From: Micromonospora echinospora
GTDB lineage: Bacteria > Actinomycetota > Actinomycetes > Mycobacteriales > Micromonosporaceae
Direction: 5' to 3'
Length of the DNA stretch: 64,000 nt
NCBI RefSeq assembly: GCF_014203425.1
Contig: NZ_JACHJC010000001.1
Span: 5,544,001 to 5,608,000 of the forward strand
Position numbers and translations under genes: made by a program. A model generated the notes under the pieces. The model did no database searches. It was not told the DNA's origin and worked only from the letters and a program-made list of their open reading frames with translations. Positions 1-64,000 of this stretch are shown piece by piece. Numbering within the stretch: position 1 is the first letter of the stretch; each line of letters begins with the position of its first letter.

Positions 1-1
1 C

Positions 2-1069
2 GGCATGGCGGACAACGACAAGTCCGGCGGCTGGCGCCGCGTGGTGGTGGAGAAGCCGTTCGGCAACGACCTGCCCTCGGCCAAGGCGCTCAACGACCTG
101 GTCGACGACGTCTTCACCAGCCAGGACGTCTTCCGGATCGACCACTACCTGGGCAAGGAGACGGTCCAGAACATCCTGGCGCTGCGGTTCGCGAACAACC
201 TGTTCGAGCCGCTGTGGAACTCCAAGTACGTCGACTCGGTGCAGATCACCATGGCCGAGGACGTCGGCATCGGCACCCGGGCCGCCTTCTACGACTCCGT
301 CGGCACCGCCCGCGACGTGCTCCAGAACCATCTGCTCCAACTGCTCGCCCTGGTCGCGATGGAGGAGCCGACCAGCTTCGACGCCGACGAGATCCGCGCC
401 GAGAAGCTCAAGGTGCTCAAGGCGATCACCGTGCCGCGCGACGTCTCCCAGGACACCGTGCGCGGCCAGTACCTGCCCGGCTGGGTGGGCGGCGAGCGCG
501 CCAAGGGCTACCTGGAGGAGGAAGGCGTCCCGGAGGGCTCCACCACCGAGACGTACGTGGCGGTGAAGCTGGGCATCCAGAACCGGCGCTGGGCCGGGGT
601 GCCGTTCTACATCCGGGCCGGCAAGCGGCTGCCCCGGCGGGTCACCGAGGTGGCCATCATGTTCAAGAAGGCGCCGCACCTGCCGTTCAACGCCGCCGAC
701 ATGGAGTCCCTCGGCCCCAACCAGCTCGTCATCCGGGTGCAGCCGGACGAGGGCGTGGTGCTGAAGTTCGGCTCCAAGGTGCCGGGCACCACGATGGAGG
801 TCCGCGACATCGCGATGGACTTCCAGTACGGCGAGGCGTTCACCGAGTCCAGCCCCGAGGCGTACGAGCGGCTCGTGCTGGACGTGCTGATCGGCGACCG
901 GACGCTGTTCCCGGACGCCGCCGAGGTCGAGCAGAGCTGGCAGGTCGTCGACCCGCTGGAACACGCCTGGGAGGGCACCACGCCGGAGCCGTACCGGGCC
1001 GGCGAGTGGGGACCCCGGGCTGCCGACGAGATGCTGGCCCGCGAGGGCCGGGCTTGGAGAAGAGCATGA
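2..1069 (+). CDS. zwf: Glucose-6-phosphate dehydrogenase (C-terminal part, cut by window edge)
   Basis: This cytoplasmic enzyme oxidises glucose 6-phosphate to 6-phosphogluconolactone with NADP+, the first step of the oxidative pentose phosphate pathway. The visible part carries the family motifs VVEKPFG (about residue 15) and RIDHYLGKE (about residue 45), which form the substrate site. About 355 residues are visible against about 500 for the whole family, so the N-terminal nucleotide-binding region lies before base 1. The ATG at base 5 is internal and not the true start. The stop codon overlaps the opcA start (ATGA), so the two genes are translationally coupled. Identity is firm from the motifs and from opcA and pgl downstream. 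Confidence 0.95.
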
Positions 1070-2082
1070 TCGGGCTGTGGGACACCACCGGCAACGAGGT
1101 GGTCAAGGCGCTGGCCGCGGAACGGCGCAGCGCGGGCGGGGTGGCCAGCGGCATGGCCCTCACGCTGATCGTGGTGGTGGACGAGAAGCGGGTCCGGGAG
1201 GCCGAGGCGGCCGCCACCATCGCCGCGGCGGCGCACCCCTGCCGCCTGCTCGTGGTGGTCCGCTCCGACGTGGAGCGCGACCGCAACCGGCTGGACGCGG
1301 AGATCGTCGTGGGCGGCCGGCTCGGGCCGTGCGAGGCGGTGGTGACCCGGATGTACGGGCGGCTCGCGCTGCACGCCGAATCCGTGGTGATGCCGCTGCT
1401 GGTGCCGGACGTGCCGGTGGTGACCTGGTGGCACGGCGAGCCGCCGGAGGAGATCGCCACCGACTTCCTCGGTGTGGTGGCCGACCGGCGGATCACCGAC
1501 TCGGCGCAGGCGGCCGACCCGATCGTCGCGCTGCGGCAGCGGGCCCACGACTACGCCCCCGGCGACACCGACCTGGCGTGGACCCGGATCACCCCGTGGC
1601 GCACGCTCGTGGCGGGCGCGTTCGACACCACCCAGGCCCGGGTCACCGAGGCGAGCGTGGTGGCGCCCCAGTCGGACCCGACGGCGGCGCTGATGAGCGG
1701 ATGGCTCAAGGCCCGGCTCGGCATCGAACCGGCCTGGCAGCGGTCCGACGAGTTCCCGCGGATGCGTCAGGTGCAGCTGCGCTGCGCCAACGGCGACGAG
1801 CTGACGCTGACCCGGGACGACAGCATCGCGGTGTTCCGGCGTACCGGGCAGGAGGACCGCACGCTGCCGCTGGTCCGCCGGCCGCTCGGCGACGAGCTGG
1901 CCGAGGAGCTGCGCCGCCTCGACGCCGACCAGGTGTACGCGGAGGCGCTCGGCGCCGCGGCCGGGATCACCGGACTCGACCAGCGTCCGGCCCAGCGGGT
2001 GCACGTGTGGAAGGATCCGGCGACCGCCCAGCGGGCCGAGGCCGGCGTGACCGCGCACGCGGGCGCGACCGCGAACGAGTGA
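1066..2082 (+). CDS. opcA: Glucose-6-phosphate dehydrogenase assembly protein OpcA
   Basis: OpcA is needed for correct assembly or activation of glucose-6-phosphate dehydrogenase in actinobacteria and cyanobacteria. The protein is 338 residues and begins [20 protein letters not shown]. It has the family's conserved WWHGEPP stretch in the middle (about residue 126) and a C-terminal part rich in conserved polar blocks ([10 protein letters not shown]). The start overlaps the zwf stop by one base pair pattern (ATGA), and pgl follows after 69 bp, giving the usual zwf-opcA-pgl order. The start is fixed by this overlap. No catalytic motif is expected for the family. Confidence 0.93.
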
Positions 2083-2151
2083 CCGCCCGGACCGGGCGGC
2101 CGGAAGCACAGGTGACCGCCGGTGGGCGGCCGGAACGCGAGGGCACGACGG

Positions 2152-2922
2152 ATGACTGAGGCTAGTGTCGCCGTACACGCCGACCCCGACCTGCTCGCGC
2201 AGGCGGTGGCGGCCCGGTTGGTGGTGAAGCTGCTCGACGCGCAGGCCGAGCGAGGCCAGGCGTCGGTGGTGCTGACCGGCGGGCGGATCGCCGCGGCGGT
2301 GTACCGGGCGGTCGGGCAGCTGCCCGCCCGGGACGCGGTCGACTGGTCCCGGGTCGACGTGTGGTGGGGTGACGAGCGGTTCCTGCCCGCCGGTGACCCG
2401 GAGCGCAACGAGACGCAGGCGCGGGCGGCGCTGCTGGACACGGTGCCGCTGGACCCGGCGCGGGTGCACCCGATGCCGGCCTCCGACGGCCCGGCCGGTG
2501 ACGACCCGGAGGCGGCCGCCGCCGGGTACGCGCGGGAGCTGGCCACCGCCGCCCGGCCCGGGAACGCCGTACTGCCCCACTTCGACGTGCTGATGCTCGG
2601 CGTCGGCGAGGACGGACACGTGGCGTCGGTGTTCCCGGAGCACCCGGTGCACCACGACAACCGCCCGGTCAGCGCGGTGCGGGGCAGCCCGAAGCCGCCG
2701 CCGGTGCGGACCACGCTGACCCTGCCGACGATCAACACGGCCGAGGAGGTGTGGCTGATCGCCGCCGGGGCGGACAAGGCCCGGGCGGTGGGCATGGCGC
2801 TGGCCGGGGCCGGGCCGGTGCAGTTGCCGGCCGCCGGGGTGCAGGGCGTCTCCCGTACCCTCTGGCTGCTCGACCGGGCCGCGGCGGCGAACGTACCCCC
2901 GCGGCTGCGCAGCCTCCGCTGA
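2152..2922 (+). CDS. pgl: 6-phosphogluconolactonase
   Basis: This enzyme hydrolyses 6-phosphogluconolactone to 6-phosphogluconate, the second step of the oxidative pentose phosphate branch. The 256-residue protein has the NagB/RpiA-like fold motifs GGRIAAAVYRAV, VWWGDERFLP and MLGVGEDGHVASVFP, all typical of DevB-type lactonases. I chose the ATG at 2152, preceded by a GAGGG block about 8 bases upstream. An in-frame GTG at 2122 would add ten poorly conserved residues. It is the last gene of the zwf-opcA-pgl operon and is followed by a palindromic repeat pair. Confidence 0.93.
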   Translation: MTEASVAVHADPDLLAQAVAARLVVKLLDAQAERGQASVVLTGGRIAAAVYRAVGQLPARDAVDWSRVDVWWGDERFLPAGDPERNETQARAALLDTVPLDPARVHPMPASDGPAGDDPEAAAAGYARELATAARPGNAVLPHFDVLMLGVGEDGHVASVFPEHPVHHDNRPVSAVRGSPKPPPVRTTLTLPTINTAEEVWLIAAGADKARAVGMALAGAGPVQLPAAGVQGVSRTLWLLDRAAAANVPPRLRSLR

Positions 2923-2929
2923 GGTGTAA

Positions 2930-2982
2930 GGAAGGGCCCCTTCTTAACGCCTCCGGTAGCGAAGGGGCCCCTTCTTAACACG
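2930..2982. repeat. Two copies of a GGGGCCCC-centred palindrome with a TTAAC tail
   Basis: Two near-identical units, GAAGGGCCCCTTCTTAAC and GAAGGGGCCCCTTCTTAAC, lie about 30 bases apart between pgl (+) and rbpA (-). Each is a self-complementary hairpin followed by TTAAC. They could end transcription from either side. The near-identity of stem and tail also suits a dispersed intergenic repeat. Confidence 0.75.
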
Positions 2983-2989
2983 TCTCGGC

Positions 2990-3334
2990 TCAGGCCCGGC
3001 CGCGGCGACGGCGCAGCGCGTCGAGGGCCTCGGCGAGCAGCGCCTCACCCTCCTCCGGCGTGCGCCGCTCCTGCACGTACGCCAGGTGGGTCTTGTAGGG
3101 CTCGGCGCGCTGGCGGCCCGGCGGGTCGCCCGGGTCGGGGCCGGCCGGCTCGCCGCAGCGGGGGCACTCCCAGGCGGCTGGCGTCTCGGCCTCGGCGGCG
3201 ATCAGGAACTCGACCCGGTGCCCGTGGCGGCACCAGTAGACGACCGGGCGGCGCGGGGCGGGCTCGACGCGCTGGTCGAAGCGCTCCGGGGCGGACCCGA
3301 CCCGGGTGCCGCGGATGACGTTGTTGCTGGGCAC
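2990..3334 (-). CDS. rbpA: RNA polymerase-binding protein RbpA
   Basis: RbpA binds the principal sigma factor and RNA polymerase and stimulates open-complex formation in actinobacteria. The 114-residue protein starts at GTG and shows the family layout: a short N-terminal tail (VIRGTRVGS), a central Zn-finger-like core with WCRHGH and WECPRCG, a basic linker with KTH, and a C-terminal sigma-interacting helix with ERRTPEEGEALL. Its length equals that of the known family. It is the last gene of the gap-pgk-tpiA-secG direction, but a hairpin with a T-rich tail separates it from secG, so it probably has its own promoter in the 3335-3400 gap. Confidence 0.88.
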   Translation of the reverse strand: MPSNNVIRGTRVGSAPERFDQRVEPAPRRPVVYWCRHGHRVEFLIAAEAETPAAWECPRCGEPAGPDPGDPPGRQRAEPYKTHLAYVQERRTPEEGEALLAEALDALRRRRGRA

Positions 3335-3400
3335 TGTTGCTCGCTCCCTGTCGTCGGAGGGGACCGCCGCCGGAGGGGGTGGGCGACGGGCGACGCGCGG

Positions 3401-3441
3401 AGAAACAAAACTGCGCGCGGTCCGTGACGGACCGCGCGCAG
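3401..3441 (-). terminator. Rho-independent terminator after secG
   Basis: A perfect 13-bp stem (3411-3423 with 3429-3441) and a 5-base loop are followed, on the minus strand, by TTTTGTTTCT. This is the clearest intrinsic terminator in the window and separates secG from rbpA. Confidence 0.88.
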
Positions 3442-3464
3442 ATTGTACGCTTCTCAGCGCCGAC

Positions 3465-3725
3465 TCAGGTGCCGGTGGCCATCTGCAGGCGCAGCCAGAG
3501 CCCGAGCCCGACGATGCAGGCGAACCAGACGATTCCCACCAGAACGGTGTAGCGGTCGAGGTTCTTCTCGGCCACGGAGGAACCGGCCAGGCTGGAGCTG
3601 ACGCCGCCGCCGAACATGCTCGACAACCCGCCGCCCTTACCGCGGTGCAGGAGGATCAGCAGGACGAGCAGCACGCTGGTGATGACCAGCAACGTGATCA
3701 TCGTGTAGGCGAACCAGATCGGCAT
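3465..3725 (-). CDS. secG: Preprotein translocase subunit SecG
   Basis: SecG is a small membrane subunit of the SecYEG channel. The 86-residue protein has two hydrophobic segments (about residues 5-27 and 61-82) flanking a glycine-rich loop HRGKGGGLSSMFGGG, then AGSSVAEKNLDR, both diagnostic of SecG. I chose the ATG giving MPIWFAYTMI, which fits the family's length and N-terminus. An upstream in-frame start would add ten residues. It follows tpiA by about 95 bp in the glycolytic operon direction, a classic actinobacterial arrangement, and ends in a strong terminator. Confidence 0.92.
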   Translation of the reverse strand: MPIWFAYTMITLLVITSVLLVLLILLHRGKGGGLSSMFGGGVSSSLAGSSVAEKNLDRYTVLVGIVWFACIVGLGLWLRLQMATGT

Positions 3726-3820
3726 GGCGGGGGTCAGTCCTCTCGTTACGATCACTGCCCGGACCTGTCGGGCACTACGGCACCGACCGGTGGACGGGCA
3801 GCGTCAAGGATAGCGAGCGA

Positions 3821-4612
3821 TCAGCGGGCGGTGTGCTCCGGGAACCGGCAGATCTTCGCGAACTCCTCCGCGTCCAGGCTCGCGCCCCCCACGAGGGCCC
3901 CGTCCACGTCCGGCTGGGCCATGATCGCGGCGACGTTCGACGCCTTGACCGACCCGCCGTAGAGGACCCGAACCTGCTCGGCGGTGTTCTCGTCGTAGGT
4001 CTCGGCGATGCGCTGACGCACCGCGCCGCAGACCTCCTGGGCGTCCTCCGGCGTGGCCGTCTTGCCGGTGCCGATCGCCCAGACCGGCTCGTACGCCACG
4101 ACGACCTTGGTGACCTGCTCGGCGGTGAGCCCCTTCAGCGCGCCGTCGAGCTGGTCGCAGCAGTGCCGCACCTGACCCGACTGCTCCCGGACCTCCAGAC
4201 CCTCACCGATGCAGAGGATCGGGGTGAGCCCGTTCGCCAGCGCCGCCGACACCTTCGCGTTGACGAGCGCGTCGTCCTCGTGGTGGTACTGCCGCCGCTC
4301 GGAGTGGCCGACCACCACGTAGCCGCAGCCCAGCTTGGCCAGCATCGGCCCGGCGATGTCACCGGTGTACGCGCCCGACGGGTGCGGCGACAGGTCCTGC
4401 GCGCCGTAGCCGATCAGCAGCTTGTCGCCGTCCACGGCGGTCTGCACCGTACGCAGGTCGGTGAAGGGCGGCAGCACCACGCACTCGACGTCGGTGAGCT
4501 GCTTCTCGTTCAGGCTCGCGGCCAGCTTCTGCACCAGCAGGTTGGCCTCGAGGTGGTTCAGGTTCATCTTCCAGTTGCCGGCCATCAACGGCCGGCGGGT
4601 CGTGCTCGCCAT
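3821..4612 (-). CDS. tpiA: Triosephosphate isomerase
   Basis: This enzyme interconverts dihydroxyacetone phosphate and glyceraldehyde 3-phosphate in glycolysis. The 263-residue TIM-barrel protein has all signature motifs: AGNWKMN near residue 11 (catalytic Lys), VVGHSERR (catalytic His), [13 protein letters not shown] (catalytic Glu and mobile loop) and LYGGSVK (phosphate binding). The ATG directly abuts the pgk stop codon with no gap, so it is cotranscribed with gap and pgk. Confidence 0.97.
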
Positions 4613-7074
<2,462 letters not shown>

Positions 7075-7077
7075 CTA

Positions 7078-8058
7078 TCAGACCACGAGCATGTCGGGCG
7101 TGACTGCCGCTTCCGTATCCGGGATGCCCAGGTCGCGGGCGCGCTTGTCGGCCAGCGCGAGCAGCCGGCGGATCCGGCCGGCGATGGCGTCCTTGGTCAG
7201 TGGCGGCTCGGCGAGCGCGCCCAGCTCCTCCAGGGACGCCTGACGGTGCTCCAGCCGCAGCCGGCCGGCCGAGGTCAGGTGGTTGGGCGCGTCGTCGGCG
7301 AGGATCTCCAGCGCGCGGGTCACCCGGGCCGCGGCGGCCACCGCCGCGCGGGCCGAGCGGCGCAGGTTGGCGTCGTCGAAGTTGGCCAGCCGGTTGGCGG
7401 TGGCGCGCACCTCCCGGCGTACCCGCCGCTCCTCCCAGGCCAGCACGCTGGAGTGCGCGCCGATGCGGGTGAGCAGCGCGGCGATCGCGTCGCCGTCCTT
7501 GACCACCACCCGGTCCACGCCGCGCACCTCGCGGTTCTTCGCGGTGATGCCGATGCGGCGGGCCGCGCCGACGAGCGCCAGCGCCGACTCCGGGCCGGGG
7601 CAGGTGATCTCCAGCGCGCTGGAGCGGCCCGGCTCGGTGAGCGAGCCGTGCGCCATGAACGCGCCCCGCCAGGCCGAGACCGCGCAGCAGACGTTCGCGG
7701 CCACCACGTGCGGCGGCAGGCCGCGCACCGGGCGGCCCCGCACGTCGAGCAGGCCGGTCTGCCGGGCGAGCGCCTCGCCGTCCTTGACCACCCGCACGAT
7801 GAAGTGGCTGCCCTTGCGCAGGCCGCCGGAGGCGAGCACGTGGATCTCGCTCGGGTAGCCGTAGACCTCGGCCACCTCCCGCCGCAGCCGGCGGGCCACC
7901 GCGCCGGTGTCCAGCTCCGCCTCGACCACGACGCGGCCCGACACGATGTGCAGACCGCCCGCGAAACGCAGCAGGGCGGCCATCTCCGCCCGCCGACAGC
8001 AGGGCTTGGGCACGTCGACCCGACTCAGCTCGTCCTTGACCGCAGCCGTCATCGCCAT
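7078..8058 (-). CDS. whiA: DNA-binding sporulation regulator WhiA
   Basis: WhiA is a transcription factor that works with WhiB to start sporulation septation in Streptomyces and is kept across Gram-positive bacteria. The 326-residue protein begins [14 protein letters not shown], followed by the conserved [13 protein letters not shown]. The N-terminal two thirds resemble a degenerate LAGLIDADG homing-endonuclease fold, and the C-terminus (from about [11 protein letters not shown]) is a helix-turn-helix region. ATG at 8058 has GAGGGGG six bases upstream. Order rapZ-yvcK-whiA is the conserved block. Confidence 0.95.
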
Positions 8059-8112
8059 AGTGCGCCCCCTCACGGACCGGTTCCGGCGTGTCGCCGGTGA
8101 TTACGTACGTGT

Positions 8113-9120
8113 CTAACGATCGGCGCGCAGGACAGGCACCAGCGCGGCGCCCAGGGCAGCTGGATCATGACGGGGCGTGCCGTCCAGGACGGCGACGGGA
8201 GCGAGGACCAGCCGGGCACCAAGCGATTCTGCCGCACGTTCGACCGCCGCGGGATCACCCACCGCCGTCGAGTCCGCCAGCACCCGGTCCACCTTCAGCT
8301 CGGGCAGATAGCGCCGCAGCGTGTCCAGATGGTCGGGCAGGGAGAGCCCGGAGGTCTCCTTCTCCGCCACCAGGTTGAGCGTCACCAGCCGCCGCGCCGG
8401 GCTGGAGACGATCGCGTCGGCCAGGCCCGGCACCAGCAGATGCGGCAGCACGCTCGTGTACCAGCTGCCCGGCCCGAAGATCAGCCAGTCCGCGGCGCGT
8501 ACCGCGGTCACCGCCTCGGCGCACGCGGCCGGCGCGGGCGGGTTGAGCCGCAGCGACTCGACGGTGCCCGGGGTGACCGCAACCTGGTGCTGCCCGCGCA
8601 CGGTGGACACCTCGTCCGGATGGGCCGGGTCGGCGCCGCGGACCCGCGCCTCGATGCCCACCGGCTGACGGGACATCGGCAGCACCCGCCCCACCGCGCC
8701 GAGCATCGCGCCCGCGTGGTCGAGCGCGGCCACCGGATCGCCGAGCAGCTCGGTCAGGCCGTGCAGCAGCAGGTTGCCGACCGCGTGACCGGCGAGCGAG
8801 TCACCGGCGCGGGCGGCCGGAACCGGCTCGGCGAGCGTCGGCGCCGGCGGCACGGCGGTGGTGAAGCGGTACTGGAACAGCGCCGCGCTGCGCCGGGTGG
8901 CCGGATGGTCGCCGGCCAGCGCGACGAGCGCCTGACGCAGGTCACCCGGGGGCAGGCCGCCGCGCTCCGCGCGCAGCCGCCCGCTGGACCCGCCGTCGTC
9001 GCCGACGGTGACCACCGCGGTGATGTCCAGGTCCAGTTCGGGTACGCAGTGCCGCAGCGCCCGCAGCGACGCCGAGAGCCCGTGCCCGCCGCCGAAGGCG
9101 ACCACCCTGGTCGGGGTCAC
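8113..9120 (-). CDS. yvcK: Gluconeogenesis factor / UDP-GlcNAc-binding protein YvcK (CofD-like)
   Basis: YvcK-family proteins bind UDP-sugars and link central carbon flow to cell wall growth. The 335-residue protein has the nucleotide-binding motifs FGGGHGLSASL at the N-terminus, GDDGGSSGRLR at about residue 40 and GPGSWYTSVLPHLL at about residue 220, typical of the CofD/YvcK fold. It starts with GTG overlapping the rapZ stop (GTGA), which fixes the start. It sits between rapZ and whiA as in most actinobacteria. Its exact substrate in this organism cannot be read from sequence. Confidence 0.92.
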   Translation of the reverse strand: MTPTRVVAFGGGHGLSASLRALRHCVPELDLDITAVVTVGDDGGSSGRLRAERGGLPPGDLRQALVALAGDHPATRRSAALFQYRFTTAVPPAPTLAEPVPAARAGDSLAGHAVGNLLLHGLTELLGDPVAALDHAGAMLGAVGRVLPMSRQPVGIEARVRGADPAHPDEVSTVRGQHQVAVTPGTVESLRLNPPAPAACAEAVTAVRAADWLIFGPGSWYTSVLPHLLVPGLADAIVSSPARRLVTLNLVAEKETSGLSLPDHLDTLRRYLPELKVDRVLADSTAVGDPAAVERAAESLGARLVLAPVAVLDGTPRHDPAALGAALVPVLRADR

Positions 9121-10040
9121 TCCCGCCCCAGGTCCCGGTGCTGGGCGTTGGCGGCTATGCCGGAGCGGCGCAGCCGGGCGGCCAGTTCCTCGGCGATCGC
9201 CACGCTGCGGTGCTTGCCGCCGGTGCAGCCGACCGCCACTGTCAGGTAGCGCTTGCCCTCCCGCTCGAAGCCGGCGGTGGTGGCGTTGACCAGGTCGGCG
9301 TACCCGGTCACGAACGCGTCCGCGCCCTCCTGGCCCAGCACGTACGCGCTCACCGCCTCCTCCCGGCCGGTGTGCTCACGCAGCTCCGGCACCCAGTACG
9401 GGTTGGGCAGGAACCGGGCGTCCATCACGAAGTCGGCGTCCGGAGGCAGGCCGTACTTGAAGCCGAACGAGATCACGGTGATCCGCAGCCGGCGGGCGTC
9501 CTCGCCGCCGAACAGCTCCTCGACCCGGCGCCGCAGCTGGTTCACGTTCAGGTGGCTGGTGTCGATGATCACGTCGGCCTGCTCGCGGGCCTCCTCCAGC
9601 AGCGTCCGCTCGACGGCGATGCCGTCGGCCAGCCGCCCGTCGCCCTGCAACGGGTGCGAGCGGCGCACGCTCTCGAACCGGCGGATCAGCACCTCGTCGT
9701 CGGCGTCGACGAAGACCACCCGGGGCTGGAAGCCGCGATCGCGCAGCTCCCGGATCGCCCCGGCCAGGTCGGTGGAGAACGCGCGCGAGCGCACGTCCAG
9801 CACCATCGCCGTACGCCGGGCCGCGCCACCGGCCTTGAACGCCAGCTCGGCCATGTCGAGCAGCAGCGCCTGGGGCAGGTTGTCGACCACGTAGTAGCCG
9901 ACGTTCTCCAGCGCCCGGGCCACCGTGCTGCGCCCGCCGCCGGACAGCCCGGTCACCACCACCAGTGAGGTGTCCGACTCGGCCGGCGTCGTCTCCGCCT
10001 CGGTCGGCCCCAGGTCTCCCGCTGTACGCGCCTCGCTCAC
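9117..10040 (-). CDS. rapZ: RNase adapter protein RapZ-like nucleotide-binding protein
   Basis: RapZ-family ATP/GTP-binding proteins act in enterobacteria as adapters that target small RNAs of amino-sugar metabolism. The role in actinobacteria is less clear. The 307-residue protein has a Walker A GLSGGGRSTVARALE near residue 33, VDADDEVLIRRF, RRSHPL and the C-terminal AVGCTGGKHRSVAIAEEL. The first 25 residues are acidic and poorly conserved. GTG start at 10040. It shares a divergent intergenic region with recQ and couples to yvcK by a 4-base overlap. Confidence 0.92.
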   Translation of the reverse strand: MSEARTAGDLGPTEAETTPAESDTSLVVVTGLSGGGRSTVARALENVGYYVVDNLPQALLLDMAELAFKAGGAARRTAMVLDVRSRAFSTDLAGAIRELRDRGFQPRVVFVDADDEVLIRRFESVRRSHPLQGDGRLADGIAVERTLLEEAREQADVIIDTSHLNVNQLRRRVEELFGGEDARRLRITVISFGFKYGLPPDADFVMDARFLPNPYWVPELREHTGREEAVSAYVLGQEGADAFVTGYADLVNATTAGFEREGKRYLTVAVGCTGGKHRSVAIAEELAARLRRSGIAANAQHRDLGRE

Positions 10041-10182
10041 CCGCTACCCCCAGCCGTGGCGCCGCGGCCGGTCGGCCGCGCATGGTCAATCAGCGACTCT
10101 AACGGCTGCGACCCGGTCCGGGATTCCACGGGGTGACGACCGGAACATGTCGCCGACCCCGGAGCGGCTCGCCGGGACGGCG

Positions 10183-10205
10183 CTGTCGGGGGACGCTCGT
10201 AGACT
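10183..10205 (+). promoter_or_regulatory. DNA-damage (PafBC/RecA-NDp type) promoter of recQ
   Basis: CTGTCGGGG-N8-TAGACT matches the mycobacterial consensus TTGTCRGTG-N8-TANNNT in the TGTCR core, the spacing and the -10 box. The -10 ends 6 bases before the recQ ATG, so the mRNA should be leaderless. The same architecture precedes uvrC, uvrA, uvrB and polA. Confidence 0.72.
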
Positions 10206-10211
10206 GCGCGG

Positions 10212-12068
10212 ATGGTCTCCCCCACCGACGAGCGGACCAACGCCCCCCAGACCGACGACGCGCTGCGGGTGCTGCGGCGGGTCTTCGGGTACGACGCCTT
10301 CCGCGGCTTCCAGCAGGAGGTCGTCGAGCACGTGGTGGGCGGCGGCGACGCGCTGGTGCTCATGCCCACCGGTGGCGGCAAGTCGCTGTGCTACCAGATC
10401 CCGGCGCTGGTGCGCGACGGCGTGGCGGTGGTCGTGTCCCCGCTGATCGCGCTCATGCAGGACCAGGTCGACGCGCTCACCGCCGTCGGCGTACGGGCCG
10501 GGTTCCTCAACTCGACGCAGGACCCGGCGCAGCGGCGCCGGGTCGAGGCGGCCTACCTCGCCGGCGAGCTGGACCTGCTCTACCTCGCCCCGGAAGGGCT
10601 CGCCGTGCGCTCCACGCTCGGCCTGCTGGAACGCGGCCGGATCGCCCTGTTCGCGATCGACGAGGCGCACTGCGTCTCGCAGTGGGGGCACGACTTCCGG
10701 CCCGACTACCTCAACCTGTCGATGCTGCACGAGCGCTGGCCGGACGTGCCGCGGATCGCGCTGACCGCCACCGCGACCCAGGCGACCCGCACCGAGATCG
10801 CCACCCGGCTGCGGCTCACCGAGGCCCGGCACTTCGTGGCCAGCTTCGACCGGCCCAACATCCAGTACCGCATCGTGCCCAAGCGGGAGCCGCGCAAGCA
10901 GCTGCTGAGCCTGCTGCGCGACGAGCACCCGGGCGACGCCGGCATCGTCTACTGCCTGTCCCGGGCCTCGGTGGAGAAGACCGCCGAGTTCCTGGTCGCC
11001 AACGGCATCCCCGCGCTGCCCTACCACGCCGGGCTGGACGCCACGACCCGCGCCACCAACCAGCAGCGCTTCCTGCGCGAGGACGGGCTGGTCATGGTCG
11101 CCACGATCGCGTTCGGCATGGGCATCGACAAGCCCGACGTGCGCTTCGTCGCCCACCTCGATCTGCCGAAGTCGGTGGAGGGCTACTACCAGGAGACCGG
11201 GCGCGCCGGGCGCGACGGGCTGCCGTCCACGGCCTGGCTGGCGTACGGGCTGCAGGACGTGGTGCAGCAGCGCAAGATGATCGAGACGTCGGAGGGCGAC
11301 CTGGCGCACCGGCGCAACCTCGCCGCCCGCCTGGACGCGATGCTGGCGCTCTGCGAGACGGTCCGCTGCCGCCGCGCCCAACTGCTCGAATACTTCGGCG
11401 AGACCGGAGTGGCCGCCTGCGGCAACTGCGACACCTGCCTCGACGCGCCGGAGTCCTGGGACGGCACCGTCGCCGCGCAGAAGCTGCTCTCCACCGTCTA
11501 CCGGCTCGACCGCGAACGCAACCAGCGCTTCGGCGCCGGGCACAGCATCGACATCCTGCTCGGCAAGCACACCGACAAGATCGACCAGTACGGCCACGAT
11601 GCGCTGAGCACCTTCGGCATCGGCTCCGAGCTGCGCGAGGCCGAGTGGCGTGGCGTGGTGCGGCAACTGCTGGCCGAAGGTCTGCTCGCCGTCGAGGGCG
11701 ACTACGGCACGCTGGCGCTGACCGAGGCGAGCGCGGACGTGCTCGGCCGCCGCCGTACCGTCACGCTGCGCAAGGAGCCCGAGCGTCCGGCGGCCGGCCG
11801 CTCCGCCAAGCCCCGGGGCGCGGCCACAGTCGTCGCCGACCTCTCCCCCGCCGCCGCGCCGGTATTCGAGCGGCTCCGTGTGTGGCGCGCGGCCACCGCC
11901 AAGGAGCAGGGCGTCCCCGCTTACGTCATCTTCCACGACGCGACCCTGCGGCAGATCGCCGCCGAGCCACCGGCCTCACTGGCCGAACTGTCCCGGGTCA
12001 ACGGGGTGGGCGAGAACAAGCTCGCCAAGTACGGCGAGGCGATCCTGGCCGTCCTCGCCGAGTCCTGA
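10212..12068 (+). CDS. recQ: ATP-dependent DNA helicase RecQ
   Basis: RecQ unwinds DNA 3' to 5' in recombination and repair. The 618-residue protein has the full domain set: superfamily 2 helicase core with Walker [13 protein letters not shown] (about residue 55) and DEAH box [18 protein letters not shown] (about residue 150), helicase motif [11 protein letters not shown], the RecQ-C-terminal zinc site ([10 protein letters not shown] then CGNCDTC), winged helix, and an HRDC domain at the end ([13 protein letters not shown]). The ATG lies 6 bases behind a TAGACT -10 box. It stands alone between rapZ and the C39 peptidase gene and has a strong terminator. Confidence 0.96.
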
Positions 12069-12074
12069 CGTACG

Positions 12075-12117
12075 CGCGAAAGGGCCCGACCCCGTGGTGG
12101 GGTCGGGCCCTTTCGCG
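12075..12117. terminator. Bidirectional terminator between recQ and the C39 peptidase gene
   Basis: A perfect 19-bp stem (12075-12093 with 12099-12117) closes a 5-base loop. The stem has AAA/TTT pairs near its base and no long T tract. It sits 7 bases after the recQ stop and 66 bases before the stop of the convergent peptidase gene. Confidence 0.85.
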
Positions 12118-12183
12118 TGCTGTGGCCTCGCTGTTGGCTGCGTGTGTTCTTGCTCTGCAGCCATTGGTGCGGTGGTGTTGGTC

Positions 12184-12843
12184 TTAGCTGGTGCTGTAGC
12201 CGCGGGTGGCGATCCAGTCGGCGAGGTTGTCGATGCTCATGCGGTAGGTGGCGGTGTTCGGGTCGGCGCTGTCGGCGATGGTGACGGTGCGGCCGTCGTC
12301 GCGGTAGCCGATGACGCTGATGTAGTGGCCGCCTTCGAAGGAGTGGGTGTTGCCGTCGGTGTCGGTGGCGGTGCCGGCGATGTTGGCGACCACGGCCCGG
12401 CCGGCGTCGACGGTCTTCACCACGTCAGCGCGCAGGGTGTCGGTCTGCTTGTCGTCGGCCTTGGGGGTGCTGATCTCGACCGACTTGTAAGCATCCTTGG
12501 CGCCGGTCTCCTTGTTCAGCACGGGGGTGATGTCGTTGATGGAGTTGGTGCCGGACTCGGTGGTGCCCATCTCCTTGGCCATGGCGTGCACGTCGATGTT
12601 CTTGCCCTGCACGCTCAGCGCGTTGCGGGCGGCGGCGGGGCCGCAGAAGTAGAAGTTGGGCTGCGCCTCGTAGCGCACGTCCAACTCGCGCTCGCCGTGG
12701 CCGCTCTTACGGTCGGCCACCACGGCGGTGGTGCCGGTGGTGGGGGCGGCGTGGGCGGCGATGGCGGGGCCGGCGATGCCACCGGCGGTCGCGGCGATGC
12801 CGGCGGCGGTCAGGACGGTCTTGCGCAGCAGAGTGGTAGCCAT
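12184..12843 (-). CDS. Secreted C39-family (papain-like) cysteine peptidase-like protein
   Basis: The 219-residue protein has a classical Sec signal peptide (residues 1-32; positively charged start, hydrophobic core, AHA-A cleavage site). The mature part looks like the peptidase C39-like fold: catalytic Cys in NFYFCGPAAARNAL, His in EGGHYISVIGYRD and Asp in IADSADP. It has no transporter or ATP-binding domain, so it is not a bacteriocin exporter. The substrate is unknown. ATG at 12843 has AGGAAGG eight bases upstream. Upstream lie three tandem ECF-type promoter elements, pointing to stress-responsive export. Confidence 0.78.
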   Translation of the reverse strand: MATTLLRKTVLTAAGIAATAGGIAGPAIAAHAAPTTGTTAVVADRKSGHGERELDVRYEAQPNFYFCGPAAARNALSVQGKNIDVHAMAKEMGTTESGTNSINDITPVLNKETGAKDAYKSVEISTPKADDKQTDTLRADVVKTVDAGRAVVANIAGTATDTDGNTHSFEGGHYISVIGYRDDGRTVTIADSADPNTATYRMSIDNLADWIATRGYSTS

Positions 12844-12984
12844 GGTGGTTGCCTTCCTGAAGTGGGGGATGACGCGGCACAAGGGGGTATGCCGCGAAAG
12901 GGGGAAAGTTTGGGGGGGTGCCCGTGGGGAGAGGGCTGGCACGCGGGCGGCTCGGGGGCCTGCTCGGCGCGGCTCTGGGGGTGT

Positions 12985-13010
12985 AACGACCTGCGGGCGG
13001 GGCTCATTCC
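12985..13010 (-). promoter_or_regulatory. ECF-type promoter, copy 1 (nearest the C39 peptidase gene)
   Basis: On the minus strand GGAAT (13006-13010), an 18-base spacer and GTTAC match the sigma-R-like pattern GGAAT-N18-GTT. It would give a leader of about 135 bases before the peptidase ATG. Confidence 0.6.
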
Positions 13011-13062
13011 CGCCGGGCGTGGCTCCCGGCCGGGTTGACCGGGGGCGTGGCCTGGGGGATGT

Positions 13063-13088
13063 AACGACGACCGGGCCGGGGTCATTCC
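13063..13088 (-). promoter_or_regulatory. ECF-type promoter, copy 2
   Basis: GGAAT, exactly 18 bases, then GTTAC on the minus strand, 78 bp upstream of copy 1. The flanks (GGGAATGA before, GTTACATCCCCC after) resemble copy 1, so the copies arose by duplication or are kept by selection. Confidence 0.6.
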
Positions 13089-13124
13089 CGGGGGACGGCG
13101 GCGTGCCCGTGGCTCGGGGGGTGT

Positions 13125-13150
13125 AACGACGTCCGGGCCGGGCCGATTCC
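13125..13150 (-). promoter_or_regulatory. ECF-type promoter, copy 3 (most distant)
   Basis: GGAAT, exactly 18 bases, then GTTAC on the minus strand, 62 bp upstream of copy 2 and in the same direction. Confidence 0.6.
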
Positions 13151-13626
13151 CTCACCTGCCGCAGGGTGCTCGGCGGGCCGGTGTTCGGCGGCTGGTCCCG
13201 GTGCCCGGGCGGTCAGCCATGTACAACGCCCCGCACCCGCCGCCGATTCCACCCTCCCGGTGGCACCGACCACACCCCCGCCAAGCCCAGCCCAGCGAAC
13301 CGGACACCGCTCACCACACCCCCGCCAAGCCCACGCCGCGAACCGGACACGGCTCACCACACCACCCGCCCTCGGCTGCGATGCCCCGCCCGGGTGCGCA
13401 TGGAACCCTCGAAACGCACAGCCTCGAACCCCACGCCGTCACAGCTCCACCGCGGCCGCATGCGCGATCTTGCACTTTGGTGCCTGGCAAACCTCGCAAA
13501 CCCGGCATCCCTGGGGCGCTAACTGCAAGATCGCGTGGGCGTGGGCCGTAACCCCGTGACAAGCACTCGCGTCCAGGACTGGGCTGTGGTTTCGCGGCCA
13601 CCGGCACAAGCCCTGAGCGGTGAGCG

Positions 13627-13676
13627 AGATCTTGGTAGCGAATGGCCCTATGGGGGGCGCTTCCGTACCAAGATCT
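13627..13676. repeat. Dispersed hairpin element, copy 1
   Basis: Outer arms AGATCTTGGTA and TACCAAGATCT are a perfect 11-bp inverted repeat. The inner part contains AATGGCCC and a G-rich partner that pairs only in part. The same outer arms and internal AATGGCCC occur at 36422-36471. Confidence 0.75.
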
Positions 13677-13843
13677 GCCCCGCCTCTCAGAACGTGCGAC
13701 AAAGTTCGCGCCAGCTGGGAAGCCCGCCGTCAGTGGAACGTCATGGGTGTCAAACGGGGGCGGAGACACCCATGGGGTTCCACTCGGGCGTTGGCGGTGA
13801 CGTGCCGGCAAACCGGACAGGGAGCGCAGCCGGGCAGCGGACG

Positions 13844-15787
13844 TCAGGAAGGGGTCGTGGCGTCGGCCGGGGAGCCGTCCAGCGCGGCCAGGATCGCCTC
13901 CGCCGTACGCCTGCCGACGCCGGGGACCTCGGTGATCTCCTCCACGGTGGCGGTGGAGAGCCGCTTCAACGAGCCGAAGTGCCGCAGCAGCGCCTTGCGG
14001 CGTACCTCGCCGAGGCCGGGCACGTTGTCCAGCGCCGACTCGGTCATCCGCTTGGAGCGGCGCTGCCGGTGGAACGTGATGGCGAAGCGGTGCGCCTCGT
14101 CGCGTACGCGTTGCAGCAGGTAGAGCGCCTCGGACGTACGGGGCAGGATCACCGGGAACTCGTCGTCGGGCAGCCAGACCTCTTCCAGCCGCTTGGCCAG
14201 CCCGCACAGCGCCACGTCGTCGATGCCCAGCTCGGCGAGCGCCTTCGCGGCGGCGGCGACCTGGGGCGGGCCGCCGTCGACCACCACGAGCTGCGGCGGG
14301 TACGCGAACTTGCGCGGCCGCCCGGTGGTCGGGTCGATGCCGGGTCGGTCGGGGTCGGAGGCGGTCTCCTCGCCCAGCTCACCGGTCTCGGCGCGCGCGT
14401 CGAGGTAGCGGGCGAAGCGCCGCCGCAGCACCTCGGACATGGCCGACAGGTCGTCGGTGGCGCCGCGCACGATGAACCGGCGGTATTCGCTCTTGCGGGG
14501 CAGCCCGTCCTCGAACACGACCATGCTGGCGACCACGTCGGTGCCCTGGATCTGGGAGACGTCGAAGCACTCGATGCGCAGCGGCGAGGTGTTCATGGCC
14601 AAGGCGTCGGCGATCTCGTCCAGCGCCTGGCTGCGCGTGGTCAGGTCACCTGCCCGCTTGAGCTTGTGCCGGGCCAGCGCGTCCTTGGCGTTGCGCTCGA
14701 CCGTCTCCAGCAGCGACCGCTTGTCGCCGCGCTGGGGCACCCGCAGCGACACCCGGCTGCCCCTGCGGGTGGAGAGCCAGTCCGCGAGCGCATCGGCGTC
14801 GCCCGGCAGCTCGGGGACGAGCAGCTCACGTGGCACGTCGGCCTCGCCCTGCTCGCCGCCGTACACCTGGGTGCAGAAGTGGTGCACGAGGTCGCCGGTG
14901 CTCAGCTCCTCGGTCTTCTCCACCACCCAGCCGCGCTGGCCGCGCACCCGGCCGGCGCGTACGTGGAACACCTGCACGGCGGCTTCGAGCGGGTCGTCGG
15001 CGAAGGCGACCACGTCGGCGTCGGTGCCGTCGCCGAGCACCACCGTCTGCTTCTCCATCGCCCGACGCAGCGCCGCGACGTCGTCGCGCAGCCGGGCGGC
15101 CCGCTCGAACTCCAGCTGCTCGCTGGCGTCGAGCATCTCCTTCTCCAGCCGGCGGACCATGGTGTCGGTGCGGCCGGCCATGAAGTCGCAGAAGCCGTCG
15201 ACGATCTCGCGGTGCTGCTCGGCGGTGACGCTGCCGACGCACGGCGCGGAGCACTTGCCGATGTAACCGAGCAGGCAGGGCCGCCCGACCTGCCCGGCCC
15301 GCTTGAACACCCCGGAGGAGCAGGTCCGCGCCGGGAACACCCGCAGCAGCAGGTCGAGCGTCTCGCGGATCGCCCAGGCATGGGAGTACGGCCCGAAGTA
15401 GCGCACCCCCTTGCGCTTGACGCCGCGCATCACCTGAAACCGGGGGTATTCCTCGTCGAGCGTGACCGCGAGATAGGGGTACGACTTGTCGTCGCGGTAG
15501 CGGACGTTGAACCTGGGGTCGTACTGCTTGATCCAGGTGTATTCCTGCTGGAGCGCCTCGACCTCGGTGGCGACGGTGATCCAGTCGACCGACTCGGCGG
15601 TGAAGACCATCTGCCGGGTGCGCTGGTGCAGGCCGACCGGGTCGGCGAAGTAGGAGTTGAGCCGGCTGCGCAGGTTGCGCGCCTTGCCGACGTAGATCAC
15701 CCGGCCGGTGCCGTCGCGGAAGCGGTAGACCCCTGGCGACTCCGGGATGGTGCCGGGCGCGGGACGGTAGGTCGAGGGGTCAGCCAC
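13844..15787 (-). CDS. uvrC: Excinuclease ABC subunit C
   Basis: UvrC makes both incisions around DNA damage in nucleotide excision repair after UvrB loading. The 647-residue protein has an N-terminal GIY-YIG nuclease domain ([21 protein letters not shown]), a cysteine cluster [18 protein letters not shown], a UVR motif for UvrB contact ([15 protein letters not shown], about residue 210), an RNase H-like nuclease domain ([15 protein letters not shown] and VVVDGG) and C-terminal helix-hairpin-helix motifs ([28 protein letters not shown]). I chose GTG at 15787, 7 bases after a TAGGCT -10 box. An in-frame GTG ten codons earlier lies inside the promoter. Confidence 0.96.
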
Positions 15788-15794
15788 GCTCTCA

Positions 15795-15817
15795 AGCCTA
15801 GTCCGCACCCCTGACAC
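15795..15817 (-). promoter_or_regulatory. DNA-damage (PafBC/RecA-NDp type) promoter of uvrC
   Basis: On the minus strand GTGTCAGGG-N8-TAGGCT fits TTGTCRGTG-N8-TANNNT in core and spacing. The -10 box ends 7 bases before the GTG start, giving a leaderless transcript. Confidence 0.72.
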
Positions 15818-15824
15818 CCGGCCG

Positions 15825-15858
15825 CCGCCGCGCCCCCGGGTGACCGGGGGCGCGGCGG
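15825..15858 (-). terminator. Terminator after the Rieske lipoprotein gene
   Basis: A perfect 15-bp GC-rich stem (15825-15839 with 15844-15858) closes a 4-base loop. It starts 4 bases past the Rieske gene stop. It has no U tract, as is common in this GC-rich genome, and lies just before the uvrC promoter. Confidence 0.75.
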
Positions 15859-15861
15859 GGG

Positions 15862-16350
15862 TCAGGCCAGGCGGATCTGGTCGCCGTCGACAGTGATCTC
15901 CTTGGCCGCGAGCGGCTTGGTGGCCGGACCGCCCTTCACCGAGCCGTCGGTGATGGAGAACCGGCTGTTGTGGCAGGTGCAGTTGATCGTGCCGCCGTCG
16001 ACGTTCGACACCGGGCAGCGCTGGTGCGTGCAGATCGGGTCGAACGCCTTGAACTGGCCGGCCTCGGGCTGGGTGATCACCACGCCCTGGCTGGCGAAGA
16101 CCGCGCCGCCGCCGACCGGGATGTCCGAGGTGCGGGCCACGGCGTTGCTGCCGGCCCGGTCACCGCCACCGGCGTCACCGGTGGCGGTGGCGCCGGGCGG
16201 GCCACCGCTGGTCGGGGCGAGCCCGGGCGACGCGTCGTCGTCGCTGCCGCAGCCCGCGAGCACCACGGCCGCGCCGACCGCACCGGCGCCGGCCAGCAGG
16301 GTACGGCGGCTCTGGGTGACCGGTCGGGTCAACGCCTGGTCATCACTCAT
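15862..16350 (-). CDS. Rieske [2Fe-2S] lipoprotein with twin-arginine signal
   Basis: The 162-residue protein carries a twin-arginine signal ([21 protein letters not shown], broken here as SRRTLL then LAGC lipobox), so it is probably folded in the cytoplasm, exported by Tat and lipid-anchored outside. A Ser/Gly/Thr-rich linker (residues 35-70) leads to a Rieske domain with cluster motifs CTHQRC and CTCHNSRF, which hold both Cys/His pairs and the disulfide cysteines. ATG at 16350 has AAAGG six bases upstream. The electron partner is unknown. It sits between uvrC and uvrA with no evident link to repair. Confidence 0.85.
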
Positions 16351-16450
16351 ATCCGGCCTTTCTCTCGACTTACTGCGGAACACGCACCAGCGTGGGACAC
16401 GGTTCATACTGGCGCGTCAACGAACCGGGCACCGCGGTGGAGGACGTCGG

Positions 16451-19396
16451 TCAGCGCGCCCCGGCCGGCACCTTGCGGGCGGCCCGCGGCTTGGCGCCGC
16501 CGTTGGCCTTGGCCGCCCGGGTGGTGGCCGCCTTGGCGCCCTTGGCCTGGCCGTCGAGCTTGAGGATCGGCCGCAGGAACTGCCCGGTGTGGCTCTCCGG
16601 CACCTCGGCGACCTCCTCCGGCGTGCCGGTGGCGATGACGGTGCCGCCCCGGTGCCCGCCCTCGGGACCCATGTCGATGAGCCAGTCGGCCGTCTTGATC
16701 ACGTCGAGGTTGTGCTCGATGGTGATGACCGTGTTGCCCTTGTCGACCAGGCCCTCCAGCACCATCAGCAGCTTGCGGATGTCCTCGAAGTGCAGGCCGG
16801 TGGTCGGCTCGTCGAGCACGTAGACGGTGCGGCCGGTGGAGCGCTTCTGCAGCTCCGAGGCGAGCTTGACGCGCTGCGCCTCACCGCCGGACAGCGTCGG
16901 CGCGGGCTGGCCGAGGCGCACGTAGCCGAGGCCGACGTCGACGAGCGTCCTGAGGTGCCGGTGGATGGCCGGGATGGCGGAGAAGAACTCGGCCGCCTCC
17001 TCGATCGGCATGTCCAGCACCTCGGCGACCGTCTTGCCCTTGTAGTGCACTTCCAGCGTCTCGCGGTTGTAGCGCGCGCCCTTGCACACCTCGCAGGGGA
17101 CGTAGACGTCCGGCAGGAAGTTCATCTCGATCTTGATGGTGCCGTCGCCGGAGCACGCCTCGCAGCGCCCGCCCTTGACGTTGAACGAGAACCGGCCCGG
17201 GCCGTACCCCCGCACCTTGGCCTCGGTGGTCTCGGCGAAGAGCTTGCGGATGTGGTCCCAGACCCCGGTGTAGGTGGCCGGGTTGGAGCGCGGGGTACGC
17301 CCGATCGGCGACTGGTCCACGCCGACGACCTTGTCCACGTTCTCCAGGCCGGTGACCCGGGTGTGCCGGCCGGGCACCAGCCGGGCGCCGTTGATCTGGT
17401 TGGCCAGCACGGCGTAGAGGATGTCGTTCACGAGCGTCGACTTGCCCGAGCCGCTGACCCCGGTGACCGCGATGAGCTGGCCGAGCGGGAAGCTCACGGT
17501 GAGGTCGCGCAGGTTGTGCTCGCGCGCGCCGTGCACCACCAGCTCGCGCCCCGGCGTCTGCGCGCGGCGGTCGGCGGGCGTCGGGATGGACTTGCGCCCG
17601 GACAGGTACGCCCCGGTGACCGACTCGGCGTTGTCCAGCAGCGCCGGCACCGAACCGCTGTGCACGATCTCGCCGCCGTGCTCGCCGGCGCCCGGGCCGA
17701 TGTCGACGATCCAGTCGGCCACCCGGATGGTGTCCTCGTCGTGCTCGACCACGATCAGCGTGTTGCCGAGCCCGCGCAGCCGCAGCAGCGTCTCGATGAG
17801 GCGGTGGTTGTCCCGCTGGTGCAGGCCGATGGACGGCTCGTCGAGCACGTAGAGCACGCCGACCAGGCCGGAGCCGATCTGGGTGGCGAGCCGGATGCGC
17901 TGCGCCTCGCCGCCGGAGAGCGTGCCGGCGGGCCGGTCCAGGGAGAGGTAGTCCAGCCCGACGTCGAGCAGGAACTTCAGCCGGGCGTTGATCTCCTTGA
18001 GCACCCGCTCGGCGATCATCTTCTGCCGGTCGGTCAGCTCGATGCCGGCCAGCAGGTCGGCCGCCTCGCCGACGGAGAGGTTGCAGACCTCGGCGATGCT
18101 CTTGCCGGCCAGCGTGACCGCGAGCACCTCCGGCTTGAGCCGGGCGCCGCCGCAGGCCGCGCAGGGCACGTCCCGCATGTAGCCCTCGTACTTGTCGCGG
18201 GACCACTCCGACTCGGTGTCGGTGTGCCGGCGCTCGATCCACTGCACCACGCCCTCGAAGCCGGTGTAGTAGGAGCGCTCGCGGCCGTACTTGTTGCGGT
18301 AGCGCACGTGCACCTGGTCGTCGGAGCCGTGCAGGATCGTCTTCTGCGCCCGCGACGGCAGCGCCCGCCACGGCGTGTCGATGTCGAAGTGCTCGGCCTC
18401 GCCCAGCGCCTCCAGCAGCCGCAGGAAGTATTCGAGGTTGTGCCCGGTGGCCCACGGCTGGAGCGCGCCCTCGCGCAGCGTGCGCTCCGGGTCGGGGATG
18501 ACCAGCTCGGGGTCGACCTCCTTCTTCGTGCCCAGGCCGGTGCACTCCGGGCAGGCGCCGTAGGGGGCGTTGAAGGAGAAGACCCGGGGTTCCAGGTCCT
18601 CGATGGCGAGGGGGTGGTCGTTCGGGCAGGCCAGGTGCTCGGAGTAGCGGCGCTCGCGGGCCGGGTCGTCCTCCGGCAGGTCGACGAAGTCGAGCAGCAC
18701 CAGGCCGCCGGAGAGCCCGAGCGCGGCCTCGACCGAGTCGGTCAGCCGCTGCTTGGCGCTCGGCTTGACGCTGAGCCGGTCGATCACCACCTCGATGGTG
18801 TGCTTCTCCTGCTTCTTGAGCTTCGGCGGCTCGGTCAGCGGGTGCACCACGCCGTCGACCCGGGCCCGGGCATAGCCCTTGGCCTGCAGCTCGGCGAACA
18901 GGTCGACGTACTCGCCCTTGCGGCCGCGCACCACCGGCGCGAGCACCATGAACCGGGTGCCCTCGGCCATGGCCAGGAGGCGGTCGACGATCTGCTGCGG
19001 GCTCTGCTTGGAGATCCGCTCGCCGCAGATCGGGCAGTGCGGCTCGCCGATGCGGGCGAACAGCAGACGGAGGTAGTCGTAGACCTCGGTGATGGTGCCG
19101 ACGGTGGAGCGCGGGTTGCGCGAGGTGGACTTCTGGTCGATGGAGACGGCGGGGCTGAGGCCCTCGATGAAGTCGACGTCGGGCTTGTCCATCTGGCCGA
19201 GGAACTGCCGGGCGTACGACGACAGCGACTCGACGTAGCGGCGCTGCCCCTCGGCGAAGATGGTGTCGAACGCCAGGCTCGACTTGCCCGAACCGGAGAG
19301 CCCGGTGAAGACGATCAGGGCGTCCCGGGGCAGGTCGAGACTGACGTCACGCAGGTTGTGCTCGCGCGCGCCACGGATGATCAGTCGGTCGGCCAC
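16451..19396 (-). CDS. uvrA: Excinuclease ABC subunit A
   Basis: UvrA is the damage-recognising ATPase of nucleotide excision repair. The 981-residue protein has two ABC modules, each with a Walker A ([18 protein letters not shown] near residue 35; [16 protein letters not shown] in the second half) and signature motifs ([19 protein letters not shown] and [16 protein letters not shown]). It also has zinc-binding cysteine pairs ([33 protein letters not shown] with CEVCKG). A Lys/Ala-rich tail of about 45 residues follows. GTG at 19396 ([14 protein letters not shown]) is preceded by GGGAG about 11 bases away. Its damage promoter is about 100 bases upstream. Confidence 0.97.
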
Positions 19397-19501
19397 GGTG
19401 CGTGTGCTCCCGGAAGAAGGGTATGAGGCGGATCTGTGCACCAGACGCCGGGTCTGGGTGTTTTTCACAGGTTGTCGGGGCGCAGAAAAGACGCCTCGGC
19501 A

Positions 19502-19524
19502 ACTCTAGCCCCGACGTGTGACAA
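19502..19524 (-). promoter_or_regulatory. DNA-damage (PafBC/RecA-NDp type) promoter of uvrA
   Basis: On the minus strand TTGTCACAC-N8-TAGAGT fits TTGTCRGTG-N8-TANNNT including the first T. Unlike the other four repair genes here, the -10 box is about 105 bases from the GTG start, leaving room for a leader. Confidence 0.72.
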
Positions 19525-19554
19525 CTTCCGTCGCGCGAACATTCCCCCAGCTCA

Positions 19555-19595
19555 GGCCGGTCGGGCGGGAACCACGCAGGTCCACCCGACCGGCC
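19555..19595 (-). terminator. Terminator after rsgA
   Basis: An 11-bp stem (19555-19565 with 19585-19595) with a 19-base loop lies 12 bases past the rsgA stop on the minus strand. No U tract. Confidence 0.6.
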
Positions 19596-19607
19596 CGGGC
19601 GGCGGGC

Positions 19608-20687
19608 TCAGAATGCCCCGGGAGCCGGGGGCGTCGCCGGACGCCCGGTGCGTCGCCGCCCGCCACGCCAGCCGCGCCGCCGTTCGGCCGCCAGCCGGGC
19701 CGCGCGCCGGCCGCCCTCGTACTCGATCTCGCGCTGCAGCCGGCGCCAGCTCTCCCAGCGGCGCACCGGCAGCGCGCCGTCCTCCAGCGCGTCCCGCACC
19801 GCGCAGCCCGGCTCGGCGTCGTGGGCGCAGTCGCCGTACCGGCAGCCGGCGGCCAGCTCGGCGATGTCGGCGAAGGCGCGGTCCAGACCGGCGGCGCCGT
19901 CGAGCAGGCCGACCGCCCGTACGCCGGGGGTGTCCAGCACCGCTCCCCCGCCCGGCAGCGGCACCAGCGACCGCCAGGTGGTGGTGTGCCGGCCCTTGCC
20001 GTCGACCCGGCGGATCGCCTGGGTCCGCATCACGTCCGCCCCGGCCAGCGCGTTGACCAGGCTCGACTTGCCGGCGCCGGAGGGGCCGAGCAGGCCGAGC
20101 GTGCGCCCCGGGCCGACGAACCGGCGCAGCGGCGCCAGCCCGGCGCCCCGCTCGGCGCTGACCGGCAGCACCGGCACGCCCGGCGCGAGGTCGGCCAGCT
20201 GCCGGGCCACCGCCGCCGGGTCCGCGGCCAGGTCGGCCTTGGTGAGTACGACGAGCGGCTCCGCGCCGGATTCGTGCACCAGGGAGAGCAGCCGCTCGAT
20301 CCGCGCGGCGTCCGGCTCCGGGTGCACCGGTTCGACCACCGCGGCGGCGTCGAGGTTGGCGGCCAGCACCTGGCCGCTGGCGTCCTTGCCGGCGGTACGC
20401 CGCACCAGCGCGGTACGCCGGGGCAGCACCGCCTCCACGGTGACCGGGCCGTCCGGCCAGGTGGACAGCAGCACCCAGTCGCCCGCGCAGGGCAGCGCGG
20501 TCAGGTCACGGGCGGCAGCGGCGAGCACGCCGCCGCCGAGGCTGGCCCGTACCGGCCCCTGCGGGCTCAGCACGGTGCAGACGCCCCGGTCCACCCGGGC
20601 GACCCGCCCGGGACGGTGGCCGGCACGCCGGTCGAGGTGGGCCGCCCAGCCGGCGTCCCAGCCGAGGGCGGTCAGATCGAGAGTCAT
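19608..20687 (-). CDS. rsgA: Ribosome small subunit-dependent GTPase RsgA
   Basis: RsgA is a GTPase that helps 30S subunit maturation. The 359-residue protein has an N-terminal OB-like fold, then a circularly permuted GTPase domain. G4 (VLTKADL, about residue 165) comes before G1 (GPSGAGKSSLVNAL, about residue 205) and G3 (DTPGVRAVGL). A zinc-binding region follows (CRYGDCAHDAEPGC), and the tail is Arg-rich. The permuted order is diagnostic. ATG at 20687 has GAGG about 5 bases upstream. Monocistronic, divergent from the isomerase-like gene. Confidence 0.92.
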   Translation of the reverse strand: MTLDLTALGWDAGWAAHLDRRAGHRPGRVARVDRGVCTVLSPQGPVRASLGGGVLAAAARDLTALPCAGDWVLLSTWPDGPVTVEAVLPRRTALVRRTAGKDASGQVLAANLDAAAVVEPVHPEPDAARIERLLSLVHESGAEPLVVLTKADLAADPAAVARQLADLAPGVPVLPVSAERGAGLAPLRRFVGPGRTLGLLGPSGAGKSSLVNALAGADVMRTQAIRRVDGKGRHTTTWRSLVPLPGGGAVLDTPGVRAVGLLDGAAGLDRAFADIAELAAGCRYGDCAHDAEPGCAVRDALEDGALPVRRWESWRRLQREIEYEGGRRAARLAAERRRGWRGGRRRTGRPATPPAPGAF

Positions 20688-20909
20688 GGTGTCCTCATCG
20701 GTGTCGAGGGGGTGCATGGCGGAACACACGCGCTGCGACCGGCATTCGCACCACCTCCCCTCCGACTCCGGTGCCGCGTTGGCGACGACGCGGACCGGGC
20801 GGCCCGAGGTCGTCGGCCCCGACGGTAGGTGGCGCGCCGACGCGCCGAAAGCGATTTCCCCGGCGGCGCGGCCCGCCCGGGCCCGCTAGGGTCGAACCGT
20901 GAGAACGAG

Positions 20910-21626
20910 ATGACCGCCGACCCCCTGCTGCTGACCGGCCCGCTGGCCGAGGCGAACGACCGGCTCCTGCGTACCGTCTCCGGCCTGACCGCCGCGGACG
21001 TCGCGGCGCCCTCACTGCTGCCGGGCTGGTCCCGGGCGCACGTGCTCACCCACCTGGCCCGCAACGCCGACGGCTTCGTCAACCTGCTCACCTCGGCGCG
21101 CACCGGCGAGGACATCCCGATGTACGCCTCGACGCAGGCCCGCGCCGCCGACATCGACGCCGGCGCCGAGCGCGGTCCGGCCGACCTGCTCGACGACGTA
21201 CGCCGTAGCGGTCAGCGCTTCGACGCGGCGGTCGCGGCGATGCCCGTCGACGCCTGGGGCGCCACCGTGCAGACCCGGCGCGGCCCCTGGCCGGCGGCGA
21301 TGCTGGTCTGGGGCCGGCTGCGCGAGGTCGAGGTCCACCACGTCGACCTGGCGGCCGGTTACCGGCCGGCGGACTGGCCGGAGGCGTTCGCCCAGCGGCT
21401 GCTGCACGAGGTGGTGACCGGGCTGTCCGGCAATCCGGCCGCGCCGGCCATGGTGCTGCGCTTCGACGGCGCGGCCTCCGAACTCGTCGTGGGCGACCCC
21501 GAGGGGGCGCCCACGGTCACCGGCCCCGCGCCGGAACTCGCCGCCTGGCTGACCGGCCGGGGCGCGGGCGAGCTGCTCACCGTCGACCCCGACGGCCCTC
21601 TGCCCAACCCACCGGAATGGATCTGA
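20910..21626 (+). CDS. Mycothiol-dependent maleylpyruvate isomerase-like protein (DinB fold)
   Basis: The 238-residue protein resembles mycothiol-dependent maleylpyruvate isomerases: a four-helix DinB-like bundle with LLPGWSRAHVLTHLARNADG near residue 38, metal-binding candidates His49 and the later EVEVHHVDL, and a C-terminal lobe ending PPEWI. Family members isomerise maleylpyruvate or act as mycothiol S-transferases. The true substrate is unknown here. A TAGGGT -10-like box lies about 18 bases upstream of the ATG. It is cotranscribed with the metallo-beta-lactamase fold gene that starts 9 bases past its stop codon. Confidence 0.8.
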   Translation: MTADPLLLTGPLAEANDRLLRTVSGLTAADVAAPSLLPGWSRAHVLTHLARNADGFVNLLTSARTGEDIPMYASTQARAADIDAGAERGPADLLDDVRRSGQRFDAAVAAMPVDAWGATVQTRRGPWPAAMLVWGRLREVEVHHVDLAAGYRPADWPEAFAQRLLHEVVTGLSGNPAAPAMVLRFDGAASELVVGDPEGAPTVTGPAPELAAWLTGRGAGELLTVDPDGPLPNPPEWI

Positions 21627-21634
21627 GCATCGTC

Positions 21635-22288
21635 ATGACCTACACCGGAGACGTCACGCCCGGCGGGCCGCCGGCCGTGCGCGAGCTCGACCGGCTCACC
21701 GTCAGCAAGCTGTCGGTGGGCCCGATGGACAACAACGCCTACCTGCTGCGCTGCCAGGCCACCGGCGAGCAGGTGCTGATCGACGCGGCGAACGAGGCGC
21801 CACGACTGCTGGAGCTGGTCGGCGACGGCGGGCTGTCCGCCGTGGTGACCACGCACCGGCACATGGACCACTGGGTCGCGCTGGAGGAGGTGGTGGCCAA
21901 GACCGGTGCGCGCGCGCTCGTGCACGCCGACGACGCGGAGGGCCTGCCCATCGAGGCCGAGCGGCTCAGCGAGGGCGACACCGTGACGGTGGGCGACTGC
22001 GCGCTGGAGGTCATCCACCTGCGCGGGCACACGCCGGGCTCGATCGCGCTGCTCTACCGCGACCCGGCCGGCACCCCGCACCTGTTCACCGGGGACTCCC
22101 TCTTCCCGGGCGGGGTCGGGAACACCGAACAGGACCCGGAGCGCTTCGGCCGGCTCATCGACGACGTCGAGGCCAAGCTCTTCGACCGCCTGCCCGACGA
22201 CACCTGGTTCTACCCGGGGCACGGCAAGGACAGCACCATCGGCGCCGAGCGGCCCGCGGTGCCGCAGTGGCGCGCCCGCGGCTGGTGA
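21635..22288 (+). CDS. Metallo-beta-lactamase fold hydrolase (glyoxalase II-like)
   Basis: The 217-residue protein has the complete binuclear metal site: THRHMDHW (HxHxDH), a later His in HLRGHTPGS, Asp in FTGDSLFPGG and His in FYPGHGKDS. It lacks the C-terminal alpha-helical domain of true glyoxalase II. It is cytoplasmic. Placed right behind a mycothiol-dependent isomerase-like gene, it may hydrolyse a thioester or mycothiol conjugate, which is inference. ATG at 21635 gives MTYTGDVTPGG. An in-frame ATG at 21617 would overlap the upstream gene by 10 bases and is the alternative. Confidence 0.82.
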   Translation: MTYTGDVTPGGPPAVRELDRLTVSKLSVGPMDNNAYLLRCQATGEQVLIDAANEAPRLLELVGDGGLSAVVTTHRHMDHWVALEEVVAKTGARALVHADDAEGLPIEAERLSEGDTVTVGDCALEVIHLRGHTPGSIALLYRDPAGTPHLFTGDSLFPGGVGNTEQDPERFGRLIDDVEAKLFDRLPDDTWFYPGHGKDSTIGAERPAVPQWRARGW

Positions 22289-22292
22289 GCAC

Positions 22293-22329
22293 GACCGGCC
22301 CGGCCTCCCCCGTGGCGGCCGGGCCGGTC
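22293..22329. terminator. Shared terminator of convergent genes
   Basis: A perfect 13-bp stem (22293-22305 with 22317-22329) with an 11-base loop lies between the metallo-hydrolase stop (22288, +) and the DedA stop (22334, -). Confidence 0.75.
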
Positions 22330-22333
22330 GCGG

Positions 22334-22948
22334 TCAGCCGGTGACCGTGACCGGCCGCAGCCGGCGCCGGGTGGCGAGCAGCACCGGCCCGGCGAGCAGC
22401 AGCCCGACCGCCATGGTCAGCACCGTGGGGTTCAGCGCGCCGGGAAGCAGCCCGGTCAGCGCCCGCGCGGTGAGCCCGAGCGCCACGTAGAGCCCGGCCC
22501 AGGCGGTCGCCCCGGCCGCCGCGCAGGCCAGAAACCGCCGGTACGACATCCGCAGCCCGCCGGCGGCCAGCGGCAGCAGCGCGTTGAACACCGGCAGGAA
22601 CGGCGCCACCAGCACGATCCGTCCGCCACCGCGGTGCAGCAGCGTCTCGGCGGCGGTCCACCGGGACTCGCCGATCCAGCCGCCCACCCGGCTGTCCCGC
22701 AGCTGCCCGCCCCAGCGCCGTCCGGCGAAGAAGCTCAGCGACCAGCCGGCCAGGCAGCCGGCGACCACCGCCGCGACGGTCAGCGCCCCGCCGGCCGGGC
22801 GACCGGCGCCGACCGCGGCGAGCACCGCGGCGTCGCCGGGCACCAGCACCCCGATCAGGGGTACGGCGTCGGCGAGCATCACGATGCCCAACAGCCCCAT
22901 CAGGAGGGTGGTGGGCAGCTCGCCGGCGGCGGCCACGAGATCGTTCAT
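22334..22948 (-). CDS. DedA family membrane protein
   Basis: DedA/SNARE-associated proteins are integral membrane proteins thought to move lipids such as undecaprenyl phosphate or phosphatidylethanolamine. The 204-residue protein has four or five hydrophobic segments, the re-entrant-loop motif GVLVPGDAAVLAA near residue 35, FFAGRRWGG, and the second loop FLPVFNALLPLAAGGLRMSYRRF. ATG at 22948 sits 7 bases behind TAGCGT on the minus strand, suggesting a leaderless mRNA. A GTG three codons earlier overlaps the -10 box and is less likely. Confidence 0.85.
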   Translation of the reverse strand: MNDLVAAAGELPTTLLMGLLGIVMLADAVPLIGVLVPGDAAVLAAVGAGRPAGGALTVAAVVAGCLAGWSLSFFAGRRWGGQLRDSRVGGWIGESRWTAAETLLHRGGGRIVLVAPFLPVFNALLPLAAGGLRMSYRRFLACAAAGATAWAGLYVALGLTARALTGLLPGALNPTVLTMAVGLLLAGPVLLATRRRLRPVTVTG

Positions 22949-23037
22949 GAGCTGCACGCTATGGCCCGCCGGTCACCTGACACATCGGGCATGATCCCCC
23001 AGTGGCCCCCGACACCCGACCCGGAGATCCCTGAGGG

Positions 23038-23712
23038 TCATCGGGGGCGCAGCACCTGCACCCGGCGTACCGGGGAGTCGACGGAGGGCTCGGTGGTCGG
23101 CACCGGGTAGCTGGCCACCAGCTCCAGCCCGTCCGGCGGCAGGTGGCCCCGGTCCGGGTCGCCGACCAGCACCTCGACGCCGTGGTCGGCGCAGCGCCGC
23201 AGGTAGGGCAGGACCCGCGCGGCCAGTCCGGCGTCGTAGAGCGCGTCCCCGGCGACCAGCAGGTCGGCGTCGGCTACGCCGTCGAGCAGGTCGTCGCTGT
23301 CGGCGGCGACCCGGACCCGGTTGGCGCGGGCGTTCACAGTGACGGCCGCCACCGCGTACGGGTCGATGTCGTTGGCGACCACCTCGTCCGCGCCGGCGAG
23401 CGCGGCGGCGATGGCGACCAGCCCTGATCCGGCGGCCAGGTCGAGCACCCGCCGCCCGGCGGCCAGTTCGGGGTGGTCGAGCAGGTGCCGGGCCAGCGCC
23501 TGCCCGCCGGCCCAGACCGACGCCCAGTACGGCGGCGGCAGCGACCGCCCGGCGGCGGCCTCCATCCGGGCCCACCACAGGATGGCGTCCTCGGCCAGGT
23601 GCAGGCGTACCTCGGGCACGAACGGCGTGTCGACCAGGCGCAGGCGGTCCGGGCCCGCGCCGGGCGCCGCGATCTCCTGCTCCAGGTCGGCCAGAGCCGT
23701 CTGCGTGCTCAT
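23038..23712 (-). CDS. Class I SAM-dependent methyltransferase (protein lysine methyltransferase-like)
   Basis: The 224-residue protein has a Rossmann methyltransferase core: [20 protein letters not shown] (motif I, about residue 90), ANDIDPYA (motif II) and [10 protein letters not shown] near the end. The N-terminal block [14 protein letters not shown] and [18 protein letters not shown] resemble the METTL20/ETFB-type lysine methyltransferases, which places it among protein methyltransferases rather than small-molecule ones. The target is unknown. ATG at 23712; an in-frame upstream start four codons earlier is possible. Confidence 0.8.
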
Positions 23713-23893
23713 CGGGGCAAGCATGCCGCGCCGCGCCGGACGCCGGGGTCATTTTCCCGGCGTGGCACGTATTCACGGGCGCGCCGCGCGCTTCCGGCAG
23801 CGGATTGCGGCCCGGACGGTTACTGTCAGGGTGGTACAGGGCGACTGCCGGCCGCGGGGCCGGTGCTCGCCCGCATTGAACAGGGAGAGACGC

Positions 23894-24097
23894 ATGGCAA
23901 CCGGCACGGTCAAGTGGTTCAACTCGGAAAAGGGCTTCGGCTTCATCGAGCAGGACGGCGGAGGCCCGGACGTGTTCGTCCACTACTCGGCCATCCAGAG
24001 CAATGGCTACCGCGAGCTGAACGAGGGTCAGAAGGTCGAGTTCGAGGTGACCCAGGGCCAGAAGGGCCCGCAGGCGGACAACGTCCGTCCGATGTAG
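23894..24097 (+). CDS. cspA: Cold shock protein (CspA family)
   Basis: Small RNA/DNA chaperone. The 67-residue protein is a single cold shock domain with [20 protein letters not shown], including RNP1 (KGFGFI), then RNP2 (VFVHYS) and the C-terminal [10 protein letters not shown] type ending (here [13 protein letters not shown]). The ATG has GGGAGAGA five bases upstream. The intergenic region upstream could hold a long leader, as is usual for csp genes. A terminator hairpin follows. Confidence 0.95.
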
Positions 24098-24109
24098 TGA
24101 CGTGCCGGT

Positions 24110-24137
24110 GACGGCGGTCGGGGCTCCGACCGCCGTC
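24110..24137. terminator. Terminator between cspA and the MFS gene
   Basis: A perfect 12-bp stem (24110-24121 with 24126-24137) with a GGCT tetraloop lies 12 bases past the cspA stop and 11 bases before the stop of the convergent MFS gene. Confidence 0.8.
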
Positions 24138-24148
24138 GCAGCGCATCA

Positions 24149-25423
24149 TCAGGACGGCGCGGCCGGCAGGTCGCGCCGTCTCCGTAGTGGCCCGGCCAGC
24201 AGGATCAGCGGGGTCAGCGCCAGCCACGCGGTCATCGCCCGGATCGCGCCGCCCGGCCCCCAGGCCGCGCCCAGCGTGCCGGCGAGCAGGGCGGCCAGTG
24301 GAATCGTGCCGTAGTTGAGCAGGTGCATGCTCACCGTGACGCGGCCGAGCAGCCGGTGCGGCGTGTACGTCTGCCGGAAGCTGCCCTTCACCACGTTGCC
24401 GACCGCGACGCCCAGGCTCACCAGCACACCGCCGAGCACCAGCCACGCCGTGCGCCCGCCGGGTCCGGCCAGCGGGATGAGCAGCGCGGGCGGCCCGGTG
24501 AGGGCGCCGGCGACCAGCACCGTCCGGGCGCTGCCGATCCGGCGGGCCAGGCGCGCGGCGAGCGCGGCCCCGATCACGCCGCCGAGGCTGGCGAGTCCGA
24601 TCAGGAGGCCGACCAGGCCCGCCGGGAGTTCGGCCGAGCGCACCAGGAACACCACGAGCACCGCCTGGTAGCCGGTGAGCCCGATGTTGCTCGCCGCCCC
24701 GAAGACCGTCAGCACCCGCAGGTACGGGTCGCGGACGACGAACCGCAGTCCGGCGGCGACCTCGCGGCGCAGCGACGTCGACCCGTCCGGACGGTGCGGG
24801 CGGACCTCGACCGCGCTGATCCGGCGCAGGCAGAGCGCGGACAGCAGGAAGGTGAGCGCGTCCAGCGCCACAGCGGTCACCGCGCCGACGAGCTGGGCGA
24901 CGAGACCGGCCAGTCCGGGCCCGACGAGGTAGCTCGCGGTCTGTGTGGCGTGCAGCCGGGCGTTGGCCTCGGGCACCTGCTCGGGACGCAGCAGCGTGGG
25001 CAGGTAGACCTGGTCGGCGGTTTCGAAGAAGACCCGGGCCAGGCCGGCGCCGAGCGCCACCATCAGCAGGTGCCCGATGGTGAGCAGCCCGGCCAGGGCG
25101 GCCAGCGGCACGCTGGCGAACAGCGCCGCGGCGGCGAGGTCGGCGGCGATCATCACCGGGCGGCGGCGGACCCGGTCGACCCACGCCCCGACCGGCAGGC
25201 CGGCGAGCAGCCAGGGCAGCCACGCCGCGGCGGTGAGCACCGCCACCTGGAAGGTGGTGGCGTCGAGCACCGCGACCGCGACCAGGGGCAGCGCCACAGT
25301 GGTCATGTTGCTGCCCACGGCGCTCACCGTGTGGCCGGTCCAGAGCAGCCGGAAGTCGCGGTGCCGGAACAGCCCGCCGCGCGGCGGGGCGGCCGGCCCG
25401 GCCGTGGACGCGGGGGCGGTCAC
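24149..25423 (-). CDS. Major facilitator superfamily transporter (probable drug or metabolite efflux)
   Basis: The 424-residue protein has about 12 hydrophobic segments and the MFS motif-A-like loop LPVGAWVDRVRRRPVMIAAD after the second segment, with a weaker counterpart in the second half (ALAARLARRIGSAR). It resembles the MFS_3/enterobactin-exporter-like group common in actinomycetes, seen in GLFRHRDFRLLWTGHTVSAVG at the N-terminus (broken here after 20). The GTG start lies 52 bases behind the ArsR-family regulator gene in the same direction, so the regulator probably controls it. The cargo cannot be told from sequence. Confidence 0.85.
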   Translation of the reverse strand: MTAPASTAGPAAPPRGGLFRHRDFRLLWTGHTVSAVGSNMTTVALPLVAVAVLDATTFQVAVLTAAAWLPWLLAGLPVGAWVDRVRRRPVMIAADLAAAALFASVPLAALAGLLTIGHLLMVALGAGLARVFFETADQVYLPTLLRPEQVPEANARLHATQTASYLVGPGLAGLVAQLVGAVTAVALDALTFLLSALCLRRISAVEVRPHRPDGSTSLRREVAAGLRFVVRDPYLRVLTVFGAASNIGLTGYQAVLVVFLVRSAELPAGLVGLLIGLASLGGVIGAALAARLARRIGSARTVLVAGALTGPPALLIPLAGPGGRTAWLVLGGVLVSLGVAVGNVVKGSFRQTYTPHRLLGRVTVSMHLLNYGTIPLAALLAGTLGAAWGPGGAIRAMTAWLALTPLILLAGPLRRRRDLPAAPS

Positions 25424-25475
25424 GACGGGCGCCCCGGTAAGGCGCGCGCGGGCGGCGCCGGAACGGTGCGGGCGG

Positions 25476-26051
25476 TCACGGCCGGCCCGGGACGCCGTGG
25501 GCGAAGACGAAGACCGGCTCGCGGCGCTGCCCGTCGTCGGGGATCGGCCGGTCGGCCCATCGGGTGAGCAGGGCGATCACCTCGCGGCCGAGCGCGTCCA
25601 ACTCTTCCGGGGTCAGGTGCAGCCAGTGGTCGGTGCTGAACGGGGCGTCGTTCCACGCGGCGTGCGTCTCGTCGGACGCGGTGTGCCAGGCCCGCACCAG
25701 CTCGGTGTGCCGCTCCAGGTTGAGCGAGCCGGCGGCCTCGACGACCACCCGGGTGGACGGGTCGTCGCCGAAGTCGGACTCGGACCAGCGCACGCCCCGG
25801 TTGCGGGGCTTCCACCAGCGTTCCCGACGGTCGCGTGCCAGCTCGGGCGCCTCGACCAGCAGGTCGGCGGCGGCCAGCACCTTGAGGTGGTGGCTCACGT
25901 TCGCCGGCGCCTGGTCGGTGCGCTCGGCGAGCATGCCGACGGTGCACGGGCCGTACACCTTGAGCACGTCCATGAGCCGGCGGCGCAGTGGGTGAGCGAG
26001 CGCGGCGAGCACCCGCGAGTCGGTGATCTGCCGGACGGTCGGCTGTTCCAT
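25476..26051 (-). CDS. ArsR-family winged helix regulator
   Basis: The 191-residue protein has an N-terminal winged helix typical of ArsR-like regulators (RVLAALAHPLRRRLMDVL, then TDQAPANVSHHLKVLAAADL near residue 60). The C-terminal extension of about 100 residues has no metal-binding cysteine pair, so an organic ligand is more likely than a metal. ATG at 26051. It heads an operon with the MFS transporter. A 32-bp dyad 16 bases upstream is a likely operator for self-control. Confidence 0.85.
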   Translation of the reverse strand: MEQPTVRQITDSRVLAALAHPLRRRLMDVLKVYGPCTVGMLAERTDQAPANVSHHLKVLAAADLLVEAPELARDRRERWWKPRNRGVRWSESDFGDDPSTRVVVEAAGSLNLERHTELVRAWHTASDETHAAWNDAPFSTDHWLHLTPEELDALGREVIALLTRWADRPIPDDGQRREPVFVFAHGVPGRP

Positions 26052-26067
26052 GCGCCGAGTCTCACAT

Positions 26068-26099
26068 CGGCAAGAGCTGTTGCGCAACACCTCTTGCCG
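26068..26099. promoter_or_regulatory. Operator-like 32-bp dyad upstream of the ArsR regulator
   Basis: Outer arms CGGCAAGAG and CTCTTGCCG are perfect complements (26068-26076 with 26091-26099). Inside is the 10-bp perfect palindrome GTTGCGCAAC (26079-26088). Only one base pair of the 32-bp dyad fails. TTGCGCAA-type centres are typical for ArsR-family operators. Confidence 0.72.
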
Positions 26100-26113
26100 A
26101 ATTTCCCCGCCGA

Positions 26114-26142
26114 CGGCGCCGCGACCCGCGGTCGCGGCGCCG
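26114..26142 (-). terminator. Terminator after the unknown gene at 26148-27056
   Basis: A perfect 12-bp stem (26114-26125 with 26131-26142), 5-base loop, 5 bases past the stop codon on the minus strand. Confidence 0.72.
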
Positions 26143-26147
26143 GACGG

Positions 26148-27056
26148 TCAGGCGGTCAGCCGCCGGGACAGCTCGTCGGCGACGTCCCGGGCGATCTGCG
26201 GCGGGATAGCCTCGGCGATCTTCTCCGGTGGCAACCCGGCCAGCACGCCGGAGACGATCTGCTGCTCGTCAGTGAAGTCCTTGCCGGACAGCTCGTTGAC
26301 CTGTGCCACGAGCGCCGGCCAGGCGCGCAGCATCGCCAGCATCTGCTGCAACGGCGAGTTGGGCATGGGCGGGTTGACGAGCCCGGTCGTGTTGGCCGGC
26401 GAGATCAGCCAGTTGCGCAGGTTCTGCAGGTCGGCCAGGACGTCGCCGACGGTACGGTTCCTCGATCCGGTGTCTTTGATGAGCCGGTCGCTCTGTTCCA
26501 TGTCGTCCTCCGGTTTCGCGATGGCGATCATTCCGATCGCGGTCAGGTAGCGGCGGAACAGCGGGGTCTGGTCACGTCCCGCTTTGGTCGAGTCGCGGAA
26601 AAAGCTGAAGTGGGTGTGGAACAGGTGGCTGCTGTCGCCGCCGGTACGCCGTCCCAGCCGGTCCCAGCGCCGCACGGTCCGCCCGTCCGGGGAGTAGATG
26701 ATCTCCCTGATGTCCCGGGTGTCGGCCGCGTTCGCCGCGCACTGCGCCACCATCCAGGCGGAGAACGTCCGCAGGTTGTGGGTGCCGCCGCCGGAGCGGA
26801 CGGAGAACGTGCCGACGTCCAACCCGGACGCGTGCAGGGTCAGCCCGTTCCGGTCCCGGCTGGACTCCACCACGGAGTAGTCGTTGCGCACGACGCGGTC
26901 GGAGCCGCAGTGGTAGCCACCCCGGTGGTTGACGTCGCCGACGATGCCGACCTCCGCCGGCTCCAGGTCGTCGCCGCGTACGGCCTTCTTGTCGACGTTG
27001 AGGTAGGTGAGCAACAGGTTCCGGACGGCCAGCAGGTTCGCCGGGGCCGACGTCAT
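26148..27056 (-). CDS. Protein of unknown function, possibly LAS-type metallopeptidase-like
   Basis: I do not recognise this 302-residue protein with certainty. Residues 45-190 contain spaced His/Asp motifs, GDVNHRGGYHCGSDRV, LHASGLDVG and SSHLFHTHFSFFRDS. Their order (H, D, then HxH) resembles the zinc site of LAS-type (D-Ala-D-Ala carboxypeptidase/VanY-like) peptidases seen in phage and actinobacterial proteins. The C-terminal 110 residues are helical with no motif I know. There is no signal peptide or membrane segment. ATG at 27056 has AAGGGG seven bases upstream. It is a single gene with its own terminator. Peptidase function is a guess. Confidence 0.5.
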   Translation of the reverse strand: MTSAPANLLAVRNLLLTYLNVDKKAVRGDDLEPAEVGIVGDVNHRGGYHCGSDRVVRNDYSVVESSRDRNGLTLHASGLDVGTFSVRSGGGTHNLRTFSAWMVAQCAANAADTRDIREIIYSPDGRTVRRWDRLGRRTGGDSSHLFHTHFSFFRDSTKAGRDQTPLFRRYLTAIGMIAIAKPEDDMEQSDRLIKDTGSRNRTVGDVLADLQNLRNWLISPANTTGLVNPPMPNSPLQQMLAMLRAWPALVAQVNELSGKDFTDEQQIVSGVLAGLPPEKIAEAIPPQIARDVADELSRRLTA

Positions 27057-27223
27057 GGCAGATCCCCTTCCGATCGATGACCGGCGAGGGCACGACAATC
27101 ACACCGCGTCATGACATGCGATCCGCGGACGCGCCCCGCCGGATAACTGCACGGCACCGGGCACTTGCCCCGAGCTTAACCACGGTTAGGCAGAAGTGCC
27201 CAGCTCAGGAGCGGTTTTTTGGA

Positions 27224-28876
27224 CTATCCGCCTGCTGTGGACGGTGTCCGCAGGAGCGGCAGCGCCAACCCCGAGGGATGCTCACGATCATGGAGGATCT
27301 CTCGCCAGCCAGCACGAAGAGTCACGGCCGTGCCGAGTGGCTCGCCGGTGCCGGGGTTGCGCGCGTAGCGGGGGTGGGCGCCACCGCAGACCTGGACCCG
27401 CAGCCGGTGCCCGGGCGCGAAGCGGTACGCGGTCGGCCAGAGCGTCACCGGCACCGTGACCACACCGGACGGATCACGCGGGAACCGCCCGGGCTCGACG
27501 CGGACCAGTCCGTCGCAGATGTTCCAGGAACGCCCCCGCCGGTCCACGTCGCACAGACGCACGAACACGTCCAGGTACGACAGTTCGCTGCGCAGGTGGA
27601 TCTCGGCGCGTACCGGGCCGGCCACCTCGACCGGCTCCGCCAGCGGCTCGCTGGTGTAGGTGAGCACGTCCGGCCGGGCCTCCACCGGCCGGTTGTCCAC
27701 CGCGCCGGCCCGCTGGGCCACGAGCAGCGGCCCGCCCAGCGACGGGGTCGGGTCGGCCGGGTCGTACCAGAAGCGGTCCGGCGTGCCGTGCTCCGGCGGT
27801 TGCGGGGCGAGTCCGCCGCCGGAGCACAGGTGCCACCGGACGGGCGTGGCGGGCGGCGGCCAGTCCGGCAGGTCACGCCAGCCGCCGCCGGCGCCGCCGA
27901 CGTGCACCCGCACCGGCGCGCGCTGCGGCGCGGGCCGCCCGGCCAGGTGCGTGTCGAGCCAGTCCAGCCCTTCCCGCAGCGACGCCACGAGCAGGCCCGG
28001 ACTGCCGTGGGTCCAGGGACCGACGACCAGGCGGGGTCGCACTCCGGCGGCCCGCAGGCGGGCGTAGTCGTCGAGCTGGGCCGGCAGGAAGATGTCCTGC
28101 CAGCCGCTGACCATGGCGACCGGGGCGCGCACCTCGGTGATCCGTTCGCCGAAGACCCGGGTACGCCAGTAGTCGGCGTCCGGGGTGTGGTGGCGCAGCC
28201 ACTCCTGGAAGAACGGCACCGTGACGCCGGTGGCGACCCGGTCCGCCTCGGCCAGCGGCAGGTGCGCCAGGGCGCGGGCGAGCCGGGGCTGGCCGCGCTT
28301 GAGTTCCCACTGCCGGGCCAGCCAGGGCACCGTCTGCGCCTGGAGCAGCTCGGCCCACGTGAGCACCGTGTCCAATGCGAACGACTCCCCCGCGTACGTG
28401 GAGTCGCGGGTGGCCGAGGCGGTCACCACGGCGACCATCGCGCGCAGTTCCTCGCCCGCGTCGGCGGCTACCGCCCACTGCACGAAGCCCTGGTAGCTGG
28501 CGCCGAACATGCCGAGCGCGCCGGTCCACCACCGCTGGCGGCGCAGCCAGTCCAGCGTGTCCAGCCCGTCGTCGCGCTCGTGCACCAGCGGATCGAACTC
28601 GCCGCCGGAGCCGTACGTGCCGCGGCAGGACTGGATGACCACGTGGAAGCCCCGCTCGGCGATCAGGCGGCCGAGCAGCCGGATCGGGCCACCCCGCCCG
28701 TACGGGGTGCGGATCAGCACGCAGTGCGCGCCGGGCAGGTCGGGCGCGTAGTGGTCGGCGCGCAGCGTCACCCCGTCGCGGACCCGGACCGGGATGTCCC
28801 GGGTCACGGTGACCCGCCCGGCGCGGGCGGCCGGCAGTCGCAGCGCCGCCGCGGCGGCCCGGGTGACCAGCCGCAC
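27224..28876 (-). CDS. CocE/NonD family hydrolase (X-Pro dipeptidyl-peptidase-like)
   Basis: The 550-residue protein is a serine hydrolase of the CocE/NonD group. It has an alpha/beta hydrolase core with nucleophile Ser127 in GMFGASYQGF, the early block RDGVTLRADHYAP, and the acid/base region with GPWTHGSPG, followed by the C-terminal jelly-roll domain (VRAEIHLRSELSYLDVFVRL). No signal peptide is obvious, so it is probably cytoplasmic. The GTG start lies two bases behind the MarR-type regulator gene, so both are in one operon. Esters or amides are the expected substrates; the natural one is unknown. Confidence 0.85.
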   Translation of the reverse strand: MRLVTRAAAAALRLPAARAGRVTVTRDIPVRVRDGVTLRADHYAPDLPGAHCVLIRTPYGRGGPIRLLGRLIAERGFHVVIQSCRGTYGSGGEFDPLVHERDDGLDTLDWLRRQRWWTGALGMFGASYQGFVQWAVAADAGEELRAMVAVVTASATRDSTYAGESFALDTVLTWAELLQAQTVPWLARQWELKRGQPRLARALAHLPLAEADRVATGVTVPFFQEWLRHHTPDADYWRTRVFGERITEVRAPVAMVSGWQDIFLPAQLDDYARLRAAGVRPRLVVGPWTHGSPGLLVASLREGLDWLDTHLAGRPAPQRAPVRVHVGGAGGGWRDLPDWPPPATPVRWHLCSGGGLAPQPPEHGTPDRFWYDPADPTPSLGGPLLVAQRAGAVDNRPVEARPDVLTYTSEPLAEPVEVAGPVRAEIHLRSELSYLDVFVRLCDVDRRGRSWNICDGLVRVEPGRFPRDPSGVVTVPVTLWPTAYRFAPGHRLRVQVCGGAHPRYARNPGTGEPLGTAVTLRAGWREILHDREHPSGLALPLLRTPSTAGG

Positions 28877-28878
28877 GG

Positions 28879-29406
28879 TCAGTCGTCCCCGTGCGGGCCG
28901 GCAGCCGCAGCGCCGCGGCGGGGCGCGGCGCGGATCTCGTCGCGGTGGGTCCGCATGGAGTGCACCATCTCCGCCATGAACCGCTGCACCACGGCCAGCT
29001 CGTCGTCGCTGAAGCGGTCCATCACCTCGTCGGTGCGGCGCCCGAGCGGGCCGAAGAAGCTCTGCGCCAGCGTGGCGCCACGGTCGGCGTAGTGCAGGAG
29101 GATCTTGCGGCGGTCGGCGGTGTCCCGGTCGCGGCGGATGTGACCGCCGCGTTCCAGGCGGTCGACGAGCGCGGTCACCGATCCGGAGGAGATGTTGAGC
29201 GCCTCACCGAGGCGGCCGGGGGTGATCGGGTCGCCGACCAGCTCGGCCTCCATCACCGCGATCAGCGCCTGCAGGTCGGTGGCGTTGAGCCCGTGCAGTC
29301 CGGCGAAGGCGTGCCCGATGTGCTGGGCGTCGACCGAGTAGCGGCGCAGGTCGTTGGTGATCTCGGCGATCATCCGCCCGCGCGGGTCGTCCCGTCGCCG
29401 GTACAT
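28879..29406 (-). CDS. MarR-family transcriptional regulator
   Basis: The 175-residue protein has the MarR layout: helical dimer region, winged helix with GRLGEALNISSGSVTALVDRLE (recognition part LNISSGSVTALVDRL) and wing RDTADRRKILLHYAD, then C-terminal helices. It probably represses its own operon (with the CocE hydrolase) and the divergent MMPL gene, because a TATCTTGATA palindrome lies between them. I chose ATG at 29406. A GTG four codons upstream (29418) has a G-rich ribosome site and is a real alternative. Confidence 0.85.
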   Translation of the reverse strand: MYRRRDDPRGRMIAEITNDLRRYSVDAQHIGHAFAGLHGLNATDLQALIAVMEAELVGDPITPGRLGEALNISSGSVTALVDRLERGGHIRRDRDTADRRKILLHYADRGATLAQSFFGPLGRRTDEVMDRFSDDELAVVQRFMAEMVHSMRTHRDEIRAAPRRGAAAAGPHGDD

Positions 29407-29474
29407 CCTGTGCGCCACCGCTCGCCGCCACCCCCCTGTCCGGACCGGTCCGGTTGCAGCATAGAACCACCCCG

Positions 29475-29496
29475 GATAATCTCGCTTATCAAGATA
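29475..29496. promoter_or_regulatory. MarR operator-like palindromes overlapping the MMPL promoter
   Basis: GATAA-N6-TTATC (29475-29490) overlaps the perfect 10-bp palindrome TATCAAGATA (29487-29496). This AT-rich block stands out in a GC-rich gap. TTGCAG (29454-29459) with 17 bases to TAATCT (29477-29482) could be the MMPL promoter, so a bound regulator would cover the -10 box. Confidence 0.65.
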
Positions 29497-29540
29497 CTCG
29501 TTCAGAGAGAATCCTCCGCGACCAATAGTGAGGGCATCCG

Positions 29541-31676
29541 ATGTCACTGTTCTCCCGCGTCGTCCGGGGCCGGCTCGCCGCCTGGCTCACCCTGGCCGTC
29601 GCGCTCGTCGTCGGCGTAGTCGCCTTCGGGCTGCCGAAGCCGGACAATCCCGACCCGGTCTCCGGCACCGGCCTGTCCGTGGAGTGGCAGTCGACGCAGG
29701 TCGAACGGCTGCAGGACCAGTTGCCCTCCAAGGACGCCCAGACCGCCCTGGTGGTGGTCAGCCGAGCCGACCAGGCGCCGCTGAGCGGGGCCGACCGCAG
29801 CACGCTCGACGGCCTCTCCGGCCAGCTGAGCTCGCTCGCCGCCGGCGGGCGGGTCTCCCCCGCCCAGGTCTCCCCGGACGGGACCGTGGCGCTGGTCGCG
29901 GTGCCGCTGTCCACCGAGGGCGGCCCGTCGGCGGTGGTCGACGAGGTGGAGAAGCTCCGCGAGGCGGTCGGTGACCTGCCCGGCGAGCTGACCGTCGAGG
30001 TCACCGGCGGCCCGGCGTTCACCGCCGACCTGGGCAAGGTGTTCGAGGGCGCCGACACGACGCTGCTGCTGTTCACCGCCGCCGTGGTGGCGGTGCTGCT
30101 GCTGATCACCTACCGCAGCCCGTTCCTGTGGCTCGTACCGCTGCTCGTGGTGGGCGCGACCGAGCAGATCACGCTGCGCGTGGTGGAGTCCCTCGTGCCC
30201 GCGTTCGGCATCTACCTGCCCAGCGGACAGGTGACCGGCATCGCCAGCGTGCTGGTGTTCGGCGCCGCGACCAACTACGCGCTGCTGCTCATCGCGCGCT
30301 ACCGGGAGGAACTGCGCCGGGAGGAGGACCGGTTCGCCGCCATGCGGTCCGCGCTGCGTCGTACCGCCGAGCCGATCCTGGCCAGCGGCAGCACCGTCGT
30401 CCTCGGCGTGCTCACGCTGTTGCTGTCCGAGCAGGAGACCAACCGGGCGCTCGCCCTGGCCTGCGCCACCGGTGTGATCCTCGCCATGCTCTCCGCCCTG
30501 TTCGTGCTCCCCGCCGCGCTGCTGCTCTTCGGCCGGGGCCTGTTCTGGCCGTTCGTCCCCCGCGTCGGCAGCGCCGCGCGCGAGGGCCGGATCTGGGGCC
30601 GCCTGGGCGAGATGGTCATCCGCCGGCCGCTGCCGGTCGCCGGGCTCGCCGTCCTGCTGCTCGCCGGTCTGGCCCTCGGCGGCCTCGGCATCCGCACCGG
30701 CCTGTCCGAGACCGAGCAGTTCAGCGAGAAGCCGGAGGCGGTCGCCGGGGCGGAGACGCTCGCGCGGGCGTTCCCGGCCGGCAGCACCCAGCCGGTGGCG
30801 GTGCTCACCAACCCGCAGGCCGCCCAGGCGGTGCTCGCCGCCGCCTCCGACGTCGACGGGGTCGCCTCGGCCCGGCCGGGCGCCGCCGGAGACCGGGTCG
30901 CCCAGATCGACGTGGTGCTCACCGCCGAGCCGGGCAGCGCCGCCTCCGACCGGGCCGTGGTGGCGCTGCGCGACGCCGTGGCCGCCGTACCGGATTCCGC
31001 GCCGCCCGCCGTGGACGGCGCGGACGCCCCCGACGGCGCCCTGGTCGGTGGTTCGGTCGCCGCGACCTACGACTCGAACGAGGCGAACACCAGGGACCTC
31101 CAGCTGATCCTGCCGCTCATCCTGCTGCTGGTCGGCGCGGTTCTGGTGCTGCTGCTGCGCGGGATCCTGGCGCCATTGCTGCTGGTGGTGACCGTGATCG
31201 CGTCGTTCTTCGCCAGCCTCGGCGCGGCCTGGCTGCTCTTCGACCACGTGCTGAACTTCCCGGCACTGGACAGCGGGGTGCTGCTGCTCGCGTTCGTCTT
31301 CCTGGTGGCGCTCGGCGTCGACTACAACATCTTCCTGGTCACCCGGGCCCGGGAGGACGCCCGGCGCACCGGTACCCGCGACGGCATGCTGTCGGCGCTG
31401 CGGGTCACCGGCGGCGTCATCACCAGCGCGGGCGTGCTGCTCGCCGCGGTCTTCGCGGTGCTCGGCGTGCTGCCGCTCATCACGCTCACCCAGATCGGCA
31501 TCATCGTCTGCATCGGTGTGCTGCTGGACACGCTGCTGGTCCGTACCGTGCTGGTGCCGTCGCTGGCGTTCCTGCTCGGCGACCGGTTCTGGTGGCCCGG
31601 CCGGATCAAGCGGGACGCCGACGCGCCCAGCGACGCCGTCGACGCGCCGGCCGAGCCGGTGCCCGCGCGGGACTGA
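29541..31676 (+). CDS. MMPL family RND transporter
   Basis: The 711-residue membrane protein has the RND/MMPL duplication. Each half has one N-terminal membrane helix, an extracytoplasmic loop and five further helices. Conserved features include GAATNYALLLIARYREELRR (about residues 236-255; split here as GAATNYALL and ARYREELRR) in the first half and VALGVDYNIFLVTRAREDA in the second. MMPL proteins export lipids or hydrophobic compounds by proton exchange. It lies divergent from a MarR-family gene, with palindromes between, so it is probably ligand-induced efflux. Confidence 0.9.
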   Translation: MSLFSRVVRGRLAAWLTLAVALVVGVVAFGLPKPDNPDPVSGTGLSVEWQSTQVERLQDQLPSKDAQTALVVVSRADQAPLSGADRSTLDGLSGQLSSLAAGGRVSPAQVSPDGTVALVAVPLSTEGGPSAVVDEVEKLREAVGDLPGELTVEVTGGPAFTADLGKVFEGADTTLLLFTAAVVAVLLLITYRSPFLWLVPLLVVGATEQITLRVVESLVPAFGIYLPSGQVTGIASVLVFGAATNYALLLIARYREELRREEDRFAAMRSALRRTAEPILASGSTVVLGVLTLLLSEQETNRALALACATGVILAMLSALFVLPAALLLFGRGLFWPFVPRVGSAAREGRIWGRLGEMVIRRPLPVAGLAVLLLAGLALGGLGIRTGLSETEQFSEKPEAVAGAETLARAFPAGSTQPVAVLTNPQAAQAVLAAASDVDGVASARPGAAGDRVAQIDVVLTAEPGSAASDRAVVALRDAVAAVPDSAPPAVDGADAPDGALVGGSVAATYDSNEANTRDLQLILPLILLLVGAVLVLLLRGILAPLLLVVTVIASFFASLGAAWLLFDHVLNFPALDSGVLLLAFVFLVALGVDYNIFLVTRAREDARRTGTRDGMLSALRVTGGVITSAGVLLAAVFAVLGVLPLITLTQIGIIVCIGVLLDTLLVRTVLVPSLAFLLGDRFWWPGRIKRDADAPSDAVDAPAEPVPARD

Positions 31677-31685
31677 CCTGGACGG

Positions 31686-31725
31686 ACAGTGCGGGGGCCG
31701 GCACGTTCGTCGGCCCCCGCACTGT
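31686..31725. terminator. Terminator after the MMPL gene
   Basis: A perfect 15-bp stem (31686-31700 with 31711-31725) with a 10-base loop lies 9 bases past the MMPL stop, between convergent genes. Confidence 0.82.
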
Positions 31726-31752
31726 TGTCCGCTCGTTCATTAGTCCGCTCGC

Positions 31753-32607
31753 TCAGAAGCTCAGGCACTCGCACTCGGTCATCAGCGCCCGCACGTTGCG
31801 CACGTACTGCGGGTTGGGGATGGTCAGCGGCTTGTCCTTCTCCGCCACCTTGCCGTGCCCGAAGTTGTAGGCCGCGATCACGGCGTTGAGCAGACAGGAC
31901 TCCAGCTGCGCGGTGCACAGCGAGGCGTCGAGGCGGTAGTCGGCCTTGAAGTACATGTCCCCGATGTACTTGGTCAGCCAGGCCAGGTAGCTGCCACCCA
32001 GATAGGCGTTGTCCTGGTAGTCCTCGACGTCGTACGACTGGCCGAACCGCTGGTTCATCCACTCCGCCGTGTCCGGCATGACCTGCATCAGCCCGATTCC
32101 GGTGTCGCAGGCGACGATGTTGGACTGCCACCCGCTCTCCTGCCATGCCGTGGCCTTCATCAGGGCCGACGGGATGCGGATGTCCGGCGCCGAGGTGGGC
32201 CAGTAGGTGCGCGCCGCGGCATCGGCGAGCGCCGCTTTCACCTGGCTCCGGCTCGCCGCTGTGCCCCGGTAGCTCGGCTTGCAGCCGGCCACCGGCTTGC
32301 GCGGGGGCGGCGGAACCTTGGTCTCGGTCGGCGGATCCGGCTTGGCGAGCGGCCCGGTGGACGTGCGGGACGGCTTGGCCCGCGGGCTGGCCGACGCGCT
32401 CGGGCTGGGACGCCCACCCATCGCCGCCACCGCCGGTGGCTCCTCGCTCGGCGCGTCGGCGGGCGCCTCCTGCGGCTGGTCCACCGGCGCCGCCGTGGGC
32501 AGGTCCGCGGCGACCGGCCGTTCCCCCTCGCCGCACGCAGTCAGCGTGCCCGCCGCGAGCAGCGCCGCCACCGCCACCACGGCCCACCGGCCGAGTATTC
32601 GCCGCAT
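31753..32607 (-). CDS. Lipoprotein lytic transglycosylase (SLT domain)
   Basis: The 284-residue protein has a lipoprotein signal (hydrophobic core ending LAAGTLTACG), a 90-residue Pro/Ser/Ala-rich linker and a soluble lytic transglycosylase-like domain: ATAWQESGWQ (catalytic Glu), GIGLMQVMPDT and YNFGHGKV. It should cleave peptidoglycan outside the membrane. Cysteines in the catalytic domain and at the C-terminus (TECECLSF) may form disulfides. ATG at 32607 has GGAGG four bases upstream. The gene is 32 bp behind the DedA/PAP2-like gene and may be cotranscribed. Confidence 0.85.
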   Translation of the reverse strand: MRRILGRWAVVAVAALLAAGTLTACGEGERPVAADLPTAAPVDQPQEAPADAPSEEPPAVAAMGGRPSPSASASPRAKPSRTSTGPLAKPDPPTETKVPPPPRKPVAGCKPSYRGTAASRSQVKAALADAAARTYWPTSAPDIRIPSALMKATAWQESGWQSNIVACDTGIGLMQVMPDTAEWMNQRFGQSYDVEDYQDNAYLGGSYLAWLTKYIGDMYFKADYRLDASLCTAQLESCLLNAVIAAYNFGHGKVAEKDKPLTIPNPQYVRNVRALMTECECLSF

Positions 32608-32639
32608 CCGACCTCCCCCGTCGTCCCCGTCGGCGCACC

Positions 32640-34097
32640 CTAACAAGGATCGGCGGGCCCGCGGGGTACCCGAGACGCCGGCCTGCGCCGCCGGGGACGG
32701 GGCGGCGTGTCCCGTCGGGCCGGGTCGCCGTCCGTCGCGGCCGGCCGCTCGTCACCGTCGGCCAGCCGGTCCCGGGTCGCCCACGCCACCACGAACACGG
32801 TGGTCCAGGCGATGCCCAGCAGAACCGCCGTGACGGTGCCGCTCGCGGTGCTGAGTCCCAGGTAGAGCCGCGCGCCGGTGACCATGACCACCCCTGCCGA
32901 CGCGGCCGTCCAGACCGCCACGCCGACCGGCCAGCGGACGCCGCGTGACAGCAGCCAGGCCAGCGTGCCGAGGCTCGCCGTGACCACCGCGTTCTGGGTC
33001 GGGAACAGGTCACCGGCCCGGTCCGGGCCACCCGGATCGGTCAGATCCGCGACAACGACGAGCAACACCAGCGGCACTGCCGCGCCCACAGTGCCCAGCA
33101 CCCCGAGCGGATCGGCCCGCCACGGCCGGCCCCGCCCCGTCACCACCGCGGCCACCACGGCGACCGCGGCGATGAGCAGCCAGCCGCGCAGCCCGGACAC
33201 CGCGGCCTGCGCCGCGTCGACCACCCCGGGGGTACGCCGGGCGGCGAACCAGTCGGCGACCAGCCCGTCGAGGACGCCCAGCCCGCTGTGCCGGACCACC
33301 GCCTCCAGCAGCAGTGCCACGGCCAGCCCGGCGACGAACAGCAGCGCCAGCCCCAGCACCAGATTGGTCAGCAGGCTCCAGGCCGGGCCGACCCGCATCG
33401 CGACCAGGAAGAACAGCACCCCGTACCGGGACCGCAGCCAGCGCAGCGGCGGCAGCGCGGCGGCCCGCGCGGCCAGCGCGCGCACCGGGTCCGGGTTGCG
33501 CCCCAGCCAGCGGCCCGCCAGCACCACACCCAGCAGGCACAGCAGCAGGGCCAGCACCGCCCCGGTGGCCTGGCCGAGCAGCTTCGACACCCGCTCGTAC
33601 GACTCTCCGGCCAGGTAGCCGGCCAGCACCGAGGCGCCGACCCAGCTCGCCACCCCGGCCAGGTTCCACGGGGCGAACCGCCGGTACGGCATCCCGGCCG
33701 AACCGGCCAGCCGGGGCGCCAGCGTGCGGGCGAACGCGATCCAGCGGGCGGCCAGCACACCCCGGCCGCCCAGCCGGTCCAGCAGCGAGTCGGCGCGCCG
33801 CCACCGGTGCGCCCCGATCCGGGCGCCGACGCCCGAGGCGCGCAGACGGGGTCCGTACCGCCGCCCGGCCCGCCACGCGAGTGTGTCTCCGATCACTGCG
33901 GCGGCGGTCATGGCCACCAGCACGGGCGCGAGGCGCAGCGTCCCCGCGTACGCTAGGAAGCCGACCAGAAGCAGGGTCGCCTCGCCGGGCATCAGCAGCC
34001 CGACGATCACCGCGGTCTCCGCCGCGACGATCGCCGCGGCGGCCAGGTAGATCAGCAGGGGCGGCAGCTCCTGCAGCCAGCTCAGCAGGTCAGGCAT
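32640..34097 (-). CDS. DedA-type membrane protein fused to a degenerate PAP2-like domain
   Basis: The 485-residue protein has an N-terminal DedA domain (residues 1-205; loop motif [15 protein letters not shown] and the second loop [20 protein letters not shown]). Next comes a helical C-terminal part of at least five membrane segments, whose end resembles a PAP2 phosphatase ([13 protein letters not shown] in place of PSGH, and [21 protein letters not shown] in place of SRxxxxxHxxxD). The catalytic His residues of PAP2 are replaced, so phosphatase activity is unlikely. A 35-residue Arg/Pro-rich tail follows. ATG at 34097; the start is less certain because no clear ribosome site is seen. Confidence 0.78.
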
Positions 34098-34228
34098 CGG
34101 GCACCCCGCACGGGTGTCAGCATGCCAGGCGCTGGAACGGTCGGCACAGCACTTTCGACGCAGATCCGGGCGATCTCGGGGTGACCCCGAGGCGTGCCCG
34201 GGCAACCGCAGACAGGAGTATGGAGGGT

Positions 34229-36097
<1,869 letters not shown>

Positions 36098-36117
36098 CCC
36101 ACCCCACCCGCCCCACC

Positions 36118-36152
36118 CGGAGCCCGGCCCGCCCTAGGCGGACCGGGCTCCG
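36118..36152 (+). terminator. Terminator after typA
   Basis: A stem of 10 perfect pairs (36118-36127 with 36143-36152) encloses a further GC-rich inner stem, 20 bases past the typA stop. Confidence 0.7.
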
Positions 36153-36290
36153 CCGTCTCCGCCTCCCGCTCTCCTCACCCTCTCGCCCCGTCCCCCGCCG
36201 CAGCCGTAGCCGTAGCCGCGTTGTGCCCATGCCCGTGCCTGGTCCCACCCCGCCCCGATATCCGTCCCCGTTTCGGTCCCGAGTCCTGTC

Positions 36291-36350
36291 CCCTGCCCTG
36301 CCCTGCCCTGCCCTGCCCTGCCCTGCCCTGCCCTGCCCTGCCCTGCCCTG
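36291..36350. repeat. CCCTG simple-sequence tract, 12 perfect copies
   Basis: Sixty bases consist of twelve uninterrupted CCCTG units, preceded by a CCTGTC lead-in. It lies outside any credible gene. Confidence 0.97.
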
Positions 36351-36351
36351 C

Positions 36352-36408
36352 CGATCATGAGGTTGGCGGCGATTTCGATCTCCGCAACCGCCGCCAACCT
36401 CATGATCG
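36352..36408. repeat. Perfect 20-bp inverted repeat with a 17-base loop
   Basis: Arms 36352-36371 and 36389-36408 are exact complements (left arm CGATCATGAGGTTGGCGGCG). The arm carries ATCATGA, unlike plain GC-rich terminator stems, and no T tract follows. Confidence 0.9.
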
Positions 36409-36421
36409 ACTGAGAAGCGCG

Positions 36422-36471
36422 AGATCTTGGTACGAAATGGCCCCTCCAGGGGCCGATTCCTACCAAGGTCT
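36422..36471. repeat. Dispersed hairpin element, copy 2
   Basis: Arms of about 24 bp (left starting AGATCTTGGTACGAAATGG, right ending CCTACCAAGGTCT) pair with roughly four mismatches around a CC loop. The outer arm and internal AATGGCCC match copy 1 at 13627-13676. Confidence 0.75.
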
Positions 36472-36526
36472 ACGTGGATCTCGGGATGTGGCCGCGATAT
36501 CCCGGTGAACGGGAGGTCGGCGGGTG

Positions 36527-36690
36527 AGCGGACGCGGCAGCGGGACGAGCGCAGCCGACAGCGGTGGGAGCGGACGTGGGAGCGGACGAGCGCAGCCGAC
36601 AGCAGTGGGAGCGCACGCGGCAACGGTGCGAGCGCAGCTGGCAGCGGTGGAAGCGGACGCGGCAGCGGTGAGCGCGGGCGCAGGCATCTG
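36527..36690. repeat. Degenerate G-rich tandem repeat
   Basis: Imperfect units such as GAGCGGACG, GCGGCAGCGG and GAGCGCAGCCGACAGC recur through about 160 bases. An open frame crosses the region but its translation is only low-complexity Gly/Ala/Ser, so I treat it as non-coding. Confidence 0.6.
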
Positions 36691-36722
36691 CGCGAGGCCG
36701 GGAGGATGACGGGAAAGGGGCG

Positions 36723-37388
36723 TCAGCGGGGTTTGGTGGCGGCGATCGCCAGGGCGTCGGGCACGGGGCCGGAGCCGGACTCGACCACCCGGGTCACCAC
36801 CAGACCGGCCGCGGCCACGGCGTTGAGCAGGTCGGCCAGGGGCAGGTGCCAGGCGCCGACACGCGCCCGCACCCCGACGGCGTTCCACGACCGCAGCGTG
36901 TGCTCCCGTGAGGCGTACCCGCCGTCGATGACGATCCGCTCCGGCTCGGACCGGTCGGCGAACGCACCGACGTAACACGGGTGCACCCCGACGTGCACCA
37001 GCCGACCGCCGGGCGCCAGCACCCGCGCCGCCTCCGCGAGCGCGGCCGGATAGTCGGGCATGTCGGTGTGCGCGAGTACGCACACAGCTGCTGTCACCGC
37101 GCCGGTGGCCAGCGGCAGCGCTGTCGCGTCGGCCCGGGCCACCGGCAGCCGGGACCGGGCGTGGCGCAGTTGCCCGCCGGACAGGTCCACGCCCACCGGT
37201 GTCCATCCGAGACGGCGCAGCTCGGCCGCGTGCGCGCCGGTGCCGCAGCACAGGTCGAGGCAGCGGCCCGGGCCCTCGCCCAGCAGTCCGGCCAGCACCG
37301 ACCGGATCCGGTCCATGTAGACCGACGAGGTCTCGCTGGCGTACTCCTCGTACCAGTCGGCGATGTCGTCGTACAACGGGGTCGTCAT
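36723..37388 (-). CDS. Class I SAM-dependent methyltransferase
   Basis: The 221-residue protein is a methyltransferase of the type-11 group: motif I CLDLCCGTGAHAAELRRLG (about residue 43), VGVDLSGGQL, the post-motif ALPLATGAVTAAVCVLAHTD, and RVLAPGGRLVHVGVHPCYVG. The substrate is unknown. There is no signal or membrane segment. It stands alone, transcribed toward the repeat region behind typA and divergent from the beta-lactamase-like gene. Confidence 0.85.
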   Translation of the reverse strand: MTTPLYDDIADWYEEYASETSSVYMDRIRSVLAGLLGEGPGRCLDLCCGTGAHAAELRRLGWTPVGVDLSGGQLRHARSRLPVARADATALPLATGAVTAAVCVLAHTDMPDYPAALAEAARVLAPGGRLVHVGVHPCYVGAFADRSEPERIVIDGGYASREHTLRSWNAVGVRARVGAWHLPLADLLNAVAAAGLVVTRVVESGSGPVPDALAIAATKPR

Positions 37389-37461
37389 CTCCGCACGCTA
37401 GCCCCGCGCCCATGGTCACCGCTGTCCCGCGTAGACCCCGAAGATCGGCTACGGTGCCCCC

Positions 37462-38328
37462 ATGACCTGGGAGGAGCTCGACGCGCACCTGGACAAGGTG
37501 CCCGGCACCGTCTCCGCGTACGTGGGCCGCCCCGGCGCGCGGCCCACGTGGACGCGGCGCGCCGACGCCACCCACTACGCGGCGAGCACCATGAAGCTGG
37601 CCGTGCTGGTGGCGCTGTTCCGCGCCGCCGAGGCCGGCCGGCTCGACCTGGACGCGCCGGTGCCGGTGCGAAACTCGTTCGACTCCGCGCTGCCGGGCGC
37701 GCCCCGGTTCGCCAACGCCCGGGACTACGACAACGACGAGGCGGTCTGGGACCGGGTCGGCGGGGACGCGCCGCTGCGCTGGCTCGCCGAGCGGATGATC
37801 GTCCGGTCCAGCAACCTGGCCACGAACATCTGCATCGGCCAGGTGGGGCTGCCCGCGGTGGCGCAGGCGTGGAGGCTCGCCGGTGCCCGGCACAGCGTCA
37901 CCGGCCGCGGCATCGAGGACTTCGCCGCCCGCGACTCCGGCATCGACAACCTGGTCACCGCCGCCGACCTGGCCGCCCTGCTCGGCGAGCTGGCGCTCGG
38001 CGCGACCCGGCCCGGCCCGCTCGCCTCGCCGTCCGCCTGCGCCGCCATGCTCGACGTGCTCGCCGCCCAGGAACACCGCGAGGACCTCGCCGCCGGGCTG
38101 CCCGACGGCACCCGGATCGCGCACAAGAACGGCTGGGTACGCGGTGTGCGCCACGGCGCGGGCGTGGTGTTCCCGGACGACGCGCCGCCGTACACGATCG
38201 TCGTCTGCACCACCACCGACCTGGCCGACGGCGGCGCGGACGGCGACGAGGTGGAGGACGACGCCTGCCGGCTGATCGCGCACGTCTCCGAGCGGGTCTG
38301 GGCCGCCCGGCACGACCTGGCCGGCTGA
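37462..38328 (+). CDS. Class A beta-lactamase-like serine hydrolase, no export signal
   Basis: The 288-residue protein has the serine beta-lactamase/PBP motif set: SxxK as ASTMK (about residue 42), an SxN-type RSSNLATN (about residue 117) and a KTG-type KNGWVRG (about residue 225). There is no signal peptide or lipobox, and the ordinary class A omega-loop ExxLN is not evident. It is therefore unlikely to be a secreted resistance enzyme. A cytosolic esterase or peptidase is more likely. TACGGT lies 6 bases before the ATG, so the mRNA is probably leaderless. Its stop lies 4 bases from the stop of the convergent phosphatase gene. Confidence 0.82.
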   Translation: MTWEELDAHLDKVPGTVSAYVGRPGARPTWTRRADATHYAASTMKLAVLVALFRAAEAGRLDLDAPVPVRNSFDSALPGAPRFANARDYDNDEAVWDRVGGDAPLRWLAERMIVRSSNLATNICIGQVGLPAVAQAWRLAGARHSVTGRGIEDFAARDSGIDNLVTAADLAALLGELALGATRPGPLASPSACAAMLDVLAAQEHREDLAAGLPDGTRIAHKNGWVRGVRHGAGVVFPDDAPPYTIVVCTTTDLADGGADGDEVEDDACRLIAHVSERVWAARHDLAG

Positions 38329-38332
38329 CCGG

Positions 38333-39130
38333 CTACTCCAGCAGCCGCTCGCGCAGCGCCGCGCGGTCCGCGTCGGTCACCCCCAGACCGTCCCGCAGGT
38401 ACGCCTCGAACGAGCCGTGCGCCCGGCGCACCTCGTCGTAGGCGGCGTCCAGGTATTCCGGGCGCACCTCCAGCAGCGGCCGCGCCGCCGCCGGGTCCAG
38501 GTCCGGCCGGCGCCGGATCATCGCCGACAGCAGCACCTCGCGCAGGCTCTCGGTCAGCTCGTTGTGCACCAGGTAGTCGGCGCGGATCGCCTCCTCCTCC
38601 ACGCCCAGCACGGTCAGCAGCACCACCGACAGCCAGCCGGTGCGGTCCTTGCCGGCCGAGCAGTGGAACAGCAGCGGCAGGTTCGCGTCCTCGACGGCCA
38701 GCCGCACCGCCGCGCTGAAGCCGGCCCGCGCCGACTCGCCGGTGACGAACCAGCGGTAGATCGCCGTCATCGCCCCCGGCATGCCCTCCCGGGCCAGCGC
38801 CGCGTAGGCGTTCAGGTCGTGGCCCTGCAGCACTGCCGAGACGTACGTGAACACGGGATGCGCCGCGTCGTAGACCGGCAGATGCACCACGCGGGGCGCA
38901 CCGGCCAGCCGGTCCGGCGGTGCCACCGCCTGCTCGTGGGCGTCGCGCAGGTCCACCACGCAGGCCGGGCCGAGTTTGCCCAGCACCGGCAGGTCCTCGT
39001 CGGTGAGCCGGCCCAGCGCGGGCGTGCGGATGAGCCGTCCGGCGCGTACCCGCCGCCCGTCGGTCGTCGGCAGTCCGCCCAGGTCACGCGCGTTCGGCGC
39101 ACCAACCAGCTCCCATTCCCGCCCGGTCAT
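38333..39130 (-). CDS. Tyrosine-protein phosphatase (dual-specificity-like)
   Basis: The 265-residue protein has the phosphatase P-loop LLFHCSAGKDRTGWLSVVL (about residue 155; CX5R) and the N-terminal NARDLGGLPTTDGRRVRAG typical of the bacterial Tyr_phosphatase3 family. The Asp of VVDLRDAHEQ is also conserved in the family. Relatives dephosphorylate phosphotyrosine, some phosphoinositides. It is cytoplasmic, with ATG at 39130, and divergent from the epimerase gene by 44 bases. Confidence 0.9.
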   Translation of the reverse strand: MTGREWELVGAPNARDLGGLPTTDGRRVRAGRLIRTPALGRLTDEDLPVLGKLGPACVVDLRDAHEQAVAPPDRLAGAPRVVHLPVYDAAHPVFTYVSAVLQGHDLNAYAALAREGMPGAMTAIYRWFVTGESARAGFSAAVRLAVEDANLPLLFHCSAGKDRTGWLSVVLLTVLGVEEEAIRADYLVHNELTESLREVLLSAMIRRRPDLDPAAARPLLEVRPEYLDAAYDEVRRAHGSFEAYLRDGLGVTDADRAALRERLLE

Positions 39131-39174
39131 CGGCCCTCCCCTGCTCGCCGCCAGTTGGCTATAGGGTGCCCCAC

Positions 39175-40272
39175 ATGACCATCGCCGCGGTACGCACCCA
39201 CCGTCTGTCGGCCCCCTTACACACCCCGTTCGTCACCGCGCTGCGCCGTACCACCACCGTGGACACGCTGGTCGTGGAGGTGATCGACGGCGACGGCCGT
39301 TCGGGTTTCGGTGAGTCGCCGCAGGTCTGGCAGGTCACCGGCGCGTCGGTGGCCGGCGCCGAGGCGTGCGTACGCGAACTGCTCGCGCCGCTGCTGATCG
39401 GCCGGGACGCCGACGACCTCCAGGCGGGTTGCGCGCTGCTGCGTCGCGCCGTGGTGGGCAACGAGTCGGCGAAGGCGGCGCTCGACGTGGCGCTGCACGA
39501 TCTGGCCGCGCGGCGGCTCGGCGTACCCCTGGTGCGCCTGCTCGGTGGCACGGCGCTGCGCGTGCCGACGGACGTCACGCTGGCCGCCGGCGACGCGGTC
39601 GACCTGGCCGCGACGGCGGCGCGGCGCGGCGCCGAGGGGTTCGGGGTGCTCAAGCTCAAGGTCGGCACCGACGCCCGCGGCGACCTGGACCGGGTCCGCG
39701 CGGTGCGGGCCGCGGTCGGGCCGGACGTACGGATCCGGCTGGACGCCAACCAGGGCTGGACGCCGCGGGAGGCGGTCCGGGTGATCCGCGCGATCGAGGA
39801 CGCGGGGCTCGACGTCGAACTGGTCGAGCAGCCGGTGCACCGCCGTGACCTGGACGGACTGGCCTGGGTCAGCGACCGGGTCGGGCTGCCGATCCTGGCC
39901 GACGAGTCCGTCTTCGACACGCGTGACCTGGTCGAGGTGATCCGGCGGCGCGCGGCGGACATGGTGAACGTGAAGCTGGCCAAGTGCGGCGGCCTGCAAG
40001 CGGCCCGCACGCTGCTGGACCTGGCCGCCGCGCACGGCATGGGCACCATCGTCGGCTCGATGATGGAAGGGCCGGTCGGGGTCGGCGCCGCCGCCAGCCT
40101 GGTCGCCGCCTACGGCACCACGGCGGTGTCGGACCTCGACGCCGCGTGGTGGCTGGCCTGGTCGCCGGTCACCGGCGGCATCCGGTACGAGGGCGCGAGC
40201 GTGCTGCTGCCGGACGCGCCGGGGCTCGGCGTCACCGGCCTACGTGAAGCTAAAATTCAGTCACATGGTTGA
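39175..40272 (+). CDS. Dipeptide epimerase (L-Ala-D/L-Glu epimerase-like, enolase superfamily)
   Basis: The 365-residue protein belongs to the muconate-lactonising/mandelate racemase branch of the enolase superfamily. It has a capping domain followed by a TIM barrel with the acid/base KxK in LKLKVG, metal ligands in RLDANQGWTP (Asp), VEQPV (Glu) and LADESV (Asp), and the opposing Lys in VKLAKCGGL. This pattern fits L-Ala-D/L-Glu epimerases (YkfB/YcjG), which recycle murein peptides. I chose ATG at 39175, seven bases after TAGGGT, so the mRNA is probably leaderless. An in-frame GTG at 39166 overlaps the -10 box. It is followed by a YkfC-like endopeptidase gene. Confidence 0.85.
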   Translation: MTIAAVRTHRLSAPLHTPFVTALRRTTTVDTLVVEVIDGDGRSGFGESPQVWQVTGASVAGAEACVRELLAPLLIGRDADDLQAGCALLRRAVVGNESAKAALDVALHDLAARRLGVPLVRLLGGTALRVPTDVTLAAGDAVDLAATAARRGAEGFGVLKLKVGTDARGDLDRVRAVRAAVGPDVRIRLDANQGWTPREAVRVIRAIEDAGLDVELVEQPVHRRDLDGLAWVSDRVGLPILADESVFDTRDLVEVIRRRAADMVNVKLAKCGGLQAARTLLDLAAAHGMGTIVGSMMEGPVGVGAAASLVAAYGTTAVSDLDAAWWLAWSPVTGGIRYEGASVLLPDAPGLGVTGLREAKIQSHG

Positions 40273-40297
40273 ACGGCGGCAGAATCTTTCATAGGGT
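40269..40297 (+). promoter_or_regulatory. Probable promoter of the NlpC/P60 gene
   Basis: TTGAAC (40269-40274), 17 bases, TAGGGT (40292-40297) fits a housekeeping sigma pattern. It overlaps the epimerase stop, so the endopeptidase gene can be transcribed on its own as well as by read-through. Confidence 0.55.
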
Positions 40298-40331
40298 CGC
40301 CCGGAGAACCACTGCAGAGAGGGGTACGCGC

Positions 40332-41240
40332 GTGGCGCCTCAACCGTGCCGGCAGGCCGTCGTACGGGTGCCGGTGGCGACCCTGTGGACAGCACCCGAC
40401 GCGGTGCGCCCGATCGACCGGCCCGCTCTCGCCGACTCCCCCGACATCGCCGCCTGGATCGCCGGCATGGACCGCGAGCAGCAGGTCGACGACTGCGTCC
40501 TGACCCAGTTGCTGCTCGGCGAGCGGGTACGGGTCACCGAGACGCGGACGGACGGCTGGACCCGGGTGGTGGCGCTCGGGCAGCCCGCCGCGAAACACGG
40601 CGCCGACGGCTACCCGGGCTGGGTGCGGACCGCCCACCTGACCGCTGCCGAGCCGGTCGACGCCGCGCTGACCGTCGACGTCGCCCACACCACGCTGCGC
40701 GTCACGCCGGGCGGCGCTGCGGCGCTCAGCGGAGTGGTGCTCGGCACCCGCCTCGCGTCGGCCGGGCGACCGGTGGACGGCGGGCGACCGGTCCGCGTAC
40801 CGGGTCGGGCCGACCCGCTGTGGGCCCCGGAGGGCGACCTGGTGCCGCTGCCGGCCGAACGCCCCGAGGCCAAGGAGGTGCTCGCGGTCGCCGAGCGGCT
40901 GCGCGACCTGGTCTACGTCTGGGGCGGCCTGTCCACCGACGGCATCGACTGCTCCGGGCTGGTCCACCTGGCCTGGCGGCGGTACGGGATCTCGCTCCCC
41001 CGCGACGCCGACGACCAGGCGGACGCGACGACGCCGGTGGCGCTCGACGACGAGCGTCCCGGTGACCTCTACTTCTTCGCGCGGCCCGGCCGGCGCGTCC
41101 ACCACGTCGGGATCGTGTCGGCCGAGCCGCACAGCGGCCGGCGCCGGATGCTGCACGCCTGCTACCTGACCCGCCGGGTGGTCGAGGAGGAGCTGCCCGC
41201 CGACCGGGTCGCCACACTCGTCGGCGCGCACCGCGTCTGA
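40332..41240 (+). CDS. NlpC/P60 endopeptidase, YkfC-like (gamma-D-Glu-diaminopimelate)
   Basis: The 302-residue protein has two N-terminal SH3-like regions (about 1-75 and 80-170) and a C-terminal NlpC/P60 domain: YVWGGLSTDGIDCSGLVHLA with the catalytic Cys, RVHHVGIV with the first His, and LHACYL with the third polar residue. It has no signal peptide. This layout matches YkfC, the cytosolic enzyme that cuts L-Ala-gamma-D-Glu-diamino acid peptides, and the preceding gene is the matching epimerase. GTG at 40332 has GAGAGGGG seven bases upstream, which decides the start over an ATG 21 codons earlier. Confidence 0.85.
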   Translation: MAPQPCRQAVVRVPVATLWTAPDAVRPIDRPALADSPDIAAWIAGMDREQQVDDCVLTQLLLGERVRVTETRTDGWTRVVALGQPAAKHGADGYPGWVRTAHLTAAEPVDAALTVDVAHTTLRVTPGGAAALSGVVLGTRLASAGRPVDGGRPVRVPGRADPLWAPEGDLVPLPAERPEAKEVLAVAERLRDLVYVWGGLSTDGIDCSGLVHLAWRRYGISLPRDADDQADATTPVALDDERPGDLYFFARPGRRVHHVGIVSAEPHSGRRRMLHACYLTRRVVEEELPADRVATLVGAHRV

Positions 41241-41253
41241 CCTTCCGGAAACG

Positions 41254-41288
41254 CCGCTGGGCGCCCCCGGCACGAGGACGCCCAGCGG
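41254..41288. terminator. Terminator between the NlpC/P60 gene and terC
   Basis: A perfect 10-bp stem (41254-41263 with 41279-41288) with a 15-base loop lies between convergent stops. Confidence 0.7.
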
Positions 41289-41300
41289 ATGGTGATCCGG

Positions 41301-42305
41301 TCAGCGGGGGGCCTTGACCAGCTCCCGTCGCCGGTCCCGCGACGACTTCGCCAGGCTTGCCACAGTGGCCAGGGCCAGGGTGCCGAGGATGACGGTGAGC
41401 GACAGCCAGATCGGGATGTGCGGGGCCCACCCCACGGGCTCGCCGCCGTTGATGAACGGCAGGTGGTTGTCGGCGAGCGCCTCCAGCACCAGCTTCACGC
41501 CGATGAAGCCGAGCACCACCGCCAGCCCGTAGCTGAGGTAGATGAGCCGGTCCAGCAGGCCGCCGAGCAGGAAGTAGAGCTGCCGCAGCCCCATCAGCGC
41601 GAACACGTTCGCGGTGAAGACCAGGTACGGCTCCTGGGTGATGCCGAAGATCGCCGGGATCGAGTCGAGCGCGAAGATCAGGTCGGTGGTGCCGATCGCG
41701 ATCATCACGATCAGCATCGGGGTGAAGAGCCGCCGCCCGTGTTCCCGGGTGGTGATCTTCGCCCCGTCGTAGTCCCGGGACAGCGGCAGCGCCCGGCGGC
41801 TCCACCGGATCAGCAGGTTCTCGCTGAACTCGTCCTCGTCCGGCTCGCCCTGCCGGGCCAGGTTCACCGCGGTGTAGATGAGGAACGCGCCGAAGATGTA
41901 GAAGACCCAGGAGAACTGGGAGATCAGCGCCGCGCCGGCCGCGATGAAACCGCCGCGCATGACCAGCGCCAGGATGATGCCGACGAGCAGCACCTTCTGC
42001 TGGTACTGCCGGGGCACCCCGAAGCGGGCCATGATGATGACGAAGACGAAGAGGTTGTCCACCGAGAGGCTGTACTCGGTGAGCCAGCCGGTGTAGAACT
42101 CGCCCGCCACACCGGCGCCCGAGGTCAGCCAGAGCACCGCGCCGAAGACCAGTGCCAGGCCGACGTAGAAGCCCACCCAGAGGCTCGATTCGCGGACGCT
42201 GGGCTCGTGCGGTCGCCGGCCGATGATGAACAGGTCGGCGAGCAGGACCGCGATCATCGCGATCAGCGTTACCGCCCACACCAATGCGGACACGTTCAAA
42301 TCCAT
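41301..42305 (-). CDS. TerC family integral membrane protein (probable manganese exporter)
   Basis: TerC/Alx-type proteins are membrane proteins linked to tellurite resistance and, in several bacteria, manganese export. The 334-residue protein has about eight membrane segments and the family motifs EYSLSVDNLFVFVIIMARF (acidic residue in a helix) and TTDLIFALDSIPAIFGIT. The GGAGG ribosome site directly touches the ATG at 42305. A TTG two codons on (42299, MNVSALVWAV) sits at a proper 6-base distance and fits homologue N-termini, so it may be the real start. A yybP-ykoY-type riboswitch lies upstream. Confidence 0.88.
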   Translation of the reverse strand: MDLNVSALVWAVTLIAMIAVLLADLFIIGRRPHEPSVRESSLWVGFYVGLALVFGAVLWLTSGAGVAGEFYTGWLTEYSLSVDNLFVFVIIMARFGVPRQYQQKVLLVGIILALVMRGGFIAAGAALISQFSWVFYIFGAFLIYTAVNLARQGEPDEDEFSENLLIRWSRRALPLSRDYDGAKITTREHGRRLFTPMLIVMIAIGTTDLIFALDSIPAIFGITQEPYLVFTANVFALMGLRQLYFLLGGLLDRLIYLSYGLAVVLGFIGVKLVLEALADNHLPFINGGEPVGWAPHIPIWLSLTVILGTLALATVASLAKSSRDRRRELVKAPR

Positions 42306-42714
42306 CCTCCGGCAGACACGCGGCGTCGGGCACACCGTACGCCGGGTGGGGTGCCGGGGTGCGTCGACGCTGACAGGGGTGACTGTCGGAGGTCTCTTCC
42401 GCCGGAGCCCGGTAGCCGGTTCCGACCGACGGAGCCGGGTCGGGCCACCGTGGGGGTACCGGGGGCTCTTCCGTGCTGACGACTCCGCCGCGAGGGAATA
42501 CTCCCCTCCTCGGCCGCCATTGTTCACCATCACACCCATGCGCCGCATCTCCGGGCCGTCGTCCGGCTCGGTGACGTGTGCTGCCTCACGTCTCGCAGCG
42601 CGTCCTAGGAGGCTAGCCCATCAGTCTGGGGACGAAGTCGCGGGGGAGCCTCGCCCCGGACGGGATCTCCCCCGGGGCGTACCCTCCGGCGGGGTGGCAT
42701 GGCAGGCTGCGGGC
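42306..42714. other. Non-coding region between terC and the monooxygenase-like gene
   Basis: It holds the riboswitch (42375-42512), its promoter, which I could not place with confidence, and the short promoter region of the plus-strand gene at 42715. No further gene seen. Confidence 0.6.
42375..42512 (-). ncRNA. yybP-ykoY type (manganese) riboswitch upstream of terC
   Basis: On the minus strand the conserved GGGGAGTA with CCCTCG (42491-42507), then CGTCAGCACGG, and after a variable GC-rich stem the hallmark GGCGGAAGAGACCTCCGAC (about 42384-42402) followed by ACCCC that can pair with the first GGGG. These pieces in this order, before a terC gene, match the Mn2+-binding yybP-ykoY class. The 70 bases between it and the start could mask the ribosome site. 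Confidence 0.78.
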
Positions 42715-43008
42715 ATGGTTCTTGAGGTCGCGCTTATCGATGTGACGCCCGGAAACGAGGACGACTTCGCCGCCGCCTACGCGCAGGCGCGGCCGATCCT
42801 CGCCGGCGCCGAGGGCTGCCGTTCCGTGCGGATGACCCGGGGCGTGGAGTCGCCCTCCCGGTTCGTCCTGCTGGTCGAGTGGGACTCGGTCGAGGCGCAC
42901 GACGTGAACTTCCGCCAGACCGAACGGTTCGCGCAGTGGCGCGGGCTGATCGGCCCGTACTTCGCCGGGCCGCCGCTGGTCGAGCACTTCACCGACGTCC
43001 CGGCCTGA
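42715..43008 (+). CDS. Antibiotic biosynthesis monooxygenase (ABM) domain protein
   Basis: The 97-residue protein is a single ABM-type ferredoxin-like barrel: VLEVALIDVTPGNEDDFAAA at the N-terminus, AGCRSV-like EGCRSVRMTRGVESPSRF, LLVEWDSVEAHDVNFRQTE and a C-terminal GPYFAGPPLVEHF. Such proteins are dimeric, and many are small oxygenases or merely binding proteins. Function is unknown here. ATG at 42715 with CAGGCT 6 bases upstream hints at a leaderless mRNA. Confidence 0.8.
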   Translation: MVLEVALIDVTPGNEDDFAAAYAQARPILAGAEGCRSVRMTRGVESPSRFVLLVEWDSVEAHDVNFRQTERFAQWRGLIGPYFAGPPLVEHFTDVPA

Positions 43009-43104
43009 ACTGTCGTACCCGTGCCGTAGCCTGCGCGCTGCGCGGCCACCGGCCCCGACGGTCATCGGGGGCGCCGGGCCCGGTGGTCGCGCCAGGTCGC
43101 GCCG

Positions 43105-43204
43105 GTCAGTCCAGGTCGTACGGGTCAGTCCAGGTCGTACGGGTCAGTCCAGGTCGTACGGGTCAGTCCAGGTCGTACGGGTCAGCCCAGGTCGTGCGGA
43201 TCGC
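43105..43204. repeat. 20-bp tandem repeat array at the 3' end of the XRE regulator gene
   Basis: Four identical units of GTCAGTCCAGGTCGTACGGG (43105-43184) are followed by a diverged fifth unit (43185-43204) with two changes in its first 19 bases. The fifth unit is the coding end of the regulator gene read on the minus strand. The array is thus a duplication of the last codons plus the stop. Confidence 0.92.
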
Positions 43205-44078
43205 GCTGACGGGGCACCGGCGCTGCGCCCAGCCGCCGGGCCACCAACTCGGCCGTGGCATCGGGTGGCAGCGCGACCGCGAGCAGCAGTTCGATGACCC
43301 GCTCGTAGTGGGTCACGTCCGTCTCGGACACCAGGCGCACGTCGGTGGTGAGCGTCTCCACCAGCACGGTGCGCGGGTCCGCCGGATCGGGGTAGGCGTA
43401 GTAGGAGAACGGCGCGAGCGGGTGCGGGCCGTCGCCGCAGGATGCGCCGGGCAGCAGCCGGACGCTGACGCGTGGCCGCTCGGCGAGGGCGAGCAGATGC
43501 CGCATCTGGTCGCGCCACACGTCACCGGGCAGGCCGTCCGGGTCGCAGACCCGCTCGTCGATCAACGCCGTGTAGTGCGGCGGGTCCGGCCGGATCAGCA
43601 GCTCCTGACGCGCCGCGCGGGCGCGGACCTCGGCCTCCACGTCGACGTCGCCGGTCAGCGCCGCGCCCGCCGACACACGCAACCGGGCGTACGCCGGGGT
43701 CTGGAGCAGGCCGGGCACGAGCGCGCACTGGTACTCGACGATGCGCTCGGCGCCCGCCTCCAGCTCGACGTACGCCCGCTGCCGTTCGCCCATCTCGCCG
43801 AGCGCCCGGGACCAGCCGCGTCCGGTGGCGGCGTCCCGGGCGATGACGATCAACTCGTCCCGCTGCGGTGACGGCACCTGGTAGACGTCGAGCAGGTCGA
43901 GCACGTCGGCCAGGTCGGGCCGGCTCTGCCCCAGCTCGATGCGGGACAGCTTCGAGGTGGATGCCCAACCCAGCCGGACGCAGACCTGCTCCAGCGTGAG
44001 CGACTCGCGACGGCGCAGCCGGCGCAGCTCCACACCGAGCCGCGCCCTCCGGACCACGGGACTTGCTGACAACGGCAT
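43182..44078 (-). CDS. XRE-family helix-turn-helix regulator (DUF5753/Scr1-associated type)
   Basis: The 298-residue protein has an N-terminal XRE helix-turn-helix (LTLEQVCVRLGWASTSKLSR, about residues 28-47) and a long C-terminal region of the kind found in the large actinomycete family with DUF5753 (EYQCALVPGLLQTPAYARL, RARAARQELLIRPDPPHY). In Streptomyces such regulators usually pair with a small DUF397 protein. None is adjacent here. ATG at 44078 has GGGAGG five bases upstream. Its last codons form the diverged end unit of a tandem repeat array. Confidence 0.87.
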   Translation of the reverse strand: MPLSASPVVRRARLGVELRRLRRRESLTLEQVCVRLGWASTSKLSRIELGQSRPDLADVLDLLDVYQVPSPQRDELIVIARDAATGRGWSRALGEMGERQRAYVELEAGAERIVEYQCALVPGLLQTPAYARLRVSAGAALTGDVDVEAEVRARAARQELLIRPDPPHYTALIDERVCDPDGLPGDVWRDQMRHLLALAERPRVSVRLLPGASCGDGPHPLAPFSYYAYPDPADPRTVLVETLTTDVRLVSETDVTHYERVIELLLAVALPPDATAELVARRLGAAPVPRQRDPHDLG

Positions 44079-44173
44079 GCACGCCTCCCAGGGGAGGAGC
44101 GTACGCATGACCATCACGCTCGGCAATACTTCACCCACACAGCGCTACCACGCGCGAAGTAGGCGCCAGTCGT

Positions 44174-44542
44174 TCAGGGGCGGTAGGTGCCGAACGACCA
44201 GACCACGCCGGACAGGTCGCGGGCGATGTAGTCACGGGAGCCGTAGTCGGTGTCGAACGGCGCCCGGACGATCTCCGCGCCGGCCGCCCGGGCCCGCTCG
44301 TGATGGGCGTCGACGTCGTCGATCGCCAGGTAGACGCGGTAGTCGTCGTCGGCCGGGCGGGGCTGCGGCGCCGGCCCCGGGCCGAGCATCACCAGGTCGC
44401 CGGCGTACTCCAGCTCGACGTGGACGAGGGTGCCGTCGGGCAGCTCGTGCAGTTCACGCACGGTGAGGCCGAAGGCGGAACAGAGGAAGTCGACTGCTGC
44501 TCGTACGTCGGGATACCGCAAGACGGGATAAACGCTCTGCAT
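44174..44542 (-). CDS. VOC superfamily (glyoxalase/bleomycin resistance-like) protein
   Basis: The 122-residue protein is a single VOC unit with the paired beta-alpha-beta-beta-beta modules: SVYPVLRYPDVRAAVDFLCSA, VELEYAGDLVMLGP, YLAIDDVDAHHERARAAGAE and the C-terminal DYGSRDYIARDLSGVVWSFG. The Glu/His metal ligands of glyoxalase I are only partly present. Function is unknown; relatives bind drugs or catalyse small reactions. It lies 24 bp behind an AraC-type regulator in the same direction. Confidence 0.82.
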   Translation of the reverse strand: MQSVYPVLRYPDVRAAVDFLCSAFGLTVRELHELPDGTLVHVELEYAGDLVMLGPGPAPQPRPADDDYRVYLAIDDVDAHHERARAAGAEIVRAPFDTDYGSRDYIARDLSGVVWSFGTYRP

Positions 44543-44566
44543 GCCGCCAGTCTGCCGGGCGGCCGG

Positions 44567-45400
44567 TCAGGCCGGATTGGACGAATGGGATCCCGGCCCG
44601 GCCAGCGCAGCCGGGGTGGCCCCGGCGAACTCGCGGAACTCACGGATGAGATGCGACTGGTCGTAGTAGCCCCACCGGGCCGCCCGCTCCGCCCAGCCGG
44701 TCTCGTCCGCCACGGCGGCGGGCGCGGTGAGCACGGTGCGGCCCAGGCTCGCGTACGCCCGGTCGAAGCGCAGCAGGCGGGCGACGGTCCTCGGCGGCAG
44801 GCCGAACTCCCGCCGGAACCGGACCGACAGGTGGCGGCGCGACCAGCCCAGCTCCTGGGCCAGCGTGGCCACGCCCACCCCGCCTTCGCCGGCCAGCCGC
44901 CGCCAGGCCGCCAGCAGGTACGCGTCCACCGGCGCGGTCTCCGCCAGCCGCGCGGCAAGGACGGCGTCGAGCCGGGCGAAGCGCTGCGGCCAGTCCCGCG
45001 CTCCGGCCAGCTCGTCGCGCAGCCGGACCAGCCAGCCCGCCACCGCGTCGACCGGCACCGCCCGGTTGGCCAGGTCGGCCAGCGGCAGCCCGAGCAGGCG
45101 GCGAGCCGCCGGGGCGGTCAGCAGCACCTGGACCCCGGTGCCCGTCCCCACGGTGCGGGTAACGCACCAGCCGTCGAACGGACCGGCCAGAAAGGCGTTC
45201 GTGCCGTACGCGCCCCGGGCCGGGTCACGCGGATCGGTGACGTCCAGCGGGTCGCCCCAGCCGAGGATCAGCACCACGAACGCGCCCGCCACCTCCCGGC
45301 GTGCAAGCGGGACGGGCACGTCCTCGCGGTAGCCGAGGTAGCGGTCCACCCACTGACGCAGTCGCGGGTCGGGGCGCGCGACGACGGCCTCGGTCAGCAT
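44567..45400 (-). CDS. AraC-family transcriptional regulator
   Basis: The 277-residue protein has an N-terminal sensing domain without a clear ligand motif and a C-terminal AraC DNA-binding domain with two helix-turn-helix units (GVATLAQELGWSRRHLSVRF, then ADETGWAERAARWGYYDQSH-like second unit and FREFAGATPAAL). Start ATG at 45400. The gene lies 25 bp behind uvrB and 24 bp before the VOC gene in the same direction, so the VOC protein may be its target. Confidence 0.87.
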   Translation of the reverse strand: MLTEAVVARPDPRLRQWVDRYLGYREDVPVPLARREVAGAFVVLILGWGDPLDVTDPRDPARGAYGTNAFLAGPFDGWCVTRTVGTGTGVQVLLTAPAARRLLGLPLADLANRAVPVDAVAGWLVRLRDELAGARDWPQRFARLDAVLAARLAETAPVDAYLLAAWRRLAGEGGVGVATLAQELGWSRRHLSVRFRREFGLPPRTVARLLRFDRAYASLGRTVLTAPAAVADETGWAERAARWGYYDQSHLIREFREFAGATPAALAGPGSHSSNPA

Positions 45401-45425
45401 CGCGCCGCCCCGGCCGTCGCGCCGG

Positions 45426-47531
45426 TCACCGGACCCCTGCGGCGTCCATCCCGCGCAACTCCTTCTTGAGGTCGGCGACCTCGTCCCGGATCCGGGCGGC
45501 CAGCTCGAACTGCAACTCCCGCGCGGCGGCGAGCATCTGGTCGTTGAGCTCCTGGATGAGGTTGGCGAGGTCGGCACGGGCCATCCCCTCGCGCGACGGG
45601 GTCCCCGCGGCGCCGCGGCGGCTGCGCGTCTCCTTCACCGGCGCCTTGCCCCGGGAGAGCTGCCGCACGGCCCCGCCGACGTTGCTGTTCTCGGTGTCCT
45701 CCGCCTCGCGGTAGATGTCGTCGAGGATGTCGTGGATCTTCTTGCGCAGCGGCTCCGGCCTGATGCCGTTCGCCTCGTTGTGCGCGATCTGCTTGGCCCG
45801 GCGCCGGTTGGTCTCGTCGATCGCGTTCGCCATCGACGGCGTGATCTTGTCGGCGTACATGTGGACCTGGCCGGAGACGTTACGGGCCGCCCGGCCGATG
45901 GTCTGGATCAGCGACCGGCCGCTGCGCAGGAACCCCTCCTTGTCGGCGTCGAGGATCGCCACCAGGGAGACCTCGGGCAGGTCGAGACCCTCCCGGAGCA
46001 GGTTGATGCCGACGAGCACGTCGTAGTCGCCCTTGCGCAGCTCGCGCAGCAGCTCGACCCGGCGCAGCGTGTCGACCTCGGAGTGCAGGTAGCGCACCCG
46101 GATGCCGTTCTCCAGCAGGTAGTCGGAGAGGTCCTCGGCCATCTTCTTGGTGAGCGTGGTGACGAGCACGCGCTCGTCCCGCTCGGTGCGCAGCTTGATC
46201 TCGTGCATGAGGTCGTCGATCTGGCCCTTGGTCGGCTTGACCACCACCTCGGGGTCGATCAGGCCGGTGGGGCGGATCACCTGCTCGACGAACTCGCCCT
46301 GGGACCGCTCCAGCTCCCACGGGCCGGGGGTGGCGGAGAGGTAGACCATCTGGCCCACCCGCTCCAGGAACTCGTCGAAGCGCAGCGGCCGGTTGTCCGC
46401 GGCGCTCGGCAGCCGGAAGCCGTGGTCGACGAGCATCCGCTTGCGGGAGGCGTCGCCCTCGTACATGCCGCCGATCTGCGGGATCGTCACGTGCGACTCG
46501 TCGATCACTGTGAGGAAGTCGTCCGGGAAGTAGTCGAGCAGGCAGTGCGGCGGGCTGCCGGGCAGCCGGCCGTCGATGTGCATGGAGTAGTTCTCGATGC
46601 CGGAGCAGAAGCCCACCTGGCGCATCATCTCGATGTCGTAGGTGGTGCGCATGCGCAGCCGCTGGGCCTCCAGCAGCTTGCCCTGCCGCTCCAACTCGGC
46701 CAGCCGCTCGCCCAGCTCGGCCTCGATGTCGCGGATCGCCCGTTCCATCCGCTCCGGACCGGCGGCGTAGTGCGTGGCCGGGAAGATCATCAAGCTGTCG
46801 ACCTCGCGGACCACGTCGCCGGTCAGCGGGTTCAGGTAGTAGAGCTTCTCGATCTCGTCACCGAACAGCTCGATCCGGACCGCCAGCTCCTCGTACGCCG
46901 GGATGATCTCCAGCGTGTCGCCGCGGACCCGGAAGGTGCCGCGCTGGAAGGCCATGTCGTTGCGGGTGTACTGGATGTCGACCAGCCGCCGCAGCAGCCG
47001 GTCGCGGTCGAGCTCCTGCCCCACCTTGACCCGGACGGCGCGCTCGAGGTATTCCTCCGGCGTGCCCAGGCCGTAGATCGCCGAGACGGTGGCGACCACG
47101 ATGACGTCCCGCCGGGTGAGCAGCGACATGGTGGCCGAGTGCCGCAGCCGCTCGACCTCCTCGTTGACCGAGGAGTCCTTCTCGATGTAGGTGTCGGTCT
47201 GCGGGATGTACGCCTCGGGCTGGTAGTAGTCGTAGTAGGAGACGAAGTACTCCACCGCGTTGCGCGGCAGCAGCTCGCCGAACTCCTTCGCGAGCTGGGC
47301 GGCGAGGGTCTTGTTGGGGGCGAGCACCAGGGTCGGCCGCTGAAGCCGCTCGACCAGCCACGCCGTGGTGGCGCTCTTGCCGGTGCCGGTCGCGCCGAGC
47401 AGCACCGTGTTGCGGTCGCCGCGCCGCACGCGACGCTCAAGCTCGTCGATCGCCGCCGGCTGGTCACCGGCCGGCTGGAACTCACTGACGACCTGGAAGC
47501 GGCCGTCGAGCCGGGGAATGTCGAGCGCCAT
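45426..47531 (-). CDS. uvrB: Excinuclease ABC subunit B
   Basis: UvrB is the damage-verifying helicase of nucleotide excision repair. The 701-residue protein has Walker [17 protein letters not shown] (about residue 43), the beta-hairpin region starting [12 protein letters not shown], helicase motif [11 protein letters not shown], and the C-terminal UVR motif ([20 protein letters not shown]) that meets UvrC. ATG at 47531 lies 7 bases behind TACCGT. An in-frame upstream start 15 codons earlier would lie within the promoter and is rejected. Confidence 0.97.
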
Positions 47532-47538
47532 GCCACCA

Positions 47539-47561
47539 ACGGTACGCCCGAGGTCCGACAC
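47539..47561 (-). promoter_or_regulatory. DNA-damage (PafBC/RecA-NDp type) promoter of uvrB
   Basis: On the minus strand GTGTCGGAC-N8-TACCGT fits TTGTCRGTG-N8-TANNNT in core and spacing. The -10 box ends 7 bases before the ATG (leaderless). Confidence 0.68.
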
Positions 47562-47878
47562 TTCGGCCACGACCACGGACCGTCCCTGATCAGCTTCGAT
47601 ATTCCCATTGTGTGGCTCATCTCACGGGTTTACCCTCGTACCGTAGGCCGCTCGCGGCGGCCGACCGGGCCGGCGACCGCCCCCTTCCGGGGCCCGGTTG
47701 CCCCCGGCGCCAGGGCCGCAGCACCCGGGTCGACCGGCGTGCGCGCCGACGGTGGTCGCGCGCAGGCGCTGACCGGCCGCCGCGAGCGCCCCTGCTCGTC
47801 ACCGAAACCCCGCTCTCGCGTTTTCCACTCGTGGGGACCTCTCCCGACCGCCGGCCGCGACACGAACCCGACACCGGC
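47562..47878. other. Gap between the uvrB promoter and the anchored unknown gene
   Basis: An open frame continues upstream of 47879, but its Arg/Pro-rich translation and looser third-base pattern look non-coding. Apart from one weak promoter at 47608-47636 I see nothing. Confidence 0.45.
47608..47636 (+). promoter_or_regulatory. Possible promoter of the anchored unknown gene
   Basis: TTGTGT (47608-47613), 17 bases, TACCCT (47631-47636). If used, transcription starts near 47643, so an early GTG at 47612 could not be the gene start. Confidence 0.35.
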
Positions 47879-49450
47879 GTGCCCCTGCCCGCTGACGACG
47901 CCGGCCGGCCGCGCGGCGCGGGTCGTCCCCACCGGCTCACCGCCCGTGGGGGCGGCGACCAGGCCGTGCCCCGTGAGCCCGGTCGGCGGCACCGCCGCGC
48001 CCGCACCAGCTCACCGGCCCGGCCCGCCACCGTGGCCGGCCGGCGCCGCCGCGCCGAGGCCGGCCTCGGCCGCTCCCCCGCTCTCCCGGCCCGGCCGGGA
48101 GGCGACCCGGAACTGGACGGCGCCGACGACCCACCGGACGGGCCGGGCCACCGGCGGATCATGCTCGCCGCGCTCGCGGGCGCCGCCGTGATCTCCGCGA
48201 CGGCCCTGGTCGCCGCGCTGCTGGCCTGGGTACCCGGACGGAGCGAACCGGCCGGGACGGCCCGCCCGCTCACCCCGGCCGAGGTCGACCGGGTGGCCGC
48301 GCTGCGGGTCACCAACCTGCGCGACGTGCGCGCCGGCGTCCGGATCACAGTGGGCGCCGGCGGCGCTCGTACCGAACTGGTCGGCTGGATCGACTGGGCC
48401 CGTCCCCTGGTCTACCTGGACGTCGGCGGTCCCGGCGCGGGCGCCGACCGGGGCCTGGCCCAGGCCACCACGTCCGCGCTGCTCGTGCGCCCCGACCCCG
48501 CGGCGCTCCCCACGCCGGCCCGGCCCCCGCTGGTGCCGCCCACGGACCGGTGGCGGATGCGGGACCCGGCCGGCGGGCACGGCCTGGGCGCGGTACGCGA
48601 CCTGCTGATCGGGCTGGGCGCCACGCGGGTCGACCCGCCCGGCACGGACGGCCGGTGGCTGCGTCACGACAGCGTCGACGGTGTGCCGGTGGACGTGCTC
48701 CAGGCGCCGCTCCCCGTGTCGGGCGACCCGCGGCTCACGCTCTGGCTGGACGCGGACGCCCGCCTGCACCGGCTCGCCGGACGGCTGGCCGACGGCACCC
48801 CGGTCACCGTCGAGCTGAGCCGCGCGGACCGGCCCACGCTGCACCCGGTGGACGCCCTCGGTGGCCGGCCCGGGCAGCCCCGTGACCTCACCGACGACGA
48901 GGCCGAGCGGCTGGCCGCGCTGCCCGCCCGGTTACGCGCCGTCGGCGGCGCGGCGGTGACCGCGACCGCCCCGCTCGGCCCGTCCGCCACCCTGCGCGGT
49001 ACGGGCACGCTGAGCTGGACGACCTCGTCGGCGTACCTGGTGGTGATCGAGGACGACAGCGGCCGTCGCACCCTGCGCTGGGCCCGGCCGGGCCGGGTGG
49101 CCGAGGTGCACCGGTCCCCCGACGGGCCGGCGACGCCCCGGACGCCGGTACCAGCCGCGCTGCTCTCGGCGCCTGCGCGCCCGCCCGGCGACGACCTGGA
49201 CCGGCTGCTCGACGCGGCGCTGCGGGCCGCGGTGCACGCGCCGCAAGGCGCTGCCGTCCGGGTGCGGGAGGACCGGCTCGCCGACCGGGCCGTCGACGTC
49301 GTCGAGGTGCCGGGCGGCAGGCGCTGGTGGCTCGACCGGGGTGGGCTGCCGCACCGGCTGGAACTGCGTGCCGGGTCCGGCGTCTGGGTCCGGCTCGACC
49401 TCGCGCCGGGCCGCGTGCCCGCCGGTTCACCGGCCCCGACGTCGCGGTGA
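47879..49450 (+). CDS. Single-pass membrane protein of unknown function
   Basis: I do not recognise this protein of about 523 residues. An Arg/Pro-rich cytoplasmic N-terminus of about 90 residues leads to one membrane helix (MLAALAGAAVISATALVAAL) and a long outside domain of about 400 residues. The outside domain shows internal similarity: two or three units with LTPAEVDRVAALRVTNLRDV, later LTDDEAERLAALPARLRAV, and repeated WxDxxGxxHRL-like blocks (LWLDADARLHRLAG, WWLDRGGLPHRLEL). This suggests a repeated LolA/LppX-like beta fold, which is a guess. The start is uncertain; GTG at 47879 marks where coding character becomes clear. Confidence 0.65.
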   Translation: MPLPADDAGRPRGAGRPHRLTARGGGDQAVPREPGRRHRRARTSSPARPATVAGRRRRAEAGLGRSPALPARPGGDPELDGADDPPDGPGHRRIMLAALAGAAVISATALVAALLAWVPGRSEPAGTARPLTPAEVDRVAALRVTNLRDVRAGVRITVGAGGARTELVGWIDWARPLVYLDVGGPGAGADRGLAQATTSALLVRPDPAALPTPARPPLVPPTDRWRMRDPAGGHGLGAVRDLLIGLGATRVDPPGTDGRWLRHDSVDGVPVDVLQAPLPVSGDPRLTLWLDADARLHRLAGRLADGTPVTVELSRADRPTLHPVDALGGRPGQPRDLTDDEAERLAALPARLRAVGGAAVTATAPLGPSATLRGTGTLSWTTSSAYLVVIEDDSGRRTLRWARPGRVAEVHRSPDGPATPRTPVPAALLSAPARPPGDDLDRLLDAALRAAVHAPQGAAVRVREDRLADRAVDVVEVPGGRRWWLDRGGLPHRLELRAGSGVWVRLDLAPGRVPAGSPAPTSR

Positions 49451-49506
49451 CCCACCCGGCGCCGCGAGCCGGATCCGTGCGGGGACGCGGCGGGGCGGGA
49501 GTGCGG

Positions 49507-50685
49507 TCAGGGGCGCCAGCCGGTCTGCGCGGCCCACTCCTCGGCGCGCAGGCGCTCCTCGTCGAACCACGGGTCGTTGACTGTGCCCCACGCGGCGCGC
49601 TCCGGCGCGGTGGCCGCCAGATCCCGCTTCACCTGCAGGTAGTCGCCCCGCCGCGCCGGGTCGGCGCGCAGGTGGTCGCGCATCAGCAGCGCGTGCCGCC
49701 AGCCGGGTGAGCCGGCCTCGCGCAGGTGCAGCCGCACCGGACGCCCCGGGTCCGCGCCGCCGTGCAGCCGCTTGGCCCAGCGCGCCGGCTCGGGCTGGCG
49801 GGGCGCGTCCCACCACTCGCCCGGCAGCCGGGGGAAGCCCGCATCGGCCAGCCGCTGCGCGAGCGGGCCGTCCGCCTCGTCCAGCGAGGAGACGGTCACC
49901 TGGATGTCGATCACGTCCGGCGCGGCGAGCCCCGGCACCGCGGTGGAGCCGACGTGGTCGACCCGGATGTCGCCGCCGGCCGCGTGGCGGATCCGGGCGG
50001 CCAGCCGGGCGTACTGCTCGGGCCAGGTCGGGTCCGGGCCGGCGAGCGCCGCCGGGTCGGGCGGCACGGCGCGGCGCTCGCGGACGTTGCGCTCGTAGGG
50101 TGCCAGGCGGTCCCGCCAGAGGGCGTCCACGGCGGCGTGCAGCTCGGTGAGCGTGCCGTCGTTGGTGAGCAGCACGTCGGCGACCGCGCGGCGGGTGGCG
50201 TCGTCGGCCTGCGCGGCGATGCGCCGCTGCGCCTCCGCCGCGGCCATGCCCCGGTCGCGGGTCAGCCGGGCCATCCGGGTCGGCACGGCCGTCTGCACCA
50301 CGACCACCAGGTGGTACGTCGGCGCGAGTCCCACCTCGACCAGCAGCGGCACGTCGTTGACGACTATCGCGTCGGCGGGAGCGGCGGCGACCAGTTCGGC
50401 GCTGCGCGCGCGTACCCGGGGATGGGTGATCCCTTCGAGCGTGCGGCGGGCGGCCTCGTCGCCGAAGACCAGCGCGCCCAGGGCGGCCCGGTCCAGCGCC
50501 CCGTCGGCGTCCAGGATCTTCTCGGAGAAGGCCGCGACCACCTCGGCCAGCCCGTCGGTGCCGGGCGCGACGATCTCGCGGGCGATGCGGTCCGAGTCGA
50601 CGATCACCGCGCCCAGCGCGGCGAGCCGGCTCGCCACCGCGCTCTTGCCCGATCCGATTCCGCCGGTCAGCCCCACCTTCAGCAC
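49507..50685 (-). CDS. coaE: Dephospho-CoA kinase fused to a GrpB (UPF0157) domain
   Basis: CoaE phosphorylates dephospho-CoA in the last step of coenzyme A synthesis. Residues 1-200 are the kinase: P-loop VGLTGGIGSGKSAVASRL, VDSDRIAREIV, ITHPRVRARS and VNDVPLLVEVGL. Residues about 215-392 form a GrpB/UPF0157 nucleotidyltransferase-like domain (RVDHVGSTAVPGLAAPDVID, WRHALLMRDHLRADP). The fusion is known from mycobacteria, where the second domain is reported to influence CoaE behaviour. GTG at 50685 (VLKVGLTGG) fits the P-loop position. It follows rpsA in the same direction past a hairpin. Confidence 0.93.
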   Translation of the reverse strand: MLKVGLTGGIGSGKSAVASRLAALGAVIVDSDRIAREIVAPGTDGLAEVVAAFSEKILDADGALDRAALGALVFGDEAARRTLEGITHPRVRARSAELVAAAPADAIVVNDVPLLVEVGLAPTYHLVVVVQTAVPTRMARLTRDRGMAAAEAQRRIAAQADDATRRAVADVLLTNDGTLTELHAAVDALWRDRLAPYERNVRERRAVPPDPAALAGPDPTWPEQYARLAARIRHAAGGDIRVDHVGSTAVPGLAAPDVIDIQVTVSSLDEADGPLAQRLADAGFPRLPGEWWDAPRQPEPARWAKRLHGGADPGRPVRLHLREAGSPGWRHALLMRDHLRADPARRGDYLQVKRDLAATAPERAAWGTVNDPWFDEERLRAEEWAAQTGWRP

Positions 50686-50734
50686 CCGGACAGTCAACCG
50701 GATCCGTCGTCCGCATGCCAAACCCGCCCGGCAC

Positions 50735-50795
50735 ACGACGCGGGCCCCGCCCCCGGCGCTCCGCTGGTGCGGAACGCGGGGACGGGGCCCGTCGT
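50735..50795 (-). terminator. Terminator after rpsA
   Basis: Imperfect GC-rich arms (ACGACGCGGGCCCCGC... against ...GCGGGGACGGGGCCCGTCGT, 20 or fewer bases each) enclose a loop, 50 bases past the rpsA stop on the minus strand. Confidence 0.55.
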
Positions 50796-50847
50796 TCAGA
50801 GGCAGTCGCCGGCTCGTCCGGTGGGACGAGCAGGCGTCAGCGTCCGG

Positions 50848-52335
50848 TCACTTGCCGCCGGCGAGCTTCTCCCGCAGCGCGGCGAGCGCCTCGTCGGTCG
50901 CGAGCGTGCCAGCCGGCTCCTCGGCCTGACGGCTCGGGGCCGAGGTCGAGGTGGTGGTGCTGCTGGTGGCGGGCGGAGCCGGGTTGGCAGCGGCCTCGGC
51001 GTCGGCGGCGCGGGAGGTCTGCACCTGCTTGGTGTGGGCCTCCCAGCGCTGACGCGCCTCGGCGTACTGCTGCTCCCAGGTCTCGCGCTGCTTGTCGTAG
51101 CCCTCGAGCCACTCGCCCGTCTCCGGGTCGAAGCCCTCCGGGTAGATGTAGTTGCCCTGCTCGTCGTAGGTCGCGGCCATGCCGTAGAGGGTCGGGTCGA
51201 AGTGCTCCTCGCCCTCGACGAAGCCCTCGTTGGCCTGCTTGAGCGACAGCGAGATCCGGCGGCGCTCCAGGTCGATGTCGATGACCTTGACCATGACCTC
51301 GGAGCCGACCTGCACGACCTGCTCCGGGATCTCCACGTGGCGCTCGGCCAGCTCGGAGATGTGGACCAGGCCCTCGATGCCGTCGTCCACCCGGACGAAC
51401 GCACCGAACGGCACCAGCTTGGTGACCTTACCCGGCACGATCTGCTGGATCGCGTGGGTGCGGGCGAACTGACGCCACGGGTCCTCCTGCGTCGCCTTCA
51501 GCGACAGCGAGACCCGCTCGCGGTCCAGGTCGACGTCCAGGACCTCGACCTCGACCTCCTGGCCCACCTCGACGACCTCGGACGGGTGGTCGATGTGCTT
51601 CCAGGACAGCTCGGAGACGTGCACGAGGCCGTCCACGCCGCCCAGGTCGACGAACGCGCCGAAGTTGACGATCGAAGAGACGACGCCCTTGCGGACCTGC
51701 CCCTTCTGCAGCTTGTTGAGGAACTCGGTGCGCACCTCGGACTGCGTCTGCTCCAGCCAGGCCCGGCGGGACAGGACCACGTTGTTGCGGTTCTTGTCCA
51801 GCTCGATGATCTTGGCTTCGAGCTCGCGGCCGACGTACGGCTGCAGGTCACGCACACGCCGCATCTCGACGAGCGACGCGGGCAGGAAGCCGCGCAGGCC
51901 GATGTCGAGGATGAGACCACCCTTGACGACCTCGATGACCGAGCCGCGGACGACGCCGTCCTCGTCCTTGATCTTCTCGATCGTGCCCCAGGCCCGCTCG
52001 TACTGCGCCCGCTTCTTGGAGAGGATCAGCCGACCCTCCTTGTCCTCCTTCTGGAGGACGAGGGCCTCGATGTGGTCACCCACCGAAACGACCTCGGCCG
52101 GGTCCACGTCGTGCTTGATCGACAACTCCCGAGAGGGGATGACACCCTCGGTCTTGTAGCCGATGTCGAGCAGGACCTCGTCCCGATCGACCTTGACGAC
52201 GGTGCCTTCGACAATGTCGCCGTCGTTGAAGTACTTGATGGTCTCGTCGATCGCGGCGAGGAAAGCTTCCTCAGAGCCGAGGTCGTCGTGGGTGACCTTG
52301 TTGGCGCTCGAGGTGGCCTCGATGCTGCTCGTCAT
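50848..52335 (-). CDS. rpsA: 30S ribosomal protein S1
   Basis: S1 binds mRNA on the 30S subunit. The 495-residue protein has four S1 RNA-binding domains (about residues 38-105, 122-190, 206-276, 291-360). The last two are the best conserved (FGAFVDLGGVDGLVHVSELS and FGAFVRVDDGIEGLVHISEL). A long charged and Ala/Thr/Ser-rich C-terminal tail follows, as in other actinobacterial S1 proteins. ATG at 52335 gives MTSSIEATSS. The leader is long. A candidate promoter lies about 180 bases upstream. Confidence 0.96.
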   Translation of the reverse strand: MTSSIEATSSANKVTHDDLGSEEAFLAAIDETIKYFNDGDIVEGTVVKVDRDEVLLDIGYKTEGVIPSRELSIKHDVDPAEVVSVGDHIEALVLQKEDKEGRLILSKKRAQYERAWGTIEKIKDEDGVVRGSVIEVVKGGLILDIGLRGFLPASLVEMRRVRDLQPYVGRELEAKIIELDKNRNNVVLSRRAWLEQTQSEVRTEFLNKLQKGQVRKGVVSSIVNFGAFVDLGGVDGLVHVSELSWKHIDHPSEVVEVGQEVEVEVLDVDLDRERVSLSLKATQEDPWRQFARTHAIQQIVPGKVTKLVPFGAFVRVDDGIEGLVHISELAERHVEIPEQVVQVGSEVMVKVIDIDLERRRISLSLKQANEGFVEGEEHFDPTLYGMAATYDEQGNYIYPEGFDPETGEWLEGYDKQRETWEQQYAEARQRWEAHTKQVQTSRAADAEAAANPAPPATSSTTTSTSAPSRQAEEPAGTLATDEALAALREKLAGGK

Positions 52336-52689
52336 GTGGGCGGTTGCTCCGGTCGGATGGGTTGTCACAGCGGGCATGGGTGTCGCAGTGACTCTTCCGC
52401 GCCAACGGATCCGTCGCCGGGCACACCGAACGATCGACGCGAGAAGATCATTAGTGGCTCCGGTGACCGCGCACCTGCTCCCTGCCGAGGCACACGATCC
52501 GCGAGCGCATCGTCTAGCCTACCCGCTGCATTACCACAGCGTGCAAGCCCTCCCGGGTCCGCGCGAACTCATCGTCTGCGAAAGCGGAGATTTTGCGCGG
52601 TAAGGTGCCACAGCTGTCTCGTCCGTCACATCCGTCCCAACCGCCACCCCACCCGACCGGCCCGGCGCCACCGGACCTAGCGTGGACGG
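52336..52689. other. Divergent gap between rpsA and a methyltransferase gene
   Basis: It contains the rpsA leader and tentative promoter and, at its right end, TAGCGT (52678-52683) 6 bases before the GTG of the plus-strand gene. No gene or repeat seen. Confidence 0.5.
52516..52546 (-). promoter_or_regulatory. Possible rpsA promoter
   Basis: On the minus strand TTGCAC (52541-52546), 19 bases, TAGGCT (52516-52521). The spacing is long for the housekeeping sigma factor, so this is tentative. Confidence 0.35.
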
Positions 52690-53493
52690 GTGGACGACGA
52701 CAGGGTGACCCGCCGACGGGTCGAGGCCGGTGAGATCCGCCGCGCCAACCGCGGCTGGTGGGACACCGACGCCGACGCGTACCAGGCCGAGCACGGCGCG
52801 TTCCTCGGCGACGTCGACTTCGTCTGGTGCCCGGAAGGACTGCGCGAGGCCGACGCCCAGCTGCTCGGCGACGTGACCGGCCGCCGGATCCTCGAACTCG
52901 GCGCCGGCGCGGCCGCCGCCGCCCGCTGGCTCGCCGCCCAGGGCGCCCGGCCGGTCGCGCTGGACCTCTCCGCCGGCATGCTGCGGCACGCCGCCGAAGC
53001 CGCCGACCGCACCGGGGTACGCGTGCCGCTGGTGCAGGCCGACGCGCTCGCCCTGCCGTTCGCCGACGCCGCGTTCGACGCCGTCTGCACCGCCTTCGGC
53101 GCGATCCCGTTCGTGGACGACTCGGCGGCGGCGATGCGCGAGGTGGCAAGGGTGCTACGCCCCGGCGGCCGGTGGGTCTTCTCGGTCACCCACCCGATGC
53201 GCTGGATCTTCCTGGACGACCCGGGCCAGGGCGGGCTGACCGCCGTGCACTCGTACTTCGACCGCTCCCCCTACGTCGAGCAGGACGAGCACGGCGTGGC
53301 CACGTACGTCGAGCAGCACCGCACGCTCGGCGACCGGATCCGGGAGCTGGTCGGCGCCGGTTTCCGCCTGCTGGACCTGGTGGAGCCGGAGTGGCCGGCC
53401 GGGCACCAGGGGATCTGGGGCCAGTGGAGCCCGCTGCGCGGACAACTCTTCCCCGGCACCGCGATCTTCGTGGCCGAGAAGCCGACGAACTGA
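52690..53493 (+). CDS. Class I SAM-dependent methyltransferase
   Basis: The 267-residue protein has the type-11 methyltransferase motifs: ILELGAGAAAAARWLAAQGA (motif I, about residue 68), VALDLSAGML, DALALPFADAAFDAVCTAFG and VLRPGGRWVFSVTHPMRWIF. The N-terminal RRANRGWWDTDADAYQAEHG and the C-terminal WPAGHQGIWGQWSPLRG are shared by a common actinomycete family of unknown substrate. GTG start 6 bases behind TAGCGT (leaderless). It is divergent from rpsA. Confidence 0.85.
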   Translation: MDDDRVTRRRVEAGEIRRANRGWWDTDADAYQAEHGAFLGDVDFVWCPEGLREADAQLLGDVTGRRILELGAGAAAAARWLAAQGARPVALDLSAGMLRHAAEAADRTGVRVPLVQADALALPFADAAFDAVCTAFGAIPFVDDSAAAMREVARVLRPGGRWVFSVTHPMRWIFLDDPGQGGLTAVHSYFDRSPYVEQDEHGVATYVEQHRTLGDRIRELVGAGFRLLDLVEPEWPAGHQGIWGQWSPLRGQLFPGTAIFVAEKPTN

Positions 53494-53583
53494 CCGGTTC
53501 CCCTTCGCGATCAAGCTGCCGATCGTGGAGATCCGGCCCTGACGACGCCGTTACTCGGTATCCCCGGCGGGTAACCGTCCGGC

Positions 53584-53802
53584 ATGGCCGAGAAGGAGTT
53601 CCGCGCCGGCGACCACGTCTCCTGGGCCAGCCACAGCGGCCGGGCGTACGGGGTCGTCAAGGAGAAGCTGACCGAGCGCACCCACGTCCGCGGGCACACC
53701 GTGAACGCCTCCCCGGAACAGCCGCAGTACCGGATCACCAACGACGACTCGGGCCGCGACGTCGCCCACCGACCGGAGGTGCTGCGCCATGAGTCGCGCT
53801 GA
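53584..53802 (+). CDS. DUF2945 (Tudor-like) small protein
   Basis: The 72-residue protein is a DUF2945-type, hypervirulence-associated Tudor-like domain: FRAGDHVSWASHSGRAYGVV, a central Thr/Val-rich stretch and PQYRITNDDSGRDVAHRPEVL. It is probably a small beta barrel that binds nucleic acid or protein; function unknown. It overlaps the next gene by 14 bases, and the two families are often neighbours, so they likely act together. Confidence 0.8.
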   Translation: MAEKEFRAGDHVSWASHSGRAYGVVKEKLTERTHVRGHTVNASPEQPQYRITNDDSGRDVAHRPEVLRHESR

Positions 53803-54136
53803 GGACCCGCAGCAGACGTACCGGGAGTTCACCGACGCGGTGAACATGAAGCCCGGCGAGCTGTCCCGCTGGCTGGAGACCGACGAGTCCAAGCACGTCG
53901 GCTGGCACAAGAAGGGCACCCAGGGCGGCGAGTCGGTCGGGCACGACTCCGGCCGCCGGATCGTCGACCTGCTGCGGCGCAAGCGCGCCGACCTCACCGC
54001 CGCCGACTACAAGCACATGCGCAAGGTGATCGGATACGTCCACCGGCACCTGGCCCAACGCCCCTCCGGGGACGTCCGCGACACGAGGTGGCGCTGGTCG
54101 CTGATGAACTGGGGTCACGACCCGCTCAAGAGCTGA
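53789..54136 (+). CDS. DUF3140 family protein
   Basis: The 115-residue protein matches DUF3140: FTDAVNMKPGELSRWLETDES, VGHDSGRRIVDLLRRKRADL, DYKHMRKVIGYVHRHLAQRP and the C-terminal RWSLMNWGHDPLK. The basic and aromatic pattern suggests DNA binding, but no function is established that I know. The ATG overlaps the end of the DUF2945 gene by 14 bases. Confidence 0.8.
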   Translation: MSRAEDPQQTYREFTDAVNMKPGELSRWLETDESKHVGWHKKGTQGGESVGHDSGRRIVDLLRRKRADLTAADYKHMRKVIGYVHRHLAQRPSGDVRDTRWRWSLMNWGHDPLKS

Positions 54137-54176
54137 GCCGGCCGGTCGTTCGCCCCACGTTGGTACCGTGCGGGCG

Positions 54177-55035
54177 ATGACGACAGACGTCTCGACCGCC
54201 GGCCGTCATCCCCGCGCCGGGCGGGTGGTCCTCCTGGCGGGCCTCGGGCTCATCGCCGTCGCGGTGATCGTCCTGGTGGCGACCGGGAACACCGGTGTCC
54301 GGTACAGCGCCGACCACGACGGCACCGTACCGATGTGGAGCCGCTGGATCCCGGCGCTGGCCGGGATCGCGCTGATCCGCCTGATCCCACCCGCGTCCGA
54401 CCCGAGGTGGCCGGACCCGGTCGCGCCGTACCGCGAGGCGGTGCCGCTGCTGCTGGCCGGGATCGCGTTCGCCGCCGTCATGCCGCTGCTGGGCGGCGAG
54501 CCCGCGTACACGGTGTTGAAGCTCGCGCTGCTGCTCGGCGTACCGGCCGCTGTGTTCCTGGCCGCGCGCCGCCGGCCGCCGCGGTGGCGGCCGGGCCCGG
54601 CCCCGGCGGACGCCGCCCACCGGTGGGGTCCGGCGCTGCCGGTGGCGGTGTGGCTGGTGCTCAGCTACGCGACGCCGCTGGCCGTGCCGGCCAGCGACTG
54701 GGGGCGGACCGTCACGCCGGTCGAGCTGGTAGTCACGCTGCTGGTGGCCTTCGCGGTGAACGCGCTGCTGGAGGAGGTCTTCTACAGGCGGTGGCTGCAG
54801 ACCCGGTGGGAGTCGCTGCTGGGCGGCGATCGTGCTCGCGTCGCTGGTGTGGGCGGTCTGGCACGTGGCCATCCAGGGCACCGGACGGCCGGGCGTCGAA
54901 CTGGCCACAGTGCTGGTCAACCACGGGGTGCTCGGGCTCTTCCTCGGCTACCTGTGGTCCCGGTACCGCCGGATGTGGCCGCTGCTGGTGGTGCACGGCG
55001 CGCTCAACGCGATGCCCACGCTGCTCGGTCTCTGA
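54177..55035 (+). pseudogene. CPBP family intramembrane protease gene with a frameshift
   Basis: CPBP proteases (Rce1/abortive-infection-like) have several membrane segments with the motifs EExxxR and HxxxxN. Here EEVFYRRW is in the first frame, up to WESLLGG. The rest (ASLVWAVWHVAIQGTG, NHGVLGLFLGYLWSRYR, VVHGALNAMP) continues in another frame from about 54824. Removing one G from GGG at 54821-54823 restores one frame of about 285 residues. It is either a real inactivating frameshift or a sequencing error. ATG at 54177 lies 7 bases behind TACCGT (leaderless). Annotated as broken on the sequence as given. Confidence 0.82.
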
Positions 55036-55120
55036 CCGGCCCGCTTGATCCCGGCATCGGCCACGATCCCTCAAGCGGTGACCGGGCGGCGGCAGCCGCC
55101 CGGAGCGGAGCCGCCACGGC

Positions 55121-55429
55121 TCAGCCAGCCGTCTGGTACCACACCTCCTGCACCGACCACTTCGGCAACGGGCAGGTCGCCGTGGACACCCCGCCGACCG
55201 CCACTCTGGGGCCCGAGCGGCTCCACTCATCTCCCCAGATGCTCATGCAGTGGACCGTCACCCAGACGGTGCCGGTGCCGCCGGTGCAGGTCGCGTACCC
55301 GACGCCGGCCAAGTCCCAGGCGCTGCACCCGGTCGGGGCCGCCTGCGCCGCCGTGGCGGGCGTGAGGGCCGCCACGCTGGCCAGCAATCCGGCCGCCGCC
55401 AGCCGGCTCACCATCTGACGTACACCCAT
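55121..55429 (-). CDS. Small secreted protein of unknown function
   Basis: The 102-residue precursor has a Sec signal peptide (MGVRQMVSRLAAAGLLASVA, then AQAAPTG with cleavage after AQA). The mature part of about 70 residues has four cysteines, enough for two disulfides, and is rich in Trp, Thr, Gly and Val. I do not recognise the family. ATG at 55429 has GAAGGGG about nine bases upstream; an in-frame ATG at 55435 is too close to it. A TTGTCC-N16-TATAGT promoter precedes it. Confidence 0.7.
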   Translation of the reverse strand: MGVRQMVSRLAAAGLLASVAALTPATAAQAAPTGCSAWDLAGVGYATCTGGTGTVWVTVHCMSIWGDEWSRSGPRVAVGGVSTATCPLPKWSVQEVWYQTAG

Positions 55430-55465
55430 CGCCATCCACCCCTTCGAAGTTGATGAATATCGACC

Positions 55466-55493
55466 ACTATAAGGATGGCGATGGCGCGGACAA
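55466..55493 (-). promoter_or_regulatory. Promoter of the small secreted protein gene
   Basis: On the minus strand TTGTCC (55488-55493), 16 bases, TATAGT (55466-55471) in an AT-richer gap just past the polA stop. Confidence 0.55.
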
Positions 55494-55499
55494 GAACGA

Positions 55500-58199
55500 C
55501 TAGTGGTCGGCGCTGTTCCAGTCGCGGCCCTCGCCCACCGACACCTCCAGCGGCACCGACAGCGGGTACGCCTCGCCCATCTGCTTACGCACCAGCGCCT
55601 CCAGCGTCTCCCGCTCGCCCGGCGCGACCTCGAAGACCAGCTCGTCGTGCACCTGCAACAGCATCCGCGACCGCAGCCCGGCGTCGCGCAGCGCGCTGTC
55701 GACGTGCAGCATCGCGACCTTGATGATGTCGGCCGCCGAGCCCTGGATCGGGGCGTTGAGCGCCATCCGCTCGGCCATCTCCCGGCGCTGCCGGTTGTCG
55801 CTGACCAGGTCGGGCAGGTAGCGGCGGCGGCCCAGGATGGTGGAGGTATAGCCGTCCTGGCGGGCGCGGGCCACCACCTCCTGGAGGTAGTCGCGGACCC
55901 CGCCGAACCCGGCGAAGTAGTTCTCCATCAGCCCGCGCGCCTCCTCGGCGGAGATGCCGAGCTGCTGGGACAGGCCGAACGCGCTGAGCCCGTACGCCAG
56001 GCCGTAGTTCATCGCCTTGATCTTGCGGCGCTGATCGGCGGTGACCTCGCCGACCTCGACGGTGAAGACGGACGACGCGGTGGCGGCGTGGAAGTCGTGC
56101 CCCGAGTTGAACGCCTCGATCAGCGCGTCGTCCGAGGACAGGTGCGCCATGATCCGCATCTCGATCTGGCTGTAGTCGGCGGTGAGCAGGCACTCGTAGC
56201 CCTCGCCGACGACGAACGCGCGCCGGATCCGCCGCCCCTCCTCGGTGCGGATCGGGATGTTCTGCAGGTTCGGCTCGGTGGAGGACAGCCGCCCGGTCGC
56301 CGCCACCGTCTGGTTGAACGTGGTGTGGATCCGGCCGTCGTCGGAGACCGACTTGAGCAGGCCGTCCACTGTCGACTTGAGCTTGGCCACATCCCGGTGG
56401 CGCAGCAGGTGGTGCAGCAGCGGGTGCTCGGTCTGCGCGTAGAGCCACTGGAGCGCGTCGGCGTCGGTGGTGTAGCCGGTCTTGATCCGCTTGGTCTTCG
56501 GCAGGCCCAGCTCGGTGAAGAGGATCTCCTGCAGCTGCTTCGGCGAGCCGAGGTTGAACTCGCGGCCGACCACCTCGTACGCGCTCTGGGCGGCGGCCTT
56601 CACCTCGGCGGCGAAGTGCGCCTCCAGCTCGGAGAGGTAGTCGGTGTCGGCGGCGATGCCGGTGCGCTCCATGGTGGCGAGCACCCGCATCAGCGGCAGC
56701 TCGACGCCGGCCATCAGCCGGGCCGACTGCTCGCCGTCGCGGGACAGCTCGGCGTCGATCGCGTCGGCCAGGTCGAGCGTGGCGCGGGCCTGGAGCATGA
56801 GGTTCTGCTCCGCCACCCCCTCGTCGCCGAGCCCGTCGAGCGTGAGCTGCCCGGTCTCCGGCGCGTCGACACGCAGCTCCCGGTGCAGGTAACGCAGCGC
56901 CAGGTCAGTCAGGTCGTAGGAGCGCTGGTCGGGGCGGGCCAGGTAGGCGGCGATCTGCGTGTCGCGGGCGATGCCCTGCAGCTCCCAGCCGTGCGCGGCG
57001 AACGCCAGCACCGCCGGTTTGCTGTCGTGCAGCACCTTCGGGCGCTCGGCGTCGGCGAGCCACCCGGCCAGCGCGGCCTCGTCATCGGCGCCCAGGGCGC
57101 TCGGGTCGAACCAGGCGCCCGCGCCGCCCGCGGTGGCCAGCGCCATAGCGGTCACCGTGGCGGTGTGCCGGCGGTTGGGGCCGGTGTCGAGCGTGACAGC
57201 CAGACCCACCGGGGCGCCCGCCGGGGCATGCGTGTCGAGCCAGCCCGCGAGCGCGCCCGGCTCGGTGAGCACCTCGCCGTCAAGGTCGAAGCCCGCCTCG
57301 GCCTCCGGCTCGACCGCCTCCAGGTACTGGTAGAGCCGGTCGCGCAGGATGCGGAACTGCAGCGTGTCGAAGACCTGGTGCACCGCTTCGCGGTCCCAGC
57401 CCTGCCAGCGGGCGTCTTCGGGGCGTACCGGCAGCTCCAGGTCGGAGACCAGGCGGTTGATCTCGTAGTTGCGGATCACGTCGGCGAGCCGCTCGCGCAG
57501 GCTGTCGCCGGCCTTGCCCTTGATCTCGTCGGCGCGGGCCACCACGCCCTCGACGCCGCCGTACAGGTTGATCCACTTAGCCGCGGTCTTCGGGCCGACG
57601 CCCGGCACGCCGGGCAGGTTGTCGCTGGTCTCGCCGACCAGCGCGGCCAGGTCGCGGTAGCGGTCCGGGGTGACGCCGTACTTCGCCTCGACCGCGGCCG
57701 GGTCCATCCGGGCCAGGTCGGAGACGCCCTTGCGCGGGTAGAGCACAGTGACCTGCTCCCCGACGAGCTGGAACGCGTCCCGGTCGCCGGTGGTGATCAG
57801 CACGTCCATGCCCTGGTCGCGGGCCTGGCAGGCGAGCGTCGCGATGACGTCGTCGGCCTCGTAGCCCTCCCGCTCGACCACCGGCACGCGCAGCGCGGCG
57901 AGGACCTCCTTGACCAGGCTGACCTGGCCCTTGAAGTCGGTCGGGGTCTCGCTGCGGCCGGCCTTGTATTCGGCGTACCTGTCCGTGCGGAAGGAGCGGC
58001 GGGAGACGTCGAACGCCACGACGATGTGCGTCGGCTGCTCGTCGCGCAGCACGTTGATCAGCATCGAGGTGAAGCCGTAGACGGCGTTGGTCGGCTGCCC
58101 CGTCGTGGTGGAGAAGTTCTCCACAGGCAGGGCGAAGAAAGCCCGGTATGCCAGGGAATGTCCGTCGACGAGGAGCAGGCGCGGCGTCGTAGCTGTCAC
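55500..58199 (-). CDS. polA: DNA polymerase I
   Basis: Pol I fills gaps in repair and Okazaki processing. The 899-residue protein has an N-terminal 5'-3' exonuclease (LLLVDGHSLAYRAFF, EGYEADDVIATLA, GVPGVGPKTAAKWI), a middle domain where the 3'-5' exonuclease acidic residues are not evident, and a C-terminal polymerase. Polymerase motifs are A (LTADYSQIEMRIMAHL), B (RRKIKAMNYGLAYGLS) and C (LLQVHDELVFE). Loss of proofreading is usual in actinobacterial Pol I. GTG at 58199 lies 7 bases behind TAGAGT. An in-frame upstream start would lie across the promoter. Confidence 0.97.
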   Translation of the reverse strand: MTATTPRLLLVDGHSLAYRAFFALPVENFSTTTGQPTNAVYGFTSMLINVLRDEQPTHIVVAFDVSRRSFRTDRYAEYKAGRSETPTDFKGQVSLVKEVLAALRVPVVEREGYEADDVIATLACQARDQGMDVLITTGDRDAFQLVGEQVTVLYPRKGVSDLARMDPAAVEAKYGVTPDRYRDLAALVGETSDNLPGVPGVGPKTAAKWINLYGGVEGVVARADEIKGKAGDSLRERLADVIRNYEINRLVSDLELPVRPEDARWQGWDREAVHQVFDTLQFRILRDRLYQYLEAVEPEAEAGFDLDGEVLTEPGALAGWLDTHAPAGAPVGLAVTLDTGPNRRHTATVTAMALATAGGAGAWFDPSALGADDEAALAGWLADAERPKVLHDSKPAVLAFAAHGWELQGIARDTQIAAYLARPDQRSYDLTDLALRYLHRELRVDAPETGQLTLDGLGDEGVAEQNLMLQARATLDLADAIDAELSRDGEQSARLMAGVELPLMRVLATMERTGIAADTDYLSELEAHFAAEVKAAAQSAYEVVGREFNLGSPKQLQEILFTELGLPKTKRIKTGYTTDADALQWLYAQTEHPLLHHLLRHRDVAKLKSTVDGLLKSVSDDGRIHTTFNQTVAATGRLSSTEPNLQNIPIRTEEGRRIRRAFVVGEGYECLLTADYSQIEMRIMAHLSSDDALIEAFNSGHDFHAATASSVFTVEVGEVTADQRRKIKAMNYGLAYGLSAFGLSQQLGISAEEARGLMENYFAGFGGVRDYLQEVVARARQDGYTSTILGRRRYLPDLVSDNRQRREMAERMALNAPIQGSAADIIKVAMLHVDSALRDAGLRSRMLLQVHDELVFEVAPGERETLEALVRKQMGEAYPLSVPLEVSVGEGRDWNSADH

Positions 58200-58206
58200 G
58201 GCAGCG

Positions 58207-58229
58207 ACTCTAGTCCGTACGCCCGACAA
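58207..58229 (-). promoter_or_regulatory. DNA-damage (PafBC/RecA-NDp type) promoter of polA
   Basis: On the minus strand TTGTCGGGC-N8-TAGAGT fits TTGTCRGTG-N8-TANNNT, including the first T. The -10 box ends 7 bases before the GTG (leaderless). Confidence 0.74.
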
Positions 58230-58271
58230 CTCCGGCCTCCGGTGCGGCGCGCGCCGCACCGGAGGCCGAGG

Positions 58272-59075
58272 TCAGAGAACCTTGGCCAGGAACGCCTTGG
58301 TCCGCTCGTGCTTCGGTGCCGAGATCACCTCGCGCGGGTCGCCCTGCTCGACGACCACGCCACCGTCCATGAACACGAGGTGGTCGCCGACCTCCCGGGC
58401 GAAGCCGATCTCGTGGGTCACCACGATCATCGTCATGCCGTCGCGGGCCAGGTCCTTCATCGTGTCCAGCACCTCGCCCACCAGCTCCGGGTCGAGCGCG
58501 CTGGTCGGCTCGTCGAACAGCATCAGCTTCGGCCGCATGGCCAGCGCCCGGGCGATCGCCACCCGCTGCTGCTGTCCGCCGGAGAGCTGACCGGGGTACG
58601 CGCCGAGCTTGTCGCCCAGTCCCACCCGGTCCAGCAGCTGAGCGGCGTGCTCCCGGGCCTGCGCCTTCTTGGCCTGGCGCAGCAGCACCGGGGCCTCCAT
58701 GACGTTCTGCAGCACCGTCATGTGCGGGAACAGGTTGAACCGCTGGAACACCATGCCGATGGCGCGGCGCTGCGCGGCCACGTCCTTGTCCCGCATCTCG
58801 TACAGCTTGCCGCCGCGCTCCCGGTAGCCGATCAGGTCGCCGTCCACCCGGATCCGGCCGGCGTCGATCTTCTCCAGGTGGTTGATGCAGCGCAGGAACG
58901 TCGACTTGCCGGAGCCGGAGGGCCCGAGCAGGCAGCACACCTCGCCGGAGCGGACCTCCAGGTCGATGCCCTTGAGCACCTCCAGCGGCCCGAACGACTT
59001 GTGCACCTGCTCGGCCCGCACCATCAGCCCGGACTCGGCGGTCGGCGCCTGCGGGGAAGCGGTCGTGTCCGTCAT
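58272..59075 (-). CDS. Polar amino acid ABC transporter ATPase (GlnQ-like)
   Basis: The 267-residue ATPase has Walker [17 protein letters not shown] (about residue 55), Q-loop [16 protein letters not shown], signature [16 protein letters not shown], Walker [17 protein letters not shown] and H-loop VVTHEIGFA, the GlnQ/HisP pattern. It starts with ATG overlapping the permease stop (ATGA). It is the third gene of a binding protein-permease-ATPase operon for uptake of a polar amino acid such as glutamate or glutamine. The ligand is not readable from sequence. Confidence 0.93.
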
Positions 59076-60043
59076 TGCGCCGTCCCACTCGTCGTGCTGC
59101 CGCTCTCGGCGGCGAGCCCTCGCAGCCGCTGTCGAGCCCGCGTACTGCGCCCGAAACCCTTCGAGTAGTGCCGCTCCAGGTAGTACTGCCCCACCAGCAG
59201 GACGCTGGTCAGCAGCAGATACCACAGCGTCGCGGCGACGTACATCGGGAAGGGCTGGAAGGTTCGGGAACCGACGGCCTTGAGCTGGAAGAACAGCTCC
59301 ATCGACACCGGCACGAAGGCCACCAGCGAGGTGTCCTTGAGCATCGCGATGGTCTCGTTCCCGGTCGGCGGAATGATCACCCGCATCGCCTGCGGCAACA
59401 CGATCCGCCGCAGGATCTGCGCCCGGCTCATGCCCAGCGCCTGAGCCGCCTCGGTCTGCCCCTCGTCCACCGACTGGATGCCGGCCCGGACGATCTCGGC
59501 CATGTACGCGGCCTCGGACAGACCCAGCGCCAGCATGCCGGCGACGAAGCCGGTCAGGATGTCCACCGCGCTGAACCCGAACAGCCGGGCCTCGAAGTCG
59601 TGCAACCCGAACAGGGCGCCGATCTGCCTGTCGAACGGCAGACCGAACTCCAGCCGCGACCAGAGGATGCCGAGGTTGCCGAAGAGGATCGCCAGCACCA
59701 GCCGCGGCACCGCCCGGAAGAACCAGGTGTAGACCCAGGCCACGCCGCGCAGCACCGGGTTGGGCGACAGCCGCATGATCGCGATGACGATGCCCAGGCC
59801 GATGCCGATCACCATCGACGTGATCAGCAGCAGGATGGTGCCGCGCAGCCCTTCGATGATCGGCGGGCGGAACATCTCGTCCACCATGAACGACCACTGG
59901 AACGCGGAGTTCGTGACCAGCATGTGCACGAACATCGCTACCAGCACGGCGATGACCGCCACACCGGCCCAGCGCCCGGGGTGCCGCACGGGCACGGCCT
60001 TGATCGGTTCAGGCCGTGCCCGTCCGGATGTGTCGGCCGACAT
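59072..60043 (-). CDS. Polar amino acid ABC transporter permease
   Basis: The 323-residue membrane protein has about five to six hydrophobic segments and the EAA motif [20 protein letters not shown] (about residue 217), which docks the ATPase. It also has the family blocks [19 protein letters not shown] and [20 protein letters not shown] 30-residue charged N-terminus and a 35-residue tail are longer than usual. It lies two bases behind the binding protein gene and overlaps the ATPase gene. Confidence 0.92.
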
Positions 60044-60045
60044 GG

Positions 60046-60957
60046 TCAGACCGACGGGTTCAGTTCAGCGTTGGTGATCGCGCCGCCCTCGACACCCCAC
60101 TTGCTGAGCGCCGCCTTGTAGCTGCCGTCGGCGATGACCGCCTGCACGGCCTCCTTGAGCACCTCGGCGAACGCCTGCTGCTCCTTGTTCACCGCGTAGC
60201 CGTACGGCGCCGACTCGTAGATGTCGCCGAGCACCTCGAGCTGACCGTTGCTCTGCTTCACCGCGTACGCGCCGACCGGGGAGTCGGCCAGCATGGCGTC
60301 GTTCTTGCCGCTGCCCACGGCGGCGGTGGCGTCGCTCTGCGCCTGGTACTGGTCGATCTTGATCGCCGGCTTGCCGGCGTCGGTGCACTTCTTCGACCGG
60401 GCGGTGATGTCGTCGAGCTGGACCGTACCGACCTGCACGGCGATCTTCTTGCCGCAGGCGTTCTCCGGGTCCACCCCGGCCGGGTTGCCCTTCTTGGTCG
60501 CCCACTGGGTGCCCGCCGAGTAGTAGCTCACCATGTTGACCGTCTTCAGACGGTCGGCGTTGATGGTGAACGACGAGACGCCGACCTCGTACTTGCCCGA
60601 ACCCACGCCGGGCAGGATCGCGTCGAACGGCGCCGACTCGTACTCGGCCTTGAGGCCGAGCTTCTGGGCCACCGCGTTGAACAGCTCCACGTCGAAGCCG
60701 ACCACCGTCTTGCCGTCCTGGTCGAGGAACTCGGCCGGGGCGTACGTCGAGTCGGTGCCGACCTTGATCACGCCGTCGGCCTTGATCGCGTCCGGCACCT
60801 TCGCGGCCAGGTTGGAATCGGCCGTGGCGGACACCGACGGGCCGTCGCCCGGCTCGGCCGAGTTCTCCTTCTCGCCGCAGGCGGCGAGGGAGAGCAGCAG
60901 GACGGCCGCACCGGCGACGCCGAGCGCCGCCCGCCGTCCGGGGTTGGAGTGGAACAT
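60046..60957 (-). CDS. Amino acid ABC transporter substrate-binding lipoprotein
   Basis: The 303-residue protein has a lipoprotein signal (LLLSLAACG) and the family 3 binding fold: IKVGTDSTYAPAEFLDQDGK (ligand pocket start), VGFDVELFNAVAQKLG, APFDAILPGVGSGKYEVGVS and ADSPVGAYAVKQ. It captures a polar amino acid outside the membrane for the permease encoded two bases downstream. ATG at 60957 has AAGGAG six bases upstream, the best ribosome site in this cluster. It begins 32 bases past the livF stop. Confidence 0.92.
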   Translation of the reverse strand: MFHSNPGRRAALGVAGAAVLLLSLAACGEKENSAEPGDGPSVSATADSNLAAKVPDAIKADGVIKVGTDSTYAPAEFLDQDGKTVVGFDVELFNAVAQKLGLKAEYESAPFDAILPGVGSGKYEVGVSSFTINADRLKTVNMVSYYSAGTQWATKKGNPAGVDPENACGKKIAVQVGTVQLDDITARSKKCTDAGKPAIKIDQYQAQSDATAAVGSGKNDAMLADSPVGAYAVKQSNGQLEVLGDIYESAPYGYAVNKEQQAFAEVLKEAVQAVIADGSYKAALSKWGVEGGAITNAELNPSV

Positions 60958-60989
60958 GGCTGTACTCCTTATTGCGAGGGGTCGGTCGG

Positions 60990-61700
60990 TCAGGCCACGC
61001 CGAGGTATGCCTCTTTGACCGAGGGGTCGTGCAGCAGGTCCGTGCCGGAACCGCTCTTGACGATCCGGCCGGTCTCCAGCACGTACGCCCGGTGGGCGCG
61101 CGCCAGCGCCTGCTGGGCGTTCTGCTCCACCAGCAGGATCGTGGTGCCCTGCTGGTTGATCTCCGTGATGATCGTGAAGATCTGCTGGATGAGCATCGGC
61201 GCGAGACCCATCGACGGCTCGTCGAGCAGCAGCAGCTTCGGCCGGCTCATCAGCGCCCGGCCGACGGCGAGCATCTGCTGCTCACCGCCGGAGAGCGTGC
61301 CGCCGGCCTGCTTGCGCCGCTCGGCCAGCCGCGGGAACAGGTCCAGCACCCGGGCCAGGTCCTGCGCGATGCCGGCCTTGTCGCGCCGCGTGTACGCGCC
61401 CATGTCCAGGTTCTCCAGCACCGACATGCCGGGGAAGATGCCCCGGCCCTCGGGCGCCTGGCACAGCCCGCGCCGCACCCGCAGGTCGGCCCGGAGCTTG
61501 GTGATGTCCTCACCGGCGAACTTGATCCGGCCGGAGGCGACCGGCCGGATGCCGGAGATCGCCCGCATGGTGGTGGACTTGCCGGCGCCGTTCGCGCCGA
61601 TCAGCGCGACGATCTCCCCCTCGTCCACGGTCAGGCTGATGCCGTGCAGCGCCTGGATCCGCCCGTAGAGCAGGCTCACGTCCTCGATCTCAAGCAGCAT
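60990..61700 (-). CDS. livF: Branched-chain amino acid ABC transporter ATPase LivF
   Basis: The 236-residue ATPase has Walker A LIGANGAGKSTTMRAI, the LivF-specific CQAPEGRGIFPGMSVLENL, signature TLSGGEQQMLAVGRAL, Walker B LLLLDEPSMGLAPML and VEQNAQQAL. It energises leucine/isoleucine/valine uptake together with LivG. The ATG overlaps the livG end by 11 bases. Last gene of livH-M-G-F. Confidence 0.93.
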   Translation of the reverse strand: MLLEIEDVSLLYGRIQALHGISLTVDEGEIVALIGANGAGKSTTMRAISGIRPVASGRIKFAGEDITKLRADLRVRRGLCQAPEGRGIFPGMSVLENLDMGAYTRRDKAGIAQDLARVLDLFPRLAERRKQAGGTLSGGEQQMLAVGRALMSRPKLLLLDEPSMGLAPMLIQQIFTIITEINQQGTTILLVEQNAQQALARAHRAYVLETGRIVKSGSGTDLLHDPSVKEAYLGVA

Positions 61701-62535
61701 CGTCCGGCACCCCCAGGTACGCCGCGACCACCTTCGGGTTGTCCCGCACCTCGGCGGGCAGCCCTTCGGCGATCTTCTTTCCGAACTCCAGGACCACGAT
61801 CCGGTCGGTCACGCCCATCACCAGGCGCATGTCGTGCTCGATCAGCAGCACCGTCACGCCCTGGTCCCGGATCTGCCGGATGAGCTGGAGCAGCTCCTCC
61901 TTCTCCGCCGGGTTGAAGCCGGCGGCCGGCTCGTCCAGGCAGAGCAGCTTCGGGTCGGTGGCCAGCGCGCGGGCGATCTCCAGCCGCCGCTGCTCGCCGT
62001 AGGACAGGTTGCGGGCGAACTCGTGCATCCGCTTGCTGATGCCGACGAACTCCAGCAGGCGCTCGGCCTTCTCCCGGCCCTCGCGCTCCTCCTTCCAGTG
62101 CCGCGGCAGGCGCAGCAGGGCGGAGATCACGCTGGTCTTGTGGTGCGCGTCCGCGCCGACCTGGACGTTCTCCAGCGCGGTCATCTCCGGGAAGAGACGG
62201 ATGTTCTGGAACGTACGCGCCATGCCCATCCGGGTGATCTGGTGGCGCTTCTTGCCACTGATCTTCTGGCCCAGGAACCGGATCTGTCCCTCGCTGGGCT
62301 GGTAGATGCCGGTCATCGCGTTGAAGCAGGTGGTCTTGCCGGCGCCGTTCGGGCCGATCAGACCGAGGATCTCCCCCTTGTAGAGGGTGAAGTCCACGTC
62401 GTTGAGGGCCACCACGCCGCCGAAGCGCAGCGTGACGTGGTCGACCTCCAACAACGGCTCCCGCTCGCTCACCGTCTCGACGACGGGGGCCGCCGCCTGG
62501 ACCGGAACCTTCGGATTCTGCTCGGTGTCACTCAC
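61690..62535 (-). CDS. livG: Branched-chain amino acid ABC transporter ATPase LivG
   Basis: The 281-residue ATPase has Walker A LIGPNGAGKTTCFNAMTG, the Q-loop ARTFQNIRLFPEMTALENV, signature NLSYGEQRRLEIARAL, Walker B LLCLDEPAAGFNPAEK and LIEHDMRLVMGV, then the C-terminal VAAYLG of LivG. A poorly conserved 28-residue N-terminus precedes the fold. The GTG at 62535 overlaps the livM stop by 8 bases. Pairs with LivF. Confidence 0.93.
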   Translation of the reverse strand: MSDTEQNPKVPVQAAAPVVETVSEREPLLEVDHVTLRFGGVVALNDVDFTLYKGEILGLIGPNGAGKTTCFNAMTGIYQPSEGQIRFLGQKISGKKRHQITRMGMARTFQNIRLFPEMTALENVQVGADAHHKTSVISALLRLPRHWKEEREGREKAERLLEFVGISKRMHEFARNLSYGEQRRLEIARALATDPKLLCLDEPAAGFNPAEKEELLQLIRQIRDQGVTVLLIEHDMRLVMGVTDRIVVLEFGKKIAEGLPAEVRDNPKVVAAYLGVPDDAA

Positions 62536-63667
62536 CGACGATCACCTCCTTGCGGCGGTCCTTGAACTCCGCCGCCCGTCGCCGGTTCGGGATCAGGCCC
62601 TGCGGCCGGAAGATCATCATCACCACGAGCACCAGGCCGAAGAAGAGGAACCGGTACTCGTACAGCTCGATGCCGAACAGCTCGATGCCGCGGAACCGCT
62701 CGATCATGTACGCCACCAGGCCGCCGCCGACGATCGCGCCGACGATGTTGCCCGAGCCGCCGAAGATGACAGCGGCCAGGATGATGATCGAGTTGAGCAG
62801 CTCGAAGTTCTGCGAGTTGACGAAGTTCTGCTTACCGGCGAACAACGCGCCGGCCAGGCCGGCGATGGCCGCGCCGGAGGCGAACGCCCACAGCTTGAAC
62901 TTGAACGTCGGCACGCCCATCAGCTGGGCCGCGTCCTCGTCCTCGCGGATCGAGATCCAGGCCCGGCCGACCCGGCTGTGGGTCAGGTTCCGCACCCCGA
63001 TGACCACCAGGATGATCAGCGTGAGCACCAGCCAGTAGTACGGGCGGGCGTCGAGCACGCCGAACCACGGCCGGCCGTCGGCGTACTGGCCGGGCGGGTG
63101 CGGGATCTGGTTGAAGCCGCGCTGTCCCTTGAGGAACTCGGAGCTGACCGCCGCGATCCGGATCATCTCGGCGAAGCCGAGCGTCACCAGCGCCAGGTAG
63201 TCGCCGCGCAGACGCAGCGTCGGCGTACCGAGCATGACGCCGGAGACCATGGTCAGGCCGATCGCGATCGGCACCACCACCAGCCACGGCCACAGCGTCT
63301 TGACGTTGCTGCTCGGCGAGGTCAGCACCGCCACGGTGTACGCGCCGACGGCGAAGAAGCCGAAGTAGCCGAGGTCGAGCAGGCCGGCGAAGCCGACCAC
63401 GATGTTGAGCCCGACCGCCAGCAGCACGTAGATCGAGACCGTGAACATCACCTGGGTGAAGTTCGCGCCGGGCGTCGGGATCGGCCCGAGGTACTGGTAG
63501 AACTCCTTGTTCGGCAGCGCGTAGAAGAACGCGATGACCGCGACCAGCAGCACCCAGCGCACCCAGCGCGGCGCGTGGTGCCAGCGCTCCGAGATCGCGT
63601 GCCGGCCCTGCCGCAGCTTGTCCGCCGCCGTCTCCCGCCGCTCCGGCGGGTCGATGGTGGTCGTCAT
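62528..63667 (-). CDS. livM: Branched-chain amino acid ABC transporter permease LivM
   Basis: The 379-residue membrane protein has about nine hydrophobic segments, the LivM motif VGFAGLLDLGYFGFFAVGAY and the coupling-loop region GRAWISIREDEDAAQLMGVP. A 35-residue basic N-terminus and a charged tail (RRRAAEFKDRRKE) are cytoplasmic. The ATG overlaps the livH stop (ATGA), fixing the start. Confidence 0.92.
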   Translation of the reverse strand: MTTTIDPPERRETAADKLRQGRHAISERWHHAPRWVRWVLLVAVIAFFYALPNKEFYQYLGPIPTPGANFTQVMFTVSIYVLLAVGLNIVVGFAGLLDLGYFGFFAVGAYTVAVLTSPSSNVKTLWPWLVVVPIAIGLTMVSGVMLGTPTLRLRGDYLALVTLGFAEMIRIAAVSSEFLKGQRGFNQIPHPPGQYADGRPWFGVLDARPYYWLVLTLIILVVIGVRNLTHSRVGRAWISIREDEDAAQLMGVPTFKFKLWAFASGAAIAGLAGALFAGKQNFVNSQNFELLNSIIILAAVIFGGSGNIVGAIVGGGLVAYMIERFRGIELFGIELYEYRFLFFGLVLVVMMIFRPQGLIPNRRRAAEFKDRRKEVIVGE

Positions 63668-64000
63668 GCGCGTGCCCTCCCCAGTGATTCGCCGAGCAGA
63701 CCGGTCGGCCGGAACATCAGCAGCACGACCAGCACCGCGAACGCGGCGAAGTCCTTCCACTGACTGCCGAACAGGCCCGCGGCGTAGTTCTCCACGACGC
63801 CGAGCAGCAACCCGCCGACGAGCGCGCCCCGCAGATTGCCGATACCGCCGAGCACCGCCGCGGTGAACGCCTTGAGGCCCAGCAGGAAGCCGACGCTGTA
63901 CGTGAGCGTCTGGATCCGCACGTCGTAGAGCAGGCCCGCGACGCCGGCCATGGTGCCACCGGCGATGAAGACCATCAGGATGATGCGGTCCTTGTTGACG
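63664..64000 (-). CDS. livH: Branched-chain amino acid ABC transporter permease LivH (C-terminal part, cut by window edge)
   Basis: Only the last 111 residues or so are visible. They contain the LivH end: GGTMAGVAGLLYDVRIQTLT, GLKAFTAAVLGGIGNLRGALVGG and VVLLMFRPTGLLGES. The stop overlaps the livM start. The N-terminus and probably livK lie beyond base 64000. Confidence 0.93.
   Translation of the reverse strand, partial: VNKDRIILMVFIAGGTMAGVAGLLYDVRIQTLTYSVGFLLGLKAFTAAVLGGIGNLRGALVGGLLLGVVENYAAGLFGSQWKDFAAFAVLVVLLMFRPTGLLGESLGRARA

Follow-up and report, generated by a model that had tools for sequence, protein, structure and literature searches.

RecA-independent DNA damage promoters (RecA-NDp) of mycobacteria follow the consensus TTGTCRGTG-N8-TANNNT. 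Published systems are described here and below as they are given in the available excerpts of the papers cited. In Mycobacterium smegmatis, PafB touches the -26 element and PafC touches domain 4 of sigma-A, with PafBC being activated by single-stranded DNA in its WYL domains (PMC11804915). The genes recA, uvrA and uvrC are under PafBC in mycobacteria (PMC8223512), and a pafBC mutant was reported to have lower RecQ and RecA protein and lower uvrB and recA transcript (PMC5656591). RecA-NDp promoters have also been described in Streptomyces, for recA and the macrodomain gene SCO6735 (PMC5087735), and the M. smegmatis motif has been remarked to be seemingly not conserved in S. venezuelae (PMC9380542). 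Among small RNAs, B55 of M. tuberculosis is approximately 61 nt in length, lies on the forward strand just behind Rv0609A and before Rv0610c, is listed as mitomycin C-responsive and, according to its authors, may be part of a 3' UTR (PMC2764107, PMC8628891).

Comparison of these systems with the window (the whole 64-kb stretch of Micromonospora DNA that was analysed) and with the genome it belongs to showed that the sites described below are like mycobacterial RecA-NDp/PafBC promoters in possessing a TGTCR element at a fixed distance to a TANNNT -10 box, in preceding repair genes and in the presence of PafBC. They are unlike them in that the GTG of the consensus is often replaced (by NACC, GGG or GGC), and are set apart by a leaderless layout at approximately half of the sites and by a non-coding element. 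It is very probable that five repair-gene sites and a sixth site at 43011 belong to one genome-wide PafBC/RecA-NDp promoter set, whose mRNAs are probably leaderless at about half of the sites and whose member at 43011 most likely makes a hairpin RNA of approximately 55 nt.

The 23-mers which a sequence-only reading of this DNA had placed before recQ, uvrC, uvrA, uvrB and polA were all found to be exact in position and strand, and the identity of the five genes was upheld by NCBIfam equivalogs above cut-off. The gap of 12 bases that it claimed between TGTCR and TANNNT was incorrect: the gap is 11 bases at all five confirmed sites, TGTCR-N12-TANNNT having zero matches in the window, while the 9-N8-6 spelling given by the same reading is right. 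It had further reported no match of this spacing at the other genes it checked; the five sites stand, but a sixth match at 43011-43032 on the forward strand had been overlooked. The features concerned are as follows.

10184..10205, + strand: PafBC-type promoter of recQ; the -10 box ends 6 bases before ATG 10212 (leaderless layout)
10212..12068, + strand: recQ (TIGR01389, above cut-off)
15795..15816, - strand: PafBC-type promoter of uvrC, with leaderless layout (GTG 15787 follows after 7 bases)
13844..15787, - strand: uvrC (NF001824, TIGR00194)
19502..19523, - strand: PafBC-type promoter of uvrA; leader of approximately 100 nt to GTG 19396
16451..19396, - strand: uvrA (NF001503, TIGR00630); translation could instead start at the in-frame GTG 19468
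47539..47560, - strand: PafBC-type promoter of uvrB, with leaderless layout (ATG 47531 follows after 7 bases)
45426..47531, - strand: uvrB (NF003673, TIGR00631)
58207..58228, - strand: PafBC-type promoter of polA, with leaderless layout (GTG 58199 follows after 7 bases)
55500..58199, - strand: polA (NF004397, TIGR00593)
43011..43032, + strand: sixth PafBC-type promoter (CTGTCGTACCC...TAGCCT), with no ORF downstream
42742..43008, + strand: ABM-domain gene (PF03992), ending 2 bases before the sixth promoter
43182..44057, - strand: convergent HTH/DUF5753 regulator gene (PF19054, PF13560)
43039..43094, + strand: putative small RNA, a long imperfect hairpin; the start at 43039 is placed from the -10 box

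All six motif matches of the window have the N11 spacing, with 1.15 matches expected for spacings 11-13 pooled. TANNNT was found 5-9 bases before the start codon of 11 of the 57 called window genes, with TGTCR in place at four of these, all four being repair genes (Fisher p = 0.003). None of the remaining seven is a recognised repair gene, one being without a Pfam match; the family search covered 17 of the 57 called genes, and further window repair genes without the motif are possible. The GTG half of the consensus was present at none of the five repair sites (0/5), with TGTCR and TANNNT at exact spacing at all of them (5/5).

A scan of the whole genome (7.13 Mb, one contig), which the sequence-only reading had proposed as a check, gave 73 matches to TGTCR-N11-TANNNT and 23 to the same pattern read backwards as a control, with the 73 being rich in repair genes. 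The control count is if anything too high, as it includes three copies of one repeat and three of another, and roughly a third of the 73 sites are probably due to chance. The excess lies wholly with N11. When gaps 8-14 were pooled, 163 matches were found against 149 reversed, the small total excess being due to the six other gaps falling below the reversed mean (90 matches, approximately 15 each, with a reversed mean of approximately 21). Among the first 100 matches listed for gaps 8-14, N11 accounted for 42 and every other gap for 8-12.

Candidate ORFs, called in this genome by a codon score trained on the window, were identified within 400 bases downstream of 67 of the 73 sites and at none of the other six. 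Scanning of 66 of these 67 against Pfam or NCBIfam (L067 being omitted, and the nearer ORF being taken at four sites) placed repair genes or operons, by family name, behind 19 of the 73 sites. These are, besides recQ, uvrC, uvrA, uvrB and polA of the window, recA, a LigD-type primase-polymerase, an AlkZ-like gene and two more of this kind, a PD-(D/E)XK nuclease, recN, mfd, ligA, xseA, tag, dinB, a DEDD exonuclease with a UvrC-like part, and yloV, immediately followed by recG. Non-repair members include a gyrB-like topoisomerase, two WGR-domain genes, two DUF1877 genes, nadD, homoserine kinase, a polyketide synthase and unknowns. For the reversed-control sites the test was stricter than for the 73, as ORFs were counted up to 150 bases away; 3 of 23 had one, and none of these was a repair gene.

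Several single members of the set were observed alongside these. The nadD site (L088:2884-3477, - strand) has the leaderless layout and the NAD-dependent ligA likewise has a site, making it possible that NAD supply is tied to repair. The two WGR-domain and two DUF1877 genes (L074, L090, L084, L094) may encode unknown damage-response proteins. A WYL-domain regulator gene (L087:8502-9191, - strand) lies behind a TGTCGTACCC-type site with leaderless layout. Near the gene of the DEDD exonuclease, L086:3509-3742 (- strand) encodes a protein of approximately 78 residues with several Cys and no Pfam match; a plausible ribosome-binding site precedes it, and it has a TGTCR-N11-TANNNT site to itself, matched by a counterpart in the congener G082.

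Orthologues of pafB and pafC, the search for which had likewise been suggested by the sequence-only reading, were found side by side (L095:4778-5779 and L095:5779-6783). Both match PDB chains of 7p5x, 9fnd and 6sj9, with best E-values against solved chains of 6e-67 for PafB and 2e-78 for PafC. A gene which we take from its translation to be tatC lies close to them. PafB of this genome aligns to solved PafB over nearly its full length and differs from it around what is presumably the recognition helix, a difference that may or may not underlie the shift away from GTG. PF19187 is matched at E 6e-44 and has six matches in this genome, two of them above cut-off. As 293 of the 296 genomes have PF19187, whether a genome encodes PafC could not be used to test motif dependence. 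The three genomes without PF19187 gave pattern/reversed counts of 20/12, 19/11 and 34/54 and are too few to judge.

The repair genes of the set overlap with those of the SOS/LexA regulon; no close SOS box lies near the 73 sites. A strict SOS box search at these sites found none, and a mismatch-tolerant search from 250 bases upstream to 120 bases downstream found boxes with two mismatches in 2 of 73 regions (0.5 expected from letter shuffles) and with three mismatches in 14 of 73 (5.5 expected). The two candidates with two mismatches belong to recA (71 bases before the motif, and weak) and to L093. These counts are compatible both with LexA control and with the LexA independence proposed by the sequence-only reading.

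Damage induction, PafBC dependence and the start points of the set are what we infer here, the mechanism being assigned because of homology with M. smegmatis. DNA damage would give rise to single-stranded DNA and so to active PafBC, which would bind TGTCR near -26 and so allow RNA polymerase carrying the housekeeping sigma factor to start at promoters that have a -10 box (TANNNT) alone. The predicted regulon is of a known kind, PafBC/RecA-NDp, in a lineage variant with "GTG" often being "NACC". A family of antibiotic producers would thus have a damage regulon under PafBC, and the members of this regulon can be sought by the N11 spacing and an often leaderless start.

A start codon 5-9 bases past the -10 box was identified at 34 of the 73 sites (at 28 of them the distance is 6 or 7), counting ORFs of at least 60 codons with coding-like codon use. 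None of the 23 sites of the reversed pattern, which puts no -10 box there, showed the leaderless layout. A fairer baseline is given by all TANNNT of the window, where 14 of 65 have an ORF start 4-10 bases behind, or 10 of 59 when the six sites are excluded (p = 4e-4 against 34/73). Within the window, recQ, uvrC, uvrB and polA have the leaderless layout and uvrA does not. As the start codon coincides with the expected transcription start, the mRNAs of about half the sites, including those of recQ, uvrC, uvrB, polA and recA, are probably leaderless. Leaderless repair mRNAs would link the damage response with leaderless translation.

The sequence-only reading had suggested that the relaxed GTG may be a lineage variant, and this was borne out: TGTCRGTG was found in 6 of 33 sites of this genome (the filtered leaderless set with uvrA added) against 49 of 90 sites across the class (p = 4e-4). 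An A at position 6 was found to co-occur with a C at position 7, both class-wide (p = 1e-7) and in this genome (p = 5e-5), and owing to this coupling TGTCR-N-ACC looks like a second accepted form of the element. The sites of uvrB and recA have GGACC in this genus and mostly GTG forms elsewhere.

Conservation within the family was investigated with a scan of genome contigs, from which the best 80 of 253 loci were used; these are mostly of Micromonospora, with Salinispora, Asanoa, Actinoplanes and others also represented. UvrC of the window shares 97-99% identity with its counterparts in M. chalcea, M. maritima and M. tulbaghiae. In none of the conservation counts given here do related genomes amount to independent samples. 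Among these best 80 of 253 loci, with the window counted, the motif was found before uvrC in 74 of 81 sequences, within 140 nt upstream of uvrA in 65 of 72 and before recQ in 17 of 38 readable sequences (uvrA having 76 matches and recQ 42, of which those without a readable start were left out). When the 81 uvrC sequences were aligned without selection for the motif, conservation was 95-99% in the TGTC columns, 100% at TA and at the final T, and 30-86% over the 40 bases preceding the motif. Upstream of recQ the -10 box is kept in nearly all 38 sequences and TGTC is lost in many, which suggests that recQ joined or left the promoter set within the family and is a member only in part of it.

In the congener G082, 64 sites were found, and 29 sites of this genome could each be paired with a G082 site by downstream DNA. 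The pairing of mfd with uvrB was false and that of L010 doubtful (69 bases), leaving 27 pairs that include the 43011 site; at least 44 of the 73 sites have no counterpart in G082.

Across the class, 30 of 296 genomes were hand-picked to cover families, with knowledge of their genome-wide pattern counts and not of their upstream regions, and were searched from 400 bases before to 60 bases behind the first matched codon. The motif was present at recA in 28 of 30 genomes, at uvrB in 25 of 30, at polA in 19 of 29 (one genome being dropped for a match starting at residue 86) and at uvrC in 17 of 30, with the reversed pattern found in 0 of 119 of the same regions. The motif was absent from polA in 4 of 4 readable Streptomyces-group genomes and from uvrC in 13 of the 30 class genomes. 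One co-ordinated regulon including recQ and polA, as the sequence-only reading had interpreted the five sites, is partly supported: the genome-wide PafBC-type set rich in repair genes, the adjacent pafB and pafC genes and the lineage-variant GTG speak for it, the inclusion of recQ is too strong in view of the low share of recQ sequences with the motif, and damage induction and LexA independence are predictions.

The whole-genome pattern clearly exceeded its reverse in family f18 and in this genus. In many genomes of family f2, taken to include Mycobacterium, it was barely or not above the reverse, perhaps due to the loose pattern being too weak there. Although PafC is matched in genome G209 (family f40), the pattern occurs there once against 10 times reversed and stands at none of recA, uvrB, uvrC and polA; the motif set may have been lost from this genome. 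Family f18 was taken for Streptomyces because 4 of its 5 recA promoters hold exactly the 14-base SOS box published for S. venezuelae recA. The same promoter type is thus shared outside mycobacteria, with a recA site in 5 of 5 Streptomyces-group genomes, where TTGTCAGTGG...TAGCGT precedes recA; TGTCAGTGG was found in 9 of 16 Streptomyces-group sites, unlike in Micromonospora. These recA sites agree with the RecA-NDp promoter reported for Streptomyces recA, as far as the excerpts of that paper go (PMC5087735), and are at odds with the remark on S. venezuelae as it stands in the excerpts of PMC9380542. A -26 element that drifts between lineages may be related to the failure, described in PMC9380542, of a first search of S. 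venezuelae with the M. smegmatis motif.

No ORF was found on the forward strand behind the 43011 motif. A DNA search with 121 bases around 43011 in 61 genomes of the genus gave 54 matched loci (that of this genome included) and seven genomes without a match. TGTCR-N11-TANNNT was present near the expected place in 53 of the 54, as 44 different 22-mers; the remaining match, L414, has no motif and looks spurious. The search pattern itself fixes TGTC, R, TA and the final T; among the positions left free, A6 and C8 were invariant in all 53 loci and C7 was changed once. Upstream, the ABM gene was identified in 52 of the 53 loci; on the downstream side the convergent gene was identified in 46, with six of the seven loci lacking it extending only approximately 700 bases downstream. 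Depending on the locus, the end of the ABM match and the motif are 5 to 135 bases apart, so that the promoter and hairpin travel as a unit.

Three other views of this locus were discarded. A chance match behind a stop codon was overturned by the pairing with G082 and the genus search, and an earlier impression that some loci were without an upstream ABM gene was wrong. The element was also considered as coding, but no GTG is common among the loci except one within the 3' arm, which several of them lack, leaving no shared start.

The arms of the hairpin lie at about 43040-43052 and 43080-43092. Identity among the loci is mostly above 70% and often 100% from approximately +30 to +82, with some free positions, and falls to approximately 40% by +86 and 30% past +100, giving a sharp 3' edge; on the 5' side there is no edge, the upstream coding sequence being as conserved as the promoter. 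The hairpin of this genome folds at -42 kcal/mol (z = -3.1), and those of three relatives gave z = -3.4, -2.3 and -0.7. When the 53 loci were folded singly most gave the hairpin, with 10 or 11 preferring another GC-rich fold. Compensatory changes, on both sides with pairing kept, were identified in the lower stem. On a model-fitted alignment, seven pairs showed double changes (reached by 2 of 500 shuffles) in 26 cells (0 of 500), which points to covariation beyond chance. A plain MAFFT alignment supports this in part: its 14 cells (0 of 500 shuffles) and its score (1 of 500) go beyond the shuffles, but its four pairs with double changes (74 of 500) and 11 additional pair types (476 of 500) do not. 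Within the stem, an A-C mismatch is kept in 51 of 53 loci and a pyrimidine-pyrimidine mismatch also in 51 of 53 (U-C 36, C-U 12, C-C 3), and the inner hairpin sequence is nearly invariant.

Rfam gave no matches above gathering score in the window, one miRNA model being found below threshold (E 3.9). Searches for the hairpin RNA in six uvrB regions (L415-L420) reached E 0.09 at best, and those in ten uvrC regions of Salinispora, Asanoa and Actinoplanes were likewise without a clear match; the RNA need not lie in any of these regions. The one 18-kb uvrB region searched for the Streptomyces group gave no match. A hairpin in the uvrC region L158 (E 0.004) was read as a terminator. The nearest precedent seen is B55, which is similar to the putative RNA at 43039-43094 in size and position; the two are compared by description only, and PafBC control is not stated for B55 in the excerpts of the papers describing it.

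Other explanations for the promoter set can be weighed against these observations. In favour of the sites being ordinary leaderless sigma-A promoters, with TGTCR being there by chance or composition, leaderless -10 boxes are common, both at window genes (11/57) and among window TANNNT (14/65). This explanation is nevertheless hardly credible: it is opposed by the 73 against 23 matches genome-wide at a single spacing, by TGTC columns far more conserved than the preceding 40 bases in the 81 unselected uvrC sequences, by the many repair genes behind the sites and by the class control of 0/119. Another regulator may read part of the set, with GTG-type and NACC-type sites belonging to two WYL regulators, or with ClgR involved. 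The coupling of A6 and C7 and the six PF19187 matches, two above cut-off, are compatible with two regulators, and ClgR is reported to recognise the motif in mycobacteria (cited in PMC5656591). Against this, uvrB and recA swap type between families, and such a swap at the same gene is as expected of one drifting regulator, making the involvement of a further regulator improbable.

With regard to the sixth site, the hairpin at 43040-43092 could be only a terminator of 42742-43008, and also of the convergent 43182-44057, with the promoter-like 22-mer having another role. Its position between convergent genes, with the ABM gene upstream and the convergent gene downstream in most loci, and its GC-rich and very stable stem would suit a terminator; the equal conservation of the coding sequence just upstream also weighs against the small-RNA reading. 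A terminator, however, needs no promoter in front, and 53 of 54 loci have one; the distance from motif to hairpin stays short while that from motif to ABM gene end does not, and the convergent gene was not found in 7 of 53 loci, six of which have the short downstream reach given above. In addition, mismatches are kept as mismatches within a stem whose inner sequence is nearly invariant, and the stretch before the uvrC motif, which contains a hairpin-like repeat in the window, drifts, unlike the 43011 hairpin. Termination alone is thus considered rather unlikely.

A transcript starting near 43039 is likely, because the 43011 promoter is under the same constraints as the repair-gene promoters; the same promoter would most likely make the RNA of approximately 55 nt, which would be almost only hairpin and may also end its own transcript. 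The constraint on mismatches and inner sequence suggests reading by a protein, and protein binding, rather than termination alone, is our best guess. On balance we lean towards a PafBC response of Micromonospora that includes a structured non-coding RNA of approximately 55 nt (43039-43094), almost wholly one imperfect hairpin with mismatches under selection, which would be induced by damage along with the repair genes and would act by binding protein and not by base-pairing. If this is true, the mycobacterial-type, LexA-independent response has an RNA arm, and an RNA driven by PafBC would add a new type of member to the regulon. Among the titles listed in literature searches, mostly of non-subscription papers, none links PafBC with small RNA or with leaderless mRNA.

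Two repeats were also observed behind the element. In the window, positions 43101-43190 behind the hairpin, at the 3' end of the convergent regulator gene, contain a short tandem repeat (ggtcgtacgggtcagtcca). At L368 (genome G325), four partial copies of the inner hairpin part were identified behind the element at approximately 1549-1920 with a spacing of 68 bases, one of these copies being a second match to the model.
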